From assembly GCA_030272155.1 (NCBI GenBank), contig CP126206.1:1984001-2048000 (forward strand): DNA of 64,000 nucleotides, given 5' to 3'. Under the pieces are notes generated by a model, which worked only from the letters and a program-made list of their open reading frames with translations, was not told the DNA's origin and did not search any database. The DNA comes from Tetradesmus obliquus. Lineage: Eukaryota > Chlorophyta > Chlorophyceae > Sphaeropleales > Scenedesmaceae. The translations under genes were made by a program, and so were the position numbers. This document shows, in pieces, positions 1 to 64,000 of the stretch (position 1 is the stretch's first letter; each line of letters opens with the position of its first letter).

Positions 1-944
1 CCTCATCTGCTGCTGCTGAGCCTGCTGCTGCTGGGTCTCTTGCTGTTGCTTGAGGCAGGGGTGCTGCTGCTCGTGCTGCTGCTGGTCGCGCTGGCGCTGG
101 CACATGCTGCAGTGCTAGGGCGTGTTGCTGTGCATCTGCAGCTGGCTGTGGCTTTCCCCTTGCTACAAATGCTTGCAGCTGCTGTGGTTCTTGCTGCACA
201 AGCTGAGAGCTGTGCTGTTGTGGAGCAGCTGCTGTCGCTGCTGCTGTTGCTGACCGCATGGTGCACTCCGGGCCCTGTCCTGCAGCTGTCTGTTGTGCAG
301 TTGAAGATGCAGCTGCTGGTGGTGCTGGCAGGGTGGCTTTGCTGCCTTCTGCTGCCTCGTCATCTAACACAAAGCTTGAGCTAGGGGCTGAAAAGGGAGC
401 TTTCAGAGAGTCCATGCTGCGGGCTTCACAGTTGTGTTGAGAGCAGGGCAGGAAGTTGTTCTCGGAACAGCACTGCTTAACATTATGCCTTGCAGCCAAG
501 CGTTCGTCAGATGTGTACAGGTACTCAAGCAAACGTTTGAAAGCAGCGATGCAGTGTCGTGCAGCGACGAGTTGACAGCGAAGGCAGTTGTAACCCCGCT
601 AAACCTGGGCCCTGCCTTGGCGCGAAGCAGTGCTCCACGTGGATGCACGCAGGCAGTCGATGTACGGTCCCAATCACCTATCCACTGCCACTGCATCCTT
701 TTCATTCATCTCGGCAAGTGATCGGTGGTGACCAGATCAGACCCACGCGCATTGCGCACAATTGTCGTTGCTGATGTGTTGAGATTGGCACATTTGCTGA
801 GATAAAAGCAGTGCTGGTCTCAGCTCGTGATCGGGTCAGTCTGGAAGCTTGCCAGTGGCACTTGGCGTTGAGCGCAGCAGGGCCACAGCTTCGCCTTTTC
901 TGATCTTAGCACAGAAATCCGGCAAATAGCACACCGACCATCAG
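1..944. other. CAG/CTG-rich left edge and upstream region of the PHT4-type gene
   Basis: Bases 1-360 are dense in CTG/TGC on the plus strand. On the minus strand this reads as Gln-, Ser- or Ala-rich peptide depending on frame, so it may be the 5' part of a low-complexity minus-strand gene leaving the window, but no frame is clearly better. Bases 441-944 show no recognisable gene and presumably include the promoter and 5' UTR of the transporter that starts at 945. Confidence 0.3.
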
Positions 945-2010
945 ATGCGTGCCAGCCCTGTGCTGCTGCAGAGGCCAGTTTCAGCAGCGTTCAAGCCCCA
1001 CTCGCTGCCCCGCTCGCAGCTCACCCGCAGTGGCGCTGTGATCGGAGCAGCAGGCAAAGCATGTGCGTTTTCTAGGCCTTTTCAACACAATCATGGCCTG
1101 CGTGGAGTGCCAGGGCAGCAGAGATCCCCGCTGCAGCGTGGAAGAACAGCCCAGGCTGCACCTATGCCGATGCCGGAAGGCCCTGGCGAAGGAACCAGCA
1201 CCAGCGTGCAGGAAACAGAGTCAACGGGCGAGTCAACGCTCAACGGCAGCGCGGCGCTGAGCAATGGCCGGTCAAATGGCACAGCAGCAGCAGGCAGCAG
1301 CCCAGACAGTGCAGCTGCAGAAGCAGGCGCAGCAGCAGTGCCGGCGCAGCAGGGCTTCATTGCGCACCGCTGGCGGATCGTGCTGATGATGTCCATGGCC
1401 TTTGTGCTCTGCAACATGGATAAGGTGCGATGCTTGGCTTGATTGAACAGTGTTCCTGCAGCACATTTGAACAGCACAGTGACAGATACGTCGAGCAGCA
1501 GGTGCAGCGCAACTAGCAGGCTGCAGAAGCCGCTGTGAATGCGGCAACTGATTGGACACAGCAGGTTCTATATGCATAAATGCATGCATCAGCACCCAGC
1601 GGCGCCAATGAGCACCCTTATTGCTGTCGGGCACGTTGTGTGTTCAACAACAATGGCTGCAGCAGCAGGGAGATCAGCACACCTACTCCTGTGCGCAGCA
1701 GCAGAGTTGCATCTGGACTTCGCCGCTCAACAGCAACGCCTTGTCCGCAGGCTTGTGAACAGCATACTGTGTGATGCTTAGGGGCCGTACACCAGTGAAA
1801 AGTAACACTCGTGCAGTGCCCTTCGTTAGTTGCACAACATGCAGGTCTGCACCACTGGCCCATTGCGCACACAGGCTCACAATGTACTGCTTCAATATCA
1901 GGGTTGCACTGTCAGCTGCATGGGTGTAAAAGAGACACAGCACAGTGCCCTGCTTGTGCTGCACATGCCACACAGCGCTGCTGCCCGCGGACTGACCTGC
2001 TGTTGCTGTG

Positions 2011-2061
<51 letters not shown>

Positions 2062-5000
2062 TCAACATGTCGGTGGCCGTCATCCCCATGGCGCGTGACC
2101 TGGGCTGGTCAGCCACTGAGCGCGGCCTGGTGTCGTCATCCTTCTTCTGGGGTTACTCCCTCACACAGGTCCCGGCAGGATACATCTCAACCAAGTAAGT
2201 GGAAGTAAACGCAACATGCTCACTCACCCGACTAAACAGCAACATAGGTGTGCGGCAACTGTGCAGCAGGCCTCTTGAGAGCGACGCGGTTGGTTGGCAA
2301 TTGTCAGATGTGTGCAGGCAGCAATCAGCAGTGTGCAGTTGTTGGTGCAGCAGCAGCAGCACAGCAGCAGCAGCAGCAGCAGCAGCCTGGGGATCTGTCT
2401 GGGGCCTGGTGTCGTCATCCTACTTCTGGGGTTACTCCCTCACACAGGTCCCCGCAGGCTACATCTCAACCAAGTGAGAAGCTGGACAGCAAAGCACCAC
2501 AACCTTTTCATACGTGCGGCAACTGCCGGCGGTGCTCTGCAAGCTGTGCAATATGCCAGCAGCAATTGGCCATCGGCATGTGCAGATCTCCGTAGTGCAG
2601 CAGCAGCAGCAGCAGCAGCCAATAGTGCCCTTGGGTATGGATCGCTGGCAACAACTTGCTTGTTCACACTTGGCTGCTGCTGCTGCTGTTGCTGCTGCAG
2701 GATTGGTGGTGTCAAAGTGCTCATGGCAGGCGTAGCGCTGTGGTCCTTTGGCACGCTCATTGCGCCGCCTGCAGCACACATGGGCATCTGGGCGCTGTGC
2801 GCAACACGCGTGCTGGTGAGTGCAGCAGCAGTAAAGTTGTGCTTGTGCCAAGGTCATGCGCACCAACAGCTGTCAGGTGCACCGCTGCAAGGGCCTACAG
2901 TACTGCTTGCAATGCTACTCGCGTCTGTAATTGCAATCCCGCTTGCATGTGCGCTACGCGCGTGCTGGCGAGTGCAGCCGTTGCCTTGCTTGTGGTGGAC
3001 TGCAGCGGCGTGACCTGTGTACTGTTGGTGTTGCTCTAGCTTCAGTTGTCGGACGTTTTTCCCCGTGGCTTCAGACGGCTGGTATTGCTGCTGTCCTTTG
3101 CTCGATTTGCTCGCTCGCTCACTGGCGTGCTTGATTGCTTCTTTGTTCAAATTGATCATGTCCGCGCTCTTGCTTTCATGCCACCCCCTTGCTGTGTACA
3201 GGTGGGCTTGGGTGAGGGCTTTGCCCCATCAGCAGCCACCAGCGTGCTCGCCTGGCAGGTGCCTCCCACCACACTCCTTCTTACGCTGCTCGCTTGTTGT
3301 CCTGCCTTGCTGTGTACAGGTGGGCCTGGGTGAAGGCTTTGCCCCCTCAGCAGCCACCAGCGTGCTCGCCTGGCAGGTGCCTCCCACCACACTCCTTCTT
3401 ACGCTGCTCGCTTGTTGCCCTGCCTTGCTGTGTACAGGTGGGCCTGGGTGAAGGCTTTGCCCCCTCAGCAGCCACCAGCGTGCTCGCCTGGCAGGTGCCT
3501 CCCACCACACTCCTTCTTACGCTGCTCGCTTGTTGTCCTGCCTTGCTGTGTACAGGTGGGCCTGGGTGAAGGCTTTGCCCCCGCAACAGCCACCAGCGTG
3601 CTCGCCTGGCAGGTGCCTCCCACCTTCCTCCTTTTTACGCTGCTCGCTTGTTGTCCTGCTGTGCTGTGTACAGGTGGGCTTGGGCGAAGGCTTTGCCCCC
3701 TCAGCAGCAACCAGCGTGCTCGCCTGGCAGGTGCCATCAACCGAGCGCTCCCGTGCCGTAACAACTGTGTGGGGAGGCCTGGATGTGGGCAGTGCAGTGG
3801 GGCTGCTGCTGAGCGGGCCGCTGATCAGGATGTACGGCTGGCCCAGCGTATTCTACCTGTTTGCGGTGCTGGGAGGCATCTGGTGCCTGCTGTGGCCTCT
3901 GGTGCGGCCAGGAATGCAGGTGAGACTGCAGGAGATGCAAATCCCGTGAAATCATAGTACAATCAGCAGAAATACGGCAAAATCAATCATTTGCATGTAC
4001 AGCTGGCCCAGCGTGTTCTCTGTGCTGGGCGGGATCTGGTTCCTGCTGTGGCCGCTGGTGCGGCCGGGCATGCAGGTGACAGCATTAGGTGGCATCAGAA
4101 GAAGTGTCAATAGTGTGGTATGTTTCTGGATGACACCTTGAATGTGTGTTAGCAGCATATCAAGCAGATGTTGAGCACAGGAGGTTTGGTGGGAATGAGG
4201 GTTCTATATCTGATGCTGTTTATGTTTCCTGCTTGCACCCCCAGGACCCTCTGCTGCAGGCGCAGAACGGAGCGGCAGCAAACCCGGGCGTGATCCGCGT
4301 GCCCACGCTGCCAGTAGGCGCAGAGGCCAGCAGCAGCGCAGCAACGTAAACACTCACCTCGTGCCGTTTCTCTTCACTCATCCTCCCAATGTTGCCTTGC
4401 AGGACTCGCTCATGCAGGTTGGCCTCTGCGCCGTCTCGATTCTGTTGCTTCTTCTGATCTCACAATTTTGGTGCTGTGTGCATGCTGACACCCCGCAGGA
4501 CCCCCTGATGCAGGCGCAGAACGCAGCAGCAGCCAACTCGGGCGTGATCCGCGTGCCCAAGCTGCCAGTAGGTGCAGAGGCCAGCAGCAGCGCAGCAGCA
4601 GCAGAGGCGATCGTAGATGCCAGGCTGGCAGCAGGCAGCATGGACGAGATGGACGAGCAGTTCAAGCAGCGCATAAAGGATGCAGCGAAAGCAGCAGGCG
4701 TGCCATATTCTAGCCCTGGCAGCAGCAGAAGTGGCTCCCCTAGCAGTCAATCAAGCAGCAGCAGCAGTGATCCGGCGCAGCCGCAGCAGCAGAAACAGCA
4801 GCCGCAGAAGCAGCAGCAGCCGCAACAGGGCGACAGGAGTGCTGTGGTGCCCTGGGGCGAGTTCTTCAAGAGCCCTCCCGTGTGGGCTGTGACTGTGGCT
4901 CACTTCTGCTTCAACTGGGGCTACTACACGCTGCTGGCGTGGCTGCCGAGTTACTTCGAGATGGCCCTGGGGCTCAACGTGCAGGTGAGGGAAGTTGCCT

Positions 5001-8000
5001 CTGATACAGCTCTTTCCTATAATTTTTTCTCATCATGTGTGTGTATGTGCATGGTGTACACCTGCTTGGGTTGGCTCACTGCTGCTTCAACTGGGGCTAC
5101 TACACGCTGCTGGCGTGGCTGCCGAGTTACTTCGAGATGGCCCTGGGGCTCAACGTGCAGGTGAGGGAAGTTGCCTCTGATACAGCTCTTTCCTATAATT
5201 TTTTCTCATCATGTGTGTGTATGTGCATGGTGTACACCTGCTTGGGTTGGCTCACTGCTGCTTCAACTGGGGCTACTACACGCTGCTGGCGTGGCTGCCG
5301 AGTTACTTCGAGATGGCTCTGGGGCTGAATGTGCAGGTGAGTTGATAGGTTATGTCATCGTTCATGTTGCGTACTGGTTGATTCTTTATTCTGAGATGGC
5401 GGTGGGGCAGAACGCGCAGGTCAGTTCGTGTTGTAATGACAGGGACGGCCGCAGTTCAGTGCAGTGCTTTTTGTGTGGGCTGTGACTGTGGCTCACTTCT
5501 GCTTCAACTGGGGCTAGTACACGCTGCTGGCCTGGCTGCCCAGCAATTTTGAGATGGCCCTGGTGCTCAACCTACAGGTGAGATTTAACACATATCATCA
5601 TAGCTTGCTTAACACCTGCTTGGGTTGGCTCACTTCTGCTTCAATTGGGGCTACTACACGCTGCTGGCGTGGCTGCCGAGTTACTTTGAGATGGCGCTGG
5701 GGCTCAACGTACAGGTAAGAGGAACGCGCCTGCAATTACAGCCCCTTTTGTGTGGCCAAAAGTGTGTTTTCCTTGTTTCATCGTGTGTTGGTGATTATGA
5801 TGTACACCTGCTTGACATGGTGCTGCTGCTTCAACTGGGGTTACTACACGCTGCTGGCGTGGCTGCCCAGCTACTTTGAGATGGCGCTGGGGCTCAACGT
5901 GCAGCTGCAAGCTTTTGCATTATCTAGCATTACTTGGTAGCAAACTGCCTCCACCGGGCATTCAGCACGGAAATAGACTGAACGTTTGGTCAACGCAGCC
6001 ATAGCCAGTCCTGCTGTCAAAGGCGACAGGGAGGTTGCCGTCAGCAGGCTTGGCGGTCAAAGGCCATGGACATTCGCCAGTTCTGTTTGCCAACTCTTGT
6101 TGTGTTGACTTGCTGCTGGACTGCAGGAGTCCAGCCTCCTTGTGCTTTGAGCCCTGTGTGCGACAACGCAGCTGGGGCCAGTTTCTAATCCACTTGCATG
6201 CGACCATTTCTGCTTCGGTATGCTGTTGAATCCCAATCTTGTTGGTTTGCTGATGCTTTGCAGGAGTCCAGCTTCCTCACGCTGATTCCTTACGTGGCCA
6301 TGATTGCAATGACGCCTGTGGTGAGTGAGATGAAATAACAAGCAGTGCCTCAGTTGATAGCTTGCAGGAAAGCATGGCGCTTGCAGGACACTGTGCAGCT
6401 TGCAGGCACTGTGCATGCGTGGAGGGAAGGGCTGCGCTTGCAGGACAGTGTGCAGCTTGCAGGAATACACTCGCACAAACCAGAAGTCTGACTGGGCCCA
6501 CGCTTACAGCCTTGTCAGAATGTCATAATCAGTCAGGACGTTGCGAATTGGAGGTGCAGCTCCAAGCAGTTGCCATCTCATGCCACTGTTAGTCACTCGG
6601 CGACCTGTCACTGTAATGTATGTCATCGTCATTTCCTGCCGATTTCTGCTGTAACAGGTCGGCCCTGTAGCGGACGGCCTGGTCAAGCGCGGCGTATCTC
6701 TCACCACAGTGCGCAAAATTGCACAAGGCCTGGCTTTCGTAATTCCTGCAGCCTGCATGGTGGCGTGTGCGCTGCTGACGCCGCCTGCTGGCGTGGCAGC
6801 TAATGTGCCTCTGCTGGTTGGTCTGCTGAGTGTGGGCTTTGCCTTTGGCGCGTGGAGCAGGGCAGGCCTGTACTGCAACCACCAGGTGGGTGGGACCAGT
6901 TTAGTTGTGTGGTTTTGGGGTTTCGATGCAGTGTTATGCGGCTGCTGGTGGGGCTGCTGTCGGTTGGCTTCGCCTTTGGCGCCTGGAGCAGGGCAGGGCT
7001 GTACTGCAACCACCAGGTGGGTGGGGCTAATGGTGCTGTGTGGTTTTGGGGTTTGTGGTTCAGTGTTGTGCAGTTGCTGGTTGGGCTGCTGAGCGTCGGG
7101 TTTTTGTTTGGCGCCTTGAGCAGGGCAGGGCTGTACTGCAACCACCAGGTGCGGCCTTGTGGTTGTGTTTTATGGGTTTGTTTTGGATGGAGAAGTGCTG
7201 AAGGGGTTGCTGGTTGGTCTGCTGTCGGTTGGCTTTGCGTCTCGCGCTTGGGCAGGGCGGGACTGCACTGCAGACACCATTCACAGCCACCTGGTGCTGG
7301 TCAACAGCTGGTCGACAGCTGGTCAACAGCTGGTCGACAGCTGGTCGACAGCTGGTCAACAGCTGGTCGACAGCTGCTCAACAGCTGGTCGACAGCTGGT
7401 CAACAGCTGGCCAACACCGAGGTTTGCACATGCATCTGTCTGTGGATATGTCCTTCATCTCACGTGCGGTACGTAGATGCCACCCTGCAGCACCTGCCTC
7501 ATATAGTGTTGGCCGCTGCCCTCCTTTGTCGTTTTGCAGGACCTGTCGACCAAGTATGTTAGCGCTCTGCTGGGCATCACCAACACAGCAGGAGCCTTAC
7601 AATTCAAACTCTTCTCTGCAGACTCAACCCAACAATTATATATGTATCATACTTTGTGGTTGCAGGACCTGCCGCTCAAGTACGCGAGCGCGCTGCTAGG
7701 CATCACCAACACAGCAGGAGCCATCCCTGGAGTGCTAGGTGTCACTTCGACCATCATGTCAACATGTTCCGATGCTGTTTTGTTTTGCAGGACCTGTCTC
7801 CCAAGTATGCCAGCGCGCTGCTGGGCATCACCAACACAGCAGGAGCCATCCCTGGAGTGCTGGGCGTCACATCAGCAGGCTACCTGCTGGATGCAACATC
7901 AAGCTGGCAGCTGGCGCTGTTCCTGCCGACAGCAGCATTCCAGCTGCTAGGTGCGGCCTTCTACAGCATCTTTGCCAGCAGCGAGCGCCAGTCCTGGAGC

Positions 8001-8003
8001 TGA
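945..8003 (+). CDS. Plastid PHT4/ANTR-type phosphate (anion) transporter, MFS
   Basis: This is a major facilitator carrier of the SLC17/PHT4 family, whose plant members move phosphate or other anions across plastid membranes. Modelled exons are 945-1424, 2061-2194, 2701-2815, 3674-3919, 4499-4984, 6264-6320, 6658-6885 and 7791-8003. Phases agree throughout and give 652 residues. Residues 1 to about 75 are Ser/Arg/Ala-rich like a transit peptide. The first membrane segment reads RIVLMMSMAFVLCNMDK and continues VNMSVAVIPMARDLGW; later family marks are VPSTERSRA, GWPSVFY, VRKIAQ, GLYCNHQ and GITNTAGAIPGVLG. The central loop (about residues 326-440) is a long Gln/Ser-rich insertion. The ATG at 945 is chosen because it heads the exon that carries the presequence. 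The substrate cannot be read from the sequence; phosphate is the family default. Introns are crowded with exon-edge copies, listed separately. Confidence 0.88.
2405..2475 (+). repeat. Donor-side copy of PHT4-type exon 2
   Basis: The last 24 codons of exon 2 (GLVSSS to GYISTK) recur here nearly unchanged, followed by GTGAGA. No copy of the first half of the exon or of its acceptor is present. A shorter copy of the exon 3 end (ACGCGCGTGCTGG) lies at about 2949-2975. Confidence 0.8.
3202..3739 (+). repeat. Five 118-bp units carrying the start of PHT4-type exon 4
   Basis: Units begin at 3202, 3320, 3438, 3556 and 3674, exactly 118 bp apart. Each has a CAG acceptor and the codons VGLGEGFAPSAATSVLAWQ followed by VP. 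Only the fifth runs on into the full exon; the first four break off after about 23 codons into intron-like sequence ending in TGTGTACAG. Each unit also has a GT after the Gln codon that could act as a weak donor and make an in-frame 57-nt cassette. Confidence 0.92.
3994..4075 (+). repeat. Donor-side copy of PHT4-type exon 4 end
   Basis: This segment repeats the last roughly 90 bp of exon 4 (MYGWPSVF to RPGMQ) with a small deletion and ends in CAG/GTGACA. It starts about 75 bp after the real donor at 3919. Confidence 0.8.
4245..4416 (+). repeat. Two acceptor-side copies of PHT4-type exon 5 start
   Basis: Positions 4245-4347 follow a CCCCCAG acceptor and repeat the first 34 codons of exon 5 (DPLLQAQNGAAANPG onward). 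A 15-bp remnant after TTGCAG lies at 4402-4416. The working exon starts at 4499. Confidence 0.8.
4985..5906 (+). repeat. Six donor-side copies of PHT4-type exon 5 end
   Basis: Units 4985-5160 and 5161-5336 are 176 bp each and almost identical. Each contains intron start plus the exon tail CFNWGYYTLLAWLPSYFEM to GLNVQ and a new donor. Further copies end near 5420 (badly decayed), 5577 (with an in-frame TAG), 5715 and 5906. None keeps an acceptor, so they behave as alternative exon ends or as debris. Confidence 0.9.
6886..7290 (+). repeat. Three donor-side copies of PHT4-type exon 7 end
   Basis: With a period of about 131 bp the exon tail LLVGLLSVGFAFGAWSRAG to CNHQ recurs, ending at 7016 and 7148 with donor-like GTGGGT or GTGCGG. 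The third copy, up to about 7290, is more decayed. A short acceptor-side remnant of exon 6 lies at 6128-6145. Confidence 0.85.
7297..7411 (+). repeat. 11-bp minisatellite (GTC[A/G]ACAGCTG)n
   Basis: About ten head-to-tail units alternate between GTCAACAGCTG and GTCGACAGCTG in intron 7 of the transporter, directly after the exon 7 copies. Confidence 0.9.
7541..7739 (+). repeat. Two acceptor-side copies of PHT4-type exon 8 start
   Basis: Copies at 7541-7599 and 7668-7739 follow TTTTGCAG and TTGCAG. They repeat the opening of exon 8 (DLSPKYASALLGITNTAGA, partly further) before leaving the reading frame of the real exon, which starts at 7791. Confidence 0.88.
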
Positions 8004-8270
8004 GTTGGCTCAACTCAGCTCGCGAGCTGAGAGTTGAGCTGGGCTGGGCTGAGCACGTGTTGCATTTGATAGGTGCTGCCTTCCTGCAGCATCTGTGCCA
8101 GCAGCGAGCACCGGCACTGGAGTTGAGCCAGCTCGTCTCAGCTCAGCTGGCGAGCTGAGTTGATGAGGGTTGAGTCCGGCTGAACACGCGTTGCAGGTTC
8201 TTGAGGCGGCATGGTGCAGCATCTTGGCACGCAGCAAGTGCCAGCGCTGGAGCTGAGTCGATGCTGAGGA
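8004..8270 (+). repeat. Copies of the last coding bases in the PHT4-type 3' UTR
   Basis: Segments near 8071-8125 and 8204-8255 resemble the end of the reading frame (GGTGCGGCCTTCTACAGCAT to CTGGAGCTGA), with GAGCTGAG-rich sequence between. The exon-edge copying thus also affects an end that is not a splice site. Confidence 0.65.
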
Positions 8271-11200
8271 GTTGTGTATGTCAGTCAGCAGTTGAGCAGT
8301 ACTCAGGGCAACAGCCCCTACTGTGTTTGCTCAGTGGCTGGGTAGACGGTGGTGGTTGTTTGCTGCGGTGAACTGAAGCTGCCCGCACCTTGAGTGTGTG
8401 CGAGACAGTCTTCGGGCAGTTGCAGCAGTGCCCGCAAGAGGCTGCACGGCAGGGTGATGTGTTCCCTGCATTCAGAGCTTGTCATTTTCATCAGATCAGA
8501 CAGTCAGGGCTGAGTTTGAGGTCATTTGAATGCGAGGGCAGGGGCAACAGCGATAGGCCGGGGGCAGGATCACTCTAGTTAGATGATAGATGAAACAGTA
8601 GGTGTGGCACGGGGGGGTGGTCTGTAGCCTGATATGGGCAGGCTAATGACAGTGTGCACAGCAGTCGGTGCTTGTGTCAGCCGTCTGAAAGGCTTGGCGG
8701 TTGCGTTGCTGCCAGGCATGTGCTGGTGCTGTGTGTACGCCGTATGCACCCAGTGATGTTTGTTGCCGAGGGTGCTGCAGCAGCAGACAGAAGCAGAGAA
8801 GAACAGCATAACAACAGTTGGAGTATGCAATGGTTAAAGGCTTACGGCATCCTGTAGGGTTTACTGGTGCCTTGTATCGGCCTTAGGTTTCTCTGAGCCT
8901 GGCCGTTTAGGGATTATCAGTAGTCCCGCTGCAACCAAGCTACGGCCTTTCCTGCAAGGTTCCTGCAGCCGCATTGTATCATTCTATGTGGCGAGGGCAG
9001 TGCAGTTGGCAGTGTCCAGCAGCATGTTTCAAGTGCACTTGGTTTCTGTTGGTTGAGTGGTGAGCAATCATCAATTAGCTGTTGTTTTTTGTGTTCTGCG
9101 AGCTGTGCGAGCACTTTGTACTGTGCCTGTGGTGCTGCGCCCTTGTTTGTTTGCTTTTGTGCGTCTTTGTACGGGTGTGCTGTTAGCAAGTGTGTGGTGG
9201 GAGCAACCGCATAAGTCTCCTCTCCCCACTGCACCTGTGCCGGCAGCTGCAAGCACTGCAGCACAGCATGCTCATGTGTTGACCTGCTTTGCTTGCTTGA
9301 ATGCTGCAGCAGCGCAGCAGCAGCAGCAGCAGCAGCAGAAGAAGAACAAGATTGGGTGCGGCATGGTTCTAAGGTGGCACCTTGGCTGGGTGCCAGACCT
9401 GGCCCTAGGGCTCAGCAACCATGGGCCGTTAAACCCTTGGTCACTCAGGTTTTGCATGCGCTGGGTAAACCCTAGGAGCTGCTGAGGCACTTGGGCGCGA
9501 TTCGGTGCCATCTGGTTTGCATGGTGTGCACTGGTTGCTTGGTTGGTGGCGGCATGCACGCCCTGCCGCAATGATTGCAATTGGAGTGGCAACAGAGCGA
9601 TACATAGTCCTGCACTCCGTGCCCTGCAGCTGCTATGGCAGTTCAGGCTTGAGCCCTAGGCGTTGGTTTGAATTGACATGCGCGCACAGTCTTCTCTCCA
9701 GCACTCTGGGACTGCAGGTCAGGCAAGGGTTAATCATCACTGCTGGTGACTGTATGTGCATTTATGCGAGCTTGTCAGATCGTTGCAGCAGGGCCTCCCT
9801 GGAATCCCACCTCGGAGGTGGCCTGTTAAGCAGCAACAAGCATGTTGCCTGCAGCTAATCCAGCTGAGGCTGCTGCTGTGGCTGTGTGGCTGCAGGCGCA
9901 ACAGCAGCAGTCACAGCTGCAGTTGCAGCGATAATCCACTGTGGCCGACAAACGCTGATCTATATTTCAGTTACTGAAATTCAGTACATGCGTCACAGTG
10001 TAATCCAGTGCATCCGAGGTTCCAGCTGCCATGATGGTAGGGGCCCCTTCTAGACTATGTGAGTACTCATTGCAAAGTGTGTTACCCGCAACTCTTACAC
10101 AGCACACACAACTCCTGAACTATATTGACTGTCCCTACTATATCCTTATTGACTGTTTCATCGAAACTGGCACCCAGGTATTTTAATTTCCTCCGTGCCC
10201 GCCATGCTTATTGGTCTAACTGTCAACCTGGAACTCCGCTTTGGTCTGCAGGTTGTGTCTAGCCCTTGCTGTGTTGTTGAACAACCGATTATTACCACCA
10301 ACAAAACGCTTATCAGCCTCATATCATATTGCCAACTAAGTCATACTATGGCTAGTAGCAATAATGCTATCTTCCCCGCGCCCCACCAAAACACTGTAAC
10401 ACACAACGCTAAAGATGTAGATGGTGATGAGAAGGTATCAAGGGGTGAAGTGAAGCCCATGATCATTTACTATCACAATCTGGCTGATGAAATGATCAGC
10501 AAAACGAGTAACCTCGCCATTTGGGGAGCCACTGACAGGCTTACTGCCAACGAATGCCCGGGGCAGGGGCGAAAAACAACCTGAGACCGCTGGTATTGAA
10601 GCAGCGTCAAAGCTACCAAACCAGTGAAAGCAGCACTAGCAGCAGCATGGTGCCAACCAGGCATTGTTGGACGCCGTGCTCATCTGGCTTGGCGGGTGCA
10701 CATGCCATCTGTTGACAGAGGTACCACAGTCAGATGCATGCAAGCAGGCTGTGGCGGAGCCCCGTGGCAGTGTGCAGTACTGCACGCACCGCGCCACCGC
10801 ATGCCAAAGGCAATGAAACAACCAGGCAATGACTTGGTGCTGAAGGCTTCACAAGCAGTCAACGACTTTTACTGATACGATGAAGAATAACTTGGCTTTG
10901 CGCCAGGGTGCCGCCAGCAATAGACGGTCATGTTTTGAGCGTGGGTATGGGACTGGCCATACATGGGTACAACCCACAACAAACATGCGCCAAAGGCTAT
11001 GACACGAATGTTGAAATGCTCACAAACTTTGCATACCACACAGGCATACTTCTGCTGTACATTTGCATGCATACACCGGCAACTGCATGGCAGTGACATG
11101 CCAACCTTGACAAGCAATTGTGACGAGATGTCAATCATGGCAACAGTAATATGTTGAACGTCGTTGCAAACACTCAACAATTGAGTGATGTCGCTACAAT

Positions 11201-12868
11201 AGACCACTCATTGTTGTTGTCACACGGCAACAACAAACACGTGCCTCAGAGCCGCGTTCACGGCGTAAACCACCATTGCAACAGCAATAACTGCTCCTAC
11301 TGATGCCACAACTCTTGTGCACCAATCATCCATTTGTTGGCTACTGCTACAAGCACTGGATGCATCCGCGTCATAAGATAGGCGAGCAGCAGGTAAGGAA
11401 ATTACCTCCCAAGTATCTTTGACAGCACCAAGTATATATGACAGCACCCAACACTGCATGAATCCCACCCCAGCAAACCACCCTCCCTGCTGCACCCACA
11501 ACACACCAAACATGTGCACCTGGCAGCCCACCAGTGTCCATGTAGCCACCAGCTCGGACTTGGCGAGGTGCAGAGGGATCCGGTGAGTCCCACGCCCATG
11601 TGGATGACAACCAACATGCACAACTTGTGTGACACAACCAACAGGCAAGCCCATCGCCTGGTGACATCATGTCACCAACAGTGCTACCCAGACTGTTGTG
11701 CCTGCATGAGCAGTTGATTTGGAGCATCCAAAGATTTTGCGTTGGGGTCGCCTGGTCCAGCTTTGCTCGAAGGTGCGCATCTTTGCATGTACTTCATACA
11801 TATCCGTCCAGCTACGTTCCACGCCAAGTACCTACAGCAGTATAAACCAGCGGTCGCGAGACATGGTGACCTGACATGGGTGATGTGAAGCCAGTGACCT
11901 GGCACCATAGGTACAACTTGTACCTAAGCTTCAAGCTTGGATGAGCAATGCCGCCCTGCAAAGCCTGTCATATTGCTGACTACTGGTGTTGTCTGTGTGT
12001 TCAGAAATGCGCTGATCACTGCCGGTACACCTGCACATGTCATGACGCACTAGCACAGCCATCCACATCTGATTCAAGGCAGGGCAGGTGCAGAACCACG
12101 CGTGCCACAACATCAGATGGCCTCAGGAAAGTTTCTACAGCATGACAGCATGCATGCAGCACCCGGCGCTTTTGACCAGCTGGTCTGCAGAAGAGCAGAG
12201 CTGCTATGGCTGACTATAAGCTGCAGCTTCTAAGAAGAGTTGGGCATGCCCTGGCATGCGTATGGAGCTTAGCCCATCTGCTGAAAACAAGTTCAACGAT
12301 AAGTGACCAGCTGTGTATGAGGCTGAGCGCATCACGGGTTGCGGCAACCTCAGGCTGAGCACCCAAGCATTGTGCATATATGCAAGTCGCTGCCTTGTGG
12401 GCGTTCACAGCTGCCGATGCATGAGCGGCGTGGGCACGGTAACTGAGAGCATTCACAACGACACAGCTAGAGTTGTTGTCAGAGGAAGTTGTTCGCTGTC
12501 ACATGCGAAGTAAGTAGGACATACGGGTTGGGCATGTGGTTGACTGGCTGTATCAAAGCAGGCCTAAGCCCTGCCGCAGTCAAGCATTAGGTCACACTTT
12601 CACACAAAACATTGCATACTGCACACCCTAGTCTCATGCACTGTGCATCACAGATGATCTGGCAATGGTTGAGTGACTCACCTACACACGTCTTTGCCGA
12701 ATTGCTCCATTCCATGCCAACATCACAAACATGACCTGTGCAATACAGCACCGCATGTCATAAGCAGTACACAACCAGCAGCAAGAAGCAGATTTGGTCA
12801 GGATGTGTCACCTGAGCAACACATGTCATAGACTGTGAAAGCACAGCATTGCACTGGGATCACTCGTC
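8271..12868. other. Gene-poor interval
   Basis: I recognise no gene here. There is a CAG tract at about 9304-9345. A minus-strand terminal reading frame at 11220-11333 could encode a 37-residue peptide starting MDDWCTRVV with one membrane helix, but no other exon supports it. The plus-strand open frame at 10195-10584 (129 codons) has no recognisable motif and unlike the flanks is not CTG-rich; I leave it unassigned. Confidence 0.4.
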
Positions 12869-13815
12869 CTACACATGATTGACGCGCGTTACAACAAGAT
12901 GCTGCACGTGGCATGCTGCTGCATCTGGCAGGCTGCTGCAAGATGCTGCATCTTGCATGCTGCCACCGCAAGTGGTTGTCAACTTGAATGTGAAATCACT
13001 TTCAATTCTGTGGTTGACGATCTCTATTTGCTTTGGATAATGAAGCCTCCTGACATGCGCAGCAGTGATCACTCTTGACGATGACCTCATAGTATATCCC
13101 TGCTTGTTGCTTGATCTCAAGCTGAATATCTGCCGTGCAGAGCTGTGTGAAAGGCGCACACATGTGCAATAGCGCAACACATGCAGCTGTAACACCCACA
13201 GTACCCCCTGTGCATACTAGAGTACTCACATGCGTTGCGCACTTCAAGGCCACACAGCTGCTGCGGACACACTGGCTCCTCCAAGCAACAGTCCCCGGCG
13301 TGGCCCGCATGGCTGCCCTGCAGGCAGGCAAGAAGAAGAGTGAGCAGGGATGCAGACCGCTTCAGCCCAGGTTTACGAATCACTGTGAGAATGATATGAT
13401 AGCAGCACTTCGGCTCACTCCAGGCTATGTGCGTTGTGATGTAACGCTTTCACAGTCAGCACGACCCAGCACAGCACAACCGTGAGCTGCCTTGCAGAAG
13501 CAGGCAGCTGTACAGCAGACATGTCTGCACATGCACGCAAGGCTGTTACGGGTAAGCTCATCGCTAACATTAGCGGCTAATGCTAGTCCGCTAGATATGG
13601 CAGATGCAGCCGGCGCTGTCATCTATGCTATTTAAACAGCAGCAGTGTTGCTGCTGGCAGCAGCATTCGCAAGCGTGGTGTGCTGCTGCCGGCGTTTTCA
13701 TTTTGACCATTTGTGTTGTATGTGCAACGTTGCACGGCATTTTTTCAGCAGTAGCTGTTGCTGTATAGGCTAGATGCAGCTCAGCTACCATGCAGGGATG
13801 CAGGCAAAGCTGCTG

Positions 13816-13880
<65 letters not shown>

Positions 13881-14036
13881 ACTGACTTTTGATATAGGAT
13901 CAATGTCAACTACATCACTCTGAAAGCAGGCCCTCACCTCCCAGTCAGCTTTGGAGATGTTCATCAGGTGGTACTGCCCTGTGCGCTCAATATAGTGGCA
14001 CACACCCACCAAGTCCGCCTGCGCTGTTGCCAGGCC
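12869..14036 (-). CDS. Two candidate exons of an unidentified gene (partial)
   Basis: Exon 13938-14036 is bounded by TTTCGCAG and GTGAGG and encodes 33 residues, including LVGVCHYIERTGQYHLMN. A likely 3' terminal exon at 12869-13129 follows CACGGCAG and encodes 87 codons to a stop, including PKQIEIVNHRIESDFTFK. Both are phase 0, so they could join directly across an intron that contains a long repeat, CTG on the plus strand. The peptide text looks coding rather than repeat-derived, but I do not recognise the family and see no clear 5' end. An upstream exon ending near 14165 is possible but its phase does not fit. Confidence 0.3.
13807..13884. repeat. Long (CTG)n microsatellite
   Basis: About 24 CTG units with two interruptions make this one of the longest pure triplet tracts in the window. 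It lies in the presumed intron between the two unidentified minus-strand exons, where it reads CAG in the sense direction. Confidence 0.95.
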
Positions 14037-14782
14037 CTGCGAAAGGGAGCATCAGACACGCAACAAGCATTTTGTAATGTTGTCTGTGAAGCAGCAGGAC
14101 CAGGTCCCAGGCCGCACACCGGGGCAGTGCCCTTTGCCAGGCATGCAAGGAGTATCATACCATTGGCGGACAACTTGTCATGATGTGTGGCATCTCGGCT
14201 GGATACTGTACGGACGCATTGTGTTTTGTACACTGCGTTGTCCACAGACATAACAGCATATTTGCTTTTTACCAGTCAGCGGCACTGCAGGAAGCTGCCC
14301 AGACCGTGTTCCAACAACAGGCCTGGTACTACTAGTAGGGTGTGTCTAATCATTTCTTTACAAGTCTCCTGTTGCATCAGCCGCATGCGCACATGCATGG
14401 TTGGATGGTGGCAAGGCGTCAAGCAGACATCAGCGAGTGGCTGCAGCACAGCCGGAGGTCACTGCAGGCTGCGAGGCAGTGCTGCACAGGAACCTCAGCC
14501 TGATGCTGCATCAAAACAACAACGTGCCCCTTGCACAGGCCAAACCAGATATAACAACACCATGTTCAAGACATTTTTTGCAGTCTGAAATCAAATAAAA
14601 ATGATTGGGCACTGCCTGGCTGCTGCTCCAGGCCGGCAGGCCGCAGCCTGGTAGTGATTCTACTCAAAAAATCAAAGTTGACCAATGTCCGTGCTGAGCG
14701 CAAAAAATGAAAGTCTAATGCATTACAAAACTTCTGGAAAGACTACGATGCCAAAGCAGCAGTCACCTGAGCACAGCGCACG

Positions 14783-16051
14783 GTCAAAATCTGCTGTTAT
14801 TTACGGCGTCCAGGTTTGACCAAGTTTGACCAGCTAAAACGCTAACAACTTACGCGCTGAAAACAATCTAGACAAACCAACTTCACAGATATTCTTATAA
14901 TTATCCATATTATCTATTTTCATATAGTACAGCTCAGTTGAACTTATATTTACAAAGAAACGTTACAGGAAGCTGGGCAGGCGCTTTAAAGCTCCTGCCC
15001 CCAGGCCCGTTGACTGAACTGGGCACTAGCGGTCCCCTCGGGTTTAAGAACCCTCCTACAAACCAGAACCCTGCCTGCTGCAGCGAGTAGGATCACTACC
15101 TGGCAGGCCATCATGGCCAGCTACAGTACATGTACCGCCTGCAGGACTGTGCTGCTGGTTACACCACTGCTGCTACTGCTGGTGCACGGCAGCGCAACTT
15201 CACGGGAGGTACCCGCACCTGCATCACTACAACTTTGCAGCTGCTGCGGCACCCTGGGCACACCGTGCACTGTGCGAGGCAGCAAGCATGGCTTACGCAG
15301 GGGGATGCCTATCACTCCCATGAGTTATCACGCAGCAAAGCCAGCTAACGTATTAAGCCATACAACTAAACCAACAATACTATGTCTTGCGATCCGGGCA
15401 GGGTCGGAGTAAGCGCAGGCAGGGCCTCACCTTTCTCTTGCCTGTAGCAGGCCTCCTTCCGTGCGCTCCGGCCGCGAGCACGGCCACCAAGACCAACGCC
15501 AAAATTATCTTAGGCATTAAGAAGCTATTTGGAAGTCAAATCTAAGGCAAAGCAACAACTAACCTTTCGAAGGTTTCGAGATGTGATTGATTTTGGTCGT
15601 GCAGGTGGTTACTGTTGACCATATAATGCACATTAACTCTTGTGGTGGCTTGCGGGGGCATATATGTCTGTATTCTTGCTGCCAGGGCGATGACACTCGC
15701 AGATTTGTAACAACATGATTGTGGGTACCCTTTTCTGCACTTTCATGCGACCAGCACCAACCAGTAAATAAACGTTTCTAATAAAAAAAAATTACTACAG
15801 CGTCTTAAAGCCTTGAAGTGCGTCTTACGCGGATTGAACGTACGTTGACGCGCGTGTTGCAAGCCGCAGTAGTGGTTCCACTGGTCAGGGTCATGTCTGC
15901 AGAAACGCCTGCAACTCGACACACCTAATGTCCAACATACTCTTACACTCCTGTAAAAGCCGCAGCTGGAAAATAGCCTTGGTAAGGTGCTGGCAAGTGG
16001 TCAAAGTTTGTGTTATTTACGCGCGTCCGTGTTTGACCAAGTTTGACCGGG
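14783..16051. repeat. Pair of ~50-bp direct repeats around an AT-richer block
   Basis: The segments 14783-14833 and 16000-16051 share TGTTATTTACG followed by CGTCC and GTTTGACCAAGTTTGACC in the same orientation. The block between is AT-richer than its surroundings and contains the candidate secreted peptide gene. In addition, 14632-14666 and 15082-15110 are related in inverted orientation (GAGTAG[G/A]ATCACTACC). They may be ends of a non-autonomous element or old regulatory duplicates. Nothing else is recognisable in 14037-15110 and 15518-16459. Confidence 0.6.
15111..15517 (-). CDS. Candidate small secreted cysteine-rich peptide
   Basis: Three short exons fit in phase: 15431-15517, 15219-15269 and 15111-15146, giving 57 residues. 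Exon 1 is a textbook signal peptide (MPKIILALVLVAVLAAGAHG) followed by a basic stretch RRPATGKRK and a GTGAGG donor. Exon 2 after CGCACAG encodes CTVCPGCRSSCK and ends at a GTGCGG donor. Exon 3 after GCACAG encodes SCRRYMYC and stops. The mature part would hold six cysteines in about 37 residues. This is a hand model from short exons. The signal-peptide exon is the firmest part; the later two could be chance. Function is unknown. Confidence 0.35.
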
Positions 16052-16459
16052 TTACACAAGCCATAAAACACCTGCAAGGCCTCCAATTGAGCCAGCAAAA
16101 ACAGCTATATGTAGAGAATCAATAGCTCTACGACACTGGCAGTGCGGCGGTTGCAGGAACACCACTTGGTGTTGCACATGGCAGGTGCAGGCCACAGGCC
16201 TGTGCAGCATAGGCTACTGCCGTGGCTTCCTTGACACGTAGTTGAGTTCAAAAGGTACCAAGATACTGTGCAAGGTGTGTTTCACGCCGGTACACTGTTG
16301 CAATTCAATGTACTACACGGTGATATTACTGTGCAGTACCATGATACTGCTGAAGTCTTTCAGCGCCGTCATGACCAGATACTTTACAAAATGTGCATCA
16401 CGTCAGTTTCATGTTGCAGTGCCCAACATCCAACATACTGTTGAAGCCTTGCAGCGCCA

Positions 16460-17299
16460 TTTTGGCAACGCGACCTGCTTATGCGGTGCCTGGCAGACAT
16501 TGGCTTGCGGGGCAATGTGCTTGCATCTATCGTTTCTATGTACTGGAATGCGCCTATGATCACTAAGTTGTCAGGCAGAGTTGGGCAGCCCTTTGACAGT
16601 ACTCGTGGTGTGAAGCAAGGCGATCCACTATCGCCTCTGCTGTTTGGCATATTCATCGATCGAGTGGAGCAATGGCTAGCCGACCGCTGTGGTGCGTGTG
16701 GCACGGCTCTGGGCAGCAGAATGGTGAGACTGCTGCTGTATGCTGATGACCTGGTGCTGCTAGCAGAAACAGCCGGCAAACTACAGCAGCTGCTGGATGC
16801 CCTGCAATCATTTTGTAGCGAGTATGACATGCAGGTTAATGTGGGTAAGACAGAAGTAGTTGTGTTTGACAGGAAGCGCTACAGCGGTGCAGCAGTGTGG
16901 CAGTACCAGGGGCAGCAGGTTCCGGTGTCACAGCAGTTCAGGTACTTGGGCGTCCAGTTCCATTCCACTCAGGGTGTGTTTGTTTGCACTGATGCTCTGG
17001 CTGCAGCTGGTAGTAGAGCGATGTGGGCTATGCTGGCCAGATGCAAGGAGCATGGCATTCGCAGTTTGTCAATGCAGGTGCAGCTGTTCAACTCTCTTGT
17101 GTCTCCAATTCTGTGCTACTGTTCCGAAGTGTGGGGTCCAGCCCTGCTGAGCCAGGCGGGCTCGGGTGCTGCTTTGGTCAGCAAGTTGCAGAACAATGTC
17201 ATCAGCAGGGTGCAGTTCACGTTTCTGCGTACACTTGCAGGACGCGTCCGCAAGTCCATTGCTCGCTTGCTTCTGTCAAGAGAATTTGGGGCCCAGCCT
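16460..17299 (+). mobile_element. LINE (non-LTR retrotransposon), 5'-truncated, left part
   Basis: The reading frame enters in the reverse transcriptase at about QRDLLMRCLADIGLRG and shows GVKQGDPLSPLLFG and YADDLVLLAE, the latter holding the catalytic aspartates. It runs to LLSREFGAQP, where the 12.1-kb gypsy-type element begins. The first RT blocks, any endonuclease and ORF1 are missing, so the copy was already 5'-truncated. The bases just upstream (16254-16465) are two diverged tandem copies of a roughly 100-bp segment and not part of the LINE. Confidence 0.88.
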
Positions 17300-18174
17300 T
17301 GACAGGACCGATTGGCTCTTTGTCCGATTGGGGCTAGCCTGGTCATGCTGCTCTTCTGTTATTGAGTAATGTACTGCCTTTGACTAGTGAAGTACTGTTC
17401 CCACAGCCAATGTGCTGTTGGTCACTGAGCAGCACTTGTGCTGCATAGTAGATATCCTTGGAGGATTTGTGATGTTTTGGTGAGGTCGATCAGGGAGGAT
17501 CTGAATGTTCGATGTGATGATGTGAGTTACGTGAGTTACGTTATGCACGTTAGGACACGGTGTCCGATGTGTGGTTCCTGGCAGCGCCATTAAGGTGTTG
17601 CAGTGGGCGTGCAAGGGCACGCCGAGTATGGCTCCGAATGCATAGGTTGCTTGGAATTACATATGAATCACAGTGAATAGACATTTGCACATTGAAGAAC
17701 CTTTGTGCAGCGCAGACCGTCGACGGCTGTGTAACTTGTCGCCTTTGCTGTCTCAGTGCGAACCTGCAAGTGATAAACACAGCAGAGCACGAATAGAGCA
17801 GCTGGCAGCTGTGACTGTGTAACCTTGTGTCCTTTGCAGGAGTGTAAACTCAGGCGAAGCTTCTCTGCCCACAGCAAGTAAGAGTGTTGGGTTAGCTCGA
17901 TCTAACCGCGAACACACCTGCAGCTGCAGACACTCAGCGTTGCAGCGCATATCTCTTATACTCGGCGTCACTTGCATGCTTGTGTGGCAGCAATTGCATT
18001 ATATTGTATAGCAAGCAGATCGCAGCCGTTGCAGCAGTGCAGCCTAGCTTTCTGCCAGGCCAGGTACCCCGAAGCTTCTCGACCAGACCAAGGCCGACCC
18101 GGCGACCTGTCCAAGTGCCCAAGTCCGTCCACTACGTCTGCTACTGGAGATTGTTCTTCGAAAAGCTCTTTTCT

Positions 18175-18270
18175 GCGCCAAATGGCATGATCCAGCGCCG
18201 AAAGGCATCTTAAAGCGCCGAAAGGCATTGTCACGCTCCGAAAGGAACCTTAAAGCGCCAAAAGGCAACC
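18175..18270 (+). repeat. Tandem 20-bp leader repeat of the retroelement
   Basis: About five units of GCGCCGAAAGGCATNTTAAA with small changes stand just before the gag-like region. They could act in packaging, translation or transcription; the sequence alone does not say which. Confidence 0.8.
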
Positions 18271-18579
18271 ACTACGCTGTTCTGCGTCCAAACAAGCAAT
18301 ACTAGGGCTGCTACGTGCCCAATGCGTGCATGGTGGGTGACTCAGCCCGTGGGCCAGTAACGCGGTCTCGAAGCACTTTGCCTACAGGTCCGCTGCACCA
18401 CACACTAGAGTTAATTCAGCAACAAGCACGCGCTGTTACCAGTGAACTCGCTCTTGTTGACAGCAGCCACGAGCCAGGCACTTTGCAAGACAGTGATCCT
18501 GTGTCTCCCTGCTCCTCCCTCTCGCTTGAGCAAGAAACACCAACACGCGTTTACCACAACCCGTACTTCAATCCAGGCA

Positions 18580-19995
18580 CAATGGACGACCTGTCCTACA
18601 CAAGCTCTCTGGCTGCCCTGCTAAAGAAGCAGTACACTGGTGAGCAAGGAGCCCCATGCTTTGACTTCACCAAGGGCATCAAGCAGTGGCACCTGGATCA
18701 GTGCAGCAGGAACCTCACTGCAGGCAGAGACACTCCCAGCCCTGCGATACTCATCCAGCAGATGCTCAACTGCCTGCCAGACGACTCAGACGCCTACTAT
18801 GTGTTTGCGCAGATCCGCACAGCGATCCTGCCAGCCATCAAGGCTGCTGAGCGCGGCCTGTACTACCCAGGCCAACCCACTGAGGCAGAGCGAGATGCGG
18901 CACTGCGCAGCAGGAGGGGCCTGCAGGAGTACGAGGACCACATGACCGCAATGTACAGCAAGCACTTCAAAACTGTGAGTGACGTGGCAGCAAGCCGAAA
19001 CCTGCTGTCAGACGGGGCAGGCACAGGCAGCAGCCAGCAGCAGGCTGCGGTTAGGGTTCAGATCAGCGTGGGTGCAGCCAGCGCATCGCCTGGGCTCGCA
19101 GCTGCAGCGCCAGTGGTGCTTGATGACGGCGGCGCTATGTACACACCCAACATGTATGTATTTGCGCGCGCAGTGCTCATGTTTGAGATCGCCTTTGGCA
19201 CAGCCACTCAGCAGCAGGAGAACGAGTTTAAGGCGATGAAGCAGGGCAGCATGACAGCAGATGCGTTTGCATACAAGCTGGAATACCTGAACCGCACACT
19301 GCTGCACAAAAACTTCACTGACAGCTACCTGGTGCGGCTGTTTGTGAACGGCCTGCAGGACCGCGAGTGCGCTGCCTCGCTGCAGAGCAAGCTGCAGTAC
19401 ATGCCGGCTACGCAGGTCAAGCTGGCCACTTTCAGGCAGCTGGTGAAAACATACTACGAGAACAAGCAAGAGGGCCTGCAGGTGCAGACTGAGAGCGAGG
19501 TGGCTGCAAAGATGCTGGGCAAGCTGAACATCAAGGCGCCAAGCTCAGGTGCGCAGCCGGGGACCCAGCTGACTGAGCACCAGCGCATGCAGCAGCTCGT
19601 GAAGCACGCAAAGGAGCTGGGGTTTCCAGAGGATCATGACATGGCGCCATGCATCCTGCCGCGGCACAATGGCCACTGCAACATGCACTGCAGGGACCCC
19701 AAGCACCCCCGCAACATGAAGCAACAACGGCCAACACCAGCGGCAGGCATGCACGGCAGCAGCAGCAGCAACAGCAGCAGCTGGCAGTACCCTGCACCGC
19801 CTGCCATGCCTTACACTCCGCACATGCCCGCTGCTGCACTGCAGGGCGGCAGAGCAGCGACTGCTAGCCCTGCCAACCCCAATGGCAGCCACTGGTGGCA
19901 GGGCGGCCAGCAGCAGCGGCAGCAGCCAGCAAACCAACGCTGCAGCATGTGCAATGCAACGCACAGTGACAAGAGCTGCTGGTACAATGATCCGC
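18580..19995 (+). mobile_element. Gag-like region with zinc-knuckle-like motif
   Basis: The stretch MYVFARAVLMFEIAFG to VKTYYENKQ (about 19140-19470) resembles the helical retrotransposon gag core, including the YLVRLFVNGLQD type motif. Near 19940-19981 a C-x2-C-x3-H-x4-C pattern (CSMCNATHSDKSC) resembles a zinc knuckle. This part would form the particle shell and bind RNA. Confidence 0.7.
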
Positions 19996-20939
19996 GGCAG
20001 GCACCAGCGCACTGGGCGCCCAGCGAGAGCACACCCTACAAGGCCATCCAGCTGTACCAACGCCGTTGCGCAGAGCTGGGCATTGCGCCCAAGGCACCAG
20101 GTGCGCGATCAGCGCCCAACATACCGCAGCAGGGTGGCCGCGCACCGCCACGTGCCCAGGCAGCTGCAGCAGCATTTGCAGACCCTAATGGCCAGCCTGA
20201 CCTGCATGCAGCAGCGCTGATGCCTGAAGCAGCTGATGACACAGAGAGCCTTGGCGGCTGGTTCATGGCAGGCTCCTGCATGCGCACGCAGGATGACAGC
20301 AGCAGCAGCAGCAGCTACTCCGCTGGCACCACATTTGCAGCAGCGCTCGGTGGCAGGGACAAGCAGCCACTCAGCTTCCTGCCATCAGCCAGCGTGCAGC
20401 CTCGCAGCAGAGCAGCAGCAACAGGCACTGCTGCTGACACATCCGCTGCCACCACCATTACTGCTGGTGACGTGCACATGCAGATAACCTTTGCAGGGTC
20501 ACCCACCAAGCTACGGGGCCTACTGCAGCAGATGAGTGAGGCTGGGCTGCTGGAGACAACCACAGCAGACACAGCAAGCGTTGGCGCGTGCACAGCAGCA
20601 GCCGCAGCTCCAGGTAAGCCGCCTGGGCTGGACCCCAGCTGCTTGCCAACAGTTGTTGAGCAGGGCAGCGGCAACGTGAGCCTAGACTGCCATGCATCTA
20701 GCAGCAGCAGCAGCAGCAACAGCGCCTGCGATGATGCAGCAACAGATACAGCAGCAGCAGCCATGCCTGCAACTGCACTGTTGGGACAGGCAGTAGTGGG
20801 GCAGTTGGCAGACTATGCGCGCCCGGGCTGCAGCAACGAGCAGCTTGTGGCCGACTTCAAGGCCAGCAGCAAGATCCCCACCATGCTGACCTTCACTGGC
20901 ACTGAGCCGGCTAACATGCCGATGATTATGACAGACAAG

Positions 20940-21290
20940 GGCCCGATCATGCCGTTCAAACCTGTCGCAGACTCCGGCTGTGAGCCCAACATCATGACGC
21001 GCGCGCAGGCAGACGCGTGCCAGCTGTACTACCGCCCCCTCAAGGAGGGCGAGCTCAACATCATGACCATCGAAGGCAACGCCACCTCCTGCTTCATCGG
21101 CCGCACAGACCCGGTGAGCGTGGTGTTCGGTTACGGCACGGATAACGAGGCTTCTGTGTACTGCAAGGACGGCTTCCTTATCATCGATAACCCCGCAGCT
21201 GAGAAGATGTACAGCTGCGTGCTCGGCAGGAGCTGTGTGGACAAGGTGTCAGGCTTTGTGGTGCCCGTGCTGCAAACGTTCTTTTACATG
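20940..21290 (+). mobile_element. Aspartic protease-like region of the retroelement
   Basis: The motif VADSGCEPNIMT has the Asp-Ser-Gly core (GACTCCGGC at 20970-20978) of retroelement proteases and sits where protease is expected, between gag and RT. About 280 codons of Ser/Gln/Ala-rich linker precede it. Confidence 0.65.
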
Positions 21291-21819
21291 CCGCGCCTGG
21301 AGCAGAATGACCTTAGCGCCGGTGCCATGCCGGTGCGGCTGGGCCGCAGCCAGCACAGCGGCAGCAGCACAGCAGCTTCTCTCACAGCTATAGCTGAACC
21401 TCCACTGCTGATTGCCTGCGCTGCAATGCCGCAGGACCCACCAGCCTGCAGCGGCTCAGGCCAAGGCATCAAAGAAGAAGAGAGCACTACAGACCAGGGC
21501 AGTGGCACTGCCTCCAGCACACAGCCTGTGCTGCACTTCTGCAGCAGCGCACCAGCAGAAGACGTGCTGTGCAGCATGCCAGCACCGCAGAAGGCGACCT
21601 TTGAGTACGTGGACAACAGCAGCTGCATCAAGCAAGCTGCTGCACCAGAGGTGAGCGCCAGCACAGCAGCAGGTGCGCGCAGCAGTGGTGGCGTCCCAGC
21701 GGCAGATGTGCACAGCAGCAGCAGCAGCAACAATGTGGCTGAGCAGCAGGCCAGCAAGCCATTCTCCTGCAAGCTGCAGCAGCAGCAGCAGCAGCAGCAG
21801 CAATGCATGCCGCCCATCT

Positions 21820-22215
21820 ATGCAGCATGCAACTGGGCTGTCAGCTCTGTGCTGTGGCTGCTGTCCTTCCTGCCATACCTGCTGCTGAGCTGCATTGGCA
21901 GCACCATGCGCGGCTACGTGTGCAAGCTCATGCACTGGCTGCACCGCATGCTGCTGATGCAGGCACCCTACCACAAGCACGGCACGCTGCACTACCGCCT
22001 GGGGAGCATCCACCACTCTGCCAGAAACTTCTTCGGCTTCAGGAGCACCATCAAGGTGCGCATGAGACAGGCTGCGTCTGGCAAGGGTGAGCACAGCAAG
22101 CCCAAGATGCTTGAAGTGAAGAATCGCAACCCGTTTGCGTTGCGCTTTGCTTGCACAGCATTGCCAGTCAAGCTGCTTTTCCTACTGCTATTGCTAGCAG
22201 TGTTTTGCGCAACCA
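21820..22215 (+). mobile_element. Two hydrophobic segments between protease and RT
   Basis: Translation gives SSVLWLLSFLPYLLLSC at about 21841-21891 and LPVKLLFLLLLLAVFC near 22162-22209, separated by a His/Arg-rich stretch. Both are long enough to span a membrane. Such segments are not a standard part of gypsy Pol. Confidence 0.65.
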
Positions 22216-22679
22216 GTGCTTCAGCCATGCAGCTGCGTACACATGCTGCGCTGGGCTTCAACTCGCTCAGCACCGTGCCTGACCCCTGCCCTAGTCCGCC
22301 GCCTTTTCGCACAGGGCAGGTGCTGGCATGGACTGTTACAAGCGAACTCGGCAAGCTCTACACCGCGGCAGGAGCGCAGCGGGTGCTTAACCCGCCTACA
22401 GCCACCAGCGCCTCTATCCTTGACGCCTACACACCTGATGGCGAAAAGGAAGTCGCTGACTTGAACTCAAGGTGGGAGACTGATGCAGAGCATTGCTGGA
22501 TATACGGCAACCACCCTGATATGACGCCAGCGCAGAAAGAGCAGCTGAAGCAAATGCTGATAGAAGAAAAGGGTGCCTTTGCTTACTCACTGGAAGATCT
22601 GGTGGGTTACTGTGGTGACCTTGGGCCAGCTGAGCTGCATATGAAAAATGACAAGCCAGTATGGTCGTCAGATCGCAAT

Positions 22680-23930
22680 TTCAGCCCGCTTGAGAAGCAG
22701 ATAGGGCGTGAAAAGGTCTCAGAGATGCTGCAAGCCGGCATTGCAGAGAAAGCAGACACACTGAATGCCCGCTACGCTAGTGCAGTCACCATGCCTGCTA
22801 AGCGCGCCCCTGACGGCAGCTGGTCAGACAAGCGGTTCTGTTGTGATTTGCGGGGCATTAACCTCAACAGCGTGGTCGACAAGTACAAAATGCCTCTGCC
22901 TGACGATCTGTTCAAACGCATGCAGGGTGCAACATGGCGCTCCAAGATCGACTGCCGCAGCGGCTTCTTCAACATACCGCTGACGGAAGAGAGCAAGCAG
23001 CAGTGCGCCTTCTGGTGGGAAGGTACGCTGTACCGCTTCACGCGCTTGCCTTTTGGCCATGTGAACGCCACAGCCATTTTTCAGAGGATCATGGAGTATG
23101 AGCTGCAGAAAGCTGGCCTGAGCCACTGCGCAGTTGTCTTTGTGGATGACGTGTGCATCTACAGCCGCAACTTTGATGAGCACTTGCAGTGCCTGCGCAT
23201 CCTGCTGCAGCGCTTCAAGGCAGTCGGCCTCAGAGCACACCCTAGCAAGAGCATCCTGTGCAGCGACTCAATCCCTTTCCTGGGCCATGTGGTGTCTGCA
23301 GACGGCATCCAGCCTGACCAGGCCAAGGTGGCTGCCATGCAGGCGCTGCCACGCCCAACCTCAGCAGACCAGGTGCGCAGCTACTTGGGTGTGTTGGGGT
23401 TCTACAGGTGCTATGTGCCTGCTTACAGCTGCATTGCTGCACCACTGAACGCGCTGCTGAAGAAGAACGTGCGATTTGAGTGGACACCAGCGTGCGAAAC
23501 AGCATACACAGAGCTCAAGTCAGCCTTAACCACGCCAGGTGTAGCGCTGCACCACCCTGACCCGGATCTGCCTTTTCACCTGTTTACAGACTGGTCAGTG
23601 ACAGGCATCGCTGCCGTGCTCAACCAGCGTGACGAAGATGGCAACTGGCGCATGATTGCGGCCGTGTCCCGCAGCCTCTCTCCGCAAGAAAAACGGTACG
23701 AAGCGTGGCGAGGCGAGGCACTGGCAGCTGTGTATGGCGTGAAAATGCTGCGCTCTTACCTGTGGGGGGTGCACTTCTACCTGCACACTGATCATCGTGC
23801 GCTGCTGTGGATCTTGACACAAAAAGAGCCCGTTGGACAAACTTCGCGCTGGGTGCTGGCCCTGCAGGACCATACGTTCTCGCTGGTGCACCGCCCTGGC
23901 GCCAAGAACCCCGCAGACGCGCCCAGCCGC
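22680..23930 (+). mobile_element. Reverse transcriptase and RNase H domains
   Basis: RT motifs are clear: CCDLRGINL, KIDCRSGFFNIPL, FTRLPFG and VVFVDDVCIYS (catalytic Asp pair at about 23144-23149), then FLGHVVSADGI and VRSYLGVLGFYRCYVP, typical of Ty3/gypsy. RNase H follows with LFTDWSVTGIAAVL, EALAAVYG and HTDHRALLW, ending near 23930. Confidence 0.92.
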
Positions 23931-24509
23931 TACCCGCAGGCCACCACTGTCGATCCCTCCGGTGCACGCATGGACAAGCTAGGTGAGGATCCTTGCCAGC
24001 TGCTTCCCCCAGTGCTGCAGCCTGACCTGACGCCTGATGCCACGGAATACACAGCTGACGTGCTTGCGCAGCTCAGGCCGCAGGCCTCCCCTCAGCCAAC
24101 AGCAGAGCGCAACCCTGTCACTGCAGCTATGCTGCAGTACGGCAGCCATGCGCCAGCCAACACCTCTCAGCTGCTTAACCAGCTGCATGATTTCAGCACA
24201 GCAGACAGCAGCTCCATCGATGCGTACGCACCCACACCTGCTGCGCTGCTTGCCGGCAACAATGGCTACATCACTGATGTTGCAGATAACCCGCCCGAGA
24301 GCAACCAGCCTGCAGCCGCGTGGCGCCAGCACCAGCTGGACAAGGCATCGCTGCAATGGGTGCGCACTGCCAAGCCCCAGCTCAGTGCCCACGGCCCGCC
24401 CCAACCCCTGGCTGGCGCAACCGCTGGTGAGCCTGACAGCTTTGGTGTCCGCCGCAGCACCCAGCTGCGCACGGCGCCTGTTGCCTCCACTTTCTTTCCC
24501 GCGGCGGCA

Positions 24510-25480
24510 GCCGGCGTAGTCCTGCTTGAGCCGTTCGGGGGGTTGTGTGCTGGGCTCGAAATGGCCTTACGCAATGGAACGGCAGTCAAGCAGTACTACT
24601 ACCTAGACACCAACTCAACCAGCAGGCGCATCGCTGCTCACCGCATACAGCAACTCATGGCACTGTACCCGCGCCTGCTGACTGCAGGTGCTGTGCAGAA
24701 CGCCTTTGCGCTTCCACAAGACATAAGGCAGCTCACCACGCGTGACCTGATAGCGGCCGGCGCCAGTGCACCCAAGCACCCTTGGCTGGTGGTCGCGGGG
24801 TGGCCATGCCAGGACCTCTCGCTAGCAGGCGCCGGCGCAGGGCTGCAAGGTGAGCGCTCCAGTCTCCTGCAAGACCTCGTGCGCGTGATAGGCGCACTGC
24901 AGCAGCTCCAGCCAGAGATGCCACCTGGCTACATCATTGAGAATGTGGCTATGCAGTTTCACAGCAACCCAGCAATAGCGCAGCAGGACTATGCGCGCAT
25001 TTGCAGCATGATCGGCCAACCCACTGTGCTTGATGCAGCGCAGTTTGGCAGCCTGGCACACCGAGTGCGCAACTTCTGGTCTAACTTGTGCACGCCCACG
25101 CAACTGTGTGCTGCAGCAACACAAGTTGAGAGGCCCGCAAACCGCACTGTGAGCATCGCATTGGGCCCAGGGCGCTTTCCACAGCAGGTCAAGTCCGCCG
25201 ACAGGCCACCAAGATACTGCTGCAACAAGCCAGGAGAGCCAATGACAGCCTGGCCTACATTCATGGCGCATCCAAGCTCCTACGCCTTCAGGCCGGGACA
25301 GCCTGGCAGTGTTACCACCAGCACCGGTGAGCACGATCAGCCCACGGCAGCTGAGCGAGAGTTTGCGCTGGGATATGCAAACGGCAGCACAGCTGCACCA
25401 GGCGTAACTGAACAGCAGCGCCGCACTGCACTGGGCGAGTGCATGGACAGCCATTGCATGCAGTGCATGTTTGCCATCAC
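24510..25480 (+). mobile_element. DNA cytosine-5 methyltransferase domain inside the retroelement
   Basis: Motif I-like VVLLEPFGGLCAGLEMAL, motif IV WPCQDLS (catalytic Cys codon within 24801-24821), GLQGERSSLL, motif VI YIIENVA (24930-24950) and motif VIII-like AHRVRNFWSN occur in the order of C5 methyltransferases. A motif X-like ALGECMDS follows. The ERSS and ENV surroundings and HR-R-FW resemble the de novo DRM/DNMT3 branch more than the maintenance type. It sits between RNase H and integrase in the same reading frame as RT. Its likely role is methylating element or target DNA; activity is not shown. Confidence 0.85.
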
Positions 25481-25839
25481 ACGCGCGTGGTGGAGAGCAG
25501 AAAGTCCCCAACAGTGCAGCAGTGCATGCATGCTACAGCATGACGAGACACCAGCCACCAGCTGCGTAGATGCACACAGATATGTTGTTGCTTGCGCTTT
25601 AGCAACCGCTGCAGCTGCGCAGGAGGTGATGCAGAAGACTGATGCCAATCACACTGACATCTGGCATGATGCCGTTGCACTGCATCTGCTGCAGCAGGGC
25701 GCTGTCCCCAACGATGTCACAGCTGCTGAGAAAAGCCGTGTCAACAAGCGGCTGCAATACTACACTTGGCGTGATGGCAAGGTGCTGCGCCTAATGCCTG
25801 ACAACAGCACACGCGTGGTGCCTCCACCATCAGAGCGCC

Positions 25840-26920
25840 TGCAGCTAGTCAAGGACTGCCACGACCGCACAGGGCACTTTGGCATCCGCCGCACCACAGC
25901 GCTACTGCTACACACTTGGTGGTGGCATGGCATCCAGGCGGACGCAGCATCTGTGGTGAGTGCGTGCAAGGAATGCAGCCGCGTGCGTGCCACTTTCAAT
26001 GCCAAGCCAGCTGAGCTGCAGCCCTTGCCAATCAAAGGTCTGATGTACCGCTGGGGGGTGGACCTAGCAGGGCCATTCCCAGAGACTGCTAGGGGCCACA
26101 AGTACCTGTTCATTGCAGTTGAGCATTTCAGCAAGCACATCATTGCTGTGCCAATCGCAGACAAGACTCCTGAATGCACAGCATATGCGTTCCTGCACCA
26201 TGTCCTAGGCAAGTACGGGGCAATGGCGGAGTGCTGTCATGACAGGGGCGGCGAATGGGCAGGAGCATTTGAGCAGCTACTGCTTGATGCAAAAATAGAC
26301 AGCAGGTCAACATCAGCAAACCATCCTGCAGCCAACGGCGCAGCAGAGAAAAGCGTTCACATTGTCAAAACTGCTCTCAAGAAAGTGTGCTTGCAGCGCC
26401 AAAACACCCGTGACTGAGACATGGAGGTGCCATGGCTGCTGCTTGGCTACAACTGCAGCCCGCAGCGCAGCACTGGCTACAGCCCCTATGAGCTGCTCTA
26501 CGCACACACACCTGTAGTGCCACCTGCAACTGCTGAAGCAATGCAGGAGCCCATCAACTTGGACTCACCCGATGCGGCAACTGCCTCGCTGCTGCACCGC
26601 AGGGAACTGGCCAAGCGCATCTGCCCTGAAGCCATGAACAACCTGGCCATTGCGCAGCACAGAGACACGCTGCGCTACGCGCACATCCGCTCAGGGACCT
26701 ATGAGCCCAAGCACGCCAAGTTTGAGGTGGGCGACTTTGTGTACACAGCGTACGCAAACACGCACAGTGCGTTGCAGCCTCGTGCCAAGCCTGCCATACT
26801 CAGAGTAACCGAAGTCAGGCCATCAGGGCGCCTCATCCTGCAGGGCCGATGCGGCCGCACAACTGACAGGCACATGTCACAGTGCGCACCCTGCCACCTG
26901 CCTGGCATCGACGCAACCAT
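25840..26920 (+). mobile_element. Integrase region of the retroelement
   Basis: The zinc-binding HHCC module (DRTGHFGIRR, ACKECSRV) is followed by the DDE core (RWGVDLAGPFPE, HDRGGEWAG, NHPAANGAAEKS). The C-terminal part, near EVGDFVYTA and RPSGRLILQG, resembles the GPY/F-type domain of gypsy integrases. Confidence 0.8.
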
Positions 26921-26951
26921 AGACCCCACACTGGCAGACAAACCTGCTGAG

Positions 26952-27410
26952 ATAGTGTGCGAATCCTGCAACTCCCCCACATCAACTCAAGAAGATGCAA
27001 TCCTGCTCTGCGACTACTGCGATGCAGGCTGGCACATGAAGTGTCTTGATCCCAAGCTGACGGCAGTGCCGGATGGCGACTGGCTTTGCCCAAGGTGCGT
27101 GTCAGACGGCATTACAGCTGCACAGCTTCAGTCCGCTGCAGTACAGCGCAAAACGCAGCAGGCACTTGATGCAGCACCCAACCTGTTCCCTGACAAAGCA
27201 ATGAGGCAACGTGATTCAACGGCGGGTCAGTGGCATGGCCGCCTCATCAAGCAGAGCTTCAGGGATCGCAGCACAAACAGACCGCGTCCTTTCTGGGGCA
27301 GGCTGCACTACATGGGCGAACAGCGCCGCCCACGCTACTACGACGTGTATTTTGAGGATGGCGACATTTATCAATACACAGTTGCTGAGGCTAAGAAGCA
27401 CCTGCAACCG
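26952..27410 (+). mobile_element. PHD finger and Tudor-like segment after integrase
   Basis: A C4HC3 pattern reads VCESCNS, LLCDYCDAGWHMKC and DWLCPRC (about 26958-27098), the classic PHD finger with its Trp. About 45 codons later, FWGRLHYMG to YDVYFEDGDIYQYT (27290-27380) resembles a Tudor or other royal-family barrel strand pattern. Both folds commonly read histone tails, so they may guide integration to marked chromatin. Confidence 0.75.
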
Positions 27411-27699
27411 CCCAATGCTGTACTGCCTGCAGGCATCACGCTGCCCAACGACGCAGCGTTTGCCAGGCAAAGCACCTCAACATGAGCCACCTACAACACT
27501 GCCAGGCTACCACCACCAGCAGCAGCGGGGTGCCTGCGCCTGGCAGTGCAGCAACAGCTGCAGCGAGCAGCAATAGCAGTCTAGCAATCAGAACTTCAGC
27601 AGATGTGAGTCAGCAGTGCTACCCCACAGCAAATGCTCACAAGCAGCACATGCCCAAAGCACAAACAAACAAAAAAAGAAACTCCGCAAAGCTAAACTA

Positions 27700-29010
27700 T
27701 CCTTATGGCTGCCACTGCCTGTCTGCTACTGCTCTGTGTGCCAGCAGGTATGGCAGACACCGAGGAACAAACCGCCTCAGAGCGCATCAACCTGTCATGT
27801 AGTGAAGACAGCAGTGTAAAAAGGCGACTGCAGCACAGGATGCTGGCAGAGCAGGACACAGCGCAGAGCCATCAGGATGATGCAGAAGAGGATGCTCAGC
27901 AGTTCCAGGGACAGCCTGAGGAGCCTGCGCCAGCACCTGCGCAGCAGCACCACCAGCTCGTGACGGTTGGCAGCGGCTCCTCAGCAGTAAAGCTGTACCC
28001 TGCAGGTACCGGCTTCCCAGCCTGCGCAAAGGCTGATGACTTCATGAGCCAGCCCTTCCTTGAGCACCCGGCAGGGCAGCAGTATGTGCAGGCAACGGTG
28101 CAGCTGACGTGGGGAGCAGCAAGCTTTCCTTTCGATCAAGTACGCGCCACAGCCAAGAGCATGCTGCAGTATGCGGAGGAGAACTTCTGCGTTGAGGGCA
28201 GTGACATCTGCCTGCTGCTGGCAAAGGCTAGGGCAGACTACAACTCAGGTGCAGAGGGGGCTTTGGCCAGCCACCTCCAAAGTTCTGTGTGCTGCATGGC
28301 ACCATCAACCACATCACCAGCATGACAGACTGCAAAGCCCTGGGCAAACTCACCCTGAGCTTTGGGGCAGGTGCCACTCCGGAGAACAGCGCGCAGCTGC
28401 GCCATGCGCTCTGGAAGCAGTCGATCTGCAACCCATACAGCTTCACCAAACAGGCAGAAACCCGCCAGCTGCAGCGAGACCGTGACCAGCAGGAGCAGCA
28501 GCAGCAGCAGTCAGCTGCAGGAGTTGCAGCTGCAGCAGCAGTACCAGCACCAGCAGTGGTGCACCCAATCACCCCTGGCAAGCGCAGTGGGGCTCTGCTG
28601 TCAAATGTGCCCAGCAAGCGGCTGCAGCCGGCAGAGGCTGCAGTACCTTCAGCAGCAGCAGCAGTGACACCACTGGGCTGTGCACAGCAGCAGTTGCTGC
28701 TGCCAGCAAGCGGCTTCGCTATGACAGCCGGCGCGCCAGTGTCAGTGCCTGTGCCAGCTGCAGAAGACCACCGCTCCATCCGCCTCATGCTGCAGCACAG
28801 CAGCCAGGAGTACCTGGTGCACCGCAGGGATGTGGATGACAAGTGGGGCAAGATCTCAGACATGAGCATGCAGGTGGGAGCTCTCCAAGCAGTGAATGAT
28901 GGGCTGAGAGAGCAGCTGCAGCAGAGTGCTGAAAGGGAGCAGCAGCTCAAGGATCAGCTTGTGAAGTGCCACAAGCAGCTGCGGCACTGCAAGTGCAATG
29001 CGCGTTAGCT
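27700..29010 (+). mobile_element. Extra coding region downstream of integrase
   Basis: Coding-like sequence of Gln-, Ala- and Pro-rich character ends in a heptad-rich, probably coiled-coil tail (LREQLQQSAEREQQLKDQL near 28900-28970). I see no homolog. The position is that of an additional retroelement gene. The last 0.43 kb (29010-29437) is non-coding. Confidence 0.5.
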
Positions 29011-29437
29011 CGCAGTGGCTGCTGGTGACGCAGTTGCGTGAGTGCACTGTGGTGTGGTGCGATTAAGCATCTCGACAGTTCTGGCAATGTTGATTTTGCG
29101 AAGGTTGCATAGTGTGTTCAGGTTCATATTTGTGACTTCACAGCCGTGAGGTTGCAGGATTATGTTTCAGTCATCTGGAGTGTGTAGTGTGATGTTACTG
29201 GCAGGTTGTGAACAAACACACCTCCGCCAGCTTTTGTGTGTTGTTCAGGGGGGTTGTTTGGTGCCAGTAACCAGGGCTCTCTCAAGGCACTTTGTGCCAA
29301 CAGTTGGAAGTCAGTCAACGGCAGTGGTGTAACTGTAACAGCAGTGTTGCCAGTGTCAGCTATGCCTGGAAGCACTGTTCAGAGTGGGTTACAGTCAGGC
29401 TTGGCGCCTATCTGCCAAGCGCTAGTATGTTACGTCA

Positions 29438-30440
29438 GCCTTTGGTCAGTTTGTGGCTTCGTGCGGCAGTGAGCATGTGGAATAGGGTTGTGGATATGGA
29501 TGCGTCCTCCCTTTTGGTCTGTGCTATGCGTGACAACTTACGGCTGTCCACTGTTTCCAGCAGCGGCGCAGTGTGGTGCACACAGTTGCGACGTGTACTT
29601 GAATATGTGCATGCCCACTCACAGCAGCTGGGAGATGCCGTGCAAAGGCTGCAAAACTTCCAGTCTCTGGATCTGAAAACCATAGCGCGTGCTTTTGATG
29701 GCGTCTTGTATCAGCAGTGGCAGGGATGCCCTGTCAACCCGCGTGATGCTGCTAGTGGTCATGGTGTCTACAGTACTTATGAGCGGTGGTTTGCGGCATG
29801 CTCTTCTGCTGACATGCTGTCTGTGAGCCCAGCTTTATGGTGCCCAGATTATGTCTCTCAAACTGCTGGGATCAACAGAGAGCATCTGGGGTCCTTGACC
29901 CGTTTCCGTTTGGGTGCTCATGATTTACGTGTCTGCAGTGGCAGGTGGCAGCGACCACCTGTGCCGCGAAGTGACAGGGTGTGCCTACGCCCTGGCTGCC
30001 AGTCTGAGGTTGTTGAGGATGAGTTTCATATGGTCTTTGAGTGCCCTTTCTATGCACCAGTCCGCGAGCGATTTGCTATGTTGTTCGAACCCTTCGGGGA
30101 CTCGTCACAAACATGGGCTACTATTGCTGGTTGCCACCCAGCAGGCGATGACATGATCACTTTTATGAAGCAGGCACCTGCTATGGTGGCCGCTTTTGTG
30201 CACTGCTGCTATCTGATGCGGTGTCACCCGGACACTGATCCTGAGGTCTTTCTGTCCTCTCAGGCTATTGCTCAAGCTATTGATGATGCTGATGAGTTTT
30301 TTTCTGCGTTTTCGTCTGACGGTTTGGACGATGATGAGTTGTTCTTCGATGTTTCCTCCCCCTTTGAGCCTCTCGTTGGCTCCTGACTGGGGTTCCCACT
30401 CCTCGTTGAGTGGAGCATGTAATGTAATGTAATGTAATGC
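29438..30440 (+). mobile_element. LINE right part with 3' tail
   Basis: The frame resumes with QPLVSLWLRAAVSMWNRVV, matching the break in the left part, and continues to a stop at 30386. Near its end it holds a Cys/His cluster (CLRPGCQ, FHMVFECPFY), as in the C-terminal zinc knuckle region of many LINEs. A short (GTAAT)n tail at about 30417-30438 marks the 3' end. Together the two parts give about 1.84 kb. Confidence 0.85.
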
Positions 30441-30665
30441 AAAGCAGCTCCCTGGCCAGCTGGACCCCTGCAGGCATTTCTGTACCATGAGGTTCTAAAG
30501 CTATAGAGCTCAGCAGCAGCAGCAGCACCAGCAGCAACAGCAGCGTCAGCAGCAGCAGCAGCAGTAAGTAGCAGCAGCAACAATCATCCAGCAAGTTGCT
30601 CCGCTCTGCTTGCGCATGCTGGAACCCGGTTCGAACAGATTTCGCGTCTGATTTGTTCTACATAC
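30441..30665. other. Short intergenic stretch with CAG tract
   Basis: A (CAG)n-type tract with interruptions lies at about 30511-30582. On the minus strand it reads CTG and ends in CTGAG, so it could precede a further exon of the minus-strand gene to the right. No exon is clear. Confidence 0.4.
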
Positions 30666-31804
30666 CGTCAGGTGCAACATGCATCAAGGTCACGCCATTG
30701 AGCAACAGCAGGCGGCGATAACTCCAGCCGGTGCCCTGCAGCTGACTCTGTGCTGCTAGCACACACATTACATTGCTTTTTCTAGCACCAGCGGCAGGCT
30801 TTGGCAAGCATACGCCAAACTCATCTTTGACAGCAACTGCACCAGCCAAAACAGCTGTAGCATGACACACATCAGGTGATAGTCACGGCCAGCCAATTCT
30901 GGCCAATTAGAAGTACCATGGTACTTCCTGCAGAGGATGTGGTGCTGCTGAGGAGGCTTTGTCCCCTTTTGCTTTGTTTTGTGCGGAGCAGTCTGCTTGC
31001 AGGAACTTGCAGGACGGCAACGTCAACATTGTTGCTGGGCGATGGCGTAACTTATGAACTACATCGCATGCAGCTTACACCTGGCACATCCTCCCATAAA
31101 AAGTATGCAATGGCTGGATGGGTAACATGATGATGATGAACATTGAGCCTGGGCGAAGTTGCTGTTGGGGTGTGCGGCAGCCACTGAAGCAGCAATCAAG
31201 TGACTGGTGCAGGCTGCTTGCAGGAAACCTGCAGGAAGCATTGCCGCTAGGTTTCTGGCCAAGGGTACTGTTGGGGGATGCGGCAGCCTCTGAAGCAGCA
31301 GGGGATTGTGTGGTGCAGCAAACGTGCTGCAGCAGTGGAGTGTCTGGTGCAACAGTACTAGTAGAGTGTGTGGTGCAGCAGTGGCGTGTTCGGTGCAGCA
31401 AGCGTGCTGCCCGGCAGTGCAATGTCGGGCGAAGCAGCTGCTGTCGCAGCGGCGCGTCTGCGGCCCAGGACCTGTGGCGTCTTGTTTGTGCTGTGTGGCA
31501 TGCGCAACATGCCAGTCACTGGCACAGCCACGGCGGCGCAGCGACACGGTTTTAAAGCGTCAGGCACCCAACACTCAGCACACAGCGCCACCCCGGAACG
31601 AATAATAATGCGCCAAACAGGCCAAAGGTTGGTGTGTTTTTCAATCAAGTGCAATCTCTGTGGTTGAGCCGTGCCTGTGTAGGCTTCTGCAGGGGGCCCC
31701 AGGGCCCAGGGAAAGCCAGTGTTACCTTGGTGTGTTAGCTGGGAAGGTTTGCCGCCATACGCAATCGCAGCAGCAAGGCTTGCTGCAAGAACACAAGATT
31801 TCAT
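30666..31804 (-). CDS. Candidate secreted or membrane protein, 5' part, divergent from the MATE gene
   Basis: Exon 1 (31726-31804) starts MKSCVLAASLAAAIAYGG, a signal-peptide-like start, and ends at a GTAACA donor in phase 1. A second exon at 30666-30854, after GCTACAG and before GTATGT, keeps that phase and encodes 62 full codons, including VAVKDEFGVCLPKP and GTGWSYRRLLLLNG. The 3' end is not found and may have been lost or lie behind the CAG tract. I do not recognise a family. The 255-bp head-to-head spacing with the MATE gene favours a real promoter here. The interval 30855-31725 carries a GTGTGGTGCAGCA-type minisatellite at about 31305-31415. Confidence 0.38.
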
Positions 31805-32059
31805 TTACGGTCGTAAATCTGGCTTTTGCCGTGCGTTTCCTGAGCACTGCACTGCAACGCTTTCGAGTGCGATTATCGTCCAGCCGAACAAGTTGTACTA
31901 CCGCACTACTTACTTTTATTCGAAAGCAGAGCTCTTGACAATCAGGCCGCTACTGTCTTTGGTCTGCTGGCAGCACCCACACCAACCATACACAGTTCTT
32001 CACGATACCGGACAAGACTCCTGGTGCTGCTGTAAGCTCTGCTGCTGCCTTCGGGTGCC
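31805..32059. promoter_or_regulatory. Presumed bidirectional promoter
   Basis: This 255-bp gap separates the ATG at 31804 (minus) from the MATE ATG at 32060 (plus). I see no convincing TATA box. It is called a promoter only from the divergent layout. Confidence 0.35.
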
Positions 32060-32935
32060 ATGGCGTCCCCCGGAGGATTCAGCAGACTGGATACCTTCAC
32101 CTTAACGGTGCAGCAGCGGCCAAGCATTGACCTGGGCAGGCAGATGAGCAGGAGCAGCAGCATCCCAGAGGAGAATTTCACACACACTGGGATAACGCTG
32201 CCACTGGGTATCCCACCGCCCGAACCAGGGTGAGAACGCATATGGATAGATTTTCACGTGCTGCATGGAGCAGCAGCAGCAGCAGCACTTGCAGCAGCGG
32301 CAGCAGCAACAGCGGCAGCAGCAGCAGGAGAATCGCATGCGGCCATGCACGCACCAGACACGCCAGCTGTTGTGCGTATCCCATGTCGTAATGAATGTGT
32401 TGCAAGTAACAAGTGTGCTTTTGTGCCTGGCTAAAACCCTTCTTCAGTCGTGTATGTGTTCTGCCAGCACGGCTTGCAGCAGCTTTGCACTACGCCCAGT
32501 GCATATGCCAGTACATCTGCTGCTGCCATTGCATGCGCCAGCACACCTGCTACACGAAGAGCATGCGACAGCACATCTGCAGCAGTCTCAGCATCTGTGC
32601 GCTACACCCAGTGCATGCGCCGGCGCACCTGCAGCACTGCCAGTAGCTCTGCACCACCCCAACTGCATGCGCCAGCGCATCTGCTGCTACTCTGGACTTG
32701 AGCTGTGCACGCTCATCGTATCCCTTGTAAATGCAACATAACTAGCCCTGTAGCACTTGGCGGAGACATCAGCAGCGGCCAGGCACGTCTGTCCGCTCAC
32801 AGCTGTCTGCTTGCTGCTGCTGTCACGCCATGCCGCAGGTTCATCACAGCAGACGACAGCTTAGCAGCAGCAGCAGCAGCTGATGGGGACAGCTTGACGC
32901 AGCCGCTGCTGTCGCAGTCGCAGTCAGCCGGCGAC

Positions 32936-32972
<37 letters not shown>

Positions 32973-35817
32973 GGGAGCAGGTGCCTTTTCTATATGAAAA
33001 GGAAGCACCTGGTGCGAGGGCGGAGGCTGGCAGGTGGGTGCTGACTTTGTTTCTATGATGTGCTTGTTTGACGACATCATGTGTTTGGCAGTGGTTGGCA
33101 TCGTGTGGCCAGTCACTCTGATCTGCTGTTTGTGGCTTGCATGATGTTTTCGATTAGGGTGCATTTGGCAGTGGTAAGTGACCCCCACCCAAACTTTCCT
33201 GACACCTGCAGGCTGATGCAGTTGGCAATTCCACTGGCGCTGCAGTCCATCGCCTCCATGCTGACCACCTTCATCTGTACCACCTTTGTGGGCCACCTGA
33301 TATTTGATCCCTTTTTTGCACTTTTTTGCACACACAATAGACTCACCGAACTCTGTTTCTGCGTCAATTTGTGCAGGTTAATGAAGCTGGCAGTACCGCT
33401 TGCGCTGCAATCCATCGCCTCAATGCTGACCACCTTCATTTCAACCACCTTCGTGGGTCATTTAAACGACCCCCTGGCGCTGTCAGCGGTGGTGCTGTCA
33501 TCATCGTTATTTAACGTCACGGGCATCAGCATAACAATCGGGCTGGCGTCAGCAATGGACACGCTGTGCGGGCAGGTGGGGATGATGTCACAACGGCCGA
33601 CACAGCAGACGCAGCAGACACATCAGATGCACGCAGCAGCACACGCAGCAGACGCAGCATACACAACAGACGCACACAGCAGCACATGCAGACCACGAAG
33701 CAGTTGCTGCTGCGTTCACTGCAGATGCGTGTTCTCACAGCAGCAGCACAGCACATGCACAAGCTGCAGTGCAGCACAGCACATGCACATGCACAAGCAC
33801 AGCACAGCACATGCACAAGCTGCAGTGCAGCACAGCACAGCACATGCACAAGCACAGCACAGCACATGCACAAGCACAGCACAGCACATGCACAGCACAT
33901 GCACAGCACATGCACAAGCACAGCACAGCACATGCACAAGCTGCAGTGCAGCACAGCACAGCACATGCACAAGCACAGCACAGCACATGCACAAGCACAG
34001 CACAGCACATGCACAAGCACAGCACAGCACATGCACAGCACATGCACAGCACATGCACAAGCACAGCACAGCACATGCACAAGCTGCAGTGTTCTCACAG
34101 CAGCAGCACAGCACATGCACAAGCTGCAGTGCAGCACCATTCAGCAGTGTATGTGCCGCTGCTGCTCTGGCAGGCTTACCGGGCGCGGCGCTGCGCCATG
34201 CTGGGTGTGGTGCTGTCATGCGCGCTGCCGATATGCTGAAGCAGACATCCAGCTGTTGCTGCAGCTGCTCTCGCAGCTGCTGCTGGATAGAAAATGTGCA
34301 CCATGCAAATTCCGCCCCTGCTGCTTCAATGCTTGCAGCCGCAGGCGTACGGTGCGCGGCGCTATGCGATGCTGGGTGTGGTGATGCAGCGTGCGCGGCT
34401 CGTCTGCTGAACCAAACTTGAACCTCTACTGCTGCTGCATTGCTGGATGCTACAGGCATATGGCGCCAGGCGTTATGCCATGCTGGGTGTGGTACTTCAG
34501 CGTGCGCGGCTCATCTGCTGGTGCGCGTGCATCCCAGTGGCGGTGCTGTGGAACTTCATGGGGCCGCTGCTGTTGCTGCTGGGGCAGGTGCGACTGTGTT
34601 ACTTGATATGTTATATTATGTTGTTATTCCAGAGTGTTACCAAGCATCTGGACGCGTGCGTGCTGGTGCGCGTGCGTCTTGTGGCGGTGCTGTGGAACCA
34701 CATGGGGCCGCTGCTGCTGCTGTTGGGGCAGTGCGGATCTTTGTTGTTGTATGCTGTCTTACTATGTTATTTCTGTCATGTGTTGTGTCAGTATGTATGT
34801 TGCAGTGCATGCACATGTGGATATGTCTGCATCCCCCTGGCGGTGCTGTGGAACTTTATGGGGCCGCTGCTGCTGCTACTGCTGGGCCAGGTGCGTTATA
34901 CACCTTTTTGGTGACATTTGTAGCCTGTAACATGTTTTGGTTTGCGTGCTGGTGCGCGTGCATCGCTGTGGCGGCATTGTGACAATTCCTGTGGCCGCTG
35001 CTGCTGCTGTTTGAAAGGTTGTGTGTAACTGCTTATGATCGTCGCTTTTATTTGTGCGATATGTTTGCTGGTGGGTTGCTTTTTGTGCGGCACGGCTTTT
35101 GCAAGTGTGTTGCTGTCTCTGGTTCGTTGCACTTGGACACTGTCTGATCGCCAATGCCCCTCATGATGTCACTGCTCCACTGCTGCTGCTGCTGCCGCTG
35201 CCGCCGCCGCTGCCGCCTTGCAGGATGCCGACCTGAGCCGCCTGGCTGGCATCAACATGCAGCTGCTCATACCAGCGCTGTTCCTGGGTGAGATGGCTTT
35301 CATTGTTGTCATCGTTCAGTCTCATTCTTTCCTAGTATCGAGTAATTGGTATCACTGTTCACATGTAGCTGCGCATGCCAGCTCTGTTCCTGGGTGAGCC
35401 TGCTATGACTGCTGGCATGCAACATAGCCTATATTATTTGTATAGTATATTACTTGTTGGTCAGACGCATGGAACCCAAGTTCTGCCTGATCATAAGAAA
35501 TTGAATGAATGCTTCATGGCCACTCTAGGTACCGCTCACATCATCTGCCACTGTGGCGTTGAACATGCTCAGGCGTCGTCAATGACACTACCAGGCGCTA
35601 CCTGGTGTCGCATTGAGCAGAGCTGTTCTCCCAGCTGCTGCTACCTGCTCACATCTGTCACCTTGCTTTCAATTTGTGTTTGAACGTGCTCAGGTGTTGT
35701 CAATGACACTACCAGACGCTACCTGGTGTCGCAGCGGGCAGTCTTTCCTACCAGCTGCTGCTACCTGCTCACCACTGCGCTCTCACCGTTGTACAACTGG
35801 ATCTTCATCTACCGGTG

Positions 35818-35848
<31 letters not shown>

Positions 35849-37912
35849 ACAGGTTGTTGCATACATGTGCCTTTTCGGACGCAGCATTGAGGTGTCAAGC
35901 GGCAGAAGCACACAGGAGACACACAGTGTTATGGTCTGTGTTTTGTGTCTACAGACCTCTCATTCTGCATGCAGCGTTGATCTGGTTGTTTATCCCGTCA
36001 ACAAGCTTGTGCCACCACCTCCTGGACTACAATCATCTTCTGCAACGGCTGCTGCTGCTGCTGCTGCTGCTGCTGTGCAGGATGGGCCTAGGTGTGAAGG
36101 GTGCCGCCTATGCCATCACCTGCTGCACTGCCACCAACTCGCTGCTGCTGACAGCCTACCAAACGTACAGGGATGCTGTTCTACTCAAAGGCACGCCACA
36201 GGCAACATGGAGTGGCTACAGCACTGCTGCTTTCAGGGGCTGGGGGCAGGTGGGTTGTTATAATGTTACAACAATGTTATATGACACTGTCCTGCCAGCA
36301 GAAGGCATAGGGATGCTGTGCTGCTAAAAGACACTCCACAAGCAACTTGGAGTGGCTACAGCACTGCTGCGTTCAGGGGTTGGGGGCAGGTGGGTTTTTG
36401 TAACAATGTCATGACGCTGTCATACCTTAGCTGTACCTGTGGATGCTGTGCTGCTAAAAGACACTCCACAAGCAACGCGGAGTGGCTACAGCACTGCTGC
36501 GTTCAGGGGTTGGGGGCAGGTGGGTTTTTGTAACAATGTCATGACGCTGTCATACCTTAGCTGTACCTGTGGATGCTGTGCTGCTGAAAGGCACCCCACA
36601 AGCAACTTTGAGTGGCTACAGCAGTAGCTGCCTTCAGGGGCTGGGGGCAGGTGAGCTTTTGCAACATTGCCATGACGGCGCCATGACTTAGCTGTACCTG
36701 TGGGTATGGTGCTGCTGAAAGGCACCAACCACAGGCTACAGGTTACATGGAGTGGCTACAGCACGGCAGCTTTCAGGGGCTGGGGCAGGTGAGGTGTTAC
36801 AGTGTTACAACATTGTCATATGACACTGTCATGCCAGCAGAAGGTATAGGGATGCTGTGCTGCTAAAAGACACTCCACAAGCAACTTGGAGTGGCTACAG
36901 CACCGCTGCGTTCAGGGGCTGGGGGCAGGCGGGTTGTTTTGTCATTGTTATGACGGTGTTATGACAGTAGCAGAAGAAAACAGCCCCCAGGATGTAGTGC
37001 TGCCACTGCTAATGATGTCGGTATGACATCTCTGCGACGTGATAACATTGTTATACTGCAGGTGCGCCAGCTGCAGGCTGCAAGGCCGGCTGCATGTATG
37101 TTAGGGGTGTTGAGCGTTCCATTATGTGTGTAATTATCACACAAGCTACGCGTTTCGCAGCAGTGGTCAACCTATCTGCAGCGCGTAGCTTGCGTGGTGA
37201 TAGTGCATTTATAGTGTTGTTCTGAAACAACAGGATACCTCAAGCAAAACCATGAAGCTGTCAACATCATATTTCAGCAGTACATCACCGTCACTGGATC
37301 TGGTCATGGCTTGATTGTTGCAGCAGATTCAGGGTCTGCAGTGTATCTATCTGTCCTGACGCGTGGCAACATGCTTCCAAGCCGTGCCTTCTGGCATGCT
37401 GCCGCTGCTGCCGCTGCTGCTACTGCTGCTGCTGCTGCTGCAGTATCTGTCGCTGGGGCTGCCTGCTGCTGCCATGATCTGCCTGGAGTGGTGGGTGTGG
37501 GAGCTGCTCATCTTCGCAGGTGGGCCTCGGGTAAACATGTGTTGCAATGAAAATGGGCAGGTTGCATGTGCAAGCCCTGCTTTTGCCAGCACCAGCACTG
37601 TTTGAATTGGAGCGGTGGGTGTGGGAGCTGCTCATCTTCGCAGGTGGGCTGGGTTGGGTTTCGTCTGCCTTTCAAAAAGTTGAATGTATGTAGTAGACTT
37701 TAGTTGTCTGGTTGACCAGGTTTGCTGGTATTGAGGTGAATGTGTTGCAGCTGCTCATATCTGCACATTCTTTAATGCAGTCAAATTTGTTGTGTGCGCT
37801 TCTGTAAGATTTTGGCCAACCCTACCTTGGCACGCAGCAGTATCTTGAGTCATGGAGTTGAACAAGGTTCCTTTATGCTGCTGCTGGCACCTACCGCCAG
37901 CTGCTGCTGACA

Positions 37913-37960
<48 letters not shown>

Positions 37961-39378
37961 ACTGCTGTGCTGCAGCTGGCTTGCTGCCGTCTGGTAGTGT
38001 TGCTGTTGGCGTCATGGGGCTGTGCATACAGGTGCGGCTGGGGACAGGCCTACTTGCTGTTGGTGTGCCTTTCGAGAGGTGATTCCAACTTGAAGTTTTA
38101 GTCTGAGTGATTTTAATATGGTAGTGTTGCTGTTGGCGTCATGGGGCTGTGCATACAGGTGCGGCTGGGGCCGTGCACTAAGTACTGGCATGTTTGTCTT
38201 GTTTCAGTGTGCATGGCTCTGCCATGATGACGGGTGCAGCTAGCCTACGTGTTTCCTGTAGCAGATGGTGACATTGCATGAAAGGCGTGTATATGTTGAT
38301 GTGTGGATGATTGCACTGTTTGCCCCCACAGATTACCAACCCCAGCTACATGGTGTTGCTACAACACCACAAGTCTGACAATGCTCAGCTGTGCAAACAT
38401 ATTGTCATGACATGCCCGCAGATCACCAACCCCAGTTATATGATCCCAAGCAGCTTTGGATCCGCCACTTCAGTGCGGGTGGCTAACCTGCTGGGAGCAG
38501 GCCAAGGGCTGCAGGCGCGCACTGCTGCCAGGTGCGTATCATATACTGTGTGCCACATATTGCGTGTCATCCTTGTGCTCTGTGCTTTGAGCATCGGGCA
38601 CAAGGCTGCTGCATCTGTCATTGCTGTGTGCGGTGCCTGTGGCCAACCTGCTGGGGGCCGGCCAAGGCCTGCAGGCACGCACGGCTGCCAGGTGCGCTTT
38701 TCTTGCTTCGTGTAATGTCGGTGTATGATCTGGATTGCACTGGAACACATCTCGCTGCATCTGCCACTTCAGTGCGGGTTGCAAACCTGCTGGGGGCCGG
38801 CCAAGGGCTGCAGGCGCGCACTGCTGCAAGGTGCGTGTCACATATTGCGTGTAACGTGTTTTGAGAGATGAAGTTACATGTGGATCCTGGCACGTCTGCA
38901 ATGTGCGTGGTGCTGTACGTGTGCTGCTGTGGCTGTTTGCGTGACACGTTGCCATTAGTTCACCAAAAGCTCTCCAACACCTGCATCCTGTTTGGCGGAG
39001 ATTGTGCTCAGCGTTGCACTGATGCTGCTGCTGCTGCTGCCTGCTGCTGCTGCTGCTGCTGCTGCTGCCGGCCTCATGCATTGTTTGTCCAATGTTTTGC
39101 AGGGTGTCGGCAGCGATCGTGTTCACCGCGACTCTGCTGCTGGGCTGCTGCACCTTTGCTGGGAGGCATGCGGTGGTGCGGATCTTCACAGACGACCCAA
39201 CCATTCGTGCAGCAACGGCAGCAGTCGTGCCTGCCGTCGCCACATCCATCGTTGGTAAGTTGACCAGATGCTGCGCTTTTGAAACCTTGCTGCCCTGCCT
39301 GCAGTATGTTGCGTGGTTCTGGGCTACCAGGCCTCATGCAAGTTGATGCTTTTATGTAAGTCCGTTTCTTCTGGTTGC

Positions 39379-39432
<54 letters not shown>

Positions 39433-40242
39433 AGGTGATGGCATGGTGGCTGTACTGTCTGCAGTGCTGCGCGCATCGGGCCGCCAAGCCATTGGAGCAA
39501 TGTTCAACATTGCCGGCTACTGGTGCGTGTGTCAGGCTGCTGGGCTGAGGGTTTAGGGTTTTGGGCGGTTTGCAGACCCGGGCCATGTTCAGCATTGCAG
39601 GCTACATGTGTACGGCGCCTGGCTGCTGCGCAGCACGCTGATGTAGTTTTGATGTGGTTTTTGTTTTACGGGCAGCTGCCCATTGTGATCTGCAGATCCC
39701 CATAGCTTCACTGATTCTGCGTGTGCTGAATGTTGCCGTTGTTGTCAACTGCTGCATAGGTGTGTGTGCCTCCCTCTGGCCTGACTGCTAGGGTTCCACC
39801 TGCAGCTGGGCGTGCTAGGGTTCTGGATTGCTGGACTGCGGATGCCAGTTTCATTTGTCTTGACAAACTGACTGACTGCTGCTGCTGCTGCTGGTGTGCA
39901 GGTGTGTGTGCCCGCCCCTAGCCTGGCTGCTAGACTACTACCTGCAGCTCGGGGTGCTAGGGTTCTGTCTCTCTGGACTGCAGTTGCTCAACATGATCAC
40001 TAACAGTTTGACTGCCGCTGCTGCTGCTGCTGCTGCTGCTGCTGTGCAGGTGTGTGTGCCTGCCCCTAGCCTGGCTGCTAGGGTTCCATCTGCAGCTCGG
40101 GGTGCTAGGGTTCTGGATTGCGCTGACGCTGGCAACGGCTATGCAAGCCGCTGCATTTGGGATCTTGATAAGCCGGTTTGACTGGAAGGCAGAAGTGAAA
40201 CGGGCAGCGGCGCTGACTGCTGCGCACCAAGCCACACACTGA
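32060..40242 (+). CDS. MATE/DTX-family multidrug and toxin efflux carrier
   Basis: MATE proteins export organic cations or metabolites in exchange for protons or sodium, usually at vacuole or plasma membrane. Modelled exons are 32060-32229, 32839-33033, 33377-33575, 34456-34587, 35224-35287, 35694-35814, 36081-36249, 37444-37519, 37976-38031, 38422-38531, 39103-39254, 39435-39522 and 40050-40242. Phases match and give 574 residues. The first 120 residues are hydrophilic with a poly-Ala run. Family marks are LMKLAVPLALQSIASML, FVGHLND, ASAMDTLCGQAYGARRY, NWIFIYR, GLGVKGAAYA, ICLEWWVWELL, RVANLLGAGQG and RASGRQAIGAMFNIAGYW. The ATG at 32060 begins an exon with a clean GTGAGA donor, whose phase fits the next exon. 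Copies of exon edges fill most introns. Confidence 0.88.
32265..32700. repeat. CAG tract and degenerate ~50-bp repeats in MATE intron 1
   Basis: A (CAG)n-type tract lies at 32265-32328. Around 32498-32690 a loose repeat of the form CAGTGCATGCGCCAGCACATCTGC recurs about four times. Confidence 0.6.
33212..33300 (+). repeat. Acceptor-side copy of MATE exon 3 start
   Basis: After CACCTGCAG the first 28 codons of exon 3 (LMQLAIPLALQSIASMLTTF onward) recur, then the sequence turns intron-like. The working exon begins at 33377. Confidence 0.9.
33725..34140 (+). repeat. Minisatellite of AGCACAGCACATGCACA units
   Basis: More than twenty irregular units built from GCACAGCACATGCACAA and GCTGCAGT fill MATE intron 3. 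They produce long meaningless open frames on both strands. Confidence 0.95.
34171..35019 (+). repeat. Exon-edge copies on both sides of MATE exon 4
   Basis: Two acceptor-side copies (34171-34235 and 34345-34407, AYGARRYAMLGVV-like) precede the working exon at 34456. Three donor-side copies (34663-34729, 34824-34890 and the decayed 34940-35019) follow it and repeat PVAVLWNFMGPLLLLLGQ. Confidence 0.9.
35366..35655 (+). repeat. Edge copies of MATE exons 5 and 6
   Basis: Positions 35366-35394 repeat the end of exon 5 with its GTGAG donor. Positions 35571-35655 follow GCTCAG and repeat the start of exon 6 (VVNDTTRRYLVS), with an early stop in that frame. Confidence 0.85.
36250..36928 (+). repeat. 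Five donor-side copies of MATE exon 7 end
   Basis: Units of 130-140 bp, ending at 36389, 36519, 36650, 36788 and 36928, repeat the tail RDAVLLKGTPQATWSGYST to GWGQ with the following GTGGGT or GTGAG. The last has GC in place of GT at the donor. Confidence 0.9.
37610..38159 (+). repeat. Donor-side copies of MATE exons 8 and 9
   Basis: Positions 37610-37642 repeat the end of exon 8 (WVWELLIFA) with GTGGGC. Positions 38122-38159 repeat the end of exon 9 (VAVGVMGLCIQ) with GTGCGGCTGGGG. A (CTG)n tract at 37916-37960 leads into the exon 9 acceptor. Confidence 0.88.
38332..38831 (+). repeat. Edge copies around MATE exon 10
   Basis: An acceptor-side copy of about 20 bp (ITNPSYM) lies at 38332. Two donor-side copies at 38634-38691 and 38759-38831 repeat RVANLLGAGQGLQARTAAR with new GTGCG donors. 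Confidence 0.88.
39576..40005 (+). repeat. Edge copies of MATE exons 12 and 13
   Basis: Positions 39576-39612 repeat the end of exon 12 (AMFSIAGYM-like). Copies at 39761-39848 and 39902-40005 follow GCATAG and GTGCAG and repeat the start of exon 13 (GVCAPGLAG-type text with LGVLGF), before the working exon at 40050. Confidence 0.85.
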
Positions 40243-41438
40243 CCAGCAAGCCAGGAGCTATGTGACGATGCAGCAGCTGTCTTTAGAATGCGTATTGTTC
40301 ATAAAGGGTGTTGATTGTACTCAAATGTATGGAGTATGGATTGCGCGTCGCTCATAAAGGTGATGAGGTCTGTCAGCGGGCTGCTGTGTCTCATGCGCCA
40401 CTCAGTGGTCTGGTGGATGTCTCTGGGTGTTGCATAGAGCAGTATATGTGTCTTTTTTTCGAATCTGCACGTGCCAGATCTGGGCATAATTTCAAATCGC
40501 GTTCAAAATGATTTGCAGTGGCTGCTGCGCATACGGCGCTGCTGTTACGCTTGAGCAGCAGGAGGGCACATACGCGCTTGTCAGTTGGTGTTACTGCTTT
40601 CAGCTGCGCTGCAGTATGTACAAGTTGGGGCATCAGGGCGGCCGCCTCTGCTGCCATGTGCACATGCATTGTGCTACTGCATGCTGTGTTACCTGCAACT
40701 CTATTTGCTGCGTGTCGCATATATTTGAGACCACACGCACCTTGCGTGCAGTGGCTGCATCTGGCAGATGCCCAGTGGGCTGTTCAGCAAATTCTGCAAG
40801 TGTGTGCTGCTGTCATGCATCCGTCCAGAACATGTTCTTCTGACATGTTCTTTGCTGATATACGGTAACCTTATGTTCGGTTTTTAAAATGGACACACCT
40901 GCAGCTGCGTCTTTCCCACAACTCTTTCTACTGTGGCACAACTTGAAACGAAATCCAACGACCAGTGCTGCTGCAGCAGCAGACAGCTGTCTGGTTATGA
41001 GCACTGGCCCCTTTCATGCTAGCAGCAGTACTTCCTGCTGTCAGACGTGTTCATCAACTAGTACCGTAAAATATCTGCAGCATTTTGAAACCAGCTGTGA
41101 GTTTCGTGGACACGCAACAACGGTACGGTGCGTTGACACCATGGCAATGGCTCGGGGAGGGACTGCCGGTGCCAGAAGCTTGTGGTCACCACTAACCACA
41201 GACGTTGAATTTCAAGCATTCTTACATGCATTCAAAAACTTTTTGAAAAAGAAATGCTTGCAGCAGCATCAGGCATCTGGGCGGGTGCCAGCGAATGAAA
41301 CGGTATCTTCGCTTGTCATTTTGACTGAACCGATGCACATGGATCCGCCATGGTAAAGCCAGAGCTCACCATTCACATCGCTTCATCAGACGTGCCGTCT
41401 CTGCGCCACTCCATCCCTGATCCTGCACCAAACACACC
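40243..41438. other. Intergenic region between MATE and phosphoesterase genes
   Basis: No gene is recognisable. The plus-strand open frame at 40889-41356 has no motif and no good splice context. The stretch should hold the MATE 3' UTR and the promoter of the next gene. Confidence 0.45.
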
Positions 41439-43716
41439 ATGGCACCGGGGATTATGAGGCTGCTGCTCCTTGCAGCTGTGTGCGTGACCGTCGCGCACGC
41501 TGCGGATCGGAGTCTTCTTACCAACCGTGAGTTACGTCCAGCAGCAAGCAGCCGTCTTTCTGCTAGTGCGTAACCCTAGGGGATCGCGGCCGGGGGATAC
41601 TTTGCTGTTTGAACATCACGGGAATCCCCGATACCCAGCTGCATCTTGGCTGATAGCAATCGAAATTTGATGCATCAATGATTGATCATGTCATTTATCA
41701 CGCAGCTCTGCAGTGTTTGATGCATCTTGCGATCATTTGCGTGGGACACGGCTTATGGGACCCACCCAGTCAGCAGTCAGCTGAGGCAGCTGAGGCATGT
41801 GATTGTCGACTACAGCGATCGCAGCTGATCGCGACTGCCACCAACGCTGCATCGGATCAAACCATTGCGTCTCCTGCAGTACTGATCCGGTCGCTGCTGC
41901 TGTTACTGCTGCTGCTGCTGCTGCTGATCTGTCTGCAGTCAGGGCTCCATACCAGATCGGGCTGTGGGGTGACCTTCCCTACAGCGACATGCAGGCCACT
42001 GTGGGTGTACCAAACCTGATCAAGGTGAGCTGCTTTCATCTGTGGTGTGCTGTGTGTCCTGCGCTTCAGCGTCTGTGACTGCTGCTGCTGCTACCGTGCT
42101 GCTGCCGGTGCATGACATGATGTCTTATGCTCTACGCTCCAGCGTCTCTGAGGGCTGCTCCTGAACAAGTTGCTGCCGCCGCTGCTGCTAGACTTGAACT
42201 CTTGCGCCCGCTCTTCAGCGTCTCTGAGGGCTGATTTTGAACATGTTGCTACCACCGCCGCTGCTGCTGCTGCTGCTGCTGCTGCTAAACTTGAACTCTT
42301 GCGCCCCCCGCTTCAGCTTCTGACGGCTGCTACCTTCAGTGAACTTGCTGCTGTTCTTGCTGCTGCTACTACTGCTACAGGACATGAACTTCTACTCCCT
42401 GTGCTGCAATGCCTTGAATGGCGATTTGATGCGGAAAGTGGCAACTCCTCTTCCACCACTCCCAAGGCCGTCACTCAACCCTGCTGCTGCTGCTGCTGCT
42501 GCAACGTCTGCAGGACATGAACTCCTACTCCCTGCGCTTCAGCACCTTCAACGGCGACTGGAAGGCTGGCAGCGGCAACTCATCATCCACCACTCCCAAG
42601 TTGCGGCCACTCAACCCTGCTGCTGCTGCTGCTGCTGCAGCGCATGAACGCCTACTCACTGCGCTTCTATGCCTTCAACGGCGATTGGAAGGCTGGCAGC
42701 GGCAACTCATCATCCACCACTCCCAAGTTGCCGTCACTCAACCCCTGCTGCTGCTGCTGCTGCTGCCGCAGGACATGAACGCCTACTCGCTGCGCTTCAG
42801 CGCCTTCAACGGCGACTGGAAGGCTGGCAGCGGCAACTCATCATCCACCACTCCCTCCAAGTGCTCAAATGAGCTGTATGCTCAGTGCCTGGGCTATCTG
42901 AACAGCCTGAAAGCACCGGCCATGTACACCCCTGGAGACAACGAGTGGACCGACTGCGACCGTGAGTTGCTGATGCTGGTTATAATCCGTGTGTCATCAA
43001 TATACTATTAGTTATGCATTTTGAGTGCCCGGGTGCGCTGTACGCGCAGTGCTTGGGCTGTCTGAACAGCTCAAATGCGCCAGCCATGGACAAGCACTGC
43101 TTGAAGGCGCGCAGATTTGCTTTCTTCATTTAGAATGTCCATCTTTACACCCCAGAGGCAACGAGTGGACCAACTGCGACCGTGAGTTGCTTTTGATCCG
43201 CATGATTTGGTGTATCCCCGAACGTTTTAGAGTGCTCGGATGCTCTGCAAGTTGTACGATGCATCAGATGATGCGCCTGGGTATCCTTGCTGGCGGTGTG
43301 CTCCTGACATCACAAATAACATTCTGTGTCATGTCATACACATGTTAGTAACAATGTTCAATTTGTCATTCGCAGGCGAGAAGAACGGCAACTACAGCTC
43401 CAGGGAGCGCCTGGACTACATCCGCAAGACCTTCTTCGCGGCAGACAAGTCCCTCGGCAAGCGCCAGCTCTCCCAGGTGGGTACCGCACTTCATGATCCC
43501 TTGCTGCTGCTGCTGCTGCTGTAGGCGCCTGCAGAGTTGCAGGTAACACGCATTGCAGTAGCTTGCGTGCTGACATGAGTGCAGATAGGGCCCTGTGCAT
43601 CAACCAATGTAGCGCAGAGCCAGGCGCTGCGCATTGACCCCAACTGCCGCTGCTGCTGCTGCTGCTGTCGCAGGTTGCGCAGAGAGCTGCGCTGTGCATT
43701 GTCACCCACTTCTGCC

Positions 43717-43747
<31 letters not shown>

Positions 43748-46283
43748 CAGGTGGTGCAGAGTGAGGCGCTGTGCATCGATGAGAGCGGCGCTCCCACGGC
43801 CTGCAGCGAGAACAGGCGCTGGGAGGTGAACGGCGTCACCTACTTCACGATGAACGTGCCAGGTGAGCACTGTGAACTTCACAATGTGAACACTGCCGCA
43901 GTGTGAATTTAGACTTGGCGCTGGGAGGTGAACGGCGTCACCTACTTCACGATGAACGTGCCAGGTGAGCACTGTGAACTTTGCAGCGTGAACACTGCCA
44001 CAGTGTGGATTTAGGCTAGGCGCTGGGAGGTGAACGGCGTCACCTACTTCACCATGAACGTGCCAGGTGGGGCGGGTGTGAAGTTCACGGCGTGAACAGT
44101 GTGAACTCACTATGTGATTTTTGAGCAGGTTGAGCTGATTGCCAGGCTCACCTTGTGTGACTGCCGCCTGCCTCGACAGTTGCAACAATGCAGCAAGATC
44201 TAATCATGCTGTCACGGCCGCCTGCTGCTGCTGCAGCAGCAGGCTCCTGCAACAGCCTGTGTGACACCAGCCGTGCTGCAGCTGACCCTTTGATGCTGCT
44301 GCTGCTGCCGCAGGCTCTTGCAACAAGCTGTGCGACACCAGTCCAGATGAGCCTGAATTGAAGACACCCAAAACCAATGCTTCCGTCGCTGCTGAAAGTG
44401 CTGCCACTGCTGCTGCCGTCGCCTACAGGTTTCTGCAACAAGCTGTGCGACACCAGTCCAGATGAGCCAGAGTTGAGGGCGCACACAGCTGACTCTGCTG
44501 CTGCTGCTGCTGCTGCTGCTGTAGGCTCTTGCAACAACCTCTGCGACACCAGTCCAGATGAGCCTGAATTCAAAGCTCGCAACGCCGCCAACATCAAGTG
44601 GATGAAGGACAGCTTTGCTGCTGCTGCCAAGGCCGACTCTGCTGCCATTATGATCATCAGCCAGGCTGACCCCGGGTGGGATGACTCCGACAAGACACGG
44701 GCCCCTATGCGTGACGCCAAGAACCTGACGCGTGAGTGCCATAGACCGCGACGTTTCGTTAGCCAACTGAAGGGTCAATGATTGGGCAGCGGCCTTCACA
44801 CGGTGTTGTGGTTACCTGTGATAACAGGTTGAGATGTGGCCGGTAGCACGGACTGTCATGCAAATGTGCCTGCCAGCTTTTGTATCATCAGCCAAGCTGA
44901 TCCTGGGTGAGATGACTCAGACAAGACGCGTGCACCTCTCCGCGATGTCAAGAACCTCACACGTAAGCAGATGCAGCGAGCATTCTGCTTAGTGTGGTTA
45001 GTTGGGGAGGTTTGATCGGGGTGCACGCACCTGTTGGTAACGCCGCGGCGCCAAGTGTTGCCTGCAGTGGCAACAGATGCTGCTGCTGCAGCAGCAAGGG
45101 TAGTGCTAGCCAGCCTGATGGCTGTGGTGCACAAACTGAAGTCAACACACACGGCTGCTGCTGCTGCTGCTGCAGAGATTGACAGCGACCCTGATGGTTA
45201 CTTTGAGTACCTGACCGCGCTGAGGGAGCAGGTCATCGCCTTCAAGAAGCCTGTGGCGTACGTGCATGGCGACAGCCACTACTTCAGGTGAGCTTGTTGA
45301 TAACACTGCTATATTGTTATCATAACGTGCTAGTTTTTTTTGTTTTGGGTGGGCTGGTGATTGCCTTCAAGAAGCCGGTGGCGTGCATACGTGCACGGCC
45401 ACAGCCACTACTTCAGGTGAGCTTGTTAGTGACAATGTTACTGCTGTGTTTTCTGTTGAGCAGATGCTGCCAGGCCAGAAGCCAGCAGCGTACATGAACA
45501 GCAACACGCACTGCTTTGGATTCCCTCTGCTCATGCTGAGTGTCACCACAACGCTGCTGCTGCTGCTGCCAGGGTTGACAAGCCCTTCCTCGACTCCAAG
45601 GGCGCCCGCCTGGTCAACTTCACACGCGCCCAACAATAAACTCTTGGTGTTGCTGCCGCCGCTGCTGCTGCTGCTGCTGCCAGGGTGGACAAGCCTTTCT
45701 TGACTGGGAGTGCGCCTAATCAATTTCACGCGCGCCCACAAATAACAACAAACTCTCGATGATGTTGCTGCTGCTGCTGCTGCCGCTGCTGCTGCTGCTG
45801 CTCCAGGGTGGACAAGCCCTTCCTTGACTCCAAGGGCGCCCGCCTGGTCAACTTCACACGCGTGCAGACCCCCGGCAGCAATGCCAACAACGGCAACAAC
45901 GACGTCAACTGGTGAGCAGCGCTTATACAAAAAAAAATTGTTCAGCAATTGCGGAGCTTGGCACCTGGTGTGGCTCGCATATTGCACGAACTGGAACATG
46001 TGCAGCGAAGAAACATACACTATGCTGCGGCACATGCTGCAGTACATTTTGTTGCTGAGAATATGTGGCTGCCAGGCACAATGACGGTGTCACAATCCCT
46101 GCTGTTGCCTTGCAAGGTCCGTCCTGCAGGGTCAAGGTGCTGCTGCTACCTATTCCTTCTGATCCTGCTGCTGCTGCTGCCGCCCTTTGGAACCCTGCTG
46201 CCTGCAGGGTCAAGGTGATCGTCAACCCCACATCACGTGAGGTGTTCAACTATGCAATGATGGTTGTCCCCGGCAACAACTGA
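41439..46283 (+). CDS. Secreted metallophosphoesterase (calcineurin-like)
   Basis: Modelled exons are 41439-41526, 41939-42024, 42772-42961, 43376-43476, 43751-43862, 44525-44731, 45176-45287, 45807-45911 and 46208-46283. Phases agree and give 358 residues. A signal peptide (MAPGIMRLLLLAAVCVTVAHA) directs it to the secretory route. Metal-site motifs appear in order: GLWGDLPYSD (about residue 37), YTPGDNEWTDCDR (about 110-122, the GNH-like block) and YVHGDSHYFR (about 290-299, the GHxH-like block). ISQADPGWDD near residue 240 is also typical of this uncharacterised group. Substrate is unknown; a phosphomonoester or phosphodiester is likely from the fold. Residues near 75-80 (GSGNSSSTT) are variable in the copied exon edges. 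Alternative exon ends may exist. Confidence 0.82.
42380..42770 (+). repeat. Three acceptor-side copies of phosphoesterase exon 3 start
   Basis: Copies starting near 42380, 42514 and 42642 repeat the opening DMNxYSLRFSAFNGDWKAG and GSGNSSSTTP. Each is preceded by a CTG/TGC tract and a CAG (GCAGCG in the third). The full exon starts at 42772. Confidence 0.9.
43032..43181 (+). repeat. Decayed donor-side copy of phosphoesterase exon 3 end
   Basis: Positions 43032-43089 resemble ALYAQCLGCLNS text and 43147-43181 repeat GNEWTNCDR with GTGAGTTGC, split by a short insertion. Confidence 0.75.
43610..44068 (+). repeat. Edge copies on both sides of phosphoesterase exon 5
   Basis: Acceptor-side remnants near 43610-43650 and 43675-43710 (VAQSxALRID-like) precede the exon. 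Donor-side copies at 43917-43964 and 44019-44068, 102 bp apart, repeat RRWEVNGVTYFTMNVP with GTGAGC or GTGGGG. Confidence 0.88.
44242..44960 (+). repeat. Edge copies on both sides of phosphoesterase exon 6
   Basis: Acceptor-side copies at about 44242, 44314 and 44430 repeat SCNKLCDTSPDEPE after CTG tracts ending in CAG. The working exon begins at 44525. A donor-side copy at 44878-44960 repeats IISQADPG to AKNLT with an in-frame stop and a GTAAGC donor. Confidence 0.88.
45350..46145 (+). repeat. Edge copies of phosphoesterase exons 7, 8 and 9
   Basis: Positions 45350-45417 repeat the end of exon 7 (VIAFKKPVA, HSHYF) with GTGAGC, and 45468-45515 is a more decayed copy. Positions 45569-45640 and 45682-45745 repeat the start of exon 8 (VDKPFLDSKGARLVNFTR). 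About 18 bp of exon 9 recur after CCTGCAG near 46128. Confidence 0.85.
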
Positions 46284-48772
46284 GCAGCAGCAGCTGCTGC
46301 TGCTGGAGGTCAAGTACGTCAGCATCCCACTTAAGGCCTGGGCTGTTTTGAAGATTGGAGGTGCTGCTCCTGGTCTGATGTGACCAAACAATGCCGATGT
46401 TGTTATTTCATCAACACGAGCATGCAAAGGTTGATCGTGCATCTTGCACAAACAAAGCTATGGCCTGACGGCCTGAAATATACTTGCGTCCAACAAAGTC
46501 GATGGTAAATGCCACTTGGCTGACTGTGCATGCAGTGCACAGCATACAGCATGTGCACAGCATACAGCATGTGCAGTGCAACATGCATGTGATGGACATA
46601 ATGTCAATGGTCTCTGTGTGTCTAAGCGGCACACAGCAACGTGCTGCTGCTGCAGATGTGCTCGTTTTGTTTTCAACAATGAAAGGACTCGTGCGATGAT
46701 TGTGAGCCACTGTGTGCTGTGTGTGGCGTGCATTTGTGATCTGATACCATGATGATGTCCAGTGTTTGATGTTACTGCAGTTGCGTGCATGACAGGGCCA
46801 CCGCCGAGCCCGTGCTTGGCTGTGGCACTGGCAGTGATCTGGTTGTTATCTGGCAGTGATCTGGTAGTGATCTGGCAGTGATCTGGTAGTGATCTCCTTC
46901 GACATATATTCCCATAGTTGACGTGATCAGGTGCCTTTTCACGTTTCTTTTTTCATCAAGTGACTTATTGACATACACTGGGTTCTACTTCTTTTCTGAT
47001 TGATGAGAATTGTAGCATTGTGCACATGGTGCAACCCTAGTATGGTGGCGCCATTTATGTGTTGTTTGGGCTGCTTAATCAAAGGCTGCTAGCGTCAACA
47101 GCCCTTGCGCGGTGTCGAGTTGCACCTTGCATGCTGCGAGTCACACTCCGCAGATGCATGAGTTGCGGATTCACTGAATGTTGGGATATGCATCAGCTGC
47201 TGCTGCTGCTGCTGTGGTGGCTGCATGATGACACGTTGATGATGATGGTGATGATGATCATGATGATCAGCTGCTGCTGCTGCTGCTCTACTGGCTGCAA
47301 TAGTTGCACCGGCTCACAAGCGCTTCTGGTGCAAGAGTTGCAGTGCTGCCTGGCAAGTGGCCGGCAGTGCTCAGCAAAAGCTAGTCTCTATTCAGGATGC
47401 AGTGCGCTTGTCTTGCATGCATCACAGCCTATGAGGCGCTGGTTTACACCGCTGTTGCGGGAAACTTTCCTGAGCGTAAGCTCCCAGGCAGGCTTGTGAG
47501 GCAACGTTATTTCTGGCGGGTGTGTCTTGTCAGTGACGGTAGTGCGTAGGCCTCCCGGCAGTCAGGTTTGCTTGATTGCTGTGTATGGCCAGCCAGTAGG
47601 GTTTTGCCCCCCCCCCCCTGGTAACAACAACAAAAAACGTGGTTTCTGATTGTAACAAGGAATAGAAGGCCCGGCCAGCACACATGCAGCCTGTCACCCA
47701 ACTTGACAAGCTGTCACACAACCAACACAACTGGTGTGTTACACAACGGGAACACAGCCCACTTTCGAGCCAATGACACGCTGTCTGGGGCCACCACCAA
47801 ATCCATTAGGCACTGCCAGTATCATACTGGATATATATACTGGATTCGGCCAGTGACTCTAGCGCACAGGCATACTGCACTATGGCAAGCAGCACTATGC
47901 GGCCACCTGATGGAGTGTTATTTTATCAACCCGCCTGACCTGCATGCACGCTGTAACTCTTTATATGTTATCAACCATACTATGGTTGTAGTACACCATT
48001 GTCATCTTGACGCCAGTCAGCGCCGCACAAAAAAGGCGCATAGGCCCATACGCATGCATGCATTTTCCACGCATAGACGCCACGTACGACCATTGTCAAG
48101 GTACAAACCAAGCCGCAGCAACAGCGCCGCCAATCCACAGCACCACTACCGAGCATATGCTGGCATGCGCATGCATGTCATGCATGTCATGGATGAATGA
48201 ATGAGCTTCCCGTGGTGTGATACTTGCCACCCAGGTAAGTTAAGGGAGGGGTTGTGTGTGTTACGATGAGGATGCCCCATGCGCCTCCACACCTCTTACC
48301 ATGTCACATTCTGCTGCTCAGCCCTTGCAAGGCTCCACTGCCACTGCTGACCGGCTCCGAGTAGTACTGCCGCTGAGGAGGCGCAAAGCCAAAGTTGAGG
48401 TATGCCGCACACGCGTCACTCCACAACCATGCCCTCACGCAAATCCCTGCAATGCTCAGGCCTTGCCGCTGCGCAGCTTTTGCCGCTGCGCAGGTTTTGC
48501 CGCTGCGCAGGTTTTGCCGCTGCACAGCATTTACCGCTGTGCAGCATTTACCGCTGCGCAGCCCTTGCAGCCGTCTCAGCCTGCACAGCAGCAGAGCTGC
48601 CTCTGTTGTTGTTACTGCTGCAGAGCATTTACTAACGCACAGCATCTGGCCTGCTGCTCAGCACCTCCTGCCGCTCAGCCCTCACACTTTGCGTGGTGCA
48701 TGACGAAAACACCGCACGCTTTCAAAGCTTGCAGCCGATGCCAGGCTCATTGGCCAACCGCCAAATCCAACC
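46284..48772. other. Intergenic region with several minisatellites
   Basis: No gene is recognisable. Repeats include AGTGATCTGG[C/T] units at about 46830-46897, GCACAGCATACAGCATGT twice at 46540-46577, a 14-C run near 47590, and six 18-bp TTTTGCCGCTGCGCAGG-type units at about 48464-48563. Positions 48370-48420 contain, on the minus strand, a second copy of the SET-gene text AAYLNFGFAPP, so the SET gene may have an alternative 3' exon here. Confidence 0.5.
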
Positions 48773-49651
48773 TCACTGCTGCTCAGGAGGCACAAAGCCA
48801 AAGTTGAGGTACGCCGCGCGCGCATCGCACCGCGTGACATACGAGATGTACAGCTCCTCCCCAGCCGCCAGCACCAGCTGCTGCTGCTGCTGCTGGGATT
48901 CTGCTTTAGGAGGCCTGCAAACACACCACAAGCCTTGAATAGGCTCCTGATAGGATGCGAATGCTTCTGTGCCCTCGGCATCATTGTCTGAATCTGATTC
49001 TGAGCTGGGTTCAAATGATGACATGGCACGCCCTGCTGCTGCTGCTGCCAGCAGTGACTGCAGTGGCAGCTGGCCTGCTGCTGCTGCTGAGCTGGGTTTT
49101 GCTGCTGCTGCTGCCGCTGCCAAGCTTGCTTCTGCTGATGCCTGTTGGGCTGGCACTGTCAGCAGCCGGGGTGTGCCACAACCCTGGAGTGCAGTGATGT
49201 ACCGGCAGCAGCAGCAACAGCAGCAGCAGCACAGGTCAGCACTGTAACAACACCCAGTGTTCAAGTTTTGTGCACCACAAAAGTGCTGCCCCGTTGTGGT
49301 CATGCACCTGCCTTCACCAAACGCAACAAACAACATAGCCAGTGTGCACAGCTCGAATGCACAAACTCTAAAACCTTGAAACCCACCATCTAGTGGTGAG
49401 CTGCATACACCAGCTAATGCACAAACTCAAAAACCTTAAAACCCACCAGCTTGTGGTTCAGCATGTCGATGAGGGGAGCAAACGCCACAGTTTTGCGGTC
49501 GCCAAAAGCCCGGGACACCACCTGCCCATAGGCCCACACAATATCATCTGCATCAATGCAGCCGCCAAGCGCAGGCCCATACATGGCTGCTGCTGCGCTG
49601 CACTTTGAAACCACTGCTGCAGCTGCTGCAGCGAGCTCGTCATGTGAAATC

Positions 49652-49695
<44 letters not shown>

Positions 49696-50541
49696 GTGCT
49701 GGTGCTGCTGCTGGTGCTGGTGCTGGTGCTGCTGGTGCTGCTGCTGCTGCTGCTCCAGGGCTGGGAACCAGCCGCAGGATGGCTCTTCAGGCAAGCTGTC
49801 AATGTATGGGTGCCAGAAAGAGCGCTGGCCCTTACTGCGCTCAAAAGCAAGCAGCAGCGCCAGCAGCAGAGCCGGCTGCAGCCGCTGCAGCGACTCTGCT
49901 AGCTGCTGCTGCTGCTGCTGCTGTTGGGCTGCTGCTGCTAGGGGATTACAACGCGCCAGCAGCTGCTGTAATGCTCCTGCAGGGGTGCCAGCAGTGCTGG
50001 GTGTGACCTGGCTGTCTCGCTGCTGCTGCTGCTGCTGCTGCTGCTTCTGCATGATGGCTGTGCCAAGTATGTCTAGTGCATCATATGTTGTCATGTAAAG
50101 CTCCTCTGGTACAGCAATGAGCGGCAGCGGCAGCTGCTGCTGCTGCTGCTGCTGCTGCTGCACTGTTGCCACCTCAGCTGCCTGGTGCTGCTGTGCTGGC
50201 ATGCGAATGTCACTGACAGCAACCACGCCGCGGCAACCACAAGGAGCGTTATCAACAACTGCAAGTGCAGGGTGCACATAGCCGTTGTTCCGTCGAACCC
50301 ATTCGAACAATGGGTGCTGGTGATAGCCTGCTGCTGGCCCTGCTGATGCTGTCTCTCCTGCTGGTGCGATTGTCGCTTGCGAAGCGAGATCTACCGCAGC
50401 AACTGAAGTTTGAACCGCAGAAAAGTGGCTTTTGAGGCGTCTTATGTGCACAGGTGCCCTCAGCGAGCGGCAATTGTTGGAGTTGAGCAACGAGTCAGGG
50501 ACACGCTGGTGGGTTCGCAGCTGCTCCATGCTGCACTGCAT
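48773..50541 (-). CDS. SET-domain protein lysine methyltransferase, Rubisco LSMT type
   Basis: These enzymes methylate lysines on plastid or cytosolic proteins using S-adenosylmethionine. Two exons fit: 49447-50541 and 48773-49183, giving 501 residues. The first 70 residues look like a plastid presequence. Family marks are LFEWVRRNNGYVHPALAVV, GCRGVVAVSDI, VPEELYMTT, LAFERSKGQRSFWHPYIDS, DDIVWAYGQVVSRAFG, FAPLIDMLNHK (SET NH block) and GEELYISYVTR with YLNFGFVPPE (SET end). Poly-Gln and His/Gln insertions break the domain, and an Ala-rich, acidic insertion of about 80 residues sits between the NH block and GEELYISY. The usual Rubisco-substrate-binding C-terminal domain is missing in this model, so either the protein is short or further exons lie downstream. 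A donor-side edge copy is at 49325-49395. Confidence 0.75.
49660..50160. repeat. CTG tracts coding poly-Gln and Gln/His in the SET gene
   Basis: Several tracts (49650-49755, 49901-49923, 50021-50045 and 50133-50162) read CAG/CAC on the coding strand and insert Gln or His runs within the SET domain without breaking the frame. Confidence 0.9.
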
Positions 50542-52493
50542 GGCCAGTCGTCACGTATGTAAGATACAATCAAGCACTTTCGAAGCTACTGGTGAACGCC
50601 GGACAAAAAATGCGGCAAAACTGGAACGGCCTGAGGAAAGTTGGGTTGGACCCTGGCCAAAGCAACAGATAGATAATGAGTGAACGGGTTGATGATGCAA
50701 ATGCGTATTGTGAGCCATGCTGCAGCCTTGCATACAACTTCGCAGCGATCAGAGAACGCATCATCGTCGTACACCTCAGCAGAGGTGACTGATCGCCTCC
50801 CCACTTGGCAACCGACTGCCTGCTGCAGGGCAAGAGCGACAACCATTGTATGGATTACGAGCGCGTTGTTGTGCACGCAGTCACCCACACATGCACAGTG
50901 CTACCACTGTACATGCCCCTGGTCACATGGCTTAAGCTTGCAGCAAGCTTGCAGCAAGCTTGCAGCAGGCCTGCCAGTCAAATGGCAGTGCAGTAGTGCC
51001 ACGAAGTGGCTTCTTCAACACTCGCAGATCACCATATCAGCCTCAGTGACATCCACTTGGGTAATTTGGAGACACAAGTGGATGGTAGCAGGTGAAGATC
51101 TGCAGTTACCCAACATTTCAGCTGTACAGCTGCCCCACACTGACTCAACAGCACACTACAGAAGGACTCGAGCCATACGCTGCTGCAACAACACGCCAAG
51201 CCAGCGAGGGCCTTGTTTTGCCACTGCTGAAGAACCGACGCCGCCCTGCAGCAGACCGACTGGACTGCATACACAAGCATTCGGCCCGCCGTCATGGCCC
51301 ATGTGAGTGGCTCACAGTGCACACAAACTCCAACCACCAGTTGCCCTGGGCAGGAAAAACAAGGCTGCAAGGGACCTCCTGCGCCTCCTGCGCCGCGCAT
51401 GATCCCACACCATATCAGAATAACTGCATTTAAGTTCGAGCTTGGCCATCGCGCAACAGTTGCAAGTGACACTCATCCTGTCTCTGCTGTCTGTGGCAGA
51501 GCATTGGCCAAGCACTTGAACCAAAACGCACAAGATCCACCCCACCCCACCAAAAGGTGCTGCACTGTAAGCGCTGCACACACCGCTGCTGGTTTGAACG
51601 AACTCGGAAAACATCCTGCGGCCCTCTTGAACGACACATATACCCATGCAGTACACTTACAGCTATGTACGGTATTGATATGCAACCCCCACCGACCCCT
51701 GCAGCTGCTCAATGCCTTTGGCGCTGAGCCACCTGCAACGTTTTAACTCAAAACCTTGTTGAACAAGCGTTGGTAGGTGGGCTGGCAGTAGCACCGCCTG
51801 GTGGCACAAGCAGCACATTTCACAGCACCCCCAGACACGGCAACCGGAGCATTGACGCAGCGCAGGATATATGTACATGACCATACCCGCATGCCAGGCA
51901 GCTGCCACCACCAACAGACACAACCAGCATGCACAAGCGTTGCCGCTGCTGGCTGCTTGCAGTACAGCACAGCCGAGGACCCAACATGTGCGCCAGCAAC
52001 ACAGCACATCCACTGTGCAACCAGCGCTGCTCGTGCCGGCGGCCTGCAGCACACCACAGCTGCTTGCAGTACATCGTAGCCCAGCCCCACAGCTGCGCCA
52101 GCAACATAGCCACAGCCACGTGCTGGGCAGAACACGGCCCACCCCCACACAGCCAACTTGAGCAACATTCTATTCTTGTCGTTTTAGCGCACGCAGTGCT
52201 GCGCAACCCATTGCCCGGCTACCAACCGCACACAGCAGCAGGGCCAGACATAGCACGTTGCTCTGTATGCGTGCATGCCATGGCCACTGCCAGTGTGCTC
52301 GTCAAACCAAACCAAACCCCGACACCAGCCCCTGGGCAGCCGTAGCTGCACCCTCTTCACTGCTCGGCTGCAGCAGCAACACCGCGCGACCGCTCATTGG
52401 CCTGCTGCTGCCGCCGCTTTTCACCAGCCTGCTCCTGCTGCTGCTGCTGCCAGCTCCCCCACGACTTGCTGCTGCTGTGCCTGCTACAGCTGC
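50542..52493. other. Intergenic region between ANTH and SET genes
   Basis: It should hold the 3' UTR of the ANTH gene and the promoter of the SET gene, both on the minus strand. I see no further gene. AAGCTTGCAGC is repeated three times at about 50933-50966. Confidence 0.5.
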
Positions 52494-54184
52494 TCACTGG
52501 CCTGCGGGCTCCTCTGTCACCTGCCGCAGCGAGGTGCGCGCCTGCTTGATCTCGTTCAGCGAGGGCTGGTGGCCCTCCAGCTGCTTTGCCCTGCAGGCAG
52601 TGAGGCGGCAGACAGGTAAGTCACACACAGCAGCAGATGAAATGTTTCGGCGAGGGCTGGTGGCCCTCCAGCTGCTTCGCCCTGCAGGCAGCAGAACAGG
52701 CCAAGTCACACACTTTGATAATGTTGGGATGAGAAGGATCAGCTTCGCCCTGCCTGCTTCGCCCTGCAGGCAGTAAAGCAGCGAGCAGGTAAGTCGCACA
52801 CATCAGTAGATGAAATGTTTCAGCCAGGGCTGGTGGCCCTCCAGCTGCTTCGCCCTGCAGGCAGCAGCACAGCAGAGGGCACAAGGCTGTTAGTATCAAA
52901 AGGCGTTCAGCGAGGGCTGGTGGCCCTGCAGCTGCACTACTCACAACGCATGCAAGCTTGGGCGGGCTCAGGATCTCCTCAGTCATCGCGTTCAGCGGGT
53001 CCTCCACCACGCGCATGAACAAAGAAGCGAAACCACCATCCCATGCAATACACTCGTGAGCATACACTCGCTAACACACACCAACCCCCATGCGCACCGG
53101 CCCCGCCTCAACTGGCGCAGCAGCAGGTTGCGCGGCCATGAAAGGGTTGCAGGGGTTGCCGGCAGCACCACAACACACAACTAGAACCCACACAAATCGC
53201 TAATAACAAGCACTAGATAGCAGCAGCATTGCAGAACTCACTTGGACTTGGGAGGGCCCAGGATTTCCTCAGTCAGCGCATTCAGCAGGTCGTCCGCCAT
53301 GCGCACAACCAACCCACAGTCTTAAACACCAGCCAAACAGCCTGATGCCACAGCAACAGAACTCACTTGGACTTGGGAGGGCCCAGAATATCTTCAGTCA
53401 GGGCGTTCAGCGGGTCGTCCGCCATGCGCATCAGGCCCGCCTCAACCGGTGCTGCAGGGGCTGGCGGCAGCACCACACAACACTACTGAAACCCATACAA
53501 ATCACCAGTAATAAGCACTAAACAGCAGCACCACTGTAGCACTCACTTTGAGTTGGGTGGGCCCAGGATCTCCTCAGTTAGGGCATTCAGCGGGTCGTCC
53601 GCCATGCGCACCGGGCCCGCCTCAACCGGCGCAGCAGCGGGTGGCGTGGCAAGAAAGGGGTTGAAGGGGTTGCCAGCTGCCTTACAAATAAAAGAGTAAA
53701 TCCCACTCACAACAACCAATAACAAGCACTAAGCAGCAGCACCATTGCAGCGCTCACTTGGACTTAGGTGGGCCCAGGATCTCCTCAGTCAGCGCATTCA
53801 GCGGGTCGTCCGCCATGCGCACCGGGCCCGCCTCAACTGGTGCTGCAGGGGCTGGCGTGGCCAGGAAGGGGTTGAAGGGGTTGCCGGCAGCACCACAAAA
53901 CACAACAAAACTACAACCCACACAAATCACCCATACTAAACACCAGATAGCAGCACCATTGCAGAACTCACTTGGACTTGGGTGGGCCCAGGATCTCCTC
54001 AGTCAGCGCATTCAGCGGGTCATCCGCCATGCGCACCGGCCCCGCCTCAACCGGCGCAGCAGCAGGTGGTGTAGCCAGGAAGGGGTTGAAGGGGTTGGCA
54101 GCGCCCGTGGGCCCTGCTGCTGCGGGGCCGCCAAAGGGGCCCATGCCGTACGGCACCAGCGCCATGTTCATGCCCATGGGGCCT

Positions 54185-54237
<53 letters not shown>

Positions 54238-54562
54238 GCAGCAAGACAATCACATCTCAGACATGTCACAGGTCAAGATGCTGGGCCGCCAAAGGGGCCC
54301 ATGCCGTACGGCACCAGCGCCATGTTCATGCCCATGGGGCCTGCAGCAGCAGCAGCAGCAGCAACAGCAAATCAAGGGGTCAGCTGCCGTATGTGCAGGC
54401 CCATGCCGTATGGCACCAGCGCCATGTTCATGCCCATCTGCTGTGAAGAAAGCAGCAGCAGCAGGACAGTAAGACGCCACACATGCCACAGGTCAGATGC
54501 GGGGCCGCCAAAGGGGCCCATGCCGTATGGCACCAGTGCCATGTTCATGCCCATGGGGCCTG

Positions 54563-54594
<32 letters not shown>

Positions 54595-54823
54595 GCAAAG
54601 CAATGGGTCAGATGCCGGATGTGTGGGCCCATGCCGTACGGCACCAGCGCCATGTTCATGCCCATGAGGCCTGAAGAAAGCAGCCGCAGCAGCAGCAGCA
54701 GCAGCAGCAGCAGTGCAGCAAGACAATCACATCCCAGACATGTCACAGGTCAAGATGCGGGGCCTCCAAAGGGGCCCATGACGTATGGCACCAGCGCAAC
54801 GTTCATGCCCATGGGGCCTGAGG

Positions 54824-54869
<46 letters not shown>

Positions 54870-56754
54870 AGCAGGGCATTAGACGGCCTGAAGAGATCCT
54901 GGTTGCACCAGCTGGAGTAGCAGCAAAGGCAGCAGCAGTAAAAGGCGCATCCGCTGTTTCTGGATGCCATGGTTTGGCGCTGCAGACAGCACTCAGCAAC
55001 CACACGCCGCACACAGATCACTCACCGACAGGCACGAGAGCCATGCTGTTTGCGCCGGTGGGCCCTGCATACGCGGGGTGCATGAAGGGGTTGCCGTAGG
55101 GGTCCATGCCCATGCCCGGGTAGTGTCCGGTGCACAGCCCCTCAATCGTACTCTTACAATGGCTAAAGCACAGCAGCTAGACGCCACGAGACGCATCACA
55201 AAAGAAGATGTGTCTGTCAACAACAAATCCTCAAACACACACTCACCGACAGGCACGAGCGCCATGCTGTTTGCGCCGGTGGGCCCTGCGTAGGCCGGGT
55301 GCATTTAGGGGTTGCCGTACGGGTCCCATGCATTGCGCACATCACGCAGCAACCAGGCACCTCAGAAGCAGCACACATACACACAAACACTCACCGACAG
55401 GCACGAGGGCCATGCTGTTTGCACCAGTGGGCCCTGCGTAGGGCGGGTGCATGAAGGGGTTGCCGTACGGGTCCCATGCATTGCGCACAGCACGCAGCAA
55501 CTAGCCACATCAGGAACAGCACACATACACACAAACACTCACCGACAGGCACGAGAGCCATGCTATTTGCGCCAGTAGGCCCCGCATAGGCCGGGTGCAT
55601 GAAGGGGTTGCCGTAGGGGTCCATGCCCATGCCCGGGTGGCGTCCGCTGCACAGCCCCCAAATCGTACTCTTACATTGGCTAACGAACGGACAGTGACAA
55701 CATGCTGCAAGACCACCACAAACGACACACCCACACTTGCACAGCTCACCGACAGGCACGAGAGCCATGCTGTTTGCGCCGGTGGGCCCTGCATACGCGG
55801 GGTGCATGAAGGGGTTGCCGTAGGGGTCCATGCCCATGCCTGGGCAGCCGCTCTTAAGCAGCCTGCCTGGGCAGCCGCCAATCCACACACGCTTCACACG
55901 TACTATTGCGCTGGCCAACGCACAGAAGCAGGAGCACCACACACCACACTCACACATACACAACTCACCGACAGGCACGAGAGCCATGCTGTTTGCGCCG
56001 GTGGGCCCTGCATACGCGGGGTGCATGAAGGGGTTGCCGTAGGGGTCCATGCCCATGCCCGGGTAGCCGCCCTGCATGGGGTAGCCGCCCTGCATGGGGT
56101 AGCCGCCGGTGGGCCCTGCGTACGGCCCGTACGGGTTGGGCTGGCCGTACATGCCGTAAGGGTTGGGGCCTGCAGCAACAGACAAAAGAAATGGAACATC
56201 AGCAGGGGTTGACGTGCTGCGTACGGCCCGTACGGGTTGGGCTGGCTGTACATGCCGTACGGGCTGGGGCCTGCGGCAGACACAACACGTGTGCATTATT
56301 AGTAAGGGTCGCGTGCTGTGCACAGATCGTGTTGGGGCTGCGCTGGCCGTACATGCCGTACGGGTTGGGGCCTGCGGCGACAGGCAATACTTTTCTGAAA
56401 TCACAGCAAGAGTTGTGCGCTGTGCACAGACCGCCACAGACCGCCACGATAGAATCAATGCACACCTTGTAGGAGCCTTGCTAGCCCACAGCCCGCAGGC
56501 ACAGCCTCAACCCACAGCCACCCCACTGCAGCTGGGAACCCTGCTGCCAACCACGTACCTGGCTGCTGCTGCATGGCTGCTGCGCCGTCTGCCCCGAACG
56601 CCGCCGGTTCGCCAAAGCCGTCCTGCTGCTGCTGCTGTGCTGCGTTGTTCATGCCGTCTGCCAGGAAGTCCAGTTCGCCCTTGGGGGCAGGCGGAGGGGG
56701 TACTGATGTGGGCGCTGCAGCAGCAAAAGCGGGCGGGCGGGCGGGCGGCAGCCG

Positions 56755-56799
<45 letters not shown>

Positions 56800-59700
56800 C
56801 AGCAGCAGCAGCAGCAGCAGGAGCAGCAGCAGCAGCAGGCTTGTCAGAAAAGAGTAAGAGAGCAGGCAGGGAACACAGTCAGCTCGCCCTTGGGGTCAGG
56901 CGAGAGGGTGCAGCCGACACATGTGTAATAGCAAAACAGCAAATTCAGGAAAATCAGGCGGCCGCAGCAGCAGATGCTGCGTCAGCAATAGCAAGGCAAC
57001 ACAACACCAGCACACTGGGCAGTGAACGCAAACAAGTCAACCAAAGCCAGCCTTTTTTTGTCCAACAACAACACAGGGTGTGAAACGTTGTGCTTGGGGA
57101 TTAGCACCAGCCTCACCTGGCGCATCATCATCAAAGCTCAGCAGGTCAATCTCCGGCATCTTGGGAGCAGCAGCAGCAGCAGCAGCAGCGGCAGCAGCCG
57201 CTGCAGCAGCAGCTGCTGCTGCCGCCTCCTCCTCAGCCTGCTGCTGCTGCTGCTGGCTAGGGCTGCCAGGTGCGCGCAGCTCGCCTGGAGGCGTCGATAT
57301 CGAGTGCGCGCCGCCTGCGAATGCGCTGCTGGTGGTGCCGCCACGTGCTGCCATGCTGCTCACGCTGCATTGATAGAAGAAAAGCAACAAAGCTTCAGTC
57401 AGTACACGGGATTAGCATCCTGTATTTGCCGTGGGCAACTGCCGCTGTTTCCGAGTTCGGCAGCAGCACTTTGTGCAGTGCGACAAGCCAGGTTGCTGCG
57501 CCATGCAAAAACTCATAATCAACAGTGCTTTTTACTCACGTGTTGCCTGCCAGCAGCCCAGCGCCACCGCGCCGCGGGCTGCCTGCCCCAGCGCTCTTGG
57601 GGACCAGCCCCTTGGGCACCTCACGCACGTGATCCTCACTCACCCTCAAAACCAACAAACAATGCACACAACTGCCTCAGAGGGCATATGTGTATAAACA
57701 CACACACTCACGTGTTGGCTGCCAACGGGCCCGCGCCGCCACGCCGCGGGCTGCCTGCCCCAGCTGCATTCAGGTCCAGCCCCTTGGGCGCCTCGCGCAC
57801 GTACTCCATGGCCGCCACAACCATTCCACACAAGCCTCCCACACAACCACCCCCAACACACATGCATGGCCAGCAAGATATGTCATGGTACCAACTGAAA
57901 GATAAGCAATTGCATACAATATTCCAAGGAATCAAGCGTGTTTTGTACTCACGTGTTGCCTGCCAATGGGCCCGCGCCGCCACGCCGCGGGCTGCCTGCC
58001 CCAGCAGCATTGGGGTCCAGCCCCTTGGGCGCCTCGCGCACATACTCCTCCATTGCCGTGAGGAAGTCGGCCGGCAGCGGTGCCAGCTGCGGGTACTGGA
58101 TGATGTTGCTGCAGCAAGTCGAATGCGTGAGGTGTATACAGTGCACACCACACAGCTTGTCAGTGACAGCATGCAAGGCAAGATGTGCGAGATTTGGCCG
58201 GCAGCGGCGCCAGCTGCAAGTACTGGATGATGTTGCTGCAACAATCAAATTGCATACATACACGTGCACACCGCACAGCTTGTCAGTGAAGGCGCCACCA
58301 ACGTTTCCACAGCAGGGCATCATCCGTCTGTCGAGGAGCCTTGCACATAGCACGGCACGCCCATTGTCTACGGCTTGCTGCTGCAACCCTCAGTGGCTTC
58401 AGTGGCTGCAGCACAATACGATACAACACAAGCCAAACAATAAAGGCAAAGCACGGTGAGCCTCACCGCAGCGCAGGCAGGTTCTGCATGGCCGCGTAGT
58501 ATGCGTTGAGGCGCTCGCACAGCGCCAGGTTGTCCTTGTACAGCTCGATGCCCTGGCGGCAGCAGCAGCAACAACAGCAGGAGTCAGACACAGCAGGTCA
58601 GATATTAGCGCAGCACTGGAGGTTAACCATCTGGATTTCACTTGCTGGCTGTGACTGCTCAGCATTGTCTGCTGTTGTGCCGTTACGCAGTGCCGCTTGG
58701 CTGGCGCGTAGCTGCAGCTACTGCTGCTTCTCACTTGTACGAAATGCACACCAGCCTCATCAGAGCTGCCAGTCGCACCTGCAGCGCCTGTGCGCGCTCC
58801 ATCTCGAAGAACTTGTCTGCCAGATTCATCACGCCTTCGCTAGCCGCCTTGTACACGGAGCGGCTCTCCTTGAGCACCCAGGAGCACGACGTCTGCACAA
58901 GCAGCAGCAGCAGCACAACAGGCATGGAAAAAGGCAAACGCGGGGATGCAACGGCCACATAAAGACACCAGAGGGAGACGACTGCAAAAGGCTGCAACAA
59001 AGCAGCAACTGCAGCGCACCAGGCTGTTGGGGTGCGCCGCGGCAGCGCCTCCCAACACACACATCAGCAGCCAGCCCACGAGCCGCGGGCTACTGCAAGA
59101 AACTGCAACACTGACTACCGACAAGACAGCCAGACAACAGCCAAATCTGCTGACACAACTGCAGCGCACCAGGATGATTGGGTGTGCTGACGCTGCGCCC
59201 TCAGGAATGCACATCAGCAGCCGCCCCATCAGCCGCTGCATGCGCGGCAGGTGCTGCAGCAGCTCAGGAGTGGCACAGTCCTTCAGCTTGATGCTGGCAG
59301 TGGCCTGTGGGGGTGCTGCTGCTGCTGCTGCTGCTGCTGCTCCGCCTGGCGCTCCACCATAAGAGCCGTAGCCGTTGGCGCCTGAAGCAGCCGCAGGAAC
59401 AGTATGCCAAGCATGCTGTGTGATGGGATTGGAGCTGTACACTGTTATGCCGAAACTGCTGAGCACTGGATGATGCAATGCGCTGCTGGTACAACTTGAT
59501 TGCTGCAGGCAGCTGCGTATTTGGGTGCCCACCTACACCCTAGTGCACGCCCGCATGCCATACGGCTTCAACTAGCAGCTGATATTGCAACTGCAGCAAA
59601 ACCCATCCCTGCCGCTCTGACCACACCCTTGCTGCTGCTGCTGCTGCTGCGGTGGCGGCGGCTCCGGTAATCTTGCACGCCGGCACATTCATACAGTCAA

Positions 59701-59968
59701 GAGCCGCTTACTCCAGAAGCGAGCAAGCGTGGCGCACGTACAGCTACACACATCCTCCTGCTCACCTGTCGGCCCTCCATACAGACCTCCAGTGGGGCCG
59801 CCATACGGCGCCCCAGTAGGTCCACCGTAAGCTGGCCCATATGCGCCCGTTGGCCCGCCATACGGCCCTGCTGCTGCTCCTGCGCCAGTGGGCCCCCCAT
59901 ATGGGCCCTGTGCGCCATAGCCGCCTGTTGCTCCTGCTGCCGAGCCGTTTGCATAGCCACCGGCCATC

Positions 59969-60000
<32 letters not shown>

Positions 60001-61987
60001 CGCTGGCGTGGCTACGTTGCCCTCTGGGTCAAAGCGCATCGTCCTGCAAGCATGCCGCAACAGCCAAAGCACATACGATAGCAGCAGCTGTCAGAAACAA
60101 AGCAGCTCTGGCAACATCAGAGACAATGTCTGGACTGTTGGAACAGGTGCTGGAGGCTTCCTGCTACACGCTCTTCAGCCGCTGAACATGCTGCTGCAAC
60201 CAACCAGCTGCTGCTATATGCACACCTGCAGCTGCTGCCACTGCACCCTTGCACGTGGACCTACTCATACACTGCTGCCTCCACGCACCACACCAAGCAG
60301 TCACTGCTACACCTCTGCCGCTGCTGCCAAGGCACCGCTATTGTACTGATATTCAAAAATGCTGCTACTGCTGCCGCGCCGCACACCTACCTGTACACGT
60401 CCAGGCGCTCATTGCGGTACATGGAGTACACGCTGCGACCCTTGCTGCTGTTATCAGGACTCTCTATGGCTGCTCATACAGCTCAAGGTATTGCTGCGCC
60501 GTACCTGTACACGTCCAGGCGCTCGTTGAGGTACATGGAGTACACGCGCACCCAGGCGCTGTAGTCCCATGCATCCTTGCTGCTGTGGTCTGCGAAGCGG
60601 TCCAGCGCCAGCATGTGGTGCCGCCCCGTGCGGTCCGCAAAGCGCAGCATCTGCACATCACAGCGCAAACACGCTGCAGCTTCACAATGCATGTGATGCT
60701 TGCAGGACTGGGCCGCAGCAGCATGCAGTACTGTTGTGCAGCATCTGCCGCTGATCAGTATATCAGGGCATGCTATATGCACCTGCACTCACAGCAGCCT
60801 GTGGAAGGTCGCCAGCTGCTGCTGCTGCCTCTCAACCACAGTCTGCACTTATTCAATTAAAATGCTTGCAGGACAAGGTGTGCAGTGACAACTATGCTGG
60901 CCGCACCTGCTCCTGGAAGCTGGGGTCGCACTCGTGCACCACTCTACTGCTGCATCTGTGTGCAAGTCAACGTCATGCTTCTGCTACTCGAAATGCTTGC
61001 ATGCTGCTACTCAACCCACAGCCGCACCTGCTCCTGGAAGCTGGGGTCGCACTCGCGCAGCAGCCTGTGGAAGGTCATGGCGCTCTTGAGCACCACCAGC
61101 CAGCTGGGGTTGGACAGCCGCTTGCCCAGCTTGTAGATGACGTACTCCACAGTGTGGCGCGGGCTGTGCGCGCTGCACGCGATGCGCAGCGCTGTAGAAT
61201 GTTCGCAGGACAGATGTTTGCAGGACAGGTGTTGGAGGGCGGCGGGAGGCCAGACAGTGGTTGGAGCATGCAGGGTGATGGGAGAGCAGGATGGGGCATG
61301 GGTTGAGCATTGTGAAAGCGTGCAAGGGGGAAGGTTTGACAAGGTGATGAGTGTGCTGCCAGTGCTATTGCTGTTGCTAGCAGTGCTGAGAGGTGCTGCA
61401 GCTGCTGGGCAGCCTGGACAAAAGTCTTTGATTGGCCTGATGCATATAGCATGCTCTTAATCACTGATCGCCAAGCTGCTAATATTGGAGTTATCCCCTT
61501 GTTCTCCTGGCATCTGCACCAGCACTGAGGCAGAACTGAATGCCCTGCTGCTGCTCAGGTACTGCTCTGCTTCTGGCGCAGTGTCCTAGCCTGCTCACTT
61601 CTGACATGCTTCTCCTTTGGAACCACTTCATCAGGCAGAGTAGCCTTTGTTACTGCCACATAGAGGTCCTGGTGGTGCAGCAGTCGAGCGTGATAGCATA
61701 TGATTCAGGCAACGAGGCAGAGGAAGCCAGGCAACAGAACAACAGACAGGCTGGTTACACAGCTGCATGCCGTCACCGCTCACAATACTGTATACTTAAT
61801 TTCAATAAATCGTGACGTATTTCAACAGCTCGTCTTGGTGGTGGCAACCATACAGCCTGCTGGATGCGCTGAGAGCGTGTGTGCATCCTATGCAGGCCCG
61901 CTGTCCTACAGCTCCTCGTGTTACCTGCGTCTCCTCGCCCTTCACTGCTGCTACTGCAAGTTTTGCTTTGTCTTTGGCTAGCGCCAT
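52494..61987 (-). CDS. ANTH-domain clathrin coat assembly protein (AP180/CALM type)
   Basis: ANTH proteins bind PtdIns(4,5)P2 and recruit clathrin during endocytosis. In transcript order exons are 61925-61987, 61599-61668, 61028-61191, 60505-60650, 59766-60043, 59170-59381, 58779-58892, 58467-58552, 57953-58108, 57117-57364, 56559-56714, 55969-56169, 53972-54182 and 52494-52590; phases agree and give 733 residues. ANTH marks are VTKATLPDEVVPKEKHVR, LVVLKSAMTFHRLLRECDP, WVRVYSMYLNERLDVYR, ELLQHLPRMQRLMGRLL, WVLKESRSVYKAASEG and LADKFFEMERAQAL. A Gln- and YGGPTG-rich insertion of about 110 residues splits the domain. The tail holds a clathrin-box-like DLLSFDD and NPF motifs (GNPFMHP, ANPFNPF) for EH-domain partners, as expected for an adaptor. 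The start MALAKDKAKLAVAAVKGEE is short and basic, as in the family. Confidence 0.88.
52640..52940 (-). repeat. Four acceptor-side copies of ANTH-gene exon 14 start
   Basis: On the minus strand the text AKQLEGHQPxL after CTGCAG recurs near 52649-52690, 52736-52777 (shortened), 52816-52865 and 52908-52940, upstream of the working last exon at 52494-52590. Confidence 0.85.
52960..53888 (-). repeat. Six donor-side copies of ANTH-gene exon 13 end
   Basis: Copies at about 53756-53888, 53547-53672, 53366-53462, 53243-53311, 53115-53163 and 52960-53010 repeat parts of NPFNPFLATPPAAAPVEAG to DDPLNALTEEILGPPK. Nearer copies keep the GTGAG donor; distant ones are shorter and more diverged. Confidence 0.9.
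54286..54820 (-). repeat. Five acceptor-side copies of ANTH-gene exon 13 start
   Basis: Copies at about 54286-54343, 54398-54437, 54505-54562, 54626-54671 and 54763-54820 repeat PMGMNMALVPYGMGPFGGP. Most follow a CTG tract on the minus strand that ends in CAG. The working exon is 53972-54182. Confidence 0.92.
55023..55866 (-). repeat. Five donor-side copies of ANTH-gene exon 12 end
   Basis: Copies near 55746-55843, 55544-55640, 55396-55475, 55245-55325 and 55028-55122 repeat GMGMDPYGNPFMHPAYAG and PTGANSMALVPVG, followed by GTGAG. Two copies lack the GMGMD part. Confidence 0.9.
56215..56376 (-). repeat. Two acceptor-side copies of ANTH-gene exon 12 start
   Basis: Copies at 56215-56271 and 56331-56376 follow CCGCAG on the minus strand and repeat GPNPYGMYGQPNPYGPYA, partly. 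Confidence 0.85.
56752..57250. repeat. CAG tracts in and before ANTH-gene exon 10
   Basis: The tract at 56752-56840 reads CTG in the sense direction and lies upstream of the exon 11 acceptor. The tract at 57165-57255 lies in exon 10 and encodes poly-Ala and poly-Gln. Confidence 0.85.
57537..58235 (-). repeat. Edge copies on both sides of ANTH-gene exon 9
   Basis: An acceptor-side copy at 58192-58235 repeats NIIQYLQLAPLPA. Donor-side copies at 57712-57818 and 57537-57636 repeat YVREAPKGLD to GGAGPLAGNT with GTGAGT donors; the farther one is more diverged. Confidence 0.88.
59016..60935 (-). repeat. Donor-side copies of ANTH-gene exons 3, 4 and 6
   Basis: The exon 3 end (ECDPSFQEQ) recurs at 60903-60935, the exon 4 end (YSMYRNERLDVYR) at 60388-60435 and the exon 6 end (LLMCVLGGAAAAHPNSL) at 59016-59082. 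All are downstream of the working exon and keep a GT. Confidence 0.85.
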
Positions 61988-63833
61988 TGTGTGTGTCTCC
62001 TTTTGTGGCTCCATACTGCAGGATGGGAGCCGGGAGCCCAAGCTCGGCCAGCAATACTATAACTAAAGTTGCTTCTGCATCCCTACACAGTAAACCAAAT
62101 TCACTACGCGGCAGCCCGCCCTCCAAAGACCTACATGTCACTAGTAGTGACTTTCGCGCACTCTCCCACGTGCTCATCACACAGAGCTCGCTTTACGCCA
62201 TGATTACGGTGTTAGACGTCAGCTGAAATTTGAAGAGGGTGTCACCTTGCCGACTTGGCGGGAGGAGTCCCGCCAGTGTCCCTGCTCCAGCATGCTGGGC
62301 GGGGCACAGCAATGCAGCAGTGCAGCATCAGCTGTCGACGGCTGCGGTGTAGGCAACAAATGTAAGCTGTTACCAGATAACAGCAACCACTCTCACCCTA
62401 TGGGCAGGAGCCTGCAGACCTAGCAAGTATCTGAGCTGGCCAGGCCGCCAAAGCCCTCCACCCAACCAAGCGGCTGCACCATGATGATCACGGCATCAGG
62501 GTGTTGCCATACCAGGTGATCAACGCCCAAGCCGGGCGATTACCACATCCACGTGCAAGCGAAGCCGGGCGTCGGCACCATTCTGTGCAGGACATATACT
62601 AACAGCCATGCAACGATGCAACGGCTGCTCTCTGCCTGCCAGATGGCAGCCGACTGGGATACCCCAGCTGGACATGCCACATCTCTCCCACAAGAATGTT
62701 TCGAACAGTACATCCGTACACCCTAGCTCAGCACACGGCATGCCATGCTGCTAGAAGCCACCGCCAGCGCTGGCGTAGCAGCGGCCTCCACAATGCTACT
62801 CAACTAACCAAACGCTTCTGCACTGCACACTGCATGCAGCCTTTCATTGCCAGCAGGCCTTGCAGGAAAGCCAGGCTTTGCAGGAAAGCCACCAGATCTC
62901 TGGAGCTTGGTTGCTGCCTAGCCAGGCCTGCTGCGTGATGTCAGTCAATGCAATGCAAGTGCTGCTGCGCTGGCAGCAGCACACTACAGAGGGCCTGCTG
63001 CAGTGGCAGCAGCACAAGAGAGAACCACAATGCAACCAAACGTCTCATGCACCGACAATTCATCAGGCATATGAACTGCAACTCAAGCTGCCGCAGCAAA
63101 CACTCCTGCGTGCTGCAAGCACATCCAGGTGTGCTGTACAAACAAATTGCTTCTTTGACTTATCACTTTACCAAGTGGGAAATCAAAGCAGGAGATGTTT
63201 GAGCAGCAGACCTGGAGGTACTTGCGGCAGCAGCGCCACTGGCAAAAGCAGTGCAGCAGCTGTCAAGTGCGTATTAGTGTAACAACAGTGTGACATGCCA
63301 CTCTTCAAAGCAGAAGTGCAGCACAGTGCACAATGCACCGCGCATTCAGGTGGTCTCAATCGCCACTGATCCGCATGGCACGCAGAGCGTTTTATGACGT
63401 CTGTCTGTATAACAGAGTGACATCATATCACCTGCATATGCCTGTGGCAAATTGCAGCCGGCATTGCCGGCCCTGCACCTGCGAACTGTACAGGCAAGGA
63501 GAGCTCTTGTAGCAGAAGAAAACAACAATGTCCAGCAAGCTGCAAACAAGCCACAGCATCAGCTGCAGGGGCACCACTAGATGCACGCAATAGCTGCAGC
63601 CATCAAAGCATGGCGTTTTGTGCAAGTGCACCACACACAGCAGCAGCCAGAATAGCATCAAATGCTGCTGCAGCTAGCTCTGACCAGCTGATCTGTTACC
63701 ATCACTGCAACACGTGTAAAATGAGGAACACTGCCTGTTAAAACAGTCTGTAGCATCAATCACTCAAACGCAACAGGCATTCAGAAAGCACTTTGTTAGC
63801 AAGCTGCAGCTGCACCGCGGGCCTGGGCACCCT
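61988..63833. other. Upstream region of the ANTH gene
   Basis: No gene is recognisable. A perfect 8-bp stem hairpin (TGGCGGGA, loop GGAG, TCCCGCCA) lies at 62256-62275, and GCCTTGCAGGAAA-type units recur near 62855-62893. The ANTH promoter should lie just right of 61987. Confidence 0.4.
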
Positions 63834-63922
63834 TTATTGTTGCTGCTGGCGATACACCCGGGCCCCAAACACCACTTGCCTCTCTTGTAGCGTCGGGAAG
63901 CCATGGTCAGGCACGCTGATAT
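63834..63922 (-). CDS. 3' terminal exon of a gene entering from the right (partial)
   Basis: After an excellent acceptor (TGTCCTTTCAG) the minus strand reads two bases of a split codon, then ISVPDHGFPTLQERQVV, FGARVYRQQQQ and a TAA stop. The clean peptide text and acceptor suggest a real last exon. The rest of the gene lies beyond the window, and I cannot name the family. Confidence 0.45.
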
Positions 63923-64000
63923 CTGAAAGGACAGTCAATGCAGCAACTGGCACGCCACACATCATCGCCTTTCAACTCAGAGTAGCTCCACAGAAGAGAA

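Follow-up and report, generated by a model that had tools for sequence, protein, structure and literature searches.

Growth of introns is usually inferred from transposons and from rare cases of duplication. The closest described systems each share a feature with the copied exon edges presented here. In intron gain by tandem duplication (the AGGT model), as in the potato RdRp gene, where the duplicated piece spans an intron–exon boundary (PMC4974935), the duplication is likewise local and within one gene, and the extra copy is spliced out. Introners represent another genome-wide process shaping introns, algae included (PMC9860276), and in staggered-break repair, a route of intron gain in Daphnia, direct repeats flank inserted sequence (PMC3443670). 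Intronic minisatellites also form tandem arrays in non-coding DNA, including the DNA analyzed here. No precedent for the edge-copy pattern was found in a literature search that left most subscription journals and all preprints outside its reach.

We analyzed 64,000 nt of Tetradesmus obliquus (GCA_030272155.1, contig CP126206.1, positions 1,984,001–2,048,000, forward strand), hereafter the window; coordinates are positions in the window, and its features fall within 945..61987. All DNA comparisons were made within one assembly (104.7 Mb, 17 contigs). Curated models comprise five genes with 44 exons and 39 introns, all introns being GT..AG and internal stops being absent; in three of the five modeled genes, MFS_1, MatE and ANTH domains (Pfam) span the splice joints. 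Gene 1 (945..8003, + strand) encodes an MFS anion/phosphate-type transporter (MFS_1, E 3e-47) in eight exons (945–1424, 2061–2194, 2701–2815, 3674–3919, 4499–4984, 6264–6320, 6658–6885 and 7791–8003); protein P0081, listed as 100% identical, is without the first ~75 residues of this gene. Gene 2 (32060..40242, + strand) encodes a MATE transporter (MatE, E 3e-49), with 12 modeled exons (32838–40242) and an additional first exon (32060–32230, + strand) located via protein P0001. Gene 3 (41439..45911, + strand) is partial, with eight exons and 333 aa; its resemblance to a phosphodiesterase is by eye only, Pfam giving no match at E 0.001 and the PDB nothing convincing. Gene 4 (48773..50541, − strand) has two modeled exons, appears SET/Rubisco-methyltransferase-like by eye and gave no Pfam match. 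Gene 5 (52494..61987, − strand) encodes an ANTH-domain clathrin assembly protein in 14 exons (ANTH, E 4e-54).

An exon-anchored search detected partial copies in the adjoining intron for 41 of 78 splice edges, all 41 in genes 1, 2, 3 and 5, with 89 local matches, 76 of which extend to the junction (at 38 edges). Two further copied edges, the gene 4 exon 1 donor and the gene 1 exon 6 acceptor, were missed by that search, and across the five genes 28 of 39 introns hold at least one copy. The preliminary description of this DNA had counted more than thirty such borders in all five genes; the pattern proved stronger than that, although gene 4 has only one of its two splice edges copied. As a chance control, each edge was scored against its own intron and against introns of the other genes; the own intron came out above every one of the compared introns at 21 of the 39 acceptors and 23 of the 39 donors, in some cases narrowly. 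The reverse complement of the own intron, put to the same comparison, scored higher for 5 of 78 edges. The rule that acceptor copies lie upstream and donor copies downstream also holds, since only 4 of 78 edges scored 20 or more on the side opposite to the expected one (exons of 56–201 bp); geometry alone would impose nearly this rule on any edge copy that is tolerated. Stop-codon edges are copied in two of four cases and start edges in none of four; thus, copying is not confined to splice sites.

In gene 1 (all + strand), the exon 2 donor edge has a downstream copy at +279 bp (2124..2557). Exon 4 has four acceptor-bearing copies upstream of its acceptor edge in a clean 118-bp array (3165..3742) and a copy of its donor edge at +156 (3858..4079). 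The exon 5 acceptor edge is copied 254 bp upstream (4230..4591), and its donor edge is followed by six donor-side copies (4880..5936), of which the first two spacers are identical and later ones are not homologous to neighboring spacers. The exon 6 acceptor edge has a short copy 137 bp upstream (6103..6277), one of the two missed by the exon-anchored search. Further copies accompany the exon 7 donor edge (three; 6804..7279), the exon 8 acceptor edge (two, upstream; 7524..7873) and the stop-codon edge (in the 3′ flank; 7921..8258).

In gene 2 (all + strand), the exon 2 acceptor edge has one copy (33207..33460), and exon 3 is flanked by two acceptor-bearing copies upstream and three donor-side copies downstream (34170..35011). 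The exon 4 donor edge is copied at +106 (35255..35418), the exon 5 acceptor edge 121 bp upstream (35559..35777), and the exon 6 donor edge five times (36148..36973), with copy-shared differences mostly at third codon positions. Single copies separated by unrelated spacers are seen at the donor edges of exon 7 (98% identity over 42 bp; 37484..37649) and exon 8 (identical across 40 bp of exon plus 12 bp of intron; 37992..38170). The exon 9 donor edge has two copies (38457..38860), with a short acceptor copy 90 bp upstream of this exon, and the exon 12 acceptor edge has two upstream copies (39758..40121).

In gene 3 (+ strand), three acceptor-bearing copies precede exon 3 and donor-edge copies follow it (42375..43191); exon 5 is preceded, at a distance of 77 bp, by a short copy of its acceptor and followed by two donor copies in a clean 102-bp array (43609..44101); exon 6 has three acceptor-bearing copies upstream and one donor-bearing copy downstream (44207..44967); and exon 7 donor copies occur together with exon 8 acceptor copies (45221..45862). 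Gene 4 (− strand) has a copy of its exon 1 donor edge, 60 bp apart (49356..49457), and a downstream copy of its stop-codon edge (48366..48831). In gene 5 (− strand), upstream copies accompany the acceptor edges of exon 14 (52553..52935) and exon 13 (54121..54824), and the exon 13 donor edge has six donor-side copies, four reaching the junction (52928..54102). Exon 12 has two acceptor copies upstream and five donor copies downstream (54978..56433); two of these donor copies are identical in the exon part and three differ mostly at third codon positions. Exon 9 has donor copies and an acceptor copy (57517..58289), and single donor-edge copies are found at exon 6 (58947..59236), exon 4 (114 bp; 60388..60562) and exon 3 (95% identity over 42 bp, with a 79-bp spacer; 60900..61062).

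A diagonal scan of the window, made without reference to edges, yielded 56 repeat clusters. It was used instead of BLAST self-comparison, which under-reports short spacings and whose apparent lower limit of ~80–100 bp is partly artefact; the youngest-pair, adjacent-spacer, flank-coding and exon/intron-reach counts below rest on BLAST clusters. At spacings of at least 85 bp, 38 of 40 clusters touch exon edges, the others being one intron-only cluster, which adjoins an edge copy, and one intergenic cluster. Of the 16 clusters spaced below 85 bp, three make edge contact, one of these being an 18-bp repeat within an exon. Among genic clusters spaced at least 85 bp, 36 of 37 are in contact with an exon, compared with 7.5 expected if tolerated placements were random (no more than 16 in any of 2000 simulations); this result supersedes the BLAST-cluster version of the same test (32 of 32 genic clusters with exon, 8.5 expected). 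The intron-only minisatellites of the window form five clusters with spacings of 11–76 bp. Spacing of the copies, previously given as usually 50–200 bp, is corrected to a peak at 100–160 bp, and both this peak and the edge anchoring hold in the diagonal scan as in BLAST. Repeats, nearly all of them edge-tied, occupy 10,697 of the 21,976 intron bases of the five genes.

The form of the copies was most evident in the youngest single pairs, defined by identity of at least 95% (n = 7), of which two were set aside: a 50-bp minisatellite in stretch L016, and the pair of stretch L029, which is cut by the stretch end (match/spacing 0.61). The remaining five are at least 95% identical over 32–61 bp with 79–151 bp of other sequence between, giving match/spacing ratios of 0.28–0.40, where head-to-tail copies would give ~1. 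A CAG run forms the spacer of one of these five pairs (L027). The median extent of the matches is 58 bp into the exon versus 14 bp into the intron, and the exon side is the longer one in 13 of 17 BLAST pairs (p = 0.022). Some intron-side similarity above control is shown by 7 of 14 copies with exon identity of at least 95%. Adjacent spacers within arrays are homologous in 14 of 36 comparisons and non-homologous in 22, which fits independent copyings with later amplification. At gene 1 exon 5 (+176) and gene 3 exon 5 (+102), clean units lie head to tail and match as well in the intron part as in the exon part; these units, like the intron-side similarity of the 7 copies, fit plain tandem duplication. 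The clean arrays look secondary to copies of the form s–spacer–s.

Differences between copies and working edges follow the reading frame. Bases common to at least two copies against the working edge are distributed 5/3/57 over first, second and third codon positions, indicating that the copies are not simply decaying from birth. The distribution is 3/1/24 at sites where all copies agree against the working edge. Of the 76 junction-reaching copies, 62 differ by more than 5% from the working edge. In 29 alignable copies, first and second positions changed 0.23 (0.15–0.35) times as often as the homologous intron, where 0.5 is expected. The earlier view that only the exon-joined copy is under selection therefore stands in part: the working copy is protected (3/1/24), and the other copies are not simply neutral from birth (0.23 versus 0.5). 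Silent evolution of the working exon is probably insufficient as the whole source of the third-position excess, which is 3.0 (2.0–4.7) for single-copy edges and 3.6 (2.7–4.8) for nearest copies, compared with 1.83–1.98 in neutral simulation. Three-periodicity of mismatches in further stretches of the genome is slight (the best phase holds 494 of 1001, versus 463 permuted, maximum 492 in 1000), as expected if intron pieces dilute it.

Based on these data, we propose, with the chances about evenly balanced, that recurrent local copying of exon edges and then unequal exchange between the copies produced the intronic repeats. The primary product would be s–spacer–s, in which s, ~30–90 bp of exon plus a few intron bases, reappears ~100–160 bp away on the intron side, and the sequence between the two s pieces differs from s, as is seen in the youngest copies. 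Unequal exchange between the direct repeats would amplify s–spacer units into clean arrays. The inserted part in this layout could be either the copy or the spacer. The copying step may be repair or recombination that uses the same gene, and frequently a diverged allele of it, as template, because copy-shared differences fall almost exclusively on third codon positions. That the copied piece ends at a splice site might reflect a template linked with the transcript or with splicing, as one possibility. Several of the youngest copies have zero differences from the edge and need no diverged allele, a point against that template.

A doubtful but serious alternative is plain tandem duplication, neutral and random as to segment, of which only edge-spanning events would keep a protected copy and stay recognizable. 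It would agree with the clean arrays that certain edges carry (118, 176 and 102 bp), with the protection of the working copy, and with the somewhat greater similarity of nearer copies within one edge (46 of 69 comparisons). Decay with distance, as suggested previously, is weak (Spearman 0.10, p = 0.41, n = 76 copies). However, random duplication predicts many intron-only repeats of like spacing, and 1 of 37 was seen, although divergence in introns did not outpace that at third positions (0.149 versus 0.179 in the 29 copies). The same comparison led to rejection of the idea that intron-only repeats go unseen because introns lose similarity too quickly. The differing spacers of the youngest copies and the exon/intron asymmetry of match reach also count against random duplication. 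Together, these observations tell against the plain repeated tandem duplication across splice junctions that the preliminary description had favored.

We consider it unlikely that an edge-recognizing process, probably acting via the transcript or splicing machinery, makes splice-bounded copies that would be temporarily coding-competent spares, swapped back by recombination. If true, edge-directed copying would constitute a new mode of intron growth and silent variation. There is only a slim chance that the copies are coding-competent alternative edges, in use now or recently in other transcripts. Protection of first and second codon positions (divergence 0.034 versus 0.149 for intron in the 29 copies), gaps in the coding part of only 12 of 76 copies, and retention of splice dinucleotides in 70 of the 76 junction-reaching copies (AG 32 of 32 acceptor, GT 38 of 44 donor) would suit such a role; the retained AG and GT also leave it possible that copies act as competing splice sites. 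In contrast, an exon-side AG is present in 11 of 44 donor copies (12.0 by chance) and an exon-side GT in 4 of 32 acceptor copies (7.5 by chance), so that a copy is not joinable to the exon body by ordinary splicing. Moreover, bases private to one copy fall on first and second positions too (39/53/116), and such edges are absent from two transcript-like proteins, P0001 and P0081.

It is highly improbable that the spacers are short introner-like mobile elements and the copied edge a long target-site duplication. The s–spacer–s layout and the making of introns by introners in some algae (PMC9860276) are compatible with this idea, but two spacers searched genome-wide match only their own places (the search skips very common words), no matches of score ≥24 occur between window parts more than 1.5 kb apart, and introner target-site duplications are reported to measure 3–9 bp, versus 30–90 bp here. 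An assembly artefact, with edges expanded by merged haplotypes or read errors, might account for the high identity of some copies and the allele-like third-position differences, but is just as improbable given the >5% difference of most copies in a 104.7-Mb, 17-contig assembly, the 22 of 36 non-homologous adjacent spacers and the tie to exon edges.

Apart from the missing start of P0081, P0081 (gene 1) and P0001 (gene 2) contain every modeled exon once, so the edge copies are likely spliced away; skipped by splicing, they would add to intron length. Consistent with the suggested link to intron growth, introns with copies are longer (median 523 bp, n = 28) than those without (337 bp, n = 11). 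Edge copying may help explain why Tetradesmus obliquus has a published mean intron of 462 bp, versus 230–302 bp in four other green algae (PMC5966456).

The proposal of a genome-wide mode was supported by 19 further 10-kb stretches sampled across the 17 contigs. They gave 91 BLAST clusters closer than 600 bp, or 73 after leaving out 13 arrays and 5 clusters at stretch ends. In 65 of 73, the flank outside the pair is more coding-like than the spacer (Wilcoxon p = 1.6e-10), and in 35 of these 65 it lies above the 90th percentile of introns; the same flank test within the window gave 24 of 31 only. Stretches from 15 of the 17 contigs show a comparable layout, and none of those sampled from contigs C2 and C3 supports it; no repeat cluster was found in stretch L030 or in two MATE paralogues (L031, L032). 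Among 162 diagonal-scan clusters of the further stretches, the smallest spacing is 100–160 bp in 88 and below 100 bp in 41.

Since the copies are of many ages, the starting point, template and rate of intron growth could be read directly. The copies could mislead splicing, and duplicated splice sites can mislead gene predictors and short-read mappers; near-perfect decoys ~100 bp away offer a natural test of how the spliceosome ignores them.

The locus departs from each known system in a different way. Edge copies form a class separate from minisatellites, with a smallest spacing of at least 102 bp in 37 of 41 edge clusters and edge contact in nearly all clusters spaced at least 85 bp (38 of 40). 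Unlike the repeats of staggered-break repair in Daphnia, those seen here are 30–90 bp long, tend to stop close to the splice consensus and are found where an intron already exists. In contrast to introners, no common element family is seen (in the window, and for two spacers genome-wide); the repeat is the host exon edge and differs from edge to edge. The AGGT model needs an AG|GT-bounded segment, and these exon-side dinucleotides occur here no more often than by chance (11 of 44 and 4 of 32). Its head-to-tail arrangement is seen in some arrays, whereas among the seven youngest pairs five have ratios of 0.28–0.40, one, cut by the end of its stretch, has 0.61 and one is a minisatellite. Edge copying also recurs at about half of the tested edges and seems to lengthen introns already present instead of creating new ones.

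Searching each exon edge (the exon end at a splice junction) against its own intron identified 89 partial copies at 41 of the 78 splice edges, confirming the claim of the preliminary description that edges recur in neighboring introns; 76 of these copies, at 38 edges, reach the junction. The copies found in this way are confined to genes 1, 2, 3 and 5, while a single copied donor in gene 4 and the acceptor of gene 1 exon 6 were seen by other scans and not by this search. The own intron outscored every foreign intron (those of the other genes) for 44/78 edges, some by little; its reverse complement, used as a control, outscored them all for 5/78. The claimed orientation also holds: acceptor copies are found upstream and donor copies downstream of the exon, in both cases on its intron side, and a score of 20 was reached on the opposite side of the exon at only 4/78 edges. 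Stop-codon edges behave like donors, with copies in the 3′ flank at two of four, and start edges have none (0/4). Since stop-codon edges are copied too, the rule is about the border of coding sequence and not only about splicing.

CTG/GCA triplet runs often stand immediately 5′ of the acceptor CAG, in working exons and copies alike, in introns throughout the window. They might be a seed of copying; the edge, diagonal and BLAST repeat scans were made with these runs masked. The edge of gene 5 exon 12 (window 54121–56433, − strand) encodes an NPF-containing proline/glycine-rich peptide that is almost unchanged in five donor copies of this edge; a variable-repeat isoform of gene 5 is therefore conceivable here.

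The underlying models of the five genes were built by reading the coding strand in each of its three frames and contain 44 exons (median 149 bp) and 39 introns (median 444 bp), all GT..AG, without internal stops. The window is 64 kb of green-algal nuclear DNA, C16:1984001–2048000 in an assembly of 104,662,953 bases and 17 contigs. Pfam domains span the exon joints in gene 1 (MFS_1, 3e-47), gene 2 (MatE, 3e-49) and gene 5 (ANTH, 4e-54); the Pfam search gave no match for genes 3 and 4, which are named by eye only. The gene 5 protein is 97% identical to Tetradesmus obliquus protein P0202 over 59% of its length, and the gene 1 protein is 96% identical to P0082 of Scenedesmus sp. NREL 46B-D3 over 42%; these matches indicate a Tetradesmus-like host. 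Two proteins of the ‘lgn’ collection, which we take to be Logan assemblies of public reads, agree with the models: P0081 has a listed identity of 100% to gene 1 across the part that was searched, with at least one residue differing on inspection, and P0001 is 99% identical to gene 2. Their longest contigs (3,572 and 2,639 bases, respectively) are far shorter than the >7 kb spanned by each gene and therefore look like cDNA; every exon is present in them once. The P0001 alignment also adds to gene 2 a first exon (32060–32230, + strand), which is absent in the built model.

A diagonal scan of the window over all spacings of 8–1299 bp yielded 56 repeat clusters, of which 41 touch exon edges, 6 lie wholly in introns, 7 between genes, 1 wholly in an exon and 1 in or next to a transposon. 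They form two classes, split at a spacing of 85 bp. Below it are 16 clusters, mostly minisatellites, 3 of which touch edges; at or above it, edges are touched by 38/40, and the single intron-only cluster adjoins an edge copy. Genic clusters of ≥85 bp touch an exon in 36/37 cases versus 7.5 expected (maximum 16 in 2000 runs) under random placement with the same piece lengths and exon-destroying placements excluded. BLAST self-comparison, which misses short spacings, gave 32/32 versus 8.5 expected.

A Gypsy-type LTR retrotransposon frame occupies window 18306–27485 (+ strand), with reverse transcriptase, RNase H and integrase domains. Edge-type BLAST repeats cover 0 of 12,700 transposon bases, and the sole finding of the diagonal scan at the Gypsy-type element was a 20-bp repeat directly ahead of the frame. 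The Gypsy-type frame includes a C-5 cytosine methylase domain (E 1.2e-6) as well, and a PHD finger (E 1.3e-9) is encoded in a separate frame that follows. A reverse-transcriptase frame at 16445–17302 (+ strand; RVT_1, E 2.6e-21) and, 12 kb beyond it, a frame at 29271–30386 (+ strand) without a Pfam match, by eye resembling a C-terminal part, may be pieces of a second, older retroelement, as if split by the Gypsy element between them.

Most of the youngest pairs do not have the form of tandem duplications across the junction, as had been proposed. At locus L025, in an exon that by eye encodes a proteasome alpha-type protein, the exon's first 40 bp and the preceding CAG recur identically 126 bp upstream, beyond an unrelated 83-bp spacer. 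Similar pairs occur at L021 (32 bp) and L024 (65 bp, within a larger cluster), the L024 match stopping two bases into the intron. Seven single pairs have ≥95% identity. One (L016) is a 50-bp minisatellite, and another (L029; ratio 0.61) runs past the end of its stretch; in the remaining five, including L027, whose spacer is a CAG run, the match is 0.28–0.40 of the spacing, where head-to-tail duplication would give ~1. Across 17 BLAST pairs, the match covers a median of 58 bp on the exon side and 14 bp on the intron side, the exon side being longer in 13/17 (p = 0.022); copied pieces tend to stop at the splice consensus. Two spacers searched genome-wide were found only at their own places, so that these two do not represent a mobile family. 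Some arrays are clean, and the two followed by eye, at the acceptor of gene 1 exon 4 and the donor of gene 1 exon 5, start and end with an edge piece; adjacent spacers are homologous in 14/36 pairs and not in 22/36. We infer that edges were copied repeatedly and independently, and that some copies were later amplified by exchange between direct repeats.

Sites at which the copies unanimously differ from the working edge, the one joined to the exon body, number 3/1/24 by codon position, indicating that protection falls on the working edge, as proposed. Differences from the working edge total 110/116/376 at codon positions 1/2/3 in the 89 copies and 40/42/146 with one copy per edge, a ratio of 3.6 (2.7–4.8) versus 1.83–1.98 for simulated neutral copies beside a protected exon. 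The copies lose coding sense, but less than under neutral expectation. In the 29 copies with an alignable intron part, the difference is 0.149 at intron sites, 0.179 at third positions, and 0.034 at first and second positions. The ratio of first- and second-position to intron change, 0.23 (0.15–0.35) against an expected 0.5, suggests that copies have lacked constraint during only about half of the period since parting from the working edge. Bases common to at least two copies against the working edge are distributed 5/3/57, and those private to one copy 39/53/116. The ratio and the shared bases speak against the notion of relics decaying from birth. Decay with distance is retained only weakly: within an edge the nearer copy is more similar in 46/69 comparisons, but identity does not fall with distance across all copies (Spearman 0.10, p = 0.41). 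As a rival explanation of the codon-position results, the copies could have retained a coding role. The simplest reading is that allelic divergence came first: both sequences would have been coding, as alleles, when they began to diverge, and copying would have come later.

Nineteen further 10-kb stretches at arbitrary positions, sampling all 17 contigs, contained 162 clusters in the diagonal scan, with a peak of spacing at 100–160 bp (smallest spacing 100–160 bp in 88 and <100 bp in 41), compared with 2 hits for a null run of the same scan at offsets of 2000–2411 bp. In an annotation-free view of the orientation rule, the outer flanks had a higher coding score than the spacer in 65/73 usable BLAST clusters (p = 1.6e-10), a set from which 13 arrays and 5 clusters at stretch ends had been removed; in 35 of these 65 the outer score also lay above the 90th percentile of introns. 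The same test gave 24/31 in the window itself. The supposed genome-wide reach is supported by this like layout on 15 contigs, but the sampled C2 and C3 stretches had no supporting cluster. Two further MFS genes (L033 and L034) carry four clusters each, which by our reading of the coordinates lie at the ends of their protein-matched cores; two MATE genes (L031 and L032) have no edge-copy clusters, and among 10 short loci that match MATE, including one inside the window, 4 lack clusters. Edge copying is therefore widespread but not universal.

The nearest known cases are the AGGT model of intron gain, with a potato gene whose intron–exon boundary is duplicated (PMC4974935), intron-flanking direct repeats that follow break repair (PMC3443670), and introners (PMC9860276). 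Recurrent copying of edges into existing introns is not described in the available portions of these accounts. Introns are long in Chlamydomonas and its relatives too, although the available text of that report does not mention edge copies alongside them (PMC8226300). A published table lists a mean intron of 462 bp for T. obliquus, while four other algae have 230, 302, 284 and 270 bp (PMC5966456), which would fit introns enlarged by edge copies.
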